From positions 78,085,501 to 78,149,500 of the forward strand of contig CP142452.1 of assembly GCA_038049695.1 (NCBI GenBank): a stretch of DNA of 64,000 nt, written 5' to 3'. Positions 1 through 64,000 of this stretch are shown one piece after another. Origin of the DNA: Cinnamomum chago (lineage: Eukaryota; Streptophyta; Magnoliopsida; Laurales; Lauraceae). The position numbers and the translations under genes are program-made. Within the stretch, counting starts at the first letter, position 1. The number at the start of each line of letters is the position of its first letter. The notes beneath the pieces were generated by a model. The model saw only the letters and a list, made by a program, of their open reading frames with translations, was not told the DNA's origin and did not search any database.

Positions 1-290
1 TTTAACAGTTTTAGATAGGACCATTACAAAGCGGCATATAGCATGAAGTACTCCCATGTATAAACATAAATTCCTATAGTGATTGTTTGCTTTGATTTTG
101 AAGATATTGAGCATGCCCACATTCCTGTACAATGATCGGACCGTGCTACCAAAGAAGGATGAAAAGACTGCATACAGAAGGCTCATTTTTGGGGAGTATA
201 GTGCATATTACGATTTAGGCAAAATGTCTTTGGACTACGCCAAGAGTACAGAAGAGAAATGATGGCCCATGAATCCAAATGGGTGGTGAC

Positions 291-3200
291 TGTAACGCCC
301 CAATTCTGGATACCGATATACTCGTTCGAATACCCGAAATTGGCGCGCTACTTCCCGGAAAATCCGAGAACTTCCAAGATCGTAGGCCGCAGTGAGGTCC
401 AATTTAAAACTTTTTGACCAATATAATACTCAATGGTTTAAGTTGCGGAAGCATAACAATTAAACAATGCGGAAGCAATAGGTATCAATATATGTATTAA
501 GTAAGAGCGGAACAGTGGTCAAGTTAAATGTATCAGTTGTTAATCAAAAGTTATACATATTGGTTTCTACCCAACTCACTACAAAATTTCCACTCAAACC
601 CAAAATAAAGAGCTCTCAAAACCCTGGTATGAAATCTTCGCCCTCCGGCTCGACATCCGTGTCGGCCGGGCCCCACGCGAACTCTCCAGCGACAGGCGCC
701 TCCACTAGAGCTAATGCATCATCAGGGATCTCTGGGTCAAGGCCTAAGCACCAATGAAGGGTCAGATCTAAAAGATCTGGCAAGTTACATCATACTATTA
801 ACATAGAGCATATATATCAAATGAATAGAGACGAGTAATTAAATTAAAGAATGACAAGGTAAAGAACTAGGCAGTTGTGCATTTTAATCACAAGGAATCA
901 GATAAATATAAACATCTAAACTAAAACAAGGTGGCACATTCACACGAGCTGGAATACCGCGGGATATTATGCCGCGGCCCTCCCATACTGAACACAGTTG
1001 CGGCGGAGAAATCTCACTAGTGCTGGGAATTACTAATCCCGCAAATCACTAATCATCTCATCATCTCATCACTCAAGACTGAACACGGTATCACACCGTC
1101 CGTCTTAACCACACGGCTTATCATGATAGTTCATCAACACTCAACTAGCTCCTACCGGGGATGATCAGTCCACAGGCTGAGCTTAATCAACCGAGTGAAT
1201 GTTCATGCCGACTCGAGAATAACTCTAAGGGTCTGTGTCTGTCTAGGCTTTGCCTTGTGTGAACAAGGTCCTAACAATGTCTCTAAGAGGTCTATAAATA
1301 CTAAGTCAGTCTATGGATTTCATTCAAGGTCCAAGCCCACTCGTTGGATCCATACCAAGGCCCATCAGCACCTGGCCTGGTCTAAATCTGTCCAAACGAG
1401 GCAACAATCCATTTACTACTGATAAACGTTTCACTTGAATCCATATAACTTAAAATCCCAAAAGAAACTACCTCTTCCAACTATGGGTTCACATCTCCAC
1501 ACTTAGGCCCAATAAGGGCCCGCCTAGACACAGACACGGGTCAATGTTCTCCCAAATCACACTATCGGGTCACCTCTAGATATCCTAGGTTCAGGTCCTC
1601 AATTTATGTTTAATTAATAGTAAACAGCTACTCTAAAGATCTAAGAGTGACAATAAATGATAACAGTGAAGTATGAACTTCAATAAGAGAATCAACAGGG
1701 AAAAGCAACGGTCCAACCCTAGGTAATGGGCCACATTAGGTTCAGGTCCATCTCCGGTAATTCGATCTCTAAACGAAGTCATTAATGCCATAAAATACTA
1801 TGTTTGGTGCTTAGGTGGTTAAGGGCATCTTTGACAACTCTTAGAGGTCGAATCATCTTAGATTAATAACCAAAACACTAATCAGTGGTCCCCGCGAGTC
1901 AAGGTTGAGCCACACCGTTGACTCGGGCTCAAAACATTGATAAACACTCATTTGGATGGTCAATGGGCCCCACAACTGATCACAACTCCTAAATGTTGAA
2001 AACTGGAAAATCAGGATTTTCCAGGCGAACTTGATTGTATAGTGAGCTCGGTTGATCACCTGGCCGGGCGGATCAACCGAGTGCACTGACTAACCTGAGT
2101 CAGGCCTCCTGGAAGACTTAATTCATTTCTAAAGGTTTCCAGTGTGTCCGGTCAAACACCTGGCCTAGGTGATTGACCGCATACTCCAAAAACCTTAGAA
2201 TGATTGATGTCCCAGCTTAAAACATTTTCTAAAGTTAATCCTAAGTATTAGATTGATTTGGGTGCAAAGAGTCTGAGTTTCGGGTGAAAAACCAACTTTC
2301 AGTCAATTCTTGCGAAAACAGTGAATTCCAGGTCAACTTGGGTAAGACCAGGTCAACCTGACCATTAGAAATAGAATTTTTTGCAAGAAAATGGTTGAGG
2401 GCCAGTTTTTTCCCAAAACACAGTGTTACCGGTCGACCAGGGTAGGTCCCAGTCGACCAGGTACACTAAAAATACAGTCTGTAGAACAGCACCTAACTGG
2501 GAGCTGTTTTTCCAAAATTCCAGTGTTCTCGGTCGACCAGGGTAGGTCCCGGTCGACTAGGAACACTGTCGGTCGAATCCCGGTCGAATCCTGCAGAATA
2601 TAACTGAGAGCAAAATTTTCTGTTTTTCAGTGTTCTCGGTCGACCAAGGCAGGGCCCGGTCGACCGGGAACACTGCATTTTTGCTCCCAGACTGATTTCT
2701 GCAACTTCTCCGTTTTGACTCATTTTTCATCTAAACCACCTCCAATCACTTCCAAACTTCCCCAAAACATCTCTAAACATCATATAACTCAAAAGCCCCT
2801 CAATTAACAACCTTGTGGCCCATTGATCTTCCAAATGGGGGGTGAAACCCCCTTCCATCAATGCCATTTCAACCAAAACACAAAACAGAGCTCAGGTAGG
2901 ATTCTAAGACTTAATTAAACACAAATATGAAATGAAACTACAGCAATCCAAGGAAAAACATACACATCCTAAGTTAATAGTAGAAGCACTTGCCTTTTAG
3001 TAATGAGAAAAGGTCTGTAGAGATAAAGAACTAGAAGAGAGAGATAATCCCAGCTGAATCAGAGAAGGAGAAGAAGAAGATGACACAGCAGAGTAGCAGC
3101 AGCTCCTTAAATGAAAAATCCCAGCAGAGTAATGGTCCCAGCTCAGCAAGGAAGAAGAAGAAGAAGTAGTAGTAGCAGCAGTTACAGAGAAGGAGTTCCA

Positions 3201-3894
3201 GCACAGAGTCAGCTATAGAAGCTCCCAGGTGAAGAAATGAGGGAGGAAGGAGGTGAGGCAGCAGCTGCTGCTGTTAGGGGAAAATTCCCAGCACAAACGG
3301 CAGTAGCTTGGAAGAGTGGAAATAAGAAGGGAAGAAGAAAGGAAATGAAGAAGGAAGATGAAGTAGCAGATGCAGTAGCTCTAAGAGAGATTCCAGCACA
3401 GAAACATAACAGGGGCTTTGGAAGAGAGAATTGAGGGAGAGGAAAGAGAGGCAAATTGGAATGAATAGTGATTTTAGGGCTCTTGGGATAAGAGCCATTT
3501 TATAGCTTAGGGTGGGGTGATTAAGGACAGTAATACCCTTTAGGGTCTCATGCAATTAGGGTTAGGGTTATATGGGTCATTTGGTAGGAATCTTCTAGAG
3601 ATGAGCACCTTTTTACACTAACCTTCACTAATTAATTAAAACCCAACTAAGGACCTATCTACACTAATTAGCCTAGGATTAATCAAAACCCCTTACTAAC
3701 TAAAATACTAACTCAACTAAGCTAATCTAACTCTAACTTAGGAAATCCAACTAATCTCTCTAATTAACCCCTAATTAGCACAATTAAATAGTAATTAGCA
3801 ATAATTAGCAACAATTAGCAATAATTAGCATAGATTAGTATTAATTAGCCTATAAAATAGCAATTAGAGGGCCCACCAAGGGTGGGGCCTCACA
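291..3894 (-). mobile_element. Solo LTR, 3.6 kb, probably Ty3/gypsy (Tekay/Del-like)
   Basis: It starts TGTAACGCCCC and ends GGGGCCTCACA (TG...CA). It is flanked on both sides by tgac (287-290 and 3895-3898) and sits inside an exon whose two halves can be read on either side, so both borders are secure. No gag or pol remains, so I read it as a single LTR left after recombination between two LTRs. Length and termini recall long-LTR chromoviruses; the family is inferred. Minus orientation is favoured because reading that way gives a TATA-like CTATAAAATGG near 3500 followed by a pyrimidine-rich leader. Inside are three copies of a GGTCGACC-rich motif (about 2420-2675), a GA-rich stretch (3060-3450) and a short AATTAGCA array (3775-3850). 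Confidence 0.75.
2420..2675. repeat. Three spaced copies of a GGTCGACC-containing ~47-base unit inside the solo LTR
   Basis: Three copies start near 2420, 2520 and 2632. Each holds CAGTGTT, GGTCGACCAGGGTAGG or a close variant, then a second GTCGACC-type block and ACACT. Each unit is nearly self-complementary around two GGTCGACC cores. They lie within the LTR, so they may be regulatory repeats of that element. Confidence 0.6.
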
Positions 3895-3959
3895 TGACTC
3901 ATCTGTTTTTGGAGCCCAAACAGCTCACCTAGTATGGAGTGTTCAGCAACGGCCCTTCT

Positions 3960-5870
3960 ATATGGCTACATCCATCTGACTTGGGTCAACTCTCTAGTTT
4001 TTAGATTCTCAAGGGATGGCTGTAGGGTTGACTATGACTAGGTAATTCAGGGCCTGATCCAATTAACAAATAAGTTAGGTGTCAGTTGATTCTTTTCTTG
4101 CCTTTTTACCCAGCACACCAGCCTTAGCCATACCAGATTTATTACACTTTCACCCATCAGTCCTGCCTGTTTGGCTCAGGTTAACCCTTTCTACTTTTTG
4201 GTTGGGTTTGGGTCGAGCCTATACATGTTTTCCCCAGTGCTCAATCAGACCAAAATTTGATCCATTGCCACCTTTAGATTGTTGGGGTTATCTGAACTCG
4301 ATGGCATATTTGTTGTGGGCATTCAAACCAAGCAAATCACATTGGTAAGTCCCCCTCGAAGCACATGATTAGTGACAAATAAAAATTAACCTAATAATTC
4401 TAATTACAGAAGGTGGCCTGTCCCTAAAACTTTGGGATGTCCTATATATTTTATGAAAAAGGGTATGCTCATGTCAAAGCTAAGTGCCCAAAGTGTGGAA
4501 AGAGAGGGCCGAAATACTAAATTTAAAATAATTATATTACCAGAGCGCCTATACTAAACAATTAACTAATGAGCACAAATATATTTTATCCATATATTCA
4601 AGTATAAAAAACATAGAAAAAGAATTAACTTTACAACTTGATCACATAAAATAGACAATAATTAATAAGTCAAAAGAAGTTTCTTCATTTAAAAGATAAA
4701 TGTCAAGCTTTCAGAAAAAGAAAATGCACATAAATTAAAGATTTAGCAGGGTTCGATTCATATTTAGTTGATCCGATCTCCTAGCATCTCCGAACCGCGC
4801 TTCGAAGATGGTCGAATCGCATTCCAATGACAGATCCGCATTGAAAACGCTGATCCAAGCTTTCGAAGCGGGATTGGGGAGGGGGAGAGGAGTTTCTAGT
4901 TACTAAGTGTCAAAGTAGTGTTATGAAGATCCAGACCTTGACCCTTAATTTCATTATTCATTTTTTATTTTTTATTTTTGGTAAAGAGCGAGTTTCATTA
5001 AAGGGAGAGAAAAAAAACAAGAGAAACAAAACTTTGACCCTTTAATTTGTGACATTTCACATGAGAGAAATGATCGTTACGTTATTTGTGTACTCACATT
5101 CGACATTTTGGCCTTGTAATATTAGCTTGAAAACGTAAAAATGGAATTGTTCTCTCAACGAGAGACTCAAGCAAGTGAACATCCACTTTAGAAATAGGGG
5201 TTTTGGCCTTTTCTTCCAAGGTATTCTAGGGTTAGATAGTTAGATTTCTTGTAGCTTATGTAGAGACTAGAGAAGCACGAGGTGAATGGGAGAGCTCGAT
5301 GATTTGGAGCTTTCATTGAGTGAGAAAGAGACTTTTCTTCATCTTGTATTCAATTATTAACATTTCGAGGGATCTTTATATGCACATCAGGGGTTTCTGG
5401 GTGGGGGTGGAGATGAATTTGTTGCTATTTGGTATTGTATTAGAAATATGTGAAGTGATCAATGGAATTCTTTGCTAATCTACAGCTAGGGGCATTCTTG
5501 CTTAAGGGTTCCCCTTTTGTGTTTTCTTAAAGAGGGCTTTGGAATCAAAGAGGGTAAGATTCTGCATGTTGTACACTAGTGGTTTTGAACCCTTTATATT
5601 TGAAATTGAAATGATTTTGAACTGTTCACAAAACAGGCATTCCTAACATTTTGGAACGGTTCAAGATTGTTCCAAATTTATTATTATTCTTAGATTAGAA
5701 TTTGAATCGTTTGTGTTTTATTTTATTTTATAGATAGTAAACCGTTCCAAAAAACCATTAAAAGCGTTTTTAAAGTCTGTTCTTAAGAGCAGCCCGGGAA
5801 CATAATCATTCATATTGAATAAATTAGTAACGGTTACATTCTGTATGGGCAGTTATTGTCTATTCGTAAT
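3960..5870. other. Intergenic DNA without a recognisable gene
   Basis: Short open frames here, including one at 4079-4348, show no family motif. The DNA is AT-rich, with small remnants that I cannot assign. Confidence 0.6.
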
Positions 5871-6252
5871 AGGGTTGTAAACGGGTCGATTCCGTTCCAG
5901 GTTCATGGTGGACCCGGAACCGGAACCGTTAAGGAGAAGGTAGGACCGGATCCGGACCCGGAACCATTTTGAACCAGTTTTTTTGCTCCAGAACCGGAAT
6001 CAGAACCATATATGGGACGGGACTGGATCCGGGTTCGGGTTTAGGTAGAGAATGATATTAAAAAAAAAAAAACATGGTTTTGATGAGAGATTTTCGAAAA
6101 TTGAGGTAATATATCGGGTCTCGGGTCCACGAGTCCTAACCAAGGTGGAACTGGACCCATTTACTTATCGGGGCCTAAATAAGGACCCAGACCCAGTTTT
6201 TAACGGGTCGGAACCTACCGGTAATCGGAGAATCGGGTACCCATTTACATCC
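5871..6252. mobile_element. Non-autonomous hAT element (MITE) with perfect 8-base target duplication
   Basis: 382 bases bounded by AGGGTTGTAAACGGGT and, inverted, GGATGTAAATGGGT. The flanks carry identical 8-base duplications ttcgtaat at 5863-5870 and 6253-6260, the hAT signature. The interior is built of ACCGGA/GGACCC-rich degenerate repeats and a poly(A) run. It has no transposase. Related copies occur at 39121-39470 and, in part, at 57661-57760. Confidence 0.85.
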
Positions 6253-7169
6253 TTCGTAATATTTGGGATGTTTAAAGAACTTAAAAAAATAAAAGCCGAA
6301 AACTTGTAGAAAAACCTATAAGAACATTCGTGTGTAAGAAAAATTAACCTATAATGAATGAAACAATAGTGACCAAACCCGATTTAATGACAAAATTAAC
6401 TAAAATAATAGGGACCCAAACATGTCATCCATTCCGATTACTCATCCAAAAAGGAAAATCACAAAAGCTTCACTTCAAGATTCCATTCAAATTCAAAATA
6501 AATAAAAAATACCAATAATAGTTCCAAAATTATGTCCATAATCTTTCACACACTACAATTCCATTCAAAATCTTTCACTCGGATTTTTTAATTGTTGTTG
6601 TTTTGATCCATTGTTTAAAATAACGGCGGTTACCATTACAATATTTACAATATAACGGTCCATAACGGTCAATATAATGGTCATGATGGTTCATTACGGC
6701 TGATATTTTGAAAATAATGATAAAATTATCGGTCGATGATGATTTTTTTAAGATTTTCTTTCCTCTTCCTTTTCATTTCTTTCTTTCTCAATCTATTTGT
6801 GGAGCTTCTTAAGACTATGTTAGAGCTTCGTAAGCTTATTTTCTCACCAAAACTCAAGTGACCTGCAAGACTTAATTTGTGGATTCTCATATAATGGTTT
6901 CTTCCCTTCACAACCATAATACCCTTATGTTCATACTCCGATATTTTAATTAATTAATTAATTAATCTTGATGTAGTAGTAAATGTTACTTGAAAGTTAA
7001 AATGCAGGCACAATTTACTTGGTTATTGAATAATTGAGTATTGTACAGCTATACTAATACTAGTAGTTTCTCGACTTTAACTGTTTAGTGCTAATGAGTA
7101 GATCAAAATTATGGTTGCAATGCATATTGTGAAATTTATGATATTTGAACTTATTTTAATATATACATG

Positions 7170-7345
7170 TCCAGTCCTCTTTGAGCACCTGACTAATTCC
7201 CGGGCAGTGGTTTACCTATCCCACTAACCAGGTGCATGCTGGGAGCTATTTCTACCTTCTAGGGTCCCAACAGAGTGGAGAGTCGAACCCAGGACCACGG
7301 GGAGCAAACCCGTACCTTGGACCAAATGAGCTACCGCCCGTTGAT
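7170..7345 (-). mobile_element. tRNA-derived SINE
   Basis: Read on the minus strand it has an A box, GGTAGCTCATTTGGT (7321-7335), and a B box, GGGTTCGACTCTCC (7277-7290), at the spacing of an RNA polymerase III promoter. A tRNA-unrelated body follows. It does not fold as a tRNA gene, so it is called a SINE. No convincing target duplication was found. Confidence 0.7.
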
Positions 7346-7758
7346 GAGCCTATTTAATTCATAGCCATCTTTATAAGTATTAGATAGGACAACGATACAG
7401 GATATAATGATTTAGGGGGACCGATATTTTTGCTTTATGTTTGCTAATGGAGAAAGATATTGTTTTCGAGCATTTTAAAATACTTTGGATTTTTTGGATA
7501 TTTTTTCAGATCTTTTTAGAGTAAAATAAAAACTAGCACTGCGATAGATCTTGATGAGCGCAAACCGAGACACGATGACCACAAACTGTGATACGACGTG
7601 ATTTTGAACCATGTTTTGATCGCATGGCTGACATTTGAGTTCTATTGGGCTTTGCAATTTTCTTTATTATTATTATTTTTTAGAATCCATTTTTAGGGCT
7701 ACTATTTTTAACTAATTATTTTTTAGGACCTAGGTTTAGAACGAGCTTGCAATAAATA

Positions 7759-7779
7759 TATATATATATATATATATTT
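7759..7779. repeat. (AT)n microsatellite
   Basis: About ten uninterrupted TA/AT units. Similar AT runs occur near 23899, 35515 and 57540. Confidence 0.8.
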
Positions 7780-8239
7780 GTAATTCTTATTACCTACTAT
7801 ATTTTACCATGCAGTTTCAGAATCTATTGTTTTTACTTGCTCATACAATGCTAACAAAATTATCTCAATCCATGAAACATAAATAATGGTGGACAAAGAT
7901 TTATATTAAAAATGTAATTAGCAATTTTCTTCAATAAATATTGTTCATTGCTAGGGCACATTTTGCTGGTCACTAACCAAAAAAACAGGAAAAAAAGTGG
8001 CACCTTATCCAGATTCCAGAGTCTTCTATTTGTTTTTGTGGCAAAACACCTGATTTGATTTTTGCTTGATTTTTGTAGCTGTTTTTATGGTAATGAACAT
8101 GATGGCCTTAATTCTCAAATGATCAAGGGAGTAAGGACCTGAAGAGCACTTTTGGAAGGTTCGATTCTGTTTTTGAAGGAACGCGACGGTTACAGGCGCT
8201 TTTAATTTCCTTCCAGAAGTGTTCAGACAACAGGTTTTA

Positions 8240-8742
8240 GGGCATGTTTGTGTAGCCCATTTCTGCGGAAAAGGTTGTAGTTTTCTGCGGAAAACTTATT
8301 TTTCATGGGTTTGGTGCGACAGTTTTCCGCGGAAATGCTTTTTCGCCACGTCAGCATTTTCCTTCCTAGGCATGGAAATAGACTTCCTATAGGGGGTATG
8401 GGAAGTCAATTTCCACGGAAAACTAATCCCCCAATTTCCTCTCTCTCACCCTCACTCCACCCAACCACCCTCTTTCTTCCTCTTCCCCTCCCAACCCCAG
8501 CCACCCCACACACATATCAACCCACTCACTCAATTGCTTTCACTAAAAAATGGTTTTCACTAAAGAAATCCATAGCTGCACCAAACAACATTAGCACTAA
8601 TTCATCGAGGAAAACCTTTTTGCACCAAACATAAAATTTTGACTTCCGCGGAAGAACTTTTCCAAAGAATTTGAAACTCATGAATTTTGCTGATGTGGCA
8701 ATTTCCAATTTCCACGGAAATTACATGTACACAAACGTGCCC
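8240..8742. mobile_element. PIF/Harbinger-like MITE
   Basis: 503 bases with inverted ends GGGCATGTTTGTGTA and, from the other side, GGGCACGTTTGTGTA. They are flanked by the trinucleotide TTA at 8237-8239 and 8743-8745. TTA duplication with GGGC ends is typical of PIF/Harbinger. The interior carries several CCGCGGAAA/TTCCACGGAA motifs and a CT-rich stretch. There is no transposase; the 109-residue frame inside is not a gene. Confidence 0.7.
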
Positions 8743-9235
8743 TTAAGTCGCATGGTCCACACCTTCCTTTAATTCAAAGGTCCATTTTTCAACAGGGAAT
8801 GTTCCTCCCAATGGGATGGTATTGGTGGGCATCAAAAACATGCATTTTAGTAATGGGATGGTGGGCCATCAACTGGTTTCATGCCTACTAATGCACTCTC
8901 TAGTTGTTATTTTAAAATGTAAAAAATCAAGAAATTTTTTTTACACATTTGGCTATTACAAGTGGGATGAATCAGTTGCTCGCTTTATATTCGAAACAAG
9001 GGATCCAGACTCTCTTTTTTCTATTTTTATAATTAAATGGTCCATCATGATCAGAGGAATTTTTTTTTTTTTTTTTTTGGGACCGCCACTTTGTTGGTCC
9101 TCTGAAATTGGAAGTTTCAAATGAACTTTAAAACGACCGTCCTTAAGAAGAAAGGGAATCAAGTCATATCTTTGTTGGTCATTTCTCTGTCACCAAATAG
9201 CTGACCTTGCACTCCAATAAACGACTCGTTACTTG

Positions 9236-9330
9236 GTGAGCTCTGTTCCTGTCTGAGCTGTAGGCTTGTACACAAGGTGTTCTCCAAGAAACCTGTTAAC
9301 GTTGTTTCTCTGTTATTTTTTTACCCTATG
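9236..9330 (+). promoter_or_regulatory. Conserved block upstream of ENT-A, probable non-coding first exon
   Basis: A block containing GAGCTCTGTT and CCAAGAAACCTGTTAACGTT is shared with the upstream regions of ENT-B (about 34870-34945, minus strand) and ENT-C (61845-61930). Each coding start is preceded by an intron-like acceptor (GCAG or ACAG directly before GTTCATTGGTGG). A 5' UTR intron joining this block to the start exon is therefore likely. The exact donor is not clear. Confidence 0.45.
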
Positions 9331-9993
9331 CTGTCTACTAAGTTGCAGGTACTTGGATTAAGCAAGTGAAGGTCATTGTAATGACAAGGGTTCTAGATAT
9401 GAAATGAGTTTTCTTTACTGATGTGTTTTTTTTTTTTTTTGTTTCTCATTGAGTATGTTGTAATGGAATTGGTTTCCTCTGTTTTTGTTGTTTATGCTTA
9501 TTATGTGGAAAACGATTCAAGATATATATGAACTGGGGATTTGATTATTCATGTTTCTGTTGTTGTTTATGAGCATCTGTTGTAATGGATATGAGTTCCT
9601 GTGCTTCTGTTGTTGGTATTTTTTTTATTGAGATGGGAGATATGGTTCTTTTTTGTTGAATGGGGATTGGTGAATAGATTTTCATCCATCATATGATGGC
9701 ATTTGACGTGCTTACATTACAACAATGGTTCTGTGACCATGGTCATCATTTATCTAAAGCCAGGAATTTAACTTTTCTTCAATTTTCTATATATCATTCA
9801 CCAAGTTTTCGAAAGAGAAAAAAAAAAGTATCCCCAATAATGTGCAGCCTGTGAATTTTATAAGAAGCATCTCTAATCCAAACTTCAGAAAAAAGTACAT
9901 CCTTTACCTCTTTTTCTTAACCTGTTTTATCTATAGTTCTTAGTGGAAAGGAGAAAAAAAAACTGATTAATTGGATTTTGATGTTGATTGTGT

Positions 9994-10149
9994 GGTCTTT
10001 TCTCTAAAACCCATGATATTCATCAATTTTTGCTGTCTCCCTTTTTTTATTTTTTTTATAATGCAAGGTATGGGGTCTTTTCTCTAAAACCCATGTTATT
10101 CATCAATTTTTGTGGTCTCCCTTTTTATATTTTTTTATAATGCACGGTA
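9994..10149 (+). repeat. Tandem duplication of ~80 bases upstream of ENT-A
   Basis: Two adjacent copies, each beginning GGTCTTTTCTCTAAAACCCA and ending ATAATGCA(A/C)GGTA, with a few differences. They lie within the inferred 5' UTR intron. Confidence 0.8.
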
Positions 10150-11047
10150 CCCAAGAAAAGATTTATTATGGTACATTGTTTTATGTAGTGCACTGTTTAT
10201 TGTAGTGTCTTTTGGGTTTCTCATGTATCCTTTGAGCTTTCTATGTGTCTTTTGGATTATTTATGCATCTTAGTTATTAAGTTGTTGTTTAGGAAAGTAT
10301 AAGGGATTAAGTGATGTTTAATCCCGGATTAGAAATGAAGTCTATATATTCAGCCATGTTTCTCATTGTTAACCAAGTTGTTTGAGTGAAAACTTGAGGT
10401 TCTTTAGTGGTACTATCTATTGGACTTATTTTCTTGTTATTATAATCAAAAGAATCAAGCTTCTTCTCTTGAATGTCCATCTATTCTCATTTGGGTTAAG
10501 AGAGATCCCCTTCAATTTCCACACCAGCCCATATTACGAGCCTTTGGCCCTAGGCCCAAGATTATACCAGATTATGGAGTGCAAGGACTAGTCCCTGGGG
10601 GTACTTATAATGTTTTCTTCTTCTATCATTCATCAATCTTTCAAAGAATGACTTTTAATTTTACACCAATGATTCATGCTTCACAGTTTAGGTGTTTTTT
10701 GGTTTCTTATACTTCTTTTTCTTAATTAGAAACTTATATTATTTCCCAAAATCTTTTGAAAACACTTCCAAGCAAAAATATTCCTGGTGAAATGTCAGGA
10801 AGAAGTAATCTAACATTAAAGCACACAATGGTCTTATTCTTGTACAAATATACACTTGGTGAACTTGTAGTAGAAAATTTGTTATATTTGCAGCTAAACG
10901 CATTACTCTTAATTTGCATATTAGTAGAAGTTCTTGTGGATTTCCTTTTAAAGAAGGTTGCTTGACAAAAGCCATGAGTAATATTTTTAGCACTACAGTC
11001 ATATGCTGCACTTCTCATTGTGGCAGGTTCATTGGTGGGAAGTAGCA

Positions 11048-14000
11048 ATGACTTCTAATGATGATGAAGATGTGGCAATCAAGGTTTGAAGCTTAAAATG
11101 TTTTATGCAAATATGTTTAGTGGAATTTAAATAGATTCTTAATGTCTCTTTGTTGTGATTAACAGGGAAAGTACACTGCAATGTTTTTGTGTTGGGTCCT
11201 CGGAACTGGTAGCCTCTTTGCGTGGAATAGCTTGTTGACAACCTTAGATTACTATATTGTCATATTCCCTGTATGCATTCATTTACTTCCCCTTCTTTCC
11301 ATCCATGGTTACTGTTCTTAAGATATTCATACTCAAGTTGAGTAACATTGTAACCATGTAACTGGTCAATTTTTTTTTTTTTTTGCTATCGACCCCTAGT
11401 GGTTTCTCCCTCTTCAGAACCGAAGGTTGAGTCCACTTGTACTATCATCTGGTAACCACAGGGGTTTTGCCCAGCTTTTCTCTGGGCCTTCGGAGGAATT
11501 ATTCCAGCCCAAAGGGTTGGAAACCCTCCATGAGAAAAAAAAAATGTAACTGATCATTTTGCTTCTATATAAATTAGAGAAATCGGAATGAGTGGATCTA
11601 GTTCTATTGTTTACTTTGTTGTGCAGGACTATCACCCCTCGAGAGTACTTACTATTGCAGTTCTATCTTTTGCATTTGGAATTATCACAATATTGACATA
11701 CTATGAAGCGGAGATGAATAACAGATTACGCAACTTGATTGGGTTTACAATTTACGTCATAGGTTCAGTATTAGTTCTTGTTGTAAGTGCTATTTATAGT
11801 GATTTTACTAGTTATCTTCTATCATCACTTCCTAGATTTTCCTCCATCTTATTAGTTATTCTTGGCGTACATTAGAAATTTACCACTTTTAGCAATAGTC
11901 ATTCACCCTTGGTGAGAGCCAAAGCATCTATTTGCTAGGCCCTATTGTAGGATCTTAGACCCCATTGAGATACCACTTATCCCAAAATCAATTAGTAATA
12001 GGAAACGGCACAATAATGGCTTTATGATGAGGCTGAGGGCTTGACCACAATTATGACCACTTAGGAGCGATGATGGACATTGACCTCAACACCCATTTTG
12101 TTGACTACTTTGAGAATTGTTGAGGTTGACGTTCACCCTCGTTCTTGAGCGGTTATAATCGTGGTTGAGCCATCGCCCTCACCATAAAATTAATATTGTG
12201 TCGTTTCCCATCACTAATTGGTTTTAGGATAAGTGGTAGCTCAATAGGGTATAAGATCCTGCAAGTGGTATTAGAGCCTCGTAGGTCGGGTGTTTGAATC
12301 ACGGGATACGCGTTTTGCGAGTTTGCAGCAAGAGTCATAGTGGGTGTGCCGTAGAAGTTTCTTCTAAGTGACAATCTGAGATGCATGCGCAGCTTGTGAC
12401 CAGCAAATAGACAACTTACTTGGGTGGTTGCTAAATGAATTAGTAATGTCAATTATGATATATCTTGTCTTTCGGTACAGTTTTCCATCAAATTTAACCT
12501 TACTTTGTTGTTTTTCCCCATGGTAGTTGAATTTGGCAACATCTGGAAATGGAAGTATTGGAGCTTATATTGGCATGTGTTCCATATGTGTTAGTTTTGG
12601 AGTGGCAGAAGGTTTTGTTCAAGGTGCAATGGGTGGTGATCTATCCTTCATGTGTCAAGAATTCATTCAGGTGATTTGTTAATTGTGACATTTCATATTC
12701 TATTTGGTATTGTTTGGTGAGGCAGCCTTTTGCCAATTAAAATAAGTTTAATCAATATAACAAAAGCATAACATCTTGATTACTTATAGATATTTGATGC
12801 AGCTATGCTTAATTTGAATCTCTTACTGATGGACTTGGATTTTTATTGAAAGTTTTTCTTGTTTGGATGTTCTTGTGGCATTGCAGTCATTTTCAGCAGG
12901 TGTAGCTGCATCCGGGACTCTAGCTTCTGTTCTTAGACTTGCCATAAAGGCAGCATTTGAAAATACCAAAGGCGGCCTTCGAAAGGGAGCATGTATATAT
13001 ATAATTCCATTTTTCTGATTTCTTTTATTTTCCATATTCTTTTTTGTTAATTTTAGATCTATCTAATTAATAGTTGCTAGCGTGAAAGTTTATGGAACAA
13101 TTACAACAAAATTGAAAACAGGTGAACAAAATTCATTAGCACGACGATGATAAAAACGTCAAATTAGCTCCTTTCAAGGTTATTCAAAGATATGATTAAC
13201 CATTTAATTAAGGTCCAATTTTATTGATTTCCAAGATCGGACGTCCATGTAGTCATTAACCCTATGTTCATGCTGCTTGGATCGGGTCCTGCCCATAGGA
13301 TTCAAGTTGAAGCCCCAATTCAACCCATTTGCAAACTACATAAACCCCATTGTGTTAGGTATATTGGGTTGTACTAGTACTAGGCACTTTAAGCTTATAT
13401 ATTTTTAAAAATAGGTATATTATTCGATGTTAGAAAACTTGTGATTCGGACTCGACTCGCCCAATGCAACAAAAGAAATTGACTTGGATAGATACAACGC
13501 GGAGACTAATGAGTGTCATGTTCCATTACCTATAAAATATAAATATGGATTTATTTACTTGCATTCATGATAATCATTTCAAATTAATAAATTTATATAT
13601 GCAAAAAAAATTACTGCAAATAAGGAAAATAAAAGAGAAAATATTGCATGTTAATTTTGTTGTTTTTTAAACTAAATATTGGATGTAATAGATTAAATAT
13701 AAGTTTTAAATCACATTTCAAACATCATTTGTAAATTGTTGACTTCAAACCCCATACATAACTACTTAAAAATTTAATATCAATAGTTTATAATTATATT
13801 TACCCATCAAAATGGTTAAGAATGCAAACAACTTATTAAAAATGAGATGACTCGGCCGAGTTAATTTCCCCTGTATTTGACTCGGTCTATCTTCAAATAT
13901 GATGACTCAGGAGAGTCAAGAGTCAACTCAATGAGCACGATAAACTTAAAAATATTTCATCCCCAATCACTTACCTATGGGTTTATTTTTTGACATGATT

Positions 14001-17000
14001 AAAGCTTTTGCTTTGAGAAAGCTTTACCAAATGACTACATCTCCACCCTTTAACTTATTGTAATTAACACTTGAGTTTTAACTGAGATTTGGTTAAATAT
14101 GTAGTCTTAGAAAATTGGAGTCTTCAATTGATACTCTTCCAAGAGTATTAGCTGGAAACCTTACTAGTAATCTAAGCGAAAAACCCCATTAGCATTCATA
14201 GGAATATAATGTAAATCAAATTAAAACTTTGAGCTTTGGAAGAAATGATTTATATTTACCTTTTGGTATTGCAGAACGTAAAGAACATATAAAGTAGGAT
14301 ATATGTGTGTCTGCATGTGTTCTTTTGACTTTTATACTCCAAATATGTGTCAAAGAATTATCACAACAATGGTTTGAGGCAGAAACTTCTTAACCAAATA
14401 AGTATAACCTATGATGCACGGATACTTCAAAATGGGTAACGTATTGTGTCGTATTATATCCGATACTTCACTTTTTATTTGTAAAATCCGTGTCCCTGCC
14501 ATATCTATGGCGTGTCCTTGCCGTATCCATGCCGTATCTGGACATCATAGAGTATAACCTAATTTCCAAGTCCTACACTATACTAAATATCCAATAGGAT
14601 GCATATCTATCACTTTTTTTGTTCGTCCCTTCTTCAAAATAAGCAAAATGTATAAATTTTTGCAGCATGTTTTTGTTTTCAAAGTAAGTTGTGCAAATTT
14701 TAGCAAAAATACTGTCCAATCTTTATGTTATACAATATATTTTATATGCCGCAAAATTCATGATATTTCTCTAAGGCCTATTCCATTTGGTTGCCAATCA
14801 CAGTGGTATTTCTAGCAGTCACAGCATTTTTCGAACTAGTATGTCTTCTCCTTTACGCATATGTATTCGTCAAACTACCAATCATCAAGTATTATCATTC
14901 GAATGCAGTTGTTGAAGGTTCTAAAACAGTTTCAATTGACCTTACTGTCACTCAAATTCAAGTCCAGGCTAATCCAAGTGTACGCATCAAAACTACAACT
15001 TCCTATTTTTACGAGTATCAACATTTTTTGTGCTAGTTTTCTAACTTGAATGTGGATTTATTGTAGGATGGAGAAGATCATAAACTATTAGAACGCCTGA
15101 GCAACAAGCAGTTATTACTAAAAAATATAGATTATGCAATTGATATTGTCCTGATATTTATGCTAACATATTCAATATTCCCTGGGTTTCTAGTTGAGGA
15201 CACCGGATCCCATGGTTTAGGCTCTTGGTAAGTGTTCATTTCCTAAATCCTTTTGTAACCTGCAGTTGGTGTTTTCTCATGTGCTAATTTAATTCATCAT
15301 TGTAAAGTTTTTTTTTTTCAATGTTTTAAAACATTGAGGCATATGATGCAATGGTACTGTTTTCCTATATAGTGGGGGTATAAGATTCATGAGCACGTCT
15401 TTTTAGTTTACAAATAATGGAAAGTTGATCTCATGAGTGCCTTCTTTTTTAATCTCTATTCAAAGTTTTCAAATAGGAGGCCTACTTATTCCATCACAAA
15501 TCTATCTTGATATCCCCTAAAATTGATGCTGATTCTACTTTGAAACTTGGCATTAGCCATCATATGATTTTATGATGATATAAGGTTGCACGATTTATGC
15601 CATGAAAATTTTAGAGGAGTGAAGACCTAAGACCGGGGGAGGCAATCTTTTCTCGGCTTGACATCTCATGTATCCCCATAGTTGTAAATCTCAGGTGAGT
15701 TACGAGGCCCTCAAGTGAGAGAAGTATACCGACCTATGGTGAGAAAAGGTGCATGCCTCAGTTCAAATCCAGGAGGAGCAAGGAAAAACTGGAGCATCGT
15801 ACCACTAGGGTAAGAGGGCCTTCTTATTTCTGAAGGCCCTTGAAGTAAGCCTCAAGTGTAAGCGCTGAACACTTTGAAAGCACCAATCTCAATTTTAGGA
15901 CCTAAATTTCATGGCTTAAATCTCATAAACTACCAACTCAATAGTCAATAGTACAGAAACAATGGCACTTTTGTTTATGCATAGTGACCTTGGCTTTAAT
16001 TTACTAGGCCAATAGTAGTAAAGAATCTGGTTAGTGCAATAACTAGCTTTATTTTTGCACTATAGCATGCCCTAGATCTCACTGAAGTCTCTATCCCATG
16101 TGCTCCTGCACATGTGATGAACTCATTTATCCTCTTTAAGTGCTTTAATGTGCAGAGAAGATCTATTAATACTCTCTATCAGATATTGAACTATTTATTT
16201 ATGCTTTACTGGAGTACAAACTTAATTTCATTCCTTTAGCTCCCATCATGTCTTCCTTCTTTTATTATTATTTTTGTTGTATCTCTTTCAGGTATCCATT
16301 AGTTTTGACAACACTGTTTAATTTGGGGGATCTCGTATCGCGGTACCTTCCACTTATTAACTGCTTAAGGATCACATCACGAAGGGGGCTCATGGTAGCT
16401 ACGCTTGCACGTTTCTTGTTCATCCCTGCATTCTACTATATGGCCAAATATGGTGACCAAGGATGGATGATCATGTTAACGTTCATCTTAGGGCTAACAA
16501 ATGGTTACCCTGCTGTTTGTGCTCTTATGGCTGCCCCTAAAGGTTACAAGGTCAGTTGAATACTACTTTATGCAGTTGTTTAGTCCGAAAAAGGGAATAG
16601 CATATCATCATCATCATCATCATTGGAATTGGCTACACAAATTATATTTCTCCATTTCGATCTATTTTGAGTCAAATCCTCTCTTAAGTTACACTCTTCA
16701 TATCTATTTTTACTACATTCATCTATAACCTTTTTGGTGTATTCATTTTCCTTAGTGGATGGCCATCCACATTTACTGCCAATCTTTTGCTTTCCTTACC
16801 GGCGTCATTACCGTACTATACATAAGTCATTCATAAGTAATTCGCTTGGCAAATATTTAGGAAAAAGTAATTTCTAGGGCACTTAAATCAACCACTATTG
16901 CAATATTATGGAGAAGTAAAGAAGGATCGAAACCAAACACAATTTATGTGGTTCGCACAAAAGAACTCGATCCATATGCAGTCCGGAAGAAATGATTCCA

Positions 17001-18437
17001 TTTCAGCCCACAAGGAGATTACAAAGTGAGATTCATGATTAAAATGGAAACAAGCAACTCATTTGGGTTGATTACAGATAATGAAAACTTATTTGGGTTG
17101 ATAAAATGTAACATGTTTCAGTTTTGCCAGTGTGGCCCATGATGTAGTGACCCAAAATGATCAATGTCATGGGCCTCAACATCCAAGGCCCCATATACAC
17201 AAGAAAAAACATCTTTTGAAGATCGGAAAATCCTACACACTCAATAATTCAACCTTCTTTCATACTAAAGTTGGATCATAGCTCAATTTTTGTAATGCCT
17301 ATTTATGTTGATGAAATTAAGGAAAGAACACTCTCATTTACTAGATTTTTGTTGTGTCTCTAATACCACTTATTGGGGCTCTAATACCACTTACTGTGCG
17401 TGTGTGTGTATAGAAACATGAATCACCACTATCGACAATCAAGAAGCCACACAAGAAAAGAGAAAACCACACAGAGAAATTTATGTGGTTCGACAAACTC
17501 GCTTACAATTTTTAGTTCACGGCTTATATTCCATAATATCAACTTTTCTTCAAACCATAGGCCCTAGTGTTAGAATTTAGCCTAATTACAGGATCATCTT
17601 TAATGGATCGGGTCTAAATAACATAATATGAAACACGTACGTGGATCAATCAACACTGGATGAGACGTCTTCTTCCTTGGGAATTTCTAACACTCTTCCA
17701 CAACTCCTCAAGCGTGATTCTAGATGGCAAATCTCTTAATTTCCTAGTGGAGATCATGTAACCCCTAAAATCCATATAAAGATTTTATTCTAAAATAATT
17801 CCTTCCCATCATGAAATTCCATTTAATTAGGGCTTTATCAAATCCCTCTTCTTTTAGGGAGTCTTGATTTTTCACTAATTATCTTCTCAAATTCAAAGAT
17901 CTCATGAAAGAGACTAAATCTAAATGAGTTACTTGAAATATATGCCTCTGACATAAGTGGGCTCCACACATTATTGGTCATGTGGTCATCGGGTTACATT
18001 CAGAAATTCCACCACCTAAATCTAAATGAGCAAGTTGTACATCCTTTTAGTTCACAAATTCAACTCAAATCAGAACTCAGAAGGACTCCTTGGGTCGACT
18101 TGAAAACTCGCCAATGTCTTTAAAGCCAGCCGATTTTCAATGTTACTATCACTATTTAGTAAGCATCAGTATTCGACATGACAATAAATAATTTAAATAT
18201 AGTTATCATCTAGAATGAGTTCCCATTTTGTAGTTGTGTTCCCTTTTTATTTATTTTTTCTCTCTTCTTCTTTTCATTTTTCCTGATTTCATTTTCTTCA
18301 TTTTAAGGGATTCTTCTCTGTTTCTGTAGGGGCCTGAACAAAATGCTTTGGGGAACATGATGCAAACATGTCTCATAGGTGGTGTCCTTGCGGGCGTAAC
18401 ATTTGGTTGGCTGTGGCTCATAGGTAAAGGGTGGTAA
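11048..18437 (+). CDS. ENT-A: equilibrative nucleoside transporter, 9 coding exons, 416 residues
   Basis: Exons read as 11048-11083, 11166-11270, 11627-11782, 12527-12670, 12887-12992, 14804-14979, 15067-15227, 16292-16550 and 18330-18437, all with GT-AG introns and no internal stop. The protein is ~416 residues, the usual size for plant ENT3-type carriers, with about 11 expected membrane segments. Family signatures are YHPSRVLT, RLRNLIGFT, FVQGAMGGDLSFM, KAAFENTKGGLRKGA, LPIIKYYH, FPGFLVEDTGSHGLGSW, AKYGDQGWMIMLT, APKGYKGPEQNALGN and the C-terminal WLWLIGKGW. ENTs carry nucleosides down their gradient or with protons; plant members sit mostly in the plasma membrane. The start was chosen at MTSNDDED, which matches the other two copies. 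Compared with ENT-B it has LFAWNS for LFPWNS in segment 1 and a more diverged VQG..GDLS motif. Substrate range cannot be read from sequence. Confidence 0.9.
11385..11553 (+). mobile_element. SINE-like insertion in ENT-A intron 2
   Basis: Its 3' half (TCTCTGGGCC, GGAATTATTCCAG, CCCAAAGGGTTGGAAACCCT, then poly-A) matches the tail of the tRNA-derived SINE at 35657-35830. The head is diverged, with no clear A and B boxes. It is absent from the same intron of ENT-B. Confidence 0.55.
11949..12260. repeat. Foldback (long inverted repeat) in ENT-A intron 3
   Basis: Two ~110-base arms, about 11949-12060 and 12150-12260, are reverse complements at roughly 80 percent: AGGATCTTAGACCCCATTGA on the left against AGGATCTTATACCCTATTGA when the right arm is inverted. 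The ~90-base loop contains host intron sequence (TTTTGTTGACTACTTTGAGA) that is also present in ENT-B intron 3. After the right arm come GTGGTATTAGAGCC and GGTGTTTGAATC, which resemble a primer-binding or tRNA-like motif. Transcribed with the gene, the arms would form a long hairpin. Confidence 0.7.
14405..14545. repeat. Degenerate CCGTATC/GTGTC-rich repeat in ENT-A intron 5
   Basis: Repeated words (CCGTATCCATGCC, CCATATCTATGGC, CCGATACTTC) suggest an old transposon remnant. No ends or target duplication were found. The rest of this 1.8-kb intron shows nothing recognisable. Confidence 0.3.
16860..17560. repeat. LTR-like remnants in ENT-A intron 8
   Basis: Two stretches contain AATTTATGTGGTTCG, and the first also has GGAGATTACAAAGTG. 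These words resemble the transcribed part of plant Copia LTRs, including the solo LTR at 44815-45312. Borders are not visible, so this is only a likely fossil trace. The flanking block around 17060-17340 is shared with ENT-B intron 8 and predates the duplication. Confidence 0.35.
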
Positions 18438-19632
18438 AGGGAGAGCTTGAATACGAACCTTATTTGGAGAGTATGTAAGATTGTTATATTTGTAAACTCA
18501 TGTTTGTTGTTGTTGTGCTATTTGGCTTTTATTCATGACTTGTTCAAGTGAAACTCACTGTGAACATGATTGGGAGAAAGATCAGGCAGAGCAACCCACC
18601 AATCAGAGAGACCCATCATCAATTTCAACAAAGTCTTATCCCATTTAGTCGTCTCAGCTTTGTGAATTTTATTTTTCATTTAACCAAAATTTTAATTACT
18701 GTCATTCTAATGGGAGGCTTATATAAGGCTTTCCTTTTTATTGCATGTTGGGATGGTGGTTTAGGAGTGATGCTTTCACTTAACGACCTAGGGATTGATC
18801 GTTGATCATATGTGTGAAATTAACTTGCCAACTGGGGGCGGAACAAGTGGGCTGGCAAATAAAATAAAAAAAACACCAAATTATTTCGGAGCTAATGGTG
18901 GGATGGGGCATGGGCCATACCAAAAAGCTAGTCCAAGCACAGGTCTTTTTAATTATCAAATCTAACATTAAGGCGCTCATGGGCCTGCAATCATGAACTA
19001 AGTACTTTAATAGAATATTAACTGTGCTGAAGTTATTCAGCCAAATAGGGATGGGGCATTGAGTTGCATGGAATTCCCGCGGATATCTTTAGTTCAGGGG
19101 GCTCCCATTTTGTGGATAGTAGGGGCTGAAAAGCCCACAAAGCCACATGTGCAGATTATACTTATGAAGTGAAAATTCAGAAATTTTTTTTTTTTTAAGT
19201 TGGGCAACTGTTGAGGAAACTTGCAGACCCAGGGGCTGGTCCTCAGGCATGTGAGTGATACAAAGATTCCAACACCACTCAATCATTGAGTGTGTTGGCG
19301 ATGATCATTAATCAGACGATTAGGACTTAGGACATGCAGTAGAAGAGCAGCTATAACATATCGCCATTAAAAAAAAAAAGGAACTAAAATAAACTACAGC
19401 TGACCCAATAGTTGGGCCGAGATTTGGACGATAATGATGAAGACTTAACAATTTGGATCACCAAATAGTTGTTCCCACACTTACAATAAGGGCCAAGCCA
19501 GTTATATGGTCAACTAAACATACCCAACAAACATAACCAACTAAAGATCCCAAAACATCAACAGATTGACAGTACAAAATACAAACATCACCCAACAAAT
19601 AGGCCAAAGATCCCCCAACAGAACACTCCATA
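18438..19632. other. Gene-free DNA between ENT-A and the dioxygenase pseudogene
   Basis: It includes the ENT-A 3' flank and a stretch at 18885-19150 paralogous to 42827-43160 downstream of the LRR gene. Shared words include GCTAATGGT, ATGGGCCATA, GTCTTTTTAAT or ATCTTTTTAAT, and CAGTACTTTAATAGAATAT or AAGTACTTTAATAGAATAT. Nothing else is recognisable. Confidence 0.6.
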
Positions 19633-21855
19633 CTAGGTTAGCGGTTTGGGCTCTAAGGACAGATGATCAGTCATTTGTCTTATGTACTCTATCTTGGCAT
19701 AGTCCAGAGACTTTTTGCCAAGGTTATTAGCTTTGAAGTAGTATGCATTATACTCTCCAAAAAAGAGCTTTCTGTATAGAGTGTTTCCATCTTTGTCCGA
19801 TAGCAACAATCCGATCATTGTACCGGAACGTGGGCTTGCAATTATCGGCACAGAGACTCTGGCCTTTGTCCTGTTAATTGTAACTCGATGTTCTGCGCTC
19901 TTGTACCTCCCATTGCTCAGTATCTTCAAAATCAAAGCAAACGGTCACTATAGGTATTTATGGTTATACATGGGAGTTCATGCTATATGCCTATTGGTCC
20001 TATCTAAAACTGTTAAAAAATGGGGCATCACAGATTGAGATAACCCTTTTGGCGCTTTAATATTGAGGTGTTTGCACTCACCTCCAATGTGTCCCCAATG
20101 TTAATGACGAGCGCGCCTTCCACTGGTGGGATCTCTATCCAGCCTTTGTCTTCCACCTTAAAGAAGAGCCCCCCAATGTCATCTTGTAGGAGGATGGTCA
20201 GGGCTACCATATCAGAGTGCCGGCTAGCGCCAAATGTAAGCTGATGTTTAGGACACTTTGGGTAGTAGTTCAAGTACACAACCCTGTCTTCTATGTACTG
20301 GGTCATAGTGGACTCATCAAGCTTTACACCAAGACCATTCAGTAGGGTATTCAGAATTTCATGGATCATCTTGTTAGTTGCTCGCGAGTAATTAAGGACT
20401 GCATCTCTGCAAACAAAAGACAGCTCAAACCTAAGAGAAAAGAAAATGGCTGGAAGCTGAAACTATACATTAATTTGCTTGCATGTTAATATAACCCATA
20501 TCTGACCCGCATAACCCCACATGTATTTTATACAAGTCAGTCATGGGTCAGATGAACCTGTCCCGAATCAAAATGAGTCGGGTCGGGGCGAGTTTAAAAA
20601 TTAAGTCTCCTTGGACATACTGAGGGACCGGGCCACGGTTCGGTCCCCCTGTATGTCCAGGACGCACCCGTCGAGTTAAAAAAATGTTTGCTCTATTAGC
20701 CTCCTTTCTTGCTTTTTAGTGTCTCGATAAAAGATTTCCTTACCCATCCAGAGAGTTGCGCAGGGAAAAGAGATGGATGGATGGGTAGATTCTCTAGTAG
20801 TCCTTCGGTTTGAGAGATAATCTCTCTATTCAATGTGTTTTAGAGAAGATGGAAGCCATGTTCAGCTAACTGCAGATGTAAAGGACGGTGCAAGCACAAG
20901 CACAAAGAGCTCAATTAAGAAATCCCTAATCACTTCCCTAATTTCCATGACTAAAATCGAGGTTAGTATCTAAAAAAAAAACCTAAAATGTCCTCTTTTT
21001 TTCTTTTTCTTTTGTTTATACAAGACTGAGAAGTTTCTTCAAACTGTAAGAAAAGAATTCATTTAGTTCTTCTCCTCTCTTACGTGGGTTACGTGGGGTC
21101 AGGTCAGGTTTGACCAGCAACGAGTGCGGTTTTTTATTTGCTGACCTGTTCAAAATGGGTCGGATGCAGGCTATGCTTAAACCTGCAGGCCTCAAGAGTA
21201 CCCAACCCAACCCATTTGCCACACCTCAACGGCATTGCCTCAAATTTAGTATAACCATGACGTACCTTTTTATGTTCTTTTGGTTGTACAAATAGTAAAT
21301 TTAATATAAACATCTCTTACCTACACTTTTTGAGGCCAAAACTGCATGGCCTATGGGTCGTATGTGTAGATCATTTTCAAATTATCCCTCTGCGACTTCT
21401 CCTGCTTAGGTAAAAAGCTCGTCCCATACACTACATGGGGCATGGCATTCGTCCTTTCAAAAAACGGTCTTCTTTTCCGGTGACAGGTTGAAGAAAGTGT
21501 GTGGAGCTTGATTAACAAGCTGCATCACTTCAAGAGGCACCCCATGGTTAATCACTTGGAAAAGGCCTAGCTTTGTAGCTGCCCCACATAGCTCATCCAC
21601 GACCACTCTCTTTCTCTTTTCCTCTCCTTTCAAACCCGACAAGTCGATCGGCTTGGTCAAGTATGGCGAAGCATCAATGATCACTTGTTTTGGATCAATT
21701 TGCTCATGGGGAGGGTGCACAAAACACAAGGGCACAAAGGAAATGTTGCTGTCGACAAGTCCTTTGACACCATTGCCTTCTTCAACGACAAATTTGAATA
21801 GCTCGGCCAAGTCGTGGCTGAAAATTGGGGAGGAGGTATCAATGTAAGTATCCAT
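19633..21855 (-). pseudogene. 2-oxoglutarate/Fe(II) dioxygenase pseudogene (F6'H/flavonol-synthase-like clade), three exons
   Basis: Exons on the minus strand are 21855-21321, 20406-20082 and 19923-19633. The DIOX_N part (VPLCFVHPP, GLFQVINHGVP, FFNLSPEKK) leads to the oxygenase core: RHSDMVALTILLQDDIGG with H-x-D, GALVINIGDTLE, the distal histidine in SAEHRV, and KARVSVP with the R-x-S motif that binds 2-oxoglutarate. The fold resembles feruloyl-CoA 6'-hydroxylase and related plant enzymes; the substrate is unknown. The end of exon 1 is broken. A TGA lies at 21457-21459, a frame shift precedes YGTSFLPKQEK, a TAG lies at 21351-21353, and another shift falls at the exon-1 splice site (FWPQK then C/RDAVLNYS). 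Exons 2 and 3 remain open. Unless splicing avoids these, it is a pseudogene with a preserved catalytic half. Confidence 0.85.
20613..20658. repeat. Short perfect-type hairpin in the dioxygenase pseudogene intron 1
   Basis: GGACATACTGAGGGACCG and CGGTCCCCCTGTATGTCC pair over ~18 bases with two mismatches and a ~10-base loop. It may be the core of a small MITE. Confidence 0.6.
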
Positions 21856-21912
21856 CGAGAGGAGAGACGCTTGTATCAGGGGAGTACTTGATGACTTAGG
21901 ATGTTTGAGAAG

Positions 21913-21932
21913 CTAGTATAATATATATAAAC
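21913..21932 (-). promoter_or_regulatory. TATA-box candidate for the dioxygenase pseudogene
   Basis: On the minus strand TTTATATATATTATA lies ~60-75 bases upstream of the start codon at 21855, a normal distance for a short 5' UTR. Confidence 0.5.
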
Positions 21933-22278
21933 GACATCCTTTGGAATTGTCAATGAAAAACAAACGATGTATGAATAGAGCCCACCCAAAATGACTAAAA
22001 TCAGATGGGCATTTTGATGTTGCGAATCATGGTTATTAAGATGATTTAGTATATTGTTTGAAGGAATGTTGATTCAGTATATTAGAGCTCAATCAGCTGG
22101 CAGATATCATTTAAATATAAGGCTTTCTTGCACAAGCTGCATTTTGGTGGGGCAAGAATTTTTTCTATTAATATCAGACTCTAAATCGGGCACCCATCCT
22201 TAAATGTTTACCGATCTTTAAACATTTTGCCCATCCTTAAATGTTTCACCCATATCCGTCCAAATGTTTTACCCATAC

Positions 22279-22564
22279 ATAGGGGTATTATCGGCCGGGC
22301 TAAGGCATATCCAGGCCCGGCCCAAGCCCGACACAGGCCTAAAAGTTAGGCCTGAGCCTGCCCATTTAATCAATCAGGCCAGGCTGAATTGGGCTTTTCA
22401 TTACTTTTGTGGGAATTAGGGCACTAATTAAATTAAATTATGTGCATTTCTTACACAAGCCGGGCCGGGGCGGGCTATAGGCTTTCTATCATGTAATCCA
22501 AACCCGGCCCAATGCGGGATAGGCCCAGATTGGGCTCGGTCTGGCCCACCCCATGAGCACCCCT
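22279..22564. mobile_element. Non-autonomous hAT element (MITE)
   Basis: The ends are TAGGGGTATTATCGGCCGGG and, inverted, TAGGGGTGCTCATGGGGTGG. The flanks acccatac (22271-22278) and acccattc (22565-22572) match at seven of eight bases, fitting an aged 8-base hAT target duplication. The interior is rich in GGCCCGGCCC-like words. There is no coding capacity. Confidence 0.75.
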
Positions 22565-22597
22565 ACCCATTCGGGCCATTACCATCCTTAAATGTTT

Positions 22598-22700
22598 CGT
22601 AGTGGTTGGAAGTCTTTTTGTTCTAGAGGTCCACGATTCGAATCCTCTGAGTGCCTGAACCGATACATGGTGCTTATGGGTGGGGTCAGGGGGTTCATGT
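22598..22700 (+). mobile_element. tRNA-derived SINE fragment
   Basis: An A-box-like TAGTGGTTGGAAG (22600-22612) and a B-box GATTCGAATCC (22635-22645) are at pol III spacing. There is no complete tRNA fold. Confidence 0.45.
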
Positions 22701-25700
22701 CATTAAAAATATGGGTAGAAGTCATTGTCATGGTTACAATTGAGGGTTATATGATAATTTTTTCCTTTAATTTGGGGTTTACTTACACCTGAATCTTAAG
22801 TGAATTTTAGAGCTTCAATAATACTTCATTGGTTTGGCTCAAGCAAATCAAGTAGTTAAAGTAAAATGAACTATTAAAAATTCTTCTGCTTTCAACTGAT
22901 CCTCAAATTTTGAATCTCAAACACAAGTTCCGAACAAAAACGGTCTCATACATGTCTATGAATAATTTCCTTTAGCTCAATGAAGAAGTGCCATTAGTTG
23001 AAAATTGTGCTCAGGATTCAAGGATGCATAGTGGATTTTGTATCTTTGATTCTTTCTGTTCATATGTGCATGTGAGTTCTAAAGTGGATTGGAATCTATT
23101 TATCCATTACCTAATGACCATCTAATATTCAAGTTATTCCCAATTTTTTCTATCTTCGCAATTGTACATTATAATGGAAGTTACATGACTTCTTTGCCCC
23201 ATTAAATAATATACTATAAAATTGATTACTTGTGAGTTATCAGGCAGTTTGCGGTGCTTTTGAATATATTTGAATCAACTGTGATGCTACTTACCTTTCA
23301 ACATGTACTTCCCTGTTGTTGTCGTATCTCCAACCCATGACCTTTCAACATGTACTTATATATGTGATGCCATTCCTATTCAGCGACTTCAAATGACAAT
23401 GATCATTAATTCATGTTTCATGTTCCATATTATTACTTAAAAGTGTTCTCATTTCACACTTTGCTCTGTTTGTGCTTTTTCTTGCTAGAAGCACACTGTA
23501 TTCCATATCCATATTTATTTCCCCTTTTCTAATATTGAGATTATCATGAATTTATGTTTTATGCATACCCTGTAGTCTTTAATTAGATTATCGTAGTGTC
23601 ATACTGCTGGTTGTTGATTTAACAACCTTTACATAAGTGCAATTGATTACACTTCTATTATTTGTATCTGGTTGTTGATATAACAACCTTTACATAAGTG
23701 CAATTGATTACACTTCTATTATTTGTATTATTGTGGTTCTTTCTCTCTCTAATTATATATATATAACCAATATGAAGATGACTTAGAGACTTGGATACAT
23801 ATACCCACACCAAACCCAACCTACTATCAAACCCGCTCCTAATACGAAAAAAATCATATTTTAGATTTTTTATAATCTTCTCCATCTCAATATAATATAT
23901 ATATATATATCATATCTTCCTTTTTTTTTTAATGTTTTTATATATTTTTTAATGTAAATTAGCACTGGCATATTTTGCTAGTTATATTAATTACAAGTGT
24001 TAATTGTCATTTTGATTGGTTTGCTAGTTTCAGAGACATATGCAGGGGGGATAAGCTATTCAGTATAAAGCAACACTACTCACTAGTAGCCCAAGTAGCA
24101 ACCAAAAAGAGGCAGGATGAGCTTGTCAGTTAAGACCTTAAACCATAAATTAAGTAGGTACAGATGTGAAAACATGTGATGGACGATCAGGAAGTCTAGC
24201 AGACCACTTCAACTTTCTACAAATTTCTTTTGATGGAGATCTCTGCATGGTCCTTTGGTGATGCTGTTGCTGTTTTTGCTGATCTCTGCCCCAGTGCCCA
24301 CCTCTTCTTCTGACTTCTGCTATCCTTTCCGTTTCTTTTGCTGCTGTTTATTGTTTCCTGATCATGGTGTCTTTCTTCTCCATGCGTTGTAACGTCTCTT
24401 TCTTTTAATTAATGAATCTCTTGCAAGAAAAAAGAAAAAAACTGATGAAGCATTAGAAAGTCATCAGTCCTTTATTTGGAATTTGGAAAACAGATGCGGA
24501 AATCAAATTACATTTCATCATAAACATACCCACTTCTTAAATGTTCTTTTGTTTTTATATCTTTCCAAGGAAGTCTTCAAAACAGAAGCAGCAAGCTAGC
24601 ATCCCTTTTTCAGAAAAGAAAACTGGTAGTCAAAGGCGAGGACCCGACTGTGCACATTTGTGCCTGTTTGCTTTGGTTTTCCCATATTCTGTTGTGCAAT
24701 GCAATGGGGTTTTAACCCTTACACACGTGAGTGAGTACCCAAGCTAAAACATCAGTGCACATGTAAGAGTTTTACAACCTGTGGCACATGTAATGAACAT
24801 TATGTGTCATTAATCATTAACTTTGTATGTCATCATATCATCGTTCATTTACCTTTTTGGAATGAAAACAGAAAAGAAGAGCTTTTACACCACTAGCGAA
24901 TGTTGATGGCTTTTACACCACCAGCGAATGTTGATGGGATGAAACACTATCAGTCTATTTCAATGAAACAGGAGATCCGGACTCGTAATGGAAATGGAAT
25001 TAACTTCTTTTTTTCTTTTTTTTCTTTTTTTTTGTGATGTTTGTGTAAAAAGTAAAAATTGACTTTCTTATTTCCTTGGCCTAGCCTTGGTCCTTGGAAG
25101 TAGGGTAAGGGCCTAAGTAGTGCAGGCCCTCCACAGGATTCGGCCTACCACGGCCCGGCTCTCCAAACGGTGAGGCTAGAGGCTAAAAAGGTGACAAAAG
25201 AATCAACCGATACCGAACTCATTTATTAATCGGATCAGGCCCTGAAATACCAAGTCAGGTCAAGAACAGCCAACCCTATAACCATGCCTTGAGAATCTAA
25301 AGACTGGATAGTTGGCCCAAGATGGATGGATTCGTCCATATAAAATGGTTGTTAATGAAGGTAAGGTTATCCGTGGTGGGTACTTTCAATCTAACCCCCT
25401 CACATAAGGAAGGTAGGCCATACTTTTCAGGGTAAAGATCATGGGTAGTATAGGGGGCTATAACTTGAGCTGGCCCAAACTGGAGTCCAAATGACTCAGG
25501 CCACATGAAATGTGCACAATTAGAGATGAGATTGTTCGTGCGTTGATCCTGGTCTCAGGCCTTACATGCCCAACGTTCACCTGGGTTTCCAAATCATATG
25601 TAATATGGACCAGTTGGGGTTAGGTCAATGTCAAGCCCAGCCCAACCAAGGTGCAGTCCTAGGCACAGTTAACACAGGTTATGTTATCAGTTGAATGGTT

Positions 25701-26448
25701 ATGAAGAAAGTGCAAGAAGAATTTGGTTGAACTATATTTAGAAGAATAATGTGTCCAACGCACCCATTTGTTTACATAGAGAAATTAGCTTTGCAGTCAA
25801 CTGTGATTAGACATGTCTCCGTTTCCTTATTTGATTGATGACCTTCTTCACTATAAGATAAATTGGATACACAGTGGGATCAATTGGAACAGTTGTATCC
25901 ACCACAAAAAGATGGCCAATATATAGAAATTTAAGGTCAGAAAAATCACAAAATTCAATTCCTCATTTTATTAGACTGTGGGATGATAGAGAGCTACGGC
26001 AGCAGAATTTGCAAAGCTGAGACTATATGGATGAGATAAGGCTTCGATGAAATTGATGATGATGATACATGGACAACTATTTAAAGCACCATGTGCTTGG
26101 TTATCTGATTAATCACCATGCACTTGGTTATCTAATTGATGGGTTGATCTGCCTGATCTTTCTCCCAGTCATGTTCACAGCTGAGTCTCACTTGACTAAA
26201 GGCCCAAGACATGTCAACAAATGCCAAATTGCACAACAGCTTACACAATTTCACAACATAGCAATCTTACATATTCTGTAAATGAAGTTCATAATCAAGC
26301 CAGTATATATTCTACATGTGCTCACTGAAGTACATTTCAATCCCAATTTTGGTTACAAAATCAGAGTAATTTAAGTTCTCTACATGTATAAATAGAAAGG
26401 CATGAGAAAAAAGTACAGGCAGAATCAATTGTTATGAAACCTCATCCC
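22701..26448. other. Gene-free DNA between the hAT/SINE remnants and ENT-B
   Basis: It holds a 61-base tandem duplication at 23608-23728 (unit starting TGGTTGTTGATTTAACAACC), an AT microsatellite at 23897-23911, a 28-base duplication at 24893-24945 (CACCA(C/T)TAGCGAATG type), and a stretch at 24240-24440 ending TTTAATTAATGAATCTC plus poly-A that could be a LINE 3' end. No gene is recognised. Confidence 0.5.
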
Positions 26449-29400
26449 TTACCACCCTTTACCTATGAGCCACAGCCAACCAAATGCTACACCCGCAAAG
26501 AGACCTGCCGTGAGAAATGATTGAATCACGTTCCCCAAAGCATTTTGTTCAGGACCCTACAGAAACAGAGCAGGATCCGTTAAAGGCAATATCTTATGAA
26601 GAAGAAGAAGAAGAAGAAGAAGAAGAAACAAAAAGGACCACAGTTAACAAAATTGTAACTCATTCTAGTTGACAGAACTATATTTTAGTTATTATCATGT
26701 CGCTTACAGATGCTAATTAAAGAGTTACACTATTATTCAAAATAGGCTGGCTTTGGCGAGCTTTCGGGTAGATCCATGGAAGCTGAGTAGAACCCTGGGA
26801 GCCTTCTGAGTTCTGATTTGAGTTGAATTTATGAATTGGGAACAATGTTTTCTAGTAAAGAATAATGGCATACTTGATTCGTAAGAGGTACAGCTTGCTT
26901 TGAAGAAGTAGGGCCAATGGTTCAAATAAAAGTTGATATTATGGCGGATGAGCTGTGAACTAAAGATCTCCAAGATAAGAGGATCCTAACCTTAATTTCA
27001 TCAATGGAAATAGGCAATATGAAAATTGAGCTATGATCCAACTTTAGTATGAAAGAAAATTGAATTATTGAACGGCTAGGAGTTTCAGATCTTGGAAGGG
27101 TTTTTCTCTTGTACAGGGCCTTCAATGTTGGGGCTCACAGACATTGATAATTTTTGGGTCATTACATCATGGGCCAAACTTGCGAAACTGAAACAAGTGC
27201 ATTTATCAGCCCAAATAGGTTCTCATTATGTGTGCATTTTATCAACCCAAATGAGTTCGCAGAAGTGATGGTGATGCAATGAGGAACTTAATGTGTGTGT
27301 TTTTTTTTTAAAGAGCCTTTAAAATAGGTGTCTTTTAAGTTTCTTTCAGTGTCCATTCACTAATGAGAAAAAGGGCTCTCTACCAAGGGATTCTGGAAAA
27401 GTTCTCTCTTCTTGGTGCTCGATGGAGAAGAGAAAGGCGAGGGGATTGCACTGTCATTTGGGGCTTCTTTCGGTGCTAGACACATTCTCATCTTGGTACA
27501 CATATTCAGGACAGAATTGGAGTTGGTAATCTCCTTGTTGGCAGTAGTGGAATCAATTCTGCGGGATTGCATATGGATGTAGTCATTTTGCGTGAACTAC
27601 ATAAATCATTTTGTTGGATCCTTCTTTACTTCTCTGTAATAATGCATTGTGGGTAATTTATAAGTGCTCTAGAAATCACTTTTTACTAAATATTTCAAAA
27701 CCGAGTTACTTGTGAATGAATTACGTACAAGTTATGGCCCTCCAGAGAAATACAAAGGTGGCGTAGTTTTTAAAGAATTTTGCAAACATATACATACAAC
27801 TTATGGTTTTGTTCCTTGTTTATGTTCTGGACATCACTATATAGTCAGACAAACATAACATCATGCCTCTGTTTTCAGGGTCTCTTACATGAAGAGACTG
27901 TGTCACACCTGGCATCAACACAGTTGCCTGTGTCAAGCATATTCAAGGCCTCAGGGGTTCATATGATATCCTTTTGTTTCACACTGAACAACTGCATAAA
28001 TTAGTAATCAACTGACGGGTCATATGATATCCTTTTGTTTCATACTTGACAACTGCATAAATTAGTAACCAACTGACCTTGTAACCTTTGGGCGCAGCCA
28101 TAAGAACACAAACAGTAAGGTGACCATTTGTTAACCCTAAGAATGAAGTCAGCATGATCATCCATCCTTGGTCACCATACTTGGCTGTAAAGTAGAATGC
28201 AGGGATGAGCAAGAAACGTGCAAGGGTAGCTATCATGAGGCCACTTCTTGATGTGATCCTTGAGCATTTAATAAGCGGAAGGTACCGAGAAATAAGATCA
28301 CACAGATTAAACACCGCTGTCAAAACCAACGAATACCTGAAAGAAGTCCAGAAAAAGACATCAGAGCTTAAGGAATGAAATTAATTTTCTACTCCGTTAA
28401 AGCACAAATAAATAATTCATCGGATGGAAAGTAATAGATCATCTGCACATTAAAGCACTTAAAGAGGATATATGAGTTCATCACATTTGTGGGAGCACAT
28501 GCGATCGAGACTTGAGTGTGATCTAGAGCATGTTATGTAAAAATAAAGCTAGTTAATGCACGCAGCCAATAAAAACCAGATCCTTTTCTACTACTGGCAA
28601 GGTAACTTAAAGGAACACCACTATGCATAAACAAAAGCGCCATTGTTACTGTACTATTGAGTTGATAGTTTATGAAATTTAATCTATGAAATCTAGTTAT
28701 CTAGGTCCTAAATTGAGGCTGGTAATTTAAAAAGTGTTTGAGGCTTACACTCAAGGCTCGCCTCAAGGAAGGACTTTTAGAAACACTCCATACCTCAAGT
28801 GGTGAGGCACATTCCTTCCACAAAAAAGCCAGGGATCGATCCCTAGATGTAGTACTGATGATGTGGGACTAGAGCATTGTGAGGGTGTCAGTATTTACCC
28901 CCACTATATGGGAAAATAGAAACATTGCATCATGCCACAATGTTTTAAAACATTGACAGAAACTTTACAAAAATTAATTATGTCAACACATATCAGATAA
29001 ATATCAACTGCAGGTTACTATATCATTGAATATCAAATAAAACGTTATAGGAAATGAACACTTACCAAGAACCTAAACCATGGGATCCAGTATCCTCGTC
29101 TAGAAACCCAGGGAATATTGAAAATGTGAGCACATATATCAGAAAAATATCAATTGCGTAATCTATATTTTTTAATAATAACTGCTTGTTGCTTAGGCGT
29201 TCTAATCGTTTATGGTCTTCTTCATCCTACAATAAATCCACATTCAAATTAGAAAACTAGCTTTAAAAAAGTGACAGTTGCAAAAATAAGAATTTGTAGC
29301 TTTGATTGATACATACACTTGGATAAGTCTGCATTTGGATGCCAGCAGCAGGAAGGTCAACTGAAACTGTTTTAGAACCTTCAGCAACTGCCTTGGAATG

Positions 29401-32400
29401 ATAATACTTAACAATAGGTAGTTTGGAGAATGCATATGCATAAAGGAAAACGCATACTAGCTCAAAAATTGCTGAGATCGCCAGAAATAACACTGTGATT
29501 GGCAATTAGATAGAATAATCGTTACAGAAACATCATGAATTTTGAGGCAGATAAGATATATTCTATGACGTAAAAATTAGATAGTGTTTTGCTGAAATCT
29601 ACAAAACTTGATTTGAAAACAAAAACATGCTGCAAAAGTATAAACATTCTGGTTATTTGGAAGAAGTAATGAACAAAAAAGGGATCGTTACATATTTGGG
29701 GTAGTGTAGGATTTGAAAAATCAGGTCATAGTTATTTTGTTATGAACCTTCTGCCTCAAATCATTATCGTGGTAATTCTTTGACGCATATTTGGAGCATA
29801 AAAGTCAAAAGAACACACACACACATACATATACATCCTACTAAATATGTGCTCCTGTTCTATTCAGTTCTGCCGAAATTCGAAGTTACAATTTGATTTA
29901 CACTATATCCGTGTGGACCCTGATGGGATATTTGGCATATATTATTAGTAACGTTTCCAGCCAAGAATCTTGGAAGAATGTCTCTTGAAGATTCTAATTT
30001 TCTAAAACTATAGGTCTAACCAAATCTCAATTAAATTTTGAAATGTTAATTACAGATTTACAGTAACTTAAAGGGGAGATCTAGTCATTTGGCAAAGTTC
30101 TCTCAAGGTGAAAGCTTTAATCATGTCAAGAAAAAAACCCACAGCTAACTGAATGGGGGATGGTATGTTTTTAGGCCTACGGGCCACACACAGGCCTCTT
30201 TTTCCAGCCTAGATATACTTAAAGGGGCCAGTACAACCCAACATATTTAACACAGGGGGGTTCATGTAGTTTGCAAATGGTTTGATCTAGGGATCGAACT
30301 TCAATCGTATTGGCAGGATCCAGGAATGAATATTAGTGTCAATACCTGCCTGGGTTGAGCTTGGGCAAGCATTGGCCCAGCATGACACATGAACACCCCA
30401 AAACTGACCCCAATTATTGAATAACCTTGAAGGGAGTTTTAGGGGCTATGATTTTTTTTCACTTATTTTGAATTTCTGCTTGTAATTGTTCCATAAACTG
30501 TCATGTTAGCAACTATTCAACAGATGGATTTAGAATGAATAAAGCTAATGGACAATGAACAAATTTTTCAAAAAAAAAAAAAAGGGGAATATACATGCTC
30601 CCTTCCGAAGGCCGCCTCTGGTATTTTCAAATGCTGCCTTTATGACAAGTCTGAGAGTGGAAGTTATAGTCCCGGATGCAGCTAAACCTGCCAAAAATGA
30701 CTGCAATGCCACAAGAACAGGCAAAATAAAAAAATATTTCAACAAGAGTGCAAATCTTTCAGTAAGAACCTAGGAAAGAAGTTTTCCACATCCTAAGAAA
30801 AGTAGTACGTGTTATTTCTGAAAAATCTCAAGAGTTTGATTCCTCTCTTAATTAAAATTTTCAAACACTCTCTTCATTAAGCATTTCAGACCTTTGTTAC
30901 TTCAAATCTCTAAATGTTATGCTTGTATTGTGTTTCATTATTTTAGTTCTCAAAAGGGTGTCCTCCAGACACTACGAGATAGAATATGAACATGCAACAA
31001 TTAACAAATTACCTGCATGAATTCAAGACTCATGTAAGATAGATCACCAACCATTCCACCTTGAACATGACCTTCTGCAACTCCAAAAGCAGCACTTATG
31101 GCACATATGCCAATATAAGCTCCAATTCCTCCACTTCCAGATGTTGCCAAATTCAACTACAAAAGGAAAGAGCATTAAAATAAGGTTAAATTTTATGGAA
31201 ATGTGTACTGAAAGACAAAATATATCATACTTAACCAAAATATAGAATGGCATTACTAGTTCATCTAGCAACCACGCAGATAAGCTGTCTATTTGCGGGT
31301 CGCAAGTTGTACATCTCAGATTTTGTCACTAATGAGAATGTTCTGAGAGTAGTCAACAAAATGATGCCTAGCAAAGAGATGGTCTGGCTCACCAATGGAA
31401 AATGACTATTGCTAAAAAAAATACATTTCTAATGTACAACAAGAACAATTAATTAGATTGAAAGAAAAAAAAGTTGAAAGGGATGATAGAATATAATAAG
31501 TAATTTTATTATAAATAGCACTTACAACAAGAACTAATACTGAGCCTATGAAGAAAAGAGTAAACCCAATCAAGTTGCGTAGTCTTGTATTCATCTTCGC
31601 TTCATAGTATGTCATTATTATCATAGTTCCGAATGCAAAAGATGTAACTGCAATAGTAAGTACTCTTGAGGGGTGATAGTTCTGCACAACAAAATAAACA
31701 ACAGCAATAGATTCGGTCATTCCAACTTCTCTAATTTATAATAGAAGCTCAATGATCAGTAACGTGGTTACAATGATAAAAATGCTGTTATGCATTTCCA
31801 TGTCATGTGAAAGTTATTTTAGACAGATAAATATGAAATAAGATTAAAGATATCATGAGTTCAATGAAAGGATTCTGAAAAGGAAGACGACGATATTGGT
31901 TCTTCTTGCTTATTGAGGTTTTCAAGTTTAAATACAACTCTAGAGATATATTAGTAGTCTCCGTTTATGATCTGTCAAGAATTGTGCAAGCATATTTTTG
32001 TTTTTTATAACGGTAATATTTTATTTAAACAGAAAAGACAAAAAGAAGAAACCAAAATAAAAACACAGCCACCCTAAAAAAGATTTGAACATCATAAGAA
32101 ATAGAAGAGTGAAAAACTCCGCATTATCCATTAAGTCCACTCTGACAAGAGATTGGTCCTCTAAATTATGAGAATCAGCTCCTTCATCACTAAAGCATAA
32201 ATTACAAAACAAAAAAGAAGAGATTAGGACCATTAGGTGTCTTTTCTTCCCTATAAAAAGGGGAGGGGGGACCTAGTGGACTTCAAATCAATGCATAGTG
32301 GCAAGGAAAGCAACTGTTGTGAAAGCAGTATTGGTAACTTGATATCTAGCATGGATGCATTGAGCCTTATCACTCAACATGGCTGTGTTAGTAATAATTT

Positions 32401-33059
32401 AAGGTTGATCATTTGTTCATGAATGAATGTTAAAAACGAGGAAAAAAAAAAACACTTGCTAACAAAACATTAGGTCCAAAAAATATTTTTGTCAAAGGAA
32501 AATTTAAGCAGAATAAACAGCATTGTGACATTACATTGGTTAAATGGAAAGTGTAAAATAGATTTGACTAAAAATGGCCTTATTTAAACAGGATCTGTTC
32601 TACAAGCTCGAACTTCTATATCCTTAAGTTTAAAAAAAATAAAGTTAGATTGACTAAACCATGTGACTTAACCTCAATTATATCGAGCTATTTCGACTAT
32701 TATGTTTTGAGTTGGCTTGATAAATGATGGAGATGATGTTTCACCATAGACCACAACTATAGTAATCATTACTAACCAATGAATATCTTAAGAGCATAAA
32801 CCATGAATGGAAAAGAAATGGAATCAAATGAATGCATTACCGGAAATACAGCGATATAGTAATCTAAGGTTGTCAACATGCTGTTCCATGGAAAGAGGCT
32901 GCCAGTTCCTAGAATCCAACATACAAACATTGCAGTGTACTTCCCCTGTTGATCAGAAGAAAGAAACATTAAGAATCTCTTTTAAATTCCACTAAACATA
33001 TTTGCATAAAACATTAAGCCTCAAACCTTGATTGCCACATTTTCATCATTAGAAGCCAT
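26449..33059 (-). CDS. ENT-B: equilibrative nucleoside transporter, 9 coding exons, 415 residues
   Basis: On the minus strand the exons are 33059-33027, 32945-32841, 31681-31526, 31156-31013, 30700-30595, 29492-29317, 29226-29066, 28336-28078 and 26556-26449. All have GT-AG introns and are open. Lengths are identical to ENT-A except for three bases in exon 1. Motifs include LFPWNSMLTTLDYY, YHPSRVLT, RLRNLIGFT, AEGHVQGGMVGDLSYM, FENTRGGLRKGA, LPIVKYYHSKA, AKYGDQGWMIMLTSFLGL and the C-terminal WLWLIGKGW. It is expected to be a multi-pass membrane carrier for nucleosides. It keeps the family motifs better than ENT-A. It is the mirror image of ENT-C across the inverted duplication, which suggests that the two had the same upstream control region. 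Confidence 0.9.
26598..26627. repeat. (GAA)n microsatellite in ENT-B intron 8
   Basis: About nine to ten GAA units just inside the last intron, near the acceptor of exon 9. Confidence 0.85.
27960..28080. repeat. ~61-base tandem duplication next to the ENT-B exon-8 donor
   Basis: Two adjacent copies of CATATGATATCCTTTTGTTT...CAACTGAC. One includes the used 5' splice site of exon 8 (minus-strand GTCAGTTGG, beside 28078). The other repeats the same GTCAGTTG word 60 bases into the intron, giving a second, unused donor-like site. Confidence 0.75.
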
Positions 33060-34087
33060 TGCTACTTCCCACCAATGAACCTGTAACAATGAGGAGCAGC
33101 ATATGACTGAAGTATCATAAAGATTGCTTATTATTTTTGTTAAGAAACCTTCTTTAGATGGAAAACAGACAAAATCTAATGCAATTTTCTACTACAAGTT
33201 TAACTGGTGTATATTTGAACAAAGAATAAGACCATATCATGCTTTAATGGTACATTACTTTTTCCTGACATTCCATTGGGAACATTTATACTTGGGACAA
33301 TTGAAAAAAAATATATGAGAAAATATAAGGTTTCAAATTAAGAAAAAGAAGTATAAGAAATCAGAAACTTTTTTTTTCTCTAAACTGTGAAGCATAAATG
33401 ATTGGTGTAAAATTAACTAATACTGGGGAAGTCTTTCTCTGAAATATTGATTAATGAATGAAAAAGAAAGAAAATTGATGAATAACTTGGGTTTTAGAGA
33501 AAAGACCACAGCATCAATTTCAAATTTCGCTTAATCCACTTGTTTTTTCTCTTTTCTACATACACAGATATAAATAACAAAAGAACCATCTCACAATCCA
33601 CCATCTCAAAGCAAGTCAAATGTCATAGCAATATAAGAATTGAAAGTCTATTCACAAAGAAAAAAAACTAATTCATATCTGAATCCTTTTCCACTGAAAA
33701 CTACACATGAAACAGAGGTTAAGAAATAGAGGCACAGGTTAGAAAAAGAAGATCCTTTTTCTAAATTCCGGAATAAGGATGCTTCTTGTAAAATTCACAA
33801 GTTGCAGATTATTGGGGACTTTTCTTCTTTTGAAAAAATGGTTAATGATAAATAGAAAATTTAAATTCCTGGTATTAGAAAAATGACTATGACCCCAGAA
33901 CCATTGTTGTAATGTACATCGATCATCTAATCACCAAAAACCATTTTCCTTCGTTCCAAGTTACTAACAACAAAAGCACCCGCAAGATAATCAGCCATAT
34001 GATAACTGAAAGTCTATTCACCAATCACCATTCAACAAAAAGAAAGGCTCCCATCTCAGTAAAAAAAAAAATTAAAAATGAAAAACA

Positions 34088-34108
34088 ACAACAACAACAA
34101 CAACAACA
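34088..34108. repeat. (CAA)n microsatellite upstream of ENT-B
   Basis: Seven CAA units. The ENT-C side has a shorter TTG run near 62581. Confidence 0.85.
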
Positions 34109-34502
34109 AAGGAAAGCAGCAATCATCATAATCCTACTTCATACATTGAAATTTTTCACACTATAATAAGCTTAAATTGATCATTGAAGCTAGTAACACT
34201 AATATTAAAAAACAAGGAGAAACCATGTGAACAGGTTATATCAACAGTGAAATATATTGGAGACTGATATTGTTTTTTCCGCACTGATTAATCTCTTGTC
34301 CACATGCAAATAAATATATGGAGCTGAGTACATATGGTTACCCCTATCTTGAAATGTGAACGCTAGGATAGGAACTGGCACCAGAGGAATATGAACATAT
34401 CCTTAAAAACAAGGCTCTGTAAGACAGGTTCCATGAAAAGAATATCTTATGACAAACGACTTAAAGCCTATTCAACAAAAGCAAAGGAACCCATATCCGT
34501 TA

Positions 34503-34706
34503 CAGCATGTCTTCATAATAAACAACAGAAAACATGAATAATCAAATCCCCAGTTCATATATATCTTGAATCCTTTTCCACCATAATGAGCATAAACAAC
34601 AAAACAGCATGTCTTCATAATAAACAACAGAAAACATGAATAATCAAATCCCCAGTTCATATATATCTTGAATCCTTTTCCACCATAATGAGCATAAACA
34701 ATAAAA
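34503..34706. repeat. 102-base tandem duplication upstream of ENT-B
   Basis: Two almost identical adjacent copies starting CAGCATGTCTTCATAATAAA, at 34503 and 34605. The mirror region upstream of ENT-C (about 62090-62200) has only one, so this happened after the inverted duplication. Confidence 0.9.
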
Positions 34707-35027
34707 ACAGAGGAAACCAATTCCATTACAACAAACTCAATGAGAAACAAAGAAAAACACGTAAGTAATCGAAACCCATTTCATATCTAGAACCCCTTTC
34801 CAATGCAATGACCTTCACTTGCTTAATCCAAGTACAAACAGTCATGAAAGTAAAAAAAAAAAACTAAAAAAAAATACAGGGAAACAAACAATGTTAACAG
34901 GTTTCTTGGAGACAAACCTACAACTCATACAGCAAGAAAGAAAAAGAGAAAGAGCACTCGTTGTTACAAACCCTACTTGATTCGCTTCCTTCTTTGTTTC
35001 TTTTTTTTTTTTTTTTCCTGGGGGGTG

Positions 35028-35280
35028 GGGAGCACTCGTTGTTACAAAATCTGCTTGATTCGCTTCCTTCTGTTGTTTTTTTGGTGGGGACAAAATCTGC
35101 TTGATTCGCTTCCTTCTGTTGTTTTTTTGGTGGGTCGGGGGGTCTGTTGTTTTTTTGGTGGGTCGGGGGGGGGGGGGGGGGCGGGGGGGGAGCACTCTTT
35201 GTTACAAAATCTACTTGATTCGCTTCCTCCTTTTTTTTTTTTTTTTTTTGGGGGCGGGGGGTGGGGGGGCGGGGGGGGGA
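35028..35280. repeat. Tandem repeats with very long poly(G) and poly(T) runs upstream of ENT-B
   Basis: About four imperfect copies of a unit containing GAGCACTCGTTGTTACAAAA and TTGATTCGCTTCC, separated by T-runs and G-runs. The longest G-run is 18 bases (35165-35182), followed by C and seven more G. A second G-rich tract lies at 35250-35279. These could form G-quadruplexes. The matching ENT-C region (61715-61790) has the unit once and only short C-runs. Confidence 0.85.
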
Positions 35281-35513
35281 GCTAGAGAAACCCGGGGTAT
35301 GTGGGACCCAAGCCCACCTATTTAAATCGTAACCGTTCAAAAACTAAACTCCTTTTAGACATAAAACATGTTCTTTTTCTTTTTCTTTTTCTTTTTTTCC
35401 AAAGGGTTCCCAACCTTTGGATTGGAAAAAAAAAATGGTAATGAATATATATGAATGAGATGTGTTACCCATGTCATTTATCAAATGGTCAATCAAGGCC
35501 AAACGCAATTCTC

Positions 35514-35550
<37 letters not shown>

Positions 35551-35656
35551 TTGAGAGAATTTATTTTGAACTGTTCAAATTTAAGTAAGTAGGTCTCAAT
35601 GTGGAATTAAAGCCTCTTAAACGGAGGATTTCTTTAGGTTAAAACCTCGTATGATA

Positions 35657-35830
35657 ACCCCGAGGGGTAGCTCAGTTGGCCTAAGACTACGGTTTGCATC
35701 CGGAGGTTGTGGATTCGAAACTGCTCTACCACACTGGGGCCACATGGGAATTTTATCCGACTTTCTCTCCTGGGCTCGTAGGGATTATTCTAGTCCAAAG
35801 GGCTGGAAACCCTACATTATAAAATAAAAA
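35657..35830 (+). mobile_element. tRNA-derived SINE
   Basis: The A box TAGCTCAGTTGG (35668-35679) and B box GGATTCGAAAC (35711-35721) are followed by a body ending CCAAAGGGCTGGAAACCCTA and an A-rich tail. The right arm of the inverted duplication lacks it at the matching place (about 59665), so it inserted after the duplication. It is the same family as the 3' part at 11385-11553. Confidence 0.8.
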
Positions 35831-38100
35831 ACCTCGATGTATGCTGCTGAGACTATTATAATTAAAATTAATTCGTCATCTAAATAATTTTGATGGGCGA
35901 CTAATTATATACTTGTATTCCCACTTGGGGGTGGCATAAGATATGTGTCATTTGAATCCACTAGATTTATTGGTGGTATTTGTGTGGGTTTAGCAATGCC
36001 ATCCGGAAGTTTAGTCCCGTTAGATCGAAAGACCGCAGCAATACCCACGTCTTAAAAAATACTAATGATATACCTTCGTACAACAATTCCATTGTTATTC
36101 CCATAATTTAAAGATACGAATCATTATAGCAGTCATTATAAAACATTTATACTCTTTCCAAAATAGATAACACAAAAAAGAAACATTTATACTGGTGACA
36201 ACCTGTCACGAATATAAACTTATTGGAAGAAATGGTTGGGTCCACAGTCACCTTATGAAAATTGCATGTTTTCATGGATGCCTTCGTTTGAACATTCCGC
36301 CCTTAGCAAATAATTTTTTTCAAAAAAAGGTATAAAAGAAAGGGAATTAAACGCATGTTCCAGCAGAAAAGAAGGAACAGTGTTCACCCATATTTGGCTT
36401 CTCTATTTTCAACCTCTGACGCATAAGAGGTTTGGAAAATAAGAGTGTGCGGCCATGTGCGGAAGGAAAGGCAGAGCTACGGTGCTTAGATGCTAACCAT
36501 TTGGTTAGCAGTTTTTGCTTTGCTGGGTCCATAACCATGATCCGAACCAGTAATTAGGTTTAGAAGGTTTAGAATGGCTAAGTAGACCAAAAATCAACCA
36601 TTGATTCATCATCTCTTTTGAGAAATTTGCAAAAAAATCCAAAACGTTGGATCATAATTTCTGGAGTTCTGTGGGTTCTGTTTGCAAAACATAGACCGTC
36701 CATTCTCTTCACAAACCCTTTAAAGGCTATGGGGTCAAATTTTGCACCATGCTTCATCACGGATCATCAGAAAATAGGGAAGAACATTTTGACCATCGCC
36801 TTTTCCAACGACAAAACGAAGAAAGGACATTGTCCCTGTGTTACAGGGGAGAAACTTTTTTCCTTAATCACGAATGGAACCGACAATCATTAATAAAAAG
36901 CCCAAGACAGCCCTGTGATCAAATCTTAACCGTTATAAAAAATCTTGAGATTTTTGTGAAAATGACCAAAACCTAAAATTGAAATTTTTTATTCCTATGG
37001 CCCCCATTTATGCGATACGAACCGTTCAAATTCTCCATACAAAAACATTCATGGGGTGAGCTCAGGTCTTGATTTCTCATAAAATTTGATAAATTTGAAA
37101 AAAAAAATTATAACCGTTGGATCACACATCCTTACGTTGGAATCTCTCATTTACCAACCTTAGAAATTCTCTTGAAGAAATCCTCTGTGAGTATATCTTG
37201 GTTCCAAGAGATGGAAGAACTCCTCTAAATAGAGGATTCCTTTTTATTTATAACGAGAGGGCCCACTTCTATTTTTTAATACTTTATTTTGGAAGGATTT
37301 CGTAAGAGTCAATGATGCCAAACAAGTCCTTCATCCGATTCCTTCCTCTCTTCATTGGAAATTGGCTTCAACCTGTCCATGACGTTCCTTCCTCTCTATG
37401 TTTGAAATTAAAAGGTTTTTCCAAAACGGATGACATCAACTGCCAAAATTATGAAAAAAACTACCTTTTATAAAACTGTGGCAGGTGTTCTTAGGCCTGG
37501 TTAATTCAGCCCATTAAAATGGGTACTTGGTCCATCCTGTCCCAAGCATGAAAATAGATAACTTAAAAAGAAAAAGTGAGCCCGAAGGGCTGCGCTTGAA
37601 CAATGGTTTCAAAGTCCGGCCCAAATAGAATTGGAAATGAGCATAATAGACTGGACCTGGCCTGGCCATTACATGGATTTGTATTTTCTATACAAATAAA
37701 GATGCATTTTAGAAAAAAGAATTCAATGAATCTCATAACATAAATGGACATGTGATTCATATAGTCTTAAATTCAATTTTCATGAAGCGAACAACACACA
37801 TTGAGGATGGATTGCAATTGTCATTTTGTTATATAAAACTTCTTACAATGAATGAAAAGTCTCGATAAACTCTACTCCTAGTATTGATTGTTGACATATA
37901 TACAAAGGCCATGACCTAATGAAATCATGGTTTTCTCATTGTAATAATAATATTGTGAAACTCTTTGCATCAATATGAGGGGGAATGGAGAACTTATTCA
38001 TTAAAGACTATGCTCATAGAAAGGCTCGTTCTTTTTTTTTTAAGATATCAAAAAGAAATTATCAATAAGGTAGTTGTAGAAGAAAAAATAAAATTATATC
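35831..38100. other. Intergenic DNA of the left arm, no gene recognised
   Basis: The 35880-36350 part matches the right arm at about 58000-59620 in reverse complement. At 36360-37500 the arms are not alike. The open frames at 36347-37305 lack family motifs. Confidence 0.55.
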
Positions 38101-38809
38101 ATTATTAATGTATATTATAGACGTAGCCATCAATTTCGAAATTAGAGTCCGATTTGCTAATTGATTGCAAAATTAGACTCTAATCTCAAATCAATTTGAG
38201 AAATTGGATCTTAAATAAATTTCAAGAGATAAAGGTCTATCAATCAATTCAGAGTCCACTTTTGTTAAGCTTCTTTATGTGAATTTAAATTTTAATATAT
38301 ATTTATTATGGATAGGTGATTAAAGAGTCCAAATGAAAAAATTCACCTTGCTCAATGACTCTATCCAACCAAGTTAAAATGAGTCTTCTTTAGGTGGATT
38401 TAGAATGTTAATATATCTATTAATGTTTGTGATTTTTAATAGTGAATCCCTGTTAGCGATTTATACATATGGGCTCCACATACGATAAAAAATTTTAAAG
38501 TTGGCGGCCTCATATTCTAATTCCTAAAGACGGGGTCACATACAATTTTGCAATTGATTGAAATTACTAAAATAAATACATAAACATTGATATTAATTTA
38601 CATAAAATTTGAAATTTCATACTCATTTATATAAAAAAAAATATTTACTTTGTATAAATGTTGGGTTGGGCCATGCTTTGAACCGTAATAAATGATATAT
38701 TTGTTTTTTTTATATTTATTTTATTATTAATTACTATTTCATAAAATAGCCACAAATTGTACATGTTTTTATTTATGGGCCCGGGCTTAGCGCGGGCATG
38801 CTTTGCTAG
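38100..38809 (+). mobile_element. Helitron-like non-autonomous element, 3' end defined
   Basis: It ends with a GC-rich hairpin (GCCCG...CGGGC, 38779-38797), then ATGCTTTG and CTAG at 38806-38809 followed by T. This is the hallmark of a Helitron 3' terminus inserted between A and T. The 5' border is inferred near 38100 from similarity to the element at 57172-57560. No helicase is present. Directly after the CTAG comes TCTTATATTATAAGG, which resembles a Helitron 5' end. Confidence 0.5.
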
Positions 38810-39120
38810 TCTTATATTATAAGGCCTTTTGCCTGTCTAGTGATGAGCTTTACAGTCTTAAAATTTTTAATTTTCCTCCTGGGTACATGAACCAAATAAT
38901 ATGAAGCAAAAATTGCCTCAAATGCAAGTAATATATGTGATATTGCAATTTTTTTTATATACAAAATTGCACAATTCACATATTGAATTAATGGTATGAT
39001 ATGATTGAGAAAGAAGGTTAAGTTTTGCAGTATCACAAAAATTAAAAATTGTGATATTGCATTATTATAGGCATTTTCATCTATTCCCATGACATATATA
39101 CAATTAGTTGTACAGAGCAT

Positions 39121-39475
39121 AGGGATGTAAACGGGTTGGTTTAGTCCGGGTCCACCATTTGAATCGGTTTCATGGTTTCGAAACCGGAACCGTTAATGAG
39201 AAGATCGAACTGGAACAGGTTCATACGGTCCAAATAGAGAATGAAAAAAAAGAAGGAAAAAAAAAAAAAAAACTTGGGTTTTAGGATGGATTTTAGAAAT
39301 TTAAGGTAACATGTCAGGTCCCGGGCCCACGAGATAGAACCAAGGTGGACCTGGACCCGTTTAGGTCATGATTCCCAAAAAAAAAGACTCAAATCCAGAC
39401 TTATTTAATTATCGGGGCCTAAATAAGGACCCAAACCCGGTTTTTAACGACTCAAGTTTAGACATTACCGTTGGG
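39121..39475. mobile_element. hAT MITE copy, 3' end eroded
   Basis: It begins AGGGATGTAAACGGG and shares GAACCAAGGTGGACCTGGAC and GGGGCCTAAATAAGGACCC-type words with the element at 5871-6252. The right terminus and a matching target duplication are not visible. Confidence 0.65.
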
Positions 39476-40437
39476 TTAAATGCCCTGTAGTATATGTAAT
39501 TGTTCACCCTGAGTTAAGTAAGCTCCATGATCATATTGAGTTGGCCCGGGTCTTCGGCACCCATATGCACACCATGGAGGATTTTATTGAAGAAGTATTA
39601 TACAGCACAGCACGGTTGGAAATATGTGTGGATTTTATGGCTTGTGGTATCCACTACATACTTTTTTGTGGAATTCTCAGGTGTGAATTGGACTCTCCTG
39701 GAGGCTGGACTCCACCATTTCTTAGTGCAGTGTGGAGAGAAGGGCAGAGTGTATATTTTCTGAAGGAGAAGTTATTAATCCAATTCCCCTTTGGACATTA
39801 AGATCCTCAAAATAAGATATTTTTGTTGCCAGAAAATTCTGCACCGAAAATCGGATATTTTTGCTAAGATTTCTTTGCCGAGATCTGTTTCCGAGGACTT
39901 AGTTTACAAGGAGATGATGAGCACTCATTTTCTTTCAAAGGAGGGATCAATTCACAGTCAAGGATCTTCATATCTAATCATTTACTTTAGGCCCTTCTGA
40001 TAGAAAGACATTATTTAAGAGTACAGGCCCTTCCAGTTTCCCTTTTAATTCAAAACTATTGATATGACGGGCCCTTCTATTGTAGTGGCCTGTCTATCAT
40101 TAGCCCAGATGATTTAAATCATTAGGCTTAACATTCAGGCCAAGGTTGCATAAACATAAACTTGAAAGTAAGGCCAAATTAGTAATATAGAAAATAGTCT
40201 ATAGTTAACTTTTAGGACTATAACATATCACTTGATTGAATGAAAGGGTCAAATAGCTTTTGCCTGGCCTAACAGAACCCATTAACAGCCAAAACTACAT
40301 AGAACTGGATTTGAGTAGAGGAGTATAAGTATAAATACAACAACTATTAAAAAAATAGTATAATGTTTCATGAAGAAATTAGGGATTGAAGTACTTGATG
40401 AGCAAAAATCCATTAACTATCTTTCTCCTTATTGCAG

Positions 40438-42428
40438 CTTTCTGCAAGTTGCAAAAATTAACGGTGCTGGATCTTTCTTCTGATTCACTGGAAGGTAATA
40501 TTCCTCAGTGTATGGGTAACATGCATTCCCTTGAAGTACTGCAATTATTTGACAATCATTTACATGGAACTATTTCTCCTTCCACATTCAGTGGCATGCA
40601 TTCTCTTGTACACTTGGATTTATCAGATAATCAATTACAAGGGACCATTTCACCTTCCACATTCAGTAACATGCATTCCCTTAGGTTTCTAGATTTATCT
40701 AGCAATCAACTAGAAGGGACCATTTCTCCTTTGACATTCAGCAACCTGACAATGATTCAAGATCTCTCTCTTTCTAATAACAAGTTCACTGGTCTTTTTC
40801 CTCTTTCCATGATTGCAAACATCTCCAGACTCCTTTCTCTTGACCTTTCGAACAATTACCAGTTAGAAGTGGAAACTGAATCGCCAACCTGGGTTCCTCG
40901 TTTCCAACTATTCCGTATAAACCTTGCAAACTGCAAGGTAAACAAACGCAGTGGTAGCAATATTCCAAGTTTCATTTTCACTCAACGCGCTATTGTCTCC
41001 TTAGATTTATCGAGTACGTCCCTTGTTGGAGTCATTCCTTCTTGGTTGTTATACAATTTTACTAGATCCATCTCGCTGCGAAGCAACTCGTTCAATGGTC
41101 CATTTCCTCTTCCTCCCCAAAATACAACTTCATTGCTTGGTTCACTTGACATATCCAAAAACCTTGTCTATGGGCCAGTTCCTGTACACTTCAGCGAGAT
41201 CTTCCCTCGGTTAACTTACTGTGACATGTCCACAAATGCTTTACAAGGCAAACTTCCCTCAACAATGGGTACTGAGAAATTAGGAGTATTGTTCCTACAC
41301 AACAACTTCTTCTCAGGAGAAATTCCACCAAGCCTAATGAGAAACATGACCTCTTTGGAACACTTGGTCTTGTCCAACAACAAATTTCAAGGTGAGATGA
41401 TTCTAGGAGATTCAACCATGGATCTACTGGTATCCTTAAAGCTTGATGGCAATGAGTTCACCATCCCTCCTAACATCTCAAAAGCTCCAGGGTTGCAGAT
41501 CCTAGACGTCAGGAACAATCACTTGTCAGGGAATATTTCAAGCTGGTTGCCTGTGCATACTAGATTACATGTGCTCTTCTTAGGGGGAAATCATTTTGAG
41601 GGCTCCATCCCTTGGCAAATTTGTCAAATGAGTTCACTGCAGTACTTGGATCTCTCTAATACTAATCTTGGAGGAACCATTCCTTCTTGCCTTGCTACTG
41701 TTCCTTCTTGGGAGACAGAACCTGGGCCTTATGATGACCTTGATTTTATCCTTTGGGACAGACGCATCGCAATTGATATTATCACCAAAGGTATATTATA
41801 CAACTATACTGGTGTGCCTCTCCATTGGATGACTTCCATTGATTTGTCATTGAACAAATTGACGGGAACTATTCCATTTGAATTTGGAAATATGACAGCG
41901 GTGCGAGCATTGAACTTGTCCCACAACCTTCTGGACGGTCCCATTCCAACTTCATTTCAAAATATGAAGGATTTGGAGAGTTTGGATCTTTCCCATAACA
42001 ATCTCATAGGAAGAATCCCCCAAGAAATTACCAAACTCAATTTCTTAACTACTTTCACTGTTGCCTTTAATAACCTATCAGGTGAGATTCCATACCAAGG
42101 AAAATTTTTCACTTTCAGTGGCAGTAGCTTTGAGGGCAATCCAGGTCTCTGTGGCAAACCATTGACAATAAATTGCTCATCAGATATTCCCTTGAATCCT
42201 AATGATGAAAAGAGAGGAGGAGGAGGAGGAGAACATGGAATCCTTGATAATGATTTGTTTTTTTACTCATGTCTGGCTATCTCATATTGTATGGGGTTTT
42301 GGGGTGTTATTGCTTTTCTCATTTTTAAGAAAGACTGGAGGCGAAAATTATTCATAACCATGGATGCAGTTCAAGATTGGTGTTTTGGGAAATGTTGGAG
42401 AGTAATGCTTTACGAGTCGATTCTGTAA
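40438..42428 (+). CDS. LRR receptor-like protein (no kinase), 5' part missing
   Basis: One long exon encodes about 21 leucine-rich repeats of the plant extracellular type (LxxLDLSxNxLxGxIP). A non-LRR island lies between repeats 17 and 18 (about 41708-41830, with YNYTGVPLHW). A C-terminal cap (EGNPGLCGKPL), one membrane helix (FFYSCLAISYCMGFWGVIAF, about 42255-42326) and a short basic tail follow. There is no kinase domain, as in RLPs, which sense ligands at the cell surface with partner kinases such as SOBIR1 (family knowledge). The exon starts at 40438 after the acceptor TCCTTATTGCAG. The open frame extends upstream only by chance and begins without ATG. No signal peptide or N-terminal cap exon was found in the 900 bases upstream, so this is a 5'-truncated gene or the last exon of one whose first exon I cannot find. 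Repeats 2-4 are near-copies of each other. Confidence 0.8.
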
Positions 42429-44166
42429 GTGGTAATGCAAGAATCAAAATAAAACAATATAATGTTATATGGTAATGTAAGAATTAAATGAAACAATATG
42501 ATGTTATCTTTTAGCTCTTTGTGAGTACTGTGTATTTTTTTAATTTATTTTAAGAGAGTGAGTACTGTGTTTTGATAACACATCTGATCGGTGATTCCAT
42601 TTTAAAATATTTATTATCCCGATAATGTGTGTGAGTGTGAGTAGACAGAGAGAGATCAATTAGCCAATTGCCATGTCATTACCCTGACCCCTTTCATGGT
42701 TCCAGTAAATGCCACTTGCTTCACAGTAACATTTAGTACGTCTTTCAGCCTCTCCTTTGCCTAGACTTTAAAATGTTATTAGGTCACTATTAGCACCGAA
42801 TCATTTCAGCTGGTTAATATAACTAATGGTGCTAATGGTAGGATTCGACATGGGCCATATTAAGAAGCTGGGCCAAGCCAAGATCTTTTTAATGATCAAA
42901 TCTGATTTTAACGCCCAGATTCAGCTCATGAGCCTGCAGTCCTGAACCCAGTACTTTAATAGAATATGAAGTCTGCTTATGCTGGATTTATTGGGCCAAA
43001 TATGACAATATAGTTGGCGGTGCAATCGATATTTACCTAGGTGTGTGATTTTCTCTTGCAAGAGTTCACGTGGATATTTAGTGGGCACTTTTAATTCAGG
43101 AGAATCCGCTTTTGTGGATTGTGGGGATTGAAAAGCCCAAAGGGCCCGTGTGTGAGGATCCCCATAGTAGAAAATTCCACTTAGGCAGATTTAGCTTATT
43201 TAGTAATAGACTAGAATGTCAAGTCCAGGCTCAGTCCGTATCAGCCTGGGTGTGACCAGAAGTAGTCTTGGTGTCCTGTCTAGCACATTTGGGCTGGTAT
43301 CTGGCTGGGTAATCGATCTGGCCATGGAACATGGATGTATGGGGGGTAATAGCAGACTTAAAGAGCCAACAGCACCTTGACCTGATGTGTCTTAGTTATG
43401 TTGGGATCCTTTTGATGTGAATTCCATTTGTGTTTGACTCATGGCCTGCCCTGGGGTTCTATGGTGAGACTGTGAACATAACCAATGTGCGCTCTTCAGT
43501 CTTCAGTCACGAGTCACGACATGCATTTAAATTTTGAGGGCTATCCAAGAAGTGTCAACACTGTCACACACTGGTGCCGCACTGAATAGCTATTAAAGCC
43601 TGCACAAAACCAGGCATCCATAGACGAGTAAACAATACACATACATCTAGGACTTCTGCTTGCATATAATTCAATCCACCACAACTAATTAATGAAAGTT
43701 CTTTCATTGGCAAGTTGTGCCCATTTTAGACATGTATGGGAAGTTAAATAGGCGATGAATATATAGGTCACTCAATAGGGTCTAAACCATGTTGGGACCC
43801 ATATTTTGATGGGCTGGAGCGACTGATATTTGTATCTAATTAACCATGACCTTGGTCCATTGCGTTGCTAAGTAATGGCCCACTGAACAAATGACTATGT
43901 CAAGATTCCAGTGAACCACAGAGCTGATGTGGTTGGCCCCATTGTTGATTGGAGATTCTCACCATACTTGCATTTTGCATTGGTGTCTTTCTTAGCCACT
44001 ACGCGTGGGCCACAGAAGACCGAATATTCCATTTTAGATGATGTCAATGAACTCAATCAACGGCTCTTCTTGTGTCTGTAGTTGAAAGAGATTTTATGGC
44101 AATTGAAAGAGATTTTAAATGAGAGCACATTTAGAGTAAGATTAGGGGAGAGAATTCGGTTTGCGC
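42429..44166. other. Gene-free DNA downstream of the LRR gene
   Basis: 42827-43160 is paralogous to 18885-19150 downstream of ENT-A. The rest has no match in the window and no motif. This stretch and the LRR exon together are the unique centre between the arms of the inverted duplication. Confidence 0.6.
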
Positions 44167-44399
44167 TGCAATAAAGAGAAAGATAGTTAATGGTTTTTGC
44201 TTATCAAGTACATCAATCCCTAAATTCTTCATGAAAAATTCTACTATTGTTTTGATTGATGTTGTATTTATACTGTTACTCCTCTACTCAAATCCAGTTC
44301 TATGTAGCTTTGGCTGTTAATGGGTTGTGTTAGGCCATGCAAAAGCTATTTGACCCTTTCATTCAATCAAGTGATGTTATAGGACTAAAAGTTAACTAT

Positions 44400-44735
44400 A
44401 TTAATGTCTGTGCACAATTAGGATTCCCACGGGAACAATCACACAAAGAAAAAACTCTCCAACGATAAAACCCGCAAAGGGAAATTTCTATTAACTCAAA
44501 TCTCTGAGATCATTGATCTTTACAATGCTATATTTATAATAAAAGAAATTTAGGTGCTAAAAAATCAATCACAATCAAACTAGGGATCCAAATAATAATC
44601 TTATCCAAATTAGAAAATACTCCTAATTAAACTCTTTGCTAAAAATAAAAGTAATAACAATTAAAAATCAGAATTTCATAGGTCCCACATGTGGCCCACA
44701 AATCTTGTTGCAACGATGTGGTATTGCTGCTGCAT
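44400..44735. mobile_element. Insertion in the right arm, possible small solo LTR
   Basis: This ~340-base stretch is absent from the matching left-arm sequence near 40200. It has TG...CA type ends (TGTCTGTGCACAATTAGG to GCTGCTGCATCA). I see no target duplication, so the class is uncertain. Confidence 0.4.
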
Positions 44736-44814
44736 CATGGACTATTTTCTATATTAATCATTTGACCTTACTTTCAAGTTTATGTTTATGCAACCTTGGC
44801 CTGAATGTTAAGCC

Positions 44815-45312
44815 TGATGATGCCAAAAAGTGGTTTTCGGGCACCACCGGTCAAGTAATAAATAATTAATGAAGAGAGAGAAGGTTTATAGTGGTTCGGT
44901 CAGTATGACCTACGTCCACTTTAAATGATCACTTTACTGCTCTGAGGAGGAGATTACAAAGTAGTCAGATACAATAATGATGTGAAGAATTCGAGGCCCC
45001 CGTTCTTTCTCCAACGGGTGGGGAGATTCTCCAGGGATCTCCAATGATGTACGCTCCAGTCTGGTGAAGTCTTCCGAACTCTCCTCAACAGAGGAGCAGA
45101 TAAGATTTCCTCCGCGGGAATTGGTAAAAGCAGGTATGTGAAACGACACGATGACTTTGTCATTCTGTGGATTCGGATCCGGCCTCAATGGGTAGATCAA
45201 GACCTTGGCTCATCATGGATTAAGGTCAGTTCGACCTGACCCGTCATCGTGGACCGAGCCTCTTGGGCCTAACCTGTTATTGCGGACCGAGTCATTTGGG
45301 CCTGCCCCATCA
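44815..45312. mobile_element. Solo LTR, 498 bases, probably Ty1/copia
   Basis: It starts TGATGATGCC and ends GCCCCATCA, flanked by 5-base duplications aagcc at 44810-44814 and 45313-45317. The left arm of the inverted duplication has the uninterrupted site near 40110. GTGGTTCGGTCAGTATGACC followed by CTACGTCCAC is typical of the transcribed part of Copia LTRs. No internal region remains. Confidence 0.85.
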
Positions 45313-45677
45313 AAGCCTAATGATTTAAATCATCTGGGCTAATGATGGACAGGCCGTTACAATAGAAGGCCCATCATATCAATAGTTTTGGATTAAAAGG
45401 GAAACCGTAATGCATTGAACTTTTATACAATGTCTTTTTATCAAAAGGGCCTAAAGTAAAGGATTAGATGTGAAGATCCAAGGCAGTGTGAATTGATATC
45501 TCCCCCATCATCACCTTGTAAACTAAGTCCTAGGAAACAGATCCCGGCAAAGATATCTTGGCAAAAATATCCGATATTTTAGGTGCAGAATTTTCTGGCA
45601 AAGAAATCTTATTTTGAGGATTTTAATGTCCCAAGGGGAATCGGATTAATAACTTCCCCTTCAGAAAACATACACTC

Positions 45678-46401
45678 TGTGTGGGGGCCCATTTCTTGAA
45701 CTTGTTCCTCTTGGTCTCGGCAAGGGTGCGCTCAGATATGCTGACGTGTAGGAGCCATTTCTCTTGATCTCGGCTACGATCCGTTCCATATCGGTCTCGG
45801 CACTACGTGCTGGTCTCGGCCAAGCAGAATTCAGTTCGGCCGCGCATACCGTTCAGTCTCGGCAATGCAAGCTCGGCAATGCAGAATTGCGCTTGCAGCT
45901 AACAGCCACGGCCCTATCGTGGCAAGGCCCAAGGAAGGGATCTGATGGGACTTCAGCCACCACCAGATCAGGGCAAGATTAAATGCATTGTGGGCTGATC
46001 GGACCCACATTAAATGTAGTGTGGGCTGATCGGACCCACATTAAATGCAAAGAGGGCTATGATGGACCTTCATTAATGACTTTGTGGGCTGATGTGACCC
46101 AGGTCACATCACCAAGCCCACTGGCATTCACCCAAGACTGTTCCATATATAAGGCACGAGCCAAAGGGAGCAGGGGGTAAGCAATTCTCACAGAGACACA
46201 GTCTTTCTTCTTCTTCTTCTTCTTCTCCGATCCATTGCTGACTTAAGCATCGGAGAGCCCTGCGCTGCCCATAGCCAGGGTCCTCTGACCTTTGTCTTTC
46301 TCCTCTTTCAGGTTCATACTGTCGCAGCTATCTCCTCCATGCATTGAGTAAGTCCTAAGAGGCATCCTAATCTTGTGAGTATTATTATTTCTGCACTTAC
46401 A
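45678..46401 (+). repeat. 5' LTR of the Tat element
   Basis: 724 bases, TGTGTGGGGGCCC to CTGCACTTACA. U3 holds about four copies of a 31-base unit containing GTGGGCTGATCGGACCCACA (45981-46104). A TATA box (TATATAA, 46146-46152) is followed by a CTT-rich stretch that would lie near the start of the transcript. A 72-residue open frame within it is not a gene. Confidence 0.95.
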
Positions 46402-46403
46402 AA

Positions 46404-46421
46404 TGGCGCCGTCTGTGGGGA
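46404..46421 (+). other. Primer-binding site of the Tat element (tRNA-Asp type)
   Basis: TGGCGCCGTCTGTGGGGA lies two bases after the 5' LTR. The first nine bases match the 3' end of plant tRNA-Asp, and the rest fits partly. This is the form common in Tat and Athila elements. Confidence 0.8.
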
Positions 46422-46459
46422 GATTTCTATAATCTTTCCTATTCCTATTCCTAAACACC

Positions 46460-48500
46460 ATGACGAGGAGAGCTGCGAAAGATGGAGAAACTTCCAAGAC
46501 AAAGCATGCAAGGCCGCCCCCTGCCAACCAGAGGGCTGGGAAGCAACCAGTCACAGAGGACGATGCTGAACGCGCTCTCATCCGGATCAACGTTCAGGAG
46601 CGTGACCTCCGCTCGGAGTCCGCTCCCGGGAAGGGAGACACCCAGCAGCCTACAGGTCTCCTGACGGGGGGAGACCAGCGGGATAAGTCTCCAGTGGTCG
46701 ATGGATCACGCCCCCCAGGCCAAGTGGAGGACGTTGAGGGCCGGGTGGAGGACGTTGAGGATACTGAGGATGAAGACTACAGCCCTGATGACGACTTGGA
46801 CTCCACCCTTCTGGAGATTAAAGCACAGAATGAGGCCATCAAGGAGAGAGATGCTCTGATCTGGCGGCTCCAGCAGCAGTTGGAAAGAGCTACTGGTTCG
46901 GCAAGGCAGCAGCAACGGACTCGTCGGGAGCAGTCCCAGCAGCAGCGGACTCGTCGGGAGCCGTCCCAGCAGCAGCGGACTCGTCGGGAGCCGTCCCAGC
47001 AGCAGCGGACTCGTCGGGAGCAGTCCCAGCAGCAGCGATCTCGGCAGCAGCAGCGATCGCCACAACACGAGAGGAGAGTTACTCGTGTCACGCGCATCTC
47101 TTCCTCAAAGGAGGACCTGAGGGACCGCTTGAACAGGAAAAGAGACGACCGAACCTGAGATGAAGGCTCAAGCACAAGCCGTAGCTACTCGAGGAAGGCG
47201 TCCGAGACCATTCCGGAGGGTATGTATCATAATCAGGAATGGCTGGACGCGCACATAAGGGAAACGGTCCAGCGCAACCTGGAAGTAGCCGGCTTCGGCC
47301 GAGACCAAAAGAATGCATGCTGCGACCCCGTTGATCTCGGCGCGTCTCCTTTCTCCCAAGACATCAGGAGGTACCCCTTACCGAAGAAGTTCACCGTACC
47401 AAGATTCGTCACCTATGATGGGGTCTCGGATCCAGCTACACATCTCAGGCACTTCTCCCAGAGGATGTCTGTCTGGGGAGACGAGGGCCATCTGAACTGC
47501 CGAGTCTTTTCCTCCAGTTTAGGCGACCTCCCCCTGAAGTGGTTCTGTGCGCTCCCAGAGGGATCCGTCTCGAGTTGGCAGCAACTCCAGCAGTCCTTTA
47601 TGAATAAGTTCCAGGCCTACAGAGTCCTTCCGAAGACAGATGCAGACATCATGGCCATGAAGATGAAGCAGGGAGAGAACGTCACCCAATTCGCCAAGCG
47701 CTTCTGGGCGGTCTACAGTCAGATTGAGAATTCCAAGGACGAGGTTGCCGTCTTCGCATTTCAGAATGCCTTGCTGCCAGACAGCGATCTTCGCAAGGAC
47801 TTGGCCCGGAACCCGGTGTCTTCCATAGCGGCGCTCATGTCCATCGCCAACCGGTACATTGCTCAAGAGGATGACCAGGCCCGTGCTCGGGAAAGCCATG
47901 GAACCGTGCAAAGAAACCGAGACCGAGGTGAGAGGCCCCCCAAGAAGGACGGAGGACCGTTTCTGAGGGATGAGCCTCGGCGAGACGAGCGACGAAGAGG
48001 TGACTCAGACAGGAGTTGGGCGCCTACAAGCTCGGCAAGGACTCAGACGTTCGCCTCGGCAAGGAGCAAAAGGCCCAGGCTATCCGAGGACGCGTATCGG
48101 GGGGTCAATACGGTCTTCAAGATGCCAATCCACAAAATCATGTATAAGATCAAGAGCAGGCCTTACTTCAGCTGGCCAGAGCCCATGCAAGGCGACCCTT
48201 CTATTCGAGATCAGACGAAGTTCTGTTCCTATCACAAGGAGGGCGGCCACAAGACTGAAGATTGCAGGATACTGCGGTCGCATTTGGAGAAGCTTGTCCA
48301 GGATGGACACCTGCAAGAGTTTGTCAGGAGAGAAACCAGGGCCGACACCCGAGCCCCGCGCCGAGACGAGGGGGGTCATGACAGCGACGGGACAGAGAAG
48401 ATAATTGACGTTATCCATTTGGCACCCCCGCCCAAGGGGAGTAATCAAGCCCGTGCCGAAGCCAGGAAAGCCGCTCACGGCAGGCAAGTCATGGCCGCCG
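46460..48500 (+). pseudogene. gag region of the Tat element
   Basis: The first part encodes a charged, QQQRTRRE-rich segment from a 30-base unit repeated four to five times (about 46905-47040). The second part has the plant Retrotrans_gag domain (about 47360-47880: FVTYDGVSDPATHLRHF, LPLKWFCALP, MKMKQGENVTQFAKRF) and a zinc-knuckle-like motif (CSYHKEGGHKTEDC, about 48226-48270). Gag would form the virus-like particle. The region is part of a broken gag-pol. Confidence 0.85.
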
Positions 48501-48559
48501 AGCTCGGCCCAGCACAGAAAAGGGCTCGGAGGGAGCGTCCCGAGATCAGGTTCACTGAT

Positions 48560-49020
48560 GCAGATCTGGAAGGGGTGCAGCTCCCCCACAACGACCCCCT
48601 GATCGTCACTCTGAAGTTTGACTGCTCTAAACAGGGCGTGAAGAATTGCACTGTGAAGAAAGTCCTTGTTGACCCCGGCAGTTCTTCCGAGGTCCTCTAT
48701 TTCGACAGCTTTCGAAGGATGGGACTGACGGAGAAAGATCTGCAGGAGGCTCGAGTTCCCCTTATCGGCTTCAGCGCCAAACCTGTTTATCCTAAGGGGA
48801 AAGTGACATTCAAGGTCGAGGTCGGTGGCGCGTCTGTCATGGCAACCTTCATGGTGATCGACGCACCCTCTCCCTACAATGCTATAATGGGCAGGTCTTG
48901 GCTCCACAGCCTGGAAGCAGTCCCTTCCACCCTCCATCAGAAGCTGAAATTTCCGTGGGAGGGAAAGAGCGGCCGAGTTGAAATCATCACGGTCAGAGGA
49001 GATAGCAGGCAGCCAAGCAG
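48560..49020 (+). pseudogene. Aspartic protease region of the Tat element
   Basis: VDPGSSSEVLYFDSF contains the D-x-G-S active-site loop, in the form DPGSS. PLIGFSAKPVYPKGKV and YNAIMGRSWLHS follow, as in Tat/Athila proteases. It would cut the polyprotein. Confidence 0.8.
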
Positions 49021-49399
49021 TGCCTGACCGCTGTAGTACCCGGGGAGCAAGAGCCCAAGGAGGTCAATGTGGCCGAGATGGAGAAGAACCTGGAGCAGGG
49101 GCTGGATGAGCTCGGCCAAGACCCAGGCAGGAAGAGCGTGGAGGAATTGACCGAAATCCGGATCGACCAGAAGGACCCGGATCGGTTCTTCCTGCTCGGC
49201 AGCCAACTCGGAGAGCCGGAGAGGTCCGAACTGGCCCAGTTCCTGGTGCAGAACAGAGATGCCTTCGCCTGGACACCTCAGGAGATGCCGGGCGTCGACC
49301 CCGAGGTAATGTGTCATAGACTGAATGTTGACCCTAACCACAAACCTGTGATGCAGAAAGCCCGCAGGACAGGGGTCCCGCAGACCGAAGCCGTCGTCG

Positions 49400-50640
49400 A
49401 GGAAGTGGATAAGCTGCTTGAGGCCGGCGCTATCAGGGAAGTTCAATACCCGAACTGGTTAGCCAATCCGGTGGTCGTCAGGAAGAAGACTGGCAAGTGG
49501 AGGGTATGCGTCGATTTTACCGACCTCAACAAAGCCTGTCCCAAGGACAGCTTTCCCCTACCAAAGATTGACCAGTTGATCGACGCCACGGCCGGGCACG
49601 ACAGAATGAGCTTCCTCGATGCCTACCGCGGCTATCACCAGATCCCACTGTTTGGGCCAGACGAAGAGAAAACAGCTTTTATCACGCCCAGGGGAACCTA
49701 CTGCTATAAGGTGATGCCGTTCGGATTGAAGAATGCAGGAGCCACCTACCAGAGGCTCGTTACCAAGATGTTCCACGATCAGCTCGGCAAAACCGTAGAG
49801 GTCTACATCGATGACATGGTGGTCAAATCCAAGCAGGCGCGGGATCATCTGTCAGACTTGGCCGAGGTCTTCGCCACTCTAAAGGAGTTCCGGCTGAAGC
49901 TTAACGCCTCGAAGTGCGCCTTCGGTGTTGGCTCCGGCAAGTTTTTGAGCAGCTTGGTTACACGCAGAGGCATTGAGGCAGACCCAGATCAGATCTCGGC
50001 TATCCTCAGAGTGCAGAGTCCCACTTCGGCCAAGGAGGTTCAGAAGCTTACAGGGATGGCCGCGGCACTGAATCGCTTCATTAGCAAATCTTCAGATAAG
50101 TGCCGACCTTTCTTTCAGCTTCTTAGAAAAAATTCTAAATTTCAATGGACTCTAGAATGTGACCATGCCTTGCAGCAGCTCAAGGCTTACCTTTCTTCAC
50201 CACCGTTGTTGTCAACCCCGACCCATGGGGAGACCCTGTATTTATATTTGGCGGTCTCGGATCATGCGGTCAGCTCAGTCCTCATCCGAGAAGAGGACAA
50301 GGTTTAAAAACCAGTGTATTATACGAGCAAGACCCTTATCGATGCCGAGACCAGGTATCTGCCTCTTGAGAAGCTCGCCTTGGCGCTCATTAGCGCCTCG
50401 CGAAAGCTCTCTCATTACTTTCAAACCCATTCTATTGTGGTTGTTACGGAGCACCCACTCAAATCTGTTTTCAAGAAGGCTGACTTTTCAGGAAGAATCT
50501 CCCGTTGGGCTGTCGAACTAGGGCAGTATGAGATTCAGTATCAGCCACGGACAGCAATAAAAGCCCAGGTTCTGGCAGATTTCCTCGCCGAGTTTGATTC
50601 AAGTTCGGCACCAACCCAGCTCGGCACCGAACTGGGGGGT
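49400..50640 (+). pseudogene. Reverse transcriptase and RNase H region of the Tat element
   Basis: RT motifs are WRVCVDFTDLNKACPKD, FLDAYRGYHQI, the MPFGLKNAGATYQRL block and the catalytic YIDDMVVKS. The connection and RNase H part follow (WTLECDHALQQLKAYL, YLAVSDHAVSSVL, RYLPLEKLALAL, ILADFLAE-like end). This is the best evidence for Ty3/gypsy. The frame is interrupted within this part of pol. Confidence 0.9.
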
Positions 50641-50689
50641 GAGGAGCATGAGGCGCCCTCGGGTTCGGAACAATCACAATGCCATGCCG

Positions 50690-51120
50690 ATACCCCAGTT
50701 TAGAGGGTCTTCGTCGACGGATCTTCCACCTCGAGAAGAGCCGGAGCAGGAGTTGTTCTCCAATCACCAGAAGGACTGGTCATTGAGCAGGCTCTGACGC
50801 TGGACTTCAAGGCGTCAAACAATGAGGCCGAGTACGAAGCCCTTTTAGCCGGACTGAATAGCGCCCATATCCTCGGAGCTCAATAGCTGATGGTCTTCAG
50901 TGATTCACAGTTGGTGACAAACCAGCTAACTGGGGACTATCAGGCTCGCGACGACCGGATGGCCGCGTATTTGGCCCTGGCCAAGAAGCAGCTCTCTCAG
51001 TTCCACACGGCCGAAGTCAAGCAGATTGGCAGAGAAGTAAACTCTCACGCAGATGCTCTTGCAAACTTGGCCAGCGCTGTTGAGGCAGGAAGAAAGAGGA
51101 GCATCGAAGTCGGATCGCTA
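50690..51120 (+). pseudogene. Second (archaeal-type) RNase H region of the Tat element
   Basis: VFVDGSS-type start, [34 protein letters not shown] and VNSHADALANLAS match the extra RNase H acquired by Tat-lineage elements (family knowledge). It is present but interrupted. Confidence 0.85.
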
Positions 51121-51339
51121 GCTGCGCCCAGCATTGAGCTCCGTTCACCTCGGGAAGTGTTATGCATTGGTCTCGGCCCGAGCTAGATGGACCCCATTAT
51201 CACCTACCTTAGGGACGACAGGCTTCCCGAGGACAGTGGCGAGGCCCACCGGGTCAGACTCAAGGCAGCTCGGTTCTGGCTATCTCCCTAGGTCAAGCTC
51301 TACAGGAAATCGTTCTCGGGACCGTACCTCCAGTGCGTC

Positions 51340-52422
51340 CATCCAAGTAAGGTCGAGGACCTCCTTTTCGAGATACACGAAGGAATCTGCGGGAGCCATA
51401 TCGGAGGAAGGTCCCTAGCCTACCGAGCCATCAGCCAGGGTTACTGGTGGCCGTATATGCAGAAAGATGCGCAGGTATATGCGAAGAAGTGCGAGAAGTG
51501 CCAGAAGTTCTCACACTCTCTCCATCAGCCCGCGCAGGATCTCAGCCCGCTCTCTAGCCCGTGGCCATTCGCCCAGTGGGGGCTCGACATAGTGGGCCCG
51601 CTCCACCGAACCCCAGGGAACAAGAGATGGCTTATTGTGGCGACAGATTACTTCACCAAATGGATTGAAGCAGAGCCACTTTCATCCATCACAGAGCGAG
51701 ACTCTAAGAATTTTGTGTGGAAGAATGTCGTCACAAGGTTTGGCATTCCCAGAGCGCTGGTTTCGGACAACGGAACTCAGTTCGACTCTAAACTTTTCAA
51801 GACCTTCTGCCAGGAGCTCGGCATCCGAAACCATTATTCCACTCCAGCCTACCCACAGAGTAACGGCCAGGCCGAGATCTCCAACGAGGTGATCCTTGAT
51901 GGGCTCAAGAAACGGCTGGACCAAGCAAAGGGAAGATGGGTGGAAGAACTGCCGAGCGTCCTGTGGGCTTACAGAACTACTCCGAGGCGTTCCACTTCGG
52001 CTACCCCCTTCTCGCTCGCCTATGGCATGGAAGCAGTCATCCCTCTGGAGATCAGCCTCCCCACTTTGAGGTCCGAACTCTTTGACCGGGGACAGAACGA
52101 AACCAATGTCGCCAGGGAGCTGGATTTAGCGGACGAGCGAAGGGAAGCAGCTGCAGTGAGGCTAGCCGTCTACCAGCAGCAGCTAGCCAGGGGCTACAAC
52201 CAGAACGTCAGAGAGAGGAAGTTCTCTGTAGGAGAACTGGTCCTCAAGAAGGCTCTCCCAGGGGACAAAGATCCGAATCAAGGGAAGCTAGCGCCGAATT
52301 GGCATGGTCCGTTTAAAGTCACTTCCATCGCTGGACGGTCGGCTTATCGGCTCGAAGACATGGAAGGACGGCCTCTTCCGAGACCATGGAACGCGTCACA
52401 CCTCAAGAAATTCTATTTTTAG
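51340..52422 (+). pseudogene. Integrase region of the Tat element
   Basis: A zinc-binding head with KKCEKCQKF leads to the catalytic core with the D,D,E residues in WGLDIVGP, VSDNGTQFDSK and NGQAEISNEVI. The tail WHGPFKVTSIAGRSAYRLED (about 52300-52360) is the GPF/Y-type end, and translation ends at about 52420. It would insert the cDNA. Confidence 0.9.
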
Positions 52423-52535
52423 TTTATATGTTTGTACAGTGCTTCTGGATTTAATAGAACTACGTTCGTTTTGGGGCAAGTTGATGATCAATGGCAATGT
52501 GACAGCGACAATGGTGCGAGTATGGAAGACCGTCT

Positions 52536-52972
52536 AAGGATGGCACTCAGCCACCTAGACGAGCTGCCGAAACGGGAAACGACCCATGTCTAAAGATGAC
52601 ACTCAGCCACCTAGACGAGCTGCCGAAACGGCCCATGTCTAAGGATGGCACTCAGCCACCTAGACGAGCTGCCGAAACGGCCCATGTCTAAGGATGGCAC
52701 TCAGCCACCTAGACGAGCTGCCGAAACGGCCCATGTCTAAGGATGGCACTCAGCCACCTAGACGAGCTGCCGAAACGGCCCATGTCTAAGGCTGGCACTC
52801 AGCCACTTAGACGAGCTGCCGAAACGGCCCATGTCTAAGGCTGGCACTCAGCCACCTAGACGAGCTGCCGAAACGGCCCATGTCTAAGGATGGCACTCAG
52901 CCACCTAGACGAGCTGCCGAACTAGTTAAGGTTATGGTTGGCACTCAGCCACGTAGACCAGCCGAAACGGCA
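52536..52972 (+). repeat. 49-base tandem array between integrase and antisense ORF
   Basis: About eight copies, starting at 52536, 52592, 52641, 52690, 52739, 52788, 52837 and 52886, plus a diverged ninth. The unit contains GGCACTCAGCCACCTAGACG, AGCTGCCGAAACGG and CCCATGTCTA. The middle copies are almost identical. Confidence 0.95.
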
Positions 52973-53272
52973 CCAGACGATAATGGCACCCAGTCTTATC
53001 ACTGCCTTAGGCCTGGTGCGATTCTTTGTTTTCGCCGAAGGGGTCAGAGCGCTCGCGGGGAACCCTAATCTAACCGGTCCACTCTAGTCCGAACTCACAC
53101 CCAGATTCATAACACTCACTGAAAGCGTACAAAGGAAAAGCAAATAAAAGCCACACCACACAGGAGACAAATATGAGAAAGGGCCTTTCATTGATAACAT
53201 TGATACATACACTGGAGCTTACATTGAAATAGTTTGAAACAAAGACTACATTTTATAAGAAGAAAGAGGAAG

Positions 53273-55435
53273 TCAAGTCGACGGCCCTGCTTCTATGTCT
53301 TCGATAACGACCACGGCGGCCTCGGCTTGAGGAGCTTCTTCAACGGGGTCAGGCGTTGGCTCGGAAGGGACTTCGGCCGGAGTGGCAGGGGTCTCGGCCA
53401 AGGCTTCATCTAGGGGCTCATCTCCGAGCTCGGGGAGATTCTGATATTTCGGATCATCTGCAGGAACCCCCATCTTCTTCAACACGGCCTTGCAGCCGAG
53501 TCGGTACAGCTTCGGGCTGAGTGCCGTGATTTGATCAACATAAATTTTCGCAGCTTCCTCAGTCCCCTCCAGGAAGGCGGCATCGACCTCGGCTTTTTTC
53601 GATGCAAGGAGTTCCTCCTTCGATGCAAGAAGTTCCTCCTTCGCCTTCCTTTCCAGCTCCAGCTCGGCCTTGAACCCCGCCGACCTCTTTTCCTCTGCCT
53701 GGAGCTTCGTTTGCCGCTCGAAGCTCTCTGACCTTGCTTTGCAGAGGTCGCTGGCCATTATATCTGATTGAGCATTGAGCTCTGCAGTCTTGGCCGCCTC
53801 CGCCTTCAGCTCATCCTTGGCCGCCTTCAGTTCGGCTTCGGCTCTCTGCTTTTCCTTTGCTAGGCGGGCCAGCCGGTTGTCCTCTTCCGTTATTCTGTCA
53901 GCGACTATCTGGAGCCTTTGGACAGCCTGCAGCGGAGCAAACGAAAAAAGCTCAGCACGAAAGCAAGAAATATCAAAAGATAGAAACACCTGTGACCAGG
54001 AAAGTCGGGCACTTACAGCGAGGGAGTGCTGTATGGTCCTCATAAGCAGCAGGGGGGAGTCTTCCGACCTGTGCCTCTCCATGTCCTTGGGGAGTGCACA
54101 GGCTCGGCTGAGCGCCGCAATGACATCTGGGCTCCCCACCAGTCTGTCCTCAGCATTTAGGGGCCTCCCCTTCCTCAGCTCCATGTCCGGCCTGAACTCG
54201 GCCGGTTCGGCACCCGAGGACGTTGCCGCCCGGGGCTCGGAGCGACTCTCCACCAGAGGAACCGCCGGAGTGGGCACCACGTCCGCTGCCCTCTCCCTCG
54301 CAGCTTGGGGTGAACGTTGCCGTGATCGCTCCTCCTGATCCAGCCCCTTCCCCTTCGCCTTTTTCCTCGGCCTCTCGCTTTCCGAGTCTGGGGGAGGTCG
54401 GGCCTCAACTCTGGCAGGGACGATGGTCCCGAAGGAGGGCGGGGCAGTGCGGGGTGCGGCAGCCTGTCTACCGCCACCGAGGACGGCGTCCGCCAGATTC
54501 CGCGGCTGAAACGCGGGCCTGCGCCTCTCCATATTGTCGGCTTCGGCCTCGGCTCCGGAAGAATAGTTCTCAACTTCCCTTGTCGGAGAGTCTACCTCGG
54601 CTCCGGAGGTATAGTCTTCAATTTCCCTTAGCGGGATGCCCGTGACCACGGCCAATGTAGTGGAAGCTCCCACGACCGAAACGGTCCCGCTGGTTTCGGC
54701 TAGATCGGGGGCGAAGTTCTCCGGGTTTCCGGATTTCCGTGTATAAGACACGTATCTCGGCTCGTACTTCAGAAGGGAGTAGGCAGCCCTTGTGTGGTGG
54801 CCGCGGTAGCAGTACACCTTGTTCAGCCAAGGTGCGTGCCTCCTCCAACCGTTCAGCTGGGCTTCGCGCTTGCGTTCAGAAAGGCCTGCGAAAAACAGCC
54901 GAGTTAGAATCCGGCAGCAGAAATCAAACATAAGAAAGAAATCGGAAACCCAGGGGGTTAGGTCTTTACTCGGTGGAGTCCCGAGGCGTCGAGGGACTCG
55001 GACCCTCCTAGTTGCTTCGGTCTCGGTCTCGCCGAACTCCCAGTTTCCCGAGACGAGCAGGCGGTCATCTCCGGCGTATTTATTGGAGTCCTCCAGCGCC
55101 GTGACGAGGGGTTGGCACCTCGCCTTGACGCGAAGATAATAGGTGCCCGCCTCCCTAAACTTGCAGAGGTCATATATATCCTCTATATCATGGACGCCGA
55201 GGCTGATGTCTAGAATCCTATTCAGCTCGGCGATGCCCATGATGATCTTATACCCATTGGGCATTAACTGACAGGGGCTAAGGTTCCAGGTCTCCAAACA
55301 AGACCTAAGAAGGGGGGCCAAGGGGAATCTGACCCCACCCTCGATCACGGCTATCAGGGGAAACGGCATCCAGCCGTTGCGAAATGAGTAGATGGAGGGG
55401 TCGGCTGCCATGATCTGGACATCGTCTGGGATCAT
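53273..55435 (-). CDS. Antisense ORF of the Tat element (putative gypsy-type transposon/PMD-like protein), 720 codons
   Basis: The start is ATG at 55435 (MIPDDVQIMAADPSIYSFRN). The N-terminal ~260 residues (FPLAPLLRSCLETWNLSPCQ, KIIMGIAELNRILDI, TYYLRVKARCQPLV, LNGWRRHAPWLNKVYCYRG) match the domain annotated as putative gypsy-type transposon (PF04195), known from antisense ORFs of Tat elements. A disordered acidic, arginine- and proline-rich middle and a long coiled coil (residues ~505-620, with EELLASK repeated) follow. Two stretches with GT...AG borders, 84 bases (54886-54969) and 90 bases (53927-54016), are in frame, lack the composition of their flanks and look like introns the ORF can be read with or without. 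It looks whole. The role is unknown. Confidence 0.85.
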   Translation of the reverse strand: MIPDDVQIMAADPSIYSFRNGWMPFPLIAVIEGGVRFPLAPLLRSCLETWNLSPCQLMPNGYKIIMGIAELNRILDISLGVHDIEDIYDLCKFREAGTYYLRVKARCQPLVTALEDSNKYAGDDRLLVSGNWEFGETETEATRRVRVPRRLGTPPSKDLTPWVSDFFLMFDFCCRILTRLFFAGLSERKREAQLNGWRRHAPWLNKVYCYRGHHTRAAYSLLKYEPRYVSYTRKSGNPENFAPDLAETSGTVSVVGASTTLAVVTGIPLREIEDYTSGAEVDSPTREVENYSSGAEAEADNMERRRPAFQPRNLADAVLGGGRQAAAPRTAPPSFGTIVPARVEARPPPDSESERPRKKAKGKGLDQEERSRQRSPQAARERAADVVPTPAVPLVESRSEPRAATSSGAEPAEFRPDMELRKGRPLNAEDRLVGSPDVIAALSRACALPKDMERHRSEDSPLLLMRTIQHSLAVSARLSWSQVFLSFDISCFRAELFSFAPLQAVQRLQIVADRITEEDNRLARLAKEKQRAEAELKAAKDELKAEAAKTAELNAQSDIMASDLCKARSESFERQTKLQAEEKRSAGFKAELELERKAKEELLASKEELLASKKAEVDAAFLEGTEEAAKIYVDQITALSPKLYRLGCKAVLKKMGVPADDPKYQNLPELGDEPLDEALAETPATPAEVPSEPTPDPVEEAPQAEAAVVVIEDIEAGPST

Positions 55436-55811
55436 GTAGACTCTCCTAAGAGTTGCCAGGCCCGACTGGGAATCTATTCAATGGGTGAAAATCCCCATCT
55501 CTGAATCTAAGGAACCCTAACAATCTCTAGAGGTCTAAACCGTGGAAGGTCTGAGAAACGGAGGAGACCCTAGGTGGGGTCAGGGCAGAAATACAGAATG
55601 AAAAGAGAAGAGAATCGAGGCAGGGAGACTCACAGACTCGGGCGAAGTCACAAATCAGGCCGTTGATCCCTCACCGGCCCGCAATGAAGTCCCGGACGAA
55701 GCTAGGAGGCGATGGAGGTGGTTCTGGCAGTGAAGGTTCTGGCGAGCAAAAGTTCTAGCAGAGCTTCGACAGGGTTAGATTGCAGAGATGACAAAGGAGG
55801 AAGACGAAAGC

Positions 55812-55821
55812 GTATATAAAG
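55812..55821 (-). promoter_or_regulatory. Possible promoter of the antisense ORF
   Basis: Minus-strand CTTTATATAC lies ~380 bases upstream of the antisense start, with a CT-rich stretch just downstream. The same bases read as TATATAAA on the plus strand, so orientation is not proven. Confidence 0.35.
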
Positions 55822-56179
55822 GGCAGAAATGGGCGCCATCCCGGAATTCGAAGCAGGACACGCGTGAAATGTCGCCTCGGCTTGCATCGCACGCCCCCTC
55901 GAAAAGACAAGAAAACCTACTAGGCAATAACGCGTGGCGCTGTGGCGACGATGGTCCGCCTTCCCATGCTAATCATAGCCCCGCATTTATTGCCCCCTTT
56001 TATTATCTCTGGCAGACGAAGCAGCGGCGGCGTCTGGCGCCGAATGAGTCAGAACCCTTAAACAAAAGCGGATGGAAGGCGAGCACTATCCGTCTCGGGA
56101 GACCGGTTCAGTTCTTAACCCTAGTGCGGGGGATCAGTCCAGCTCTTAACCCTAGTGCCCGAGAGAGCCCTAGAGGTCA

Positions 56180-56195
56180 AGAACTGAGGGGCTAT
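56180..56195 (+). other. Polypurine tract of the Tat element
   Basis: AGAACTGAGGGGCTAT directly precedes the 3' LTR. The AGGGGCTAT form is frequent in Tat-lineage elements. Confidence 0.65.
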
Positions 56196-56917
56196 TGTGT
56201 GGGGGCCCATTTCTTGAACCTGTTCCTCTTGGTCTCGGCAAGGGTGCGCTCAGATATGCTGACGTGTAGGAGCCATTTCTCTTGATCTCGGCTACGATCC
56301 GTTCCATATCGGTCTCGGCACTACGTGCTGGTCTCGGCCAAGCAGAATTCAGTTCGGCCGCGCATACCGTTCAGTCTCGGCAATGCAAGCTCGGCAATGC
56401 AGAATTGCGCTTGCAGCTAACAGCCACGGCCCTATCGTGGCAAGGCCCAAGGAAGGGATCTGATGGGACTTCAGCCACCACCAGATCAGGGCAAGATTAA
56501 ATGCATTGTGGGCTGATCGGACCCACATTAAATGTAGTGTGGGCTGATCGGACCCACATTAAATGCAAAGAGGGCTATGATGGACCTTCATTAATGACTT
56601 TGTGGGCTGATGTGACCCAGGTCACATCACCAAGCCCACTGGCATTCACCCAAGACTGTTCCATATATAAGGCACGAGCCAAAGGGAGCAGGGGGTAAGC
56701 AATTCTCACAGAGACAGTCTTTCTTCTTCTTCTTCTTCTTCTCCGATCCATTGCTGACTTAAGCATCGGAGAGCCCTGCGCTGCCCATAGCCAGGGTCCT
56801 CTGACCTTTGTCTTTCTCCTCTTTCAGGTTCATACTGTCGCAGCTATCTCCTCCATGCATTGAGTAAGTCCTAAGAGGCATTCTGATCTTGTGAGTATTA
56901 TTATTTCTGCACTTACA
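56196..56917 (+). repeat. 3' LTR of the Tat element
   Basis: 722 bases, same ends as the 5' LTR, TATA box at 56664-56670. It differs from the 5' LTR only by three substitutions and one CA dinucleotide. Confidence 0.95.
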
Positions 56918-57171
56918 CACTCTGCCCTTCTCTCCACACGGCACTAAAAAATGGTGGATTCCAGCCTCAAGGAGAGTCCAATTCATACCTGAAAATTCCA
57001 CAAAAAAGTTTGCAGTACTGGATTCCCCAAGCCATGCAATATTTCCAAGCGTGTTGTGCTGTATAATACTCCTTCAATAAAATCCACCATGCTGTGCATA
57101 TGGGTGCCGAGGACCTGGGCCAACTCAATATGGTCATGGAGCTTACTTAAATCAGGGTGTACAATTACATA

Positions 57172-57560
57172 TTAGCAAAACACGCCCGCGATAATTTATA
57201 ATATTAAAAAATAATTAATAATTTAAAATAATTAATTTAAAATTAATTATTTTGACCATAGATTTCTAGATTATGACCATAGATCTATGCAACGTGTATC
57301 CTTATAAGTTAAAAAGAATATTTTGAGATCACATGAGAAACCATCTTTATCTAAAAGTCTAATGTGTAGATAGCTGTGTTGAATGTGTTAGAGTCTATAT
57401 TTAAATGACTAAAATCGAAAATTTCCCCAAAATCCCTAAAATCTCTCCTTAAATTAAAATTGAAATCGAAATTGAGCTCCAATTTTGCAATCAATTGCAA
57501 AATTAGAGCTCAATTTCGAAATTGAATCCAACCTCTATAATATATATATATATATATATA
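57172..57560 (-). mobile_element. Helitron-like non-autonomous element
   Basis: On the minus strand it ends with CGCGGGC, GTGTTTTG and CTAA (57172-57175) followed by T. This is similar to the CTAG end at 38806. The interior shares ATCAATTTCGAAATT-like and TTGATTGCAAAATTAGA-like words with 38130-38200. Around 57456-57512 there is a ~25-base perfect-type inverted repeat (GAAATTGAGCT...AGCTCAATTTC). The 5' end near the AT microsatellite at 57540 is inferred. Confidence 0.5.
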
Positions 57561-58352
57561 ATAATAATAATATAGGCCATTTAACCTATCATTCATATCT
57601 AAACAAGGATTTCTCCTCCCTCTCTTGAAAATTTGAAAATTTTCCCTGCAATGCTCTACTAGGGGTGTAAATGGGTCTCCGATTCTAAATTACATAGAGT
57701 TTCGAGCCATTAAAAATTAGTTTGGATCCTTATTTAAGCCCTACTTGGGCCCACCGGAAGAAGACTTGATATAGAAGCCCTGGTAATCACGTTATCGTGT
57801 TTTTTAACGTGCAACTTCCCAACACTTACCTTCTTCTGCTAATGTCCAGAACCTAATGAGTGGATCTCCCACTCATTACCATGGAATTCCATGGTGGGGC
57901 CCACGCACTGGCCATCTTAGAGGTTGGAAATAGTGATGAAAAATATGGGTCCATAGACTCAATACTTTCCGTTCCTTCTTTTCCAGAAGTGCTGGAACAT
58001 GCGTTTAATTCCCTTTCTTTTATACCTTTTTATGAAAAAATTTCTTTTCCAAGGGTGGAATGTTCCAACGAAGGCATCCATGAAAACATGCAACTTTCAT
58101 AAGGGGACTGTGGACCCAACCATTTCTTCCAATAAGTTTATATTCGTGACAGGTTGTCACTTTTAAAACGTTTTTTTGTGTCATCCATTTTGGAAAGAGT
58201 ATAAATGTTCTATAATGACTGCTATAATGATCCGTATCTTTAAATTATGGGAATAACTATGAAATTGTTGTATGAAAGTATATCATTAGTAATTTTTAAG
58301 ACGTGGGTATCCCCGCCATTTTTTTGACCTAACAGGACCAAACCTCCGGGTG
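57561..58352. other. Intergenic DNA of the right arm
   Basis: A partial hAT MITE trace lies at 57661-57760 (AGGGGTGTAAATGGGTC). The 57860-58350 part matches the left arm near 35990-36400. No gene is seen; the 80-residue frame at 57860 has no motif. Confidence 0.55.
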
Positions 58353-58361
58353 GCACCCACC

Positions 58362-59512
58362 TGTGGCGGACCCAGGATTTTTATTTAGGTGGGGTGAGAA
58401 TATTTTGGACTTTGCTAGACTTTTTTCTACATCCACAAATAGTAAAAAAAACAAAAAATGTATTGCATTCAAAAGAAGAAGAATAAATAAGTAGTTAAAA
58501 CTCAATTTCTATTATTTCTATAATTTTATGCGTGAAAGGCCTATTGATTTGATGAATGAGATCGATGGCCTATATTATTTAATGGCGCTACGTGTAAAGC
58601 ATCCAAAACACCCTCTTCGTTCTTATATGGTTTTACTCGTGTTTTGAGCAACGTTCAGCTTTTCATTGCACTTGGATATATATTGAGAAAATAGAGCGAA
58701 ACATTACAGTGGAGCTCATTTACTTGAATCTGAGCCCTGCAAAATAAAGGTCTTTAAATATATATGATATCGAGAATCATAATTAATCCTACCGTTCGAT
58801 TGACTTTTTCATAAAAAAAAATAAAAATGTGATCAACATTATTTTATATATATTTATTTCTATTTTTTATCAAATGATTAATCCAATAGTGAGACCGACT
58901 CAAATGGAGATCTCATATGGGGCAAGGACGTTGGAATGTGGTATTGGCTTAATGGGTTCTTTTAAGTTTTCATGTTTTATTCTTACTCCAAAGCATTTGT
59001 AATTTCAACAAGACAGATATATAAAATATTTTGGAGGTGGGGCAGTTTTTTGGGAATGACCAGGAGACCATTTTCAATTTTGGGGTTTGTCCAAGTCGCC
59101 CCAGGTCCTAAGCCAATTATAAGGACCCCATCATTTCTAAGTGGGGCCAATGCCTTCCCCATGTCATAGTGGCGGGTCCCATCCATCTCGATCTGGACAG
59201 AGAGCTGCACACTAGGATGTCTGCCTTTGCGTACATGAGCATAAGTGGGACCCATACCCCATGGTCCAACCTACGAGTTTTGTCCTCCTTGACACGCCCA
59301 AACCCTGCTTTTGATGGCAGTTCATTCACCTTCTTCGCCAACTGTGGTGCACCTTGTACTGGATATTTGAGCTGCCATTACATACACAGTTTATCTAAGG
59401 CAGTTTAAAAATTGACCCAGGGCGATAGGTCCGCCACTGACTTGTGAGCTCCCATTACATACACAGTTCATGTAAGGCAATTTAAAAGGTTGACTCTATG
59501 TCGGTCCGCCGA
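58362..59512. mobile_element. Pack-type DNA transposon (MULE-like by 9-base target duplication)
   Basis: 1151 bases with the identical 9-base flanks tggcaccca at 58353-58361 and 59513-59521. The left arm shows the empty site at about 35995-36003. The ends contain GTGGCGGACC and, inverted, CGGCGGACC. The last ~78 bases are a partial copy of the piece just before (59373-59440 against 59452-59512). It has no transposase, but carries a fragment of a LigB/DODA-like gene. Nine-base duplications favour Mutator-like; an 8-base reading would allow hAT. Confidence 0.7.
59105..59395 (-). pseudogene. Captured fragment of a LigB-family 4,5-DOPA-extradiol-dioxygenase-like gene
   Basis: On the minus strand one frame reads [16 protein letters not shown], then [20 protein letters not shown] and AKADI. 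After a one-base shift near 59215, the next frame reads [20 protein letters not shown] and [13 protein letters not shown]. This follows the order of plant LigB/DODA proteins (YPAPGAPQLA, RGLDHGAWVPL, QLSVQ, GKALAPLKDEGVLIIGSG), including the histidine of LDHG that serves the active site in the family. Only ~90 residues are present, out of ~270. It lies wholly inside the transposon, so it was carried here and is not a native gene. Confidence 0.75.
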
Positions 59513-59521
59513 TGGCACCCA

Positions 59522-60038
59522 CTAAATCCACATAAATGTCCATGTCTCATGCCACTCCAAGTGGGTGTAAATGTATATAATTAGTCGGCCCGTAAGAACT
59601 TTTCAGATGATGAATTAATAATTCTACTAGTCCCCGAGCATATATCGAGTTTTGATCATACGAGTTTTAACCAGAAGAAATTTTGAGTTTAGGAGGATTT
59701 AATTCCACATTGAGTCCTACTCACTTAAATTTGAACAGTTCAAAATATACTCCCACAAGGTATATACATGAGAATTGTTTTTGCCCTTGATTGACCATTT
59801 GATAAAAGACATGGTTAACATATCTCATACATAGTTTTAGCCTAATAGGAGTTTATTTTTGAATGGTTCCAATTTAAATAGGTGGGCTTGGGTCCCATAT
59901 CCCCAGGTTTCTCGAGGCTTCCATTCCCATTGGTCATGGGTGTGAAAGTATGTTGTACCGATTTAAATAGGGGCATTCGGCGAGAGGTCCATCAAAGTAT
60001 GACTTTGTTGCAAACAGTCCGCAAAAAAAGTCTTGCAG
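59522..60038. other. Right-arm intergenic DNA, no gene
   Basis: 59520-59925 matches the left arm 35285-35990 in reverse complement. The remainder, to 60038, has no match and no motif. Confidence 0.6.
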
Positions 60039-61642
60039 CTAAAGGTCCTCTAACACATTTCCATACCTGATATGTCTAATTTACCATTTCTTTAAATCAT
60101 ATTCCATTATTAGTGGGATATCCCATTAATATTAGTCAACTATCATTTAATGGGTCATGATTAATGAAATTTCATTAATGAGATTTTCAAAAAAATTATA
60201 AAAACACACAAATAAATTTTAAAAAACGCAAATAAATTTCAAAAGAAGGCAGATAAATTTAAATAAATTTAAAAAGGCACAAATAAATTTCAAAAAATAT
60301 AAATAAATTTCAAAAGATGAAAATCAATTTCAAAATATCCAAAATAAATTTCAAAAGATCCAGATAAATTTCAAAAAATATAAATAAATTTCAAAAGACG
60401 TAAATAAAATTAAAAAATATAAATAAATTCAAAAAAACGCAAATACATTTGCCAAAACTAAGATAACCCAATTTTTCAAATTAGCGAACAATGTGGCAAA
60501 AAACTCAAATCTTTTTGTCAAAAACTTAGTTAAATTTATTTCAAAAAATACAAATAAATTTCAAAAGACATAAATAAAATTCAAAAACACAAATTGATCT
60601 AAGAAAATACAAATAAATTTGCCAAAAACACATAAATATTTGTTCATAAACTCAGTTAAATTTTTTTAAAATGGAAACAAATTTGTCAGAAACTCACCTA
60701 TATTTTTCAAAAACTCAAATAAATTTGCAAAAAACTCAGATAGATTTGTTTATAACTCAGATAGATTTGTTCCGGAAACCAGATAAATAGTAAAAAACTC
60801 GGATAGATTTGTTCAGAACTCATATAAATTTGTCCAGAACTTAAATAAATTTGTTCCAGAAGTCAGATAAATAGCCAAAAACTTAGATAGATTTGTTCAG
60901 AACTCAAATAAATTTGACAAAGAAAAAAAAAACTCAGATAAATTTGACTTTGATTGGAATGGGAATGGACTTCTGGAACGGATCAGGTCGAACATGACCT
61001 GGAACCAACCCAGAACTGTTGTAGAGCTCAGGCACACTTTCTTCTTCTTCTTCGTAAACACAAAAGCCATCTTCCGTTCGCCTTCTTCCTCGATTCCGGC
61101 AATGGTATGGCGCGGCGTCCGGTGGCGATCCCCCTTCTCTGGCGACACGCAGGAATGACGGTGGCTCAGAAAATCCGGCGATAGTGCAGAAGATCGTCTT
61201 CTTTTTCATTTCGTGTTCTGCAAGTCTGCAATAGAACCTGGGCAAGGTTGTAGGGGTCTTTTTCTTCCTCTCCGGCAACGGCGTGTGGGCTAAGAAGCAA
61301 CAACGTTTGGCAATACTATTTCTCTGAAAAACCCCAATCATTTTTCTGGAAAAAAAAAAATAGAGATCGATCTCAACTGTTGAGATCCAATCCGTCAATG
61401 TCCATGTCCGAATTAAAGAAGAAAAAGAGGGAGAATGGAAGATTTAAAATTTTATGCCTAATCAGTTGAAAGGGCAAATCAGTCATGAAAATGTATGAGG
61501 TCGCATGTCTAGGGACCTCTCTCCATGAGATGACGTGTCTAGGGACTCTCACCTAAATATATCCAAGATGCATGAACTACAGGCCTTAGAGGAAAAGTTA
61601 ATTCACTGAAGGTCTTACAAGTCCTATACAAGGGACCTTTAG
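60039..61642. mobile_element. Candidate DNA element with CTAAAGGTCC inverted ends
   Basis: CTAAAGGTCC at 60039-60048 pairs with GGGACCTTTAG at 61632-61642. The interior has no counterpart in the left arm, where the corresponding interval is only ~0.3 kb. It holds the AT-rich array below and a GC-richer part (60950-61400) with a 154-codon minus frame that has no known motif. No clear target duplication is seen, so this is tentative. Confidence 0.35.
60190..60940. repeat. AT-rich degenerate tandem array, ~15-17-base unit
   Basis: Dozens of variants of CAAATAAATTTCAAAAA, and later AACTCAGATAGATTTGTTC, follow each other. The unit length drifts and no reading frame is kept. Confidence 0.8.
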
Positions 61643-61844
61643 CTAATTATGTCATTTAAATAAACCTTTTTGGACCGCCAGGGGAAGTTTCAATGAATCT
61701 TTAAACAAGAATCTTTAAACAAACCCCCCACCCCACCTAAAAAAGAAGGAAGCGAATCCAGTTGATTATGTCACGAGTGCTCTGTCTTTTTCTTTCTGAA
61801 TGCAGAACTGTTATTGTTACTTGAGGCCTTTGAACATTTCAATG

Positions 61845-61930
61845 AGCTCTGTTGCTGTATGAGTTGTAGGTTTGTACACGGGGTGTTATCTCCAAGAAAC
61901 CTGTTAACATTGTTTGTTTCCCTGTAATTT
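61845..61930 (+). promoter_or_regulatory. Conserved block upstream of ENT-C, probable non-coding first exon
   Basis: It shares GAGCTCTGTT and CCAAGAAACCTGTTAACATT with ENT-A (9236-9330) and ENT-B. The region from here to 63680 is the mirror of the ENT-B upstream region, but lacks its 102-base duplication and long G-runs. Confidence 0.45.
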
Positions 61931-63679
61931 TTTTTTTTTTACTTTCATGAGTGTTTGTACTTGGATTAAGCAAGTGAAGGTCATTGCATTGGAAAGGGGT
62001 TCTAGATATGAAATGGGTTTCGATTACTTAAGTGTTTTTCTTTGTTTCTCATTGAGTTTGTTGTAATGGAATTGGTTTCCTCTGTTTTCGTTGTTTATGC
62101 TCATTATGGTGGAAAAGGATTGAAGATATTCATGAACTGGGGATTTGATTATTCATGTTTTCTGTTGTTTATTATGAAGATATGCTGTAACGGATATGGG
62201 TTCCTTTGCTTTTGTTGAATAGGCTTTAAGTCGTTTGTCATAAGCTATTCTTTTCATGGAACCTGTCTTACAGAGCCTTGTTTTTACGGATATGTTCATA
62301 TTCCTCTGGTGCCAGTTCCTATCCTAGCGTTCACATTTGAAGATAGGGGTTACCATATGTCCTCATCTCCATATATCTATTTGCATGTGGACAAGAGATT
62401 AATCAGTGCGGAAAAACAATATCAGTCTCCAATATATGTTCACTGTTGATATAACCTGTTCACGTGGTTTCTCCTCTTCTTCTTTTTTTTTAATATTAGC
62501 TTCAATGATCAATTTAAGCTTATTAGAGTGTGAAAATCTTCAATGTATGAAGTAGGTTTATGATTGCTGCTTTCCTTTGCTGTTGTTGTTGTTGGGTTTT
62601 TTTTATTTATAATTTACTGAGATGGGAGCCTTTCTTTTTTGTTGAATGGTGATTGGTGAATAGACTTTAAGTTATCATATGACTATGGTATTTGACTTGA
62701 TTAAAGACGGTGATTATCTTGCGGATGCTTTTGTTGTTAGTAACTTGGAAAGAAGGAAAATGGGTTTTGGTGATTAGATGATGTACATTACAACAATGGT
62801 TCTGGGGTCATGGTCATTTATCTAATACCAGGAGTTTAAATTTTCTATTTATCATTCACCTATTTTTCAAAAGAAGAAAAATCCCCAATAATCTGCAACT
62901 TGTGAATTTTACAAGAAGCATCCTTATTCCAGAATTTAGAAAAAGGATCTAATTTTTTCTAACCTGTGCCTCTATTTCTTAACCTCTGTTTCATGTGTAG
63001 TTTTTAGTGGAAAAGGATTCAGATATGAATACATTTTTTTGCTTTGTGAATAGACTTCCAATTCTTATATTGCTATGACATTTGACTTGCTTTAAGATGC
63101 TGGACTGTGAGATGGTTCTTTTGTTATTTACATCTGTTTACTTTGTAAAGAGAAAAAAAAGTGGATTAAGCGGAATTTGAAATTGATTCAGTGGTATTTT
63201 CTCTAAAACCCAAGTTATTCATCAATTTTCTTTCCTTTTCATTCATTAATCAATATTTCAGAGAAAGACTTCCCCAGTATTAGTTAATTTTACACCTATC
63301 ATTTATGCTCCACAGTTTAGAGGAAAAAAAAGTTTCTGATTTCTTATACTTCTTTTTCTTAATTAGAAAAGTTATATTTTCTCATATATTTTTTTTCAAA
63401 ATTCTCCCAAGTATAAATGTTCCCAAAGAAAAATGTCAAGAAAAAAGTAATGTACCATTAAAGCACAATACAGTCTTATTCTACACCAGTTAGACTTGTA
63501 GTAGGAAATTGTGTTATATTTTCTGTTGAACACATTATTCTTTGCTGGCATATTACTCAAGTTTTTGTCTGTTTTCCTTCTAAAGAAGGTTTCTTAACAA
63601 AAATAATGAGCAATCTTTATGATACTTCAGTCATATGCTGCTCTTCTCATTGTTACAGGTTCATTGGTGGGAAGTAGCA

Positions 63680-64000
63680 ATGACTTCTAATGATGAAAAT
63701 GTGGCAATGAAGGTTTGAGGCTTAATGTTTTATGCTAATATGTTGAGTGAAATTTAAAGAGATTCTTAATGCTTCTTTCTTGTGATCAACAGGGGAAGTA
63801 CACGGCAATGTTTGTATGTTGGATTCTAGGAACTGGTAGCCTCTTTCCATGGAACAGCATGTTGACAACCTTTGATTACTATATCGCTATATTTCCGGTA
63901 ATGCATTCATTTGATTCCATTGCTTTCCATTCATGGTTTATGCTCTTAAGATATTCATTGGTTAGTAATGATTACTATAGTTGTGGTCTATGGTGAAACA
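63680..64000 (+). CDS. ENT-C: equilibrative nucleoside transporter, first two coding exons only (cut by window end)
   Basis: Exon 1 is 63680-63712 (MTSNDENVAMK) and exon 2 is 63793-63897 (GKYTAMFVCWILGTGSLFPW, then NSMLTTFDYYIAIFP). Lengths are the same as ENT-B. Over these 46 residues it differs from ENT-B at four positions and from ENT-A at clearly more. A 5' UTR intron acceptor (TTGTTACAG) precedes GTTCATTGGTGG. The last ~100 bases are intron 2. Whether the rest of the gene is intact lies outside the window. Confidence 0.85.

Follow-up and report, generated by a model that had tools for sequence, protein, structure and literature searches.

Two mirror-image copies of a nucleoside-transporter block flank a receptor-like protein exon in Cinnamomum chago, an ordinary gene-cluster rearrangement

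Does an LRR exon lying between two mirror-image arms mark an unusual palindrome, or a familiar kind of gene-cluster rearrangement? The question is raised by a window of 64,000 nucleotides from Cinnamomum chago (GCA_038049695.1, CP142452.1:78,085,501–78,149,500, forward strand; coordinates below are window positions unless C2 or C4 is named), and no account of this locus appeared among the matches listed from the open-licence literature. At this locus a block that carries a nucleoside-transporter gene is present in two mirror-image copies, the second lying beside the last exon of a broken immune-receptor-like gene, a genuine but ordinary gene-cluster rearrangement (Table 1). Comparison of the window and its flanking sequence with their reverse complement gave a collinear anti-diagonal running from 21836/82104 to 40438/44165 (18.6 and 37.9 kb), while the window reversed without complementing, used as a control, gave 0 matches at E ≤ 1e-10. 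The inverted copies are collinear and include non-coding flanks, as in head-to-head inverted segmental (tandem) duplication. The large inverted duplication reported in the first-pass annotation is therefore real, with collinear inverted blocks on both sides of the centre and an anti-diagonal that reaches 82.1 kb, making it larger than claimed. Its proposed pairing of 26.4–40.44 kb with 44.17–64 kb holds for 32.74–40.44 kb only; the partner of 26.4–32.7 kb is 64.0–70.35 kb, past the window end, and within the window that stretch matches only ENT-A, besides 21–23-base simple-repeat hits. A palindrome ending at the window edge was rejected, as the flank carries the homology onwards.

Table 1 Features of the window and of the right arm beyond it.
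Feature	Position	Strand	Description
ENT-A	11048..18437	+	Exon matches to P0129; ATG and stop located
2OG-Fe(II) dioxygenase exon frames	20031..21912	-	PF03171 and PF14226; adjoin ENT-B
Left arm	21836..40438	+	18.6 kb; anti-diagonal blocks against 44165-82104
ENT-B	26449..33059	-	Equilibrative nucleoside (nucleotide) transporter; nine exons, GT-AG introns, 415 aa, open
Native RLP intron 3' end	39868..40437	+	Inner end of left arm; right-arm copy at 44165-45679
LRR receptor-like protein (RLP) last exon	40438..42428	+	Open throughout; LRR Pfam hits
Centre	40439..44164	.	3.7 kb mosaic between arms
Centre part with C4 copy	42841..44070	+	97% copy in C4 cluster
Dispersed repeat	43716..44163	+	Matches on C5, C6, C7, C9; cut on right by right-arm junction
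Right arm, in-window part	44165..64000	-	Extends to ~82104 (C2:78167604), beyond window end
Right-arm-only stretch	44401..44739	.	339 bases
Right-arm-only stretch	44810..45312	.	503 bases
Target-site duplication CACTC	45673..45677 and 56918-56922	.	Single copy in left arm (empty site)
Ty3/gypsy LTR retrotransposon	45678..56917	+	11.2 kb; LTRs 45678-46401 and 56196-56917
ENT-C	63680..64000 in window (start and first two exons), to 70335 with flank	+	415 aa, open

With the flank added, the largest block pair is 26433–34607/62082–70351 (8380 columns, 91.7% identity), and the pairs inside the window are 32737–34607/62082–64000, 34604–34935/61852–62188 and then smaller ones to 40200–40438/44165–44400. 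Homology covers 14368 of 18603 bases of the left arm and 14369 of 37940 bases of the right arm in the window with its flank (4093 and 4021 bases, respectively, inside the window alone), and the right arm is reduced to 26695 bases once the retrotransposon and one target-site copy are removed. Block-wise figures are used throughout, since a whole-arm global alignment misaligned the middle (identity 0.38–0.62 at ~34.9–39.5 kb). The left arm comprises the 5′ flank of a 2OG-dioxygenase gene (first-exon edge only), ENT-B, its upstream region and the end of an RLP intron. A dioxygenase gene inside the copied block was rejected: the left arm takes in just the 5′ edge of the dioxygenase frames, from 21836, and in the right arm the 5′ flank is accompanied by first-exon coding sequence for no more than 20 residues (82015–82074).

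The two transporter genes are closely similar, and ENT-B is a full-length member of the plant ENT family. ENT-B scores 101 bits against PF01733 (Pfam cut-off 29.8), matches a Cinnamomum micranthum protein at 96% and has as its nearest relatives ‘equilibrative nucleotide transporter 3-like’ Cinnamomum proteins and an unnamed Persea protein. The full ENT-C gene model, built from window and flank with standard splice sites and an open frame, differs little from it, so that the pair represents a local expansion with nothing unusual about it. K between ENT-B and ENT-C is 0.053 over 8067 columns (block identity 0.949), and sixteen 500-base windows range from 0.936 to 0.972, with a final 44-column window at 0.909; divergence this even over 8 kb fits neither allelic collapse nor a palindrome whose arms have been homogenised. 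As duplicates the two genes are cleanly paired, open and dated in relative terms; they are transcribed in diverging directions from start codons 30.6 kb apart, and both may have been retained as working transporters. Their dN/dS of 0.45 (dS 0.070) is among the evidence for the explanation favoured below but, as it indicates no more than moderate purifying selection, is also counted against it. ENT-A is an older third copy convergent with ENT-B, to which it is related by inverted DNA blocks of 71–83% identity (9.2–18.5 kb); its exons were found, while a full frame was not assembled.

The right arm has been interrupted on its own side. The segment 45678–56917 is a retrotransposon absent from the left arm and is not part of the right-arm homology; its gag, RT, RNase H and integrase domains stand in Ty3 order, its LTRs are 99.3% identical (K 0.0042) with TG...CA ends, and these features together with the 5-base target duplication identify it as Ty3/gypsy. 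The element entered the right arm after the duplication. One-sided insertions, together with the clean target duplication, speak against the suspicion that two loci or haplotypes were joined in inverted orientation during assembly. A cluster on C4 that is near-identical to the C2 locus, with long blocks of 92–98%, might mislead an assembler, but the arms differ by at least ~5%, ENT-C is distinct from its C4 twin (K 0.052), the left junction is backed by RLP relatives and the 144 kb analysed contain no N, and we consider such an artefact unlikely.

Divergence is uneven along the arms. K is 0.024–0.053 in and beside ENT, 0.071 in the dioxygenase-flank block and 0.06–0.20 (6–18% diverged) in the inner blocks. 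This counts against the explanation favoured below: had everything been copied at once, either constraint would have to differ along the arms or the vicinity of ENT would have to have undergone some gene conversion long ago. The lower divergence of the ENT-flanking parts could also be read as a trace of an active palindrome, in which gene conversion keeps the arms alike or read-through hairpin RNA silences the ENT genes. This reading has a precedent in the head-to-head VIM4–VIM2 pair of Arabidopsis thaliana Cvi-0, for which the available text of PMC13213937 describes a ~6.4-kb repeat with genes reported as 100% identical, a 50-base centre and demonstrated siRNA. In both cases two plant genes of the same family stand head-to-head and form an inverted repeat where the locus is structurally variable (PMC13213937, in the text available). 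The precedent's short centre came from a deletion between the identical genes (same text), whereas the locus described here combines arms ~5–18% diverged with a 3.7-kb centre and an 11-kb insertion. Neither the near-identical arms nor the short, readable centre of siRNA-producing inverted repeats of the VIM4–VIM2 or PAI type is found, given the ENT block identity, the inner-block K and the LTR element between the ENT genes, which moreover face away from the centre. Nor are the arms homogenised as in palindromes maintained by gene conversion, the longest identical run in the largest in-window block being 74 bases against ~95 expected, although divergence is lower in the ENT parts than in the inner blocks. 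An active palindrome is thus very improbable, and the first-pass suggestion that the layout is prone to rearrangement or gives hairpin transcripts is not supported by arms that are ~5% (ENT) to 6–18% (inner) diverged and broken by insertions.

The LRR exon does lie in the 3.7-kb centre, and the left arm does stop at its acceptor, as first annotated: the exon begins at 40438 after CAG, exactly where left-arm homology ends. It matches P0001 (Cinnamomum) at 92%, aligned to residues 117–780 with differing final residues, and carries LRR repeats and a C-terminal tail as in its relatives; its start is backed by 5/6 paralogues of an RLP array, with the match beginning at exon base 3. This array, located 0.1–0.4 Mb upstream of the locus, has six RLP exon loci, all on one strand, at C2:77.71–78.00 Mb, and all 14 scored relatives of the inner arm outside the locus fall at C2:77.52–78.01 Mb. 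Both array stretches that were fetched contain inner-arm-like sequence followed by the last 59 bases of an RLP exon and its 3′ flank, and as they resemble each other they are not independent. One RLP paralogue in the array shares both its intron end and its acceptor with the inner boundary of the left arm, which makes the junction of left arm and exon native and the right arm the rearranged copy. Insertion of the exon into the centre was rejected on the ground that the inner arm is RLP intron. A mobile origin, as a retrocopy or captured fragment, is extremely improbable: the centre is a mosaic and a related RLP 3′ fragment occurs in multicopy sequences on C1, C12, C8 and C10, but these fragments are rearranged and match only within 41171–42758, less than the window's exon, and what precedes the exon is intron of the genome's own RLP array, a native setting. 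The exon at the palindrome centre, striking in looks, is a case for caution, as it turns out to have been left there natively by the adjoining array.

The further claim of an LRR receptor gene stands for the last exon only; the N-terminal exon was not found within −50 to +94 kb, where the N-terminal ~118 residues of P0001 and of three other RLPs gave no match at E ≤ 0.01, and the best match of the P0001 N-terminus in the window alone was chance-like (E 0.045). The exon shares the P0001 tail and the exon boundary of the array paralogues with LRR proteins of the RLP14/15/56 kind (source names), but differs from them in that the 5′ exon encoding those ~118 residues was not found at this locus. 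We infer that it is a relic or at most a gene cut short, and that the centre itself is without function. From an in-frame ATG at 40398, a frame of 676 residues reads MSKNPLTIFLLIAAFCKLQ..., and its start is hydrophobic, signal-peptide-like and made from the polypyrimidine tract; an RLP paralogue has a stop after four residues at the equivalent position. It would be conceivable, yet very unlikely, that a splice-site-related process set the right-arm breakpoint and that translation starting in the intron end turned the truncated RLP into a new short receptor. At its inner side the right arm does end within one base of the RLP splice acceptor, which we count against the favoured explanation.

Past the RLP exon and the 3′ flank that follows it, the centre continues with a stretch common to C4 and then a dispersed repeat truncated at 44162/44163, to which the right arm is joined at its inner side. 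Five dispersed matches reach the cut end of this repeat and 4/4 inspected extend past it with shared sequence, and a natural transposable-element end as the right-arm boundary was therefore rejected. The C4 copy of 42841–44070 sits behind a dioxygenase-flank stretch, not beside an RLP exon.

The C4 cluster also suggests a different route to the palindrome, in which ENT-B and ENT-C units were first arrayed head-to-tail and the ENT-C unit was later inverted, with no inverted duplication event. On C4, the ENT-B twin is followed by a dioxygenase-flank stretch (15644456–15649882) in direct orientation, with dioxygenase coding limited to 20 residues' worth, and ENT-C was not found within the 80 kb of the cluster examined, both of which count against the explanation favoured below; the join at 15644459|15644456 corresponds to 37430|82672 in window coordinates, and K of 0.04–0.05 between this stretch and the C2 right-arm stretch is about the ENT-B/ENT-C age. 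The palindromic homology, however, is collinear inward past 37.43 to 40.44 kb, an extent not expected from an inversion with its breakpoint at 37.43 kb. Nor is C4 a clean outgroup: the ENT-B twins of C2 and C4 split at K 0.015, more recently than ENT-B and ENT-C, which likewise disfavours C4 as the pre-duplication state. A direct array followed by inversion thus remains a less probable, though not negligible, history.

The probable explanation, in our view, is that a segment was duplicated head-to-head in inverted orientation within a dynamic ENT cluster beside an LRR-RLP array on C2. ENT upstream sequence, RLP intron and native RLP last exon are contiguous on the left, and downstream of the RLP exon the block, made up of dioxygenase 5′ flank, ENT, upstream region and RLP intron end, recurs in inverted orientation with its inner end joined to the truncated repeat. 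Before copying, the ENT unit would already have separated the RLP gene from its first exon, and the copy may have arisen by ordinary break repair, either by template switching or because the ends of an ectopic copy were joined in. In support of a duplication of this kind, both segmental and tandem duplication are said to have contributed to Cinnamomum evolution (PMC6784883, text available). Among vertebrate tandemly arrayed genes, 72–94% are parallel (PMC2547482, text available); the present locus resembles the oppositely oriented minority in comprising neighbouring paralogues from local duplication, and differs from these vertebrate, non-plant arrays in that some intron sequence of an unrelated gene was copied along with the unit. 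Plant transporter and receptor clusters would thus grow by inverted copying of whole blocks that pick up pieces of neighbouring genes, and later transposon insertions serve to date such blocks. The available texts of PMC7125107 and PMC6784883 contain no substitution rate, so that no absolute dates are given. Ordered by divergence, the ENT-A and ENT-X splits (K 0.28 and 0.19, values that include misaligned stretches and are good for rough order only) would have come first, followed by ENT-B/ENT-C, the C2/C4 split of the ENT-B twins and finally the LTR insertion.

The window (C2:78085501–78149500) was examined together with 50 kb of flank to its left and 30 kb to its right (144 kb; coordinates below 0 or above 64000 denote flank on the same scale), alongside related stretches of contigs C4, C12 and C1 of the same genome (14 contigs, 1.06 Gb). 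Comparison of the window with itself revealed inverted homology on either side of a centre at 40439–44164, while a reversed, non-complemented control gave zero matches at E ≤ 1e-10. With the flank included, the anti-diagonal runs from 21836/82104 inward to 40438/44165. Its main block is 91.7% identical over 8380 columns, and homologous sequence covers 14,368 of 18,603 bases of the left arm and 14,369 of 37,940 bases of the right arm. The first-pass annotation had described an inverted duplication of 26.4–40.44 kb and 44.17–64 kb; the duplication is real, and larger than first described, but the part of the right arm inside the window pairs with 32737–40438 only. Inverted duplication is a known kind of arrangement.

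Features of the inverted duplication and its surroundings
Feature	Position	Strand	Description
ENT-X	~40 kb left of window		further ENT (nucleoside transporter) copy
ENT-A	11048–18437	plus	older ENT copy
ENT-B	26449–33059	minus	9 exons, 415 residues, standard splice sites, PF01733
LRR exon	40438–42428		open; matches P0001, a Cinnamomum micranthum LRR receptor-like protein (RLP), from ~residue 118 onward
LTR element	45678–56917		in right arm
ENT-C	63680–70335	plus	frame open, standard splice sites

Each arm carries one transporter copy, ENT-B or ENT-C, and both copies most likely function as ordinary nucleoside or nucleotide transporters. They show a dS of 0.070 and a dN/dS of 0.45 relative to each other, and the closest proteins are from Lauraceae (96% for ENT-B, to Cinnamomum micranthum). 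A partial second copy of the ENT last exon (L029) lies at 70343–70396, directly after the ENT-C stop codon. An ENT-B-like copy at C12:29.013–29.023 Mb (L045, L046) is in pieces interrupted by other sequence, 91–95% identical to ENT-B and 91–93% to ENT-C.

As initially annotated, the left arm ends at the acceptor of the LRR exon, the anti-diagonal stopping at 40438, where the exon starts. Paralogues back the exon start: of six RLP exon loci at C2:77.71–78.00 Mb, five have a match that begins at exon base 3. The inner end of the arm (39492–40437) has at least 14 scored matches outside the locus, all on C2:77.52–78.01 Mb (at least 12 plus, at least 2 minus), where six or more RLP exon loci form an array on a single strand. 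Four RLP exon loci have such an inner-arm-like stretch 4–5 kb downstream, for two others the distance is ~17 and ~31 kb, and a pair of stretches at 77.517 Mb has no such locus nearby. In the two array stretches that were fetched, which resemble each other, the final 59 bases of the exon, with the 3′ flank, come 92 bases after the inner-arm-like sequence; these are RLP relics without most of the exon. A paralogue at C2:77999691 also agrees with the window in its intron end and acceptor. Given this and the relics, the inner end of the left arm is native RLP intron, and its junction with the LRR exon is thus ancestral. Of the LRR receptor gene first annotated at the centre, the open exon stands (92% to Cinnamomum micranthum), but neither the window nor the full 144 kb yielded a match to the first ~118 P0001 residues, and the exon probably represents a remnant. 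Translation from an in-frame ATG at 40398 would give a hydrophobic N-terminus (top 9-residue mean hydropathy 3.14); the paralogue has a stop at the corresponding place.

The right arm reproduces the end of the RLP intron as far as the acceptor, where it joins a dispersed repeat cut at 44162/44163, a point reached by five matches to this repeat, with all four inspected extending beyond it. That the right arm breaks off precisely at the splice acceptor is treated as coincidence. Within the centre, 42841–44070 has a 97% copy in a cluster on C4, behind a dioxygenase-flank stretch, and the centre is therefore a mosaic. One stretch occurs in three diverged copies within the ENT cluster (18888–19137, 42828–43139 and −3744 to −3455; blocks 69–80%), the second of which falls in the palindrome centre. 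Sequence from the 3′ portion of the RLP exon (within 41171–42758) also occurs in five places on C1 (L048/L012), C12 (L017), C8 (L018) and C10 (L019, L020), mutually 86–97% alike in the stretches compared; the match ends at 42758 in four of them and at 42681 in C8, and this fragment was probably captured by a mobile element.

We infer that an ENT unit arrived inside the RLP gene or at its 5′ side and would thereby have separated the gene from its first exon. A second, inverted copy of the block comprising the dioxygenase 5′ flank, ENT, upstream sequence and RLP intron end does lie downstream of the RLP exon that remained, and its boundaries are established; the copying would have followed that separation and probably proceeded via ordinary break repair. 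The main rival explanation, a direct array with inversion afterwards, is compatible with the arrangement on C4, where a second ENT cluster (C4:15.584–15.651 Mb; L037–L044) matches −4.8 to 37.4 kb in long blocks of ~92–98% identity and contains an ENT-B twin along with two ENT-A-like copies in tandem. The joined frame of the twin is open, but one donor is AT instead of GT. Divergence (K) between ENT-B and this twin is 0.015, with 0.020–0.058 for the other C2/C4 stretches measured; neither ENT-C nor an RLP exon match was found in the 80 kb of C4 fetched.

Over 8067 columns, K between ENT-B and ENT-C is 0.053, and their identity is even along the block (0.936–0.972 in sixteen 500-base windows; 0.909 in the last, of 44 columns), which argues that the arms are not undergoing homogenisation. 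The inner arm blocks have K values of 0.06–0.20, above the ENT block, with one ENT-adjoining block lower (0.024), and this unevenness counts against one single age for the duplication. The LTR element entered the right arm long after duplication, since its two LTRs differ by K 0.0042 and CACTC stands on each side of it, with one CACTC at the corresponding left-arm place. Between its integrase and 3′ LTR, a 720-aa frame (53273–55435, minus) lies antisense to gag-pol and gave no Pfam match; Tat-lineage gypsy elements have antisense extra frames of this kind. A 503-base right-arm insertion (44810–45312), with an apparent near-direct flanking repeat read by eye (AGCCTGATGA / AGCCTAATGA), is probably another small transposon insertion.

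Hairpin transcripts, earlier raised as a consequence of the palindromic layout, are unlikely because ENT-B and ENT-C are transcribed outward from the centre, with 30.6 kb and the retrotransposon between their start codons. By contrast, the siRNA-producing head-to-head case in Arabidopsis, as described in PMC13213937, involves 100% identical genes around a 50-base centre, against the K of 0.053 and the spacing observed here.

At the outer edge, 21836–23274 pairs with 80699–82104. A 2OG-dioxygenase gene adjoins ENT-B, and the arms include just its 5′ edge; its inclusion in the copied block was ruled out, as no more than 20 residues' worth of its first exon is present in the right arm. Elsewhere in the right arm, a short frame at 59120–59377 (minus) matches LigB (PF02900, extradiol dioxygenase; 41 bits).
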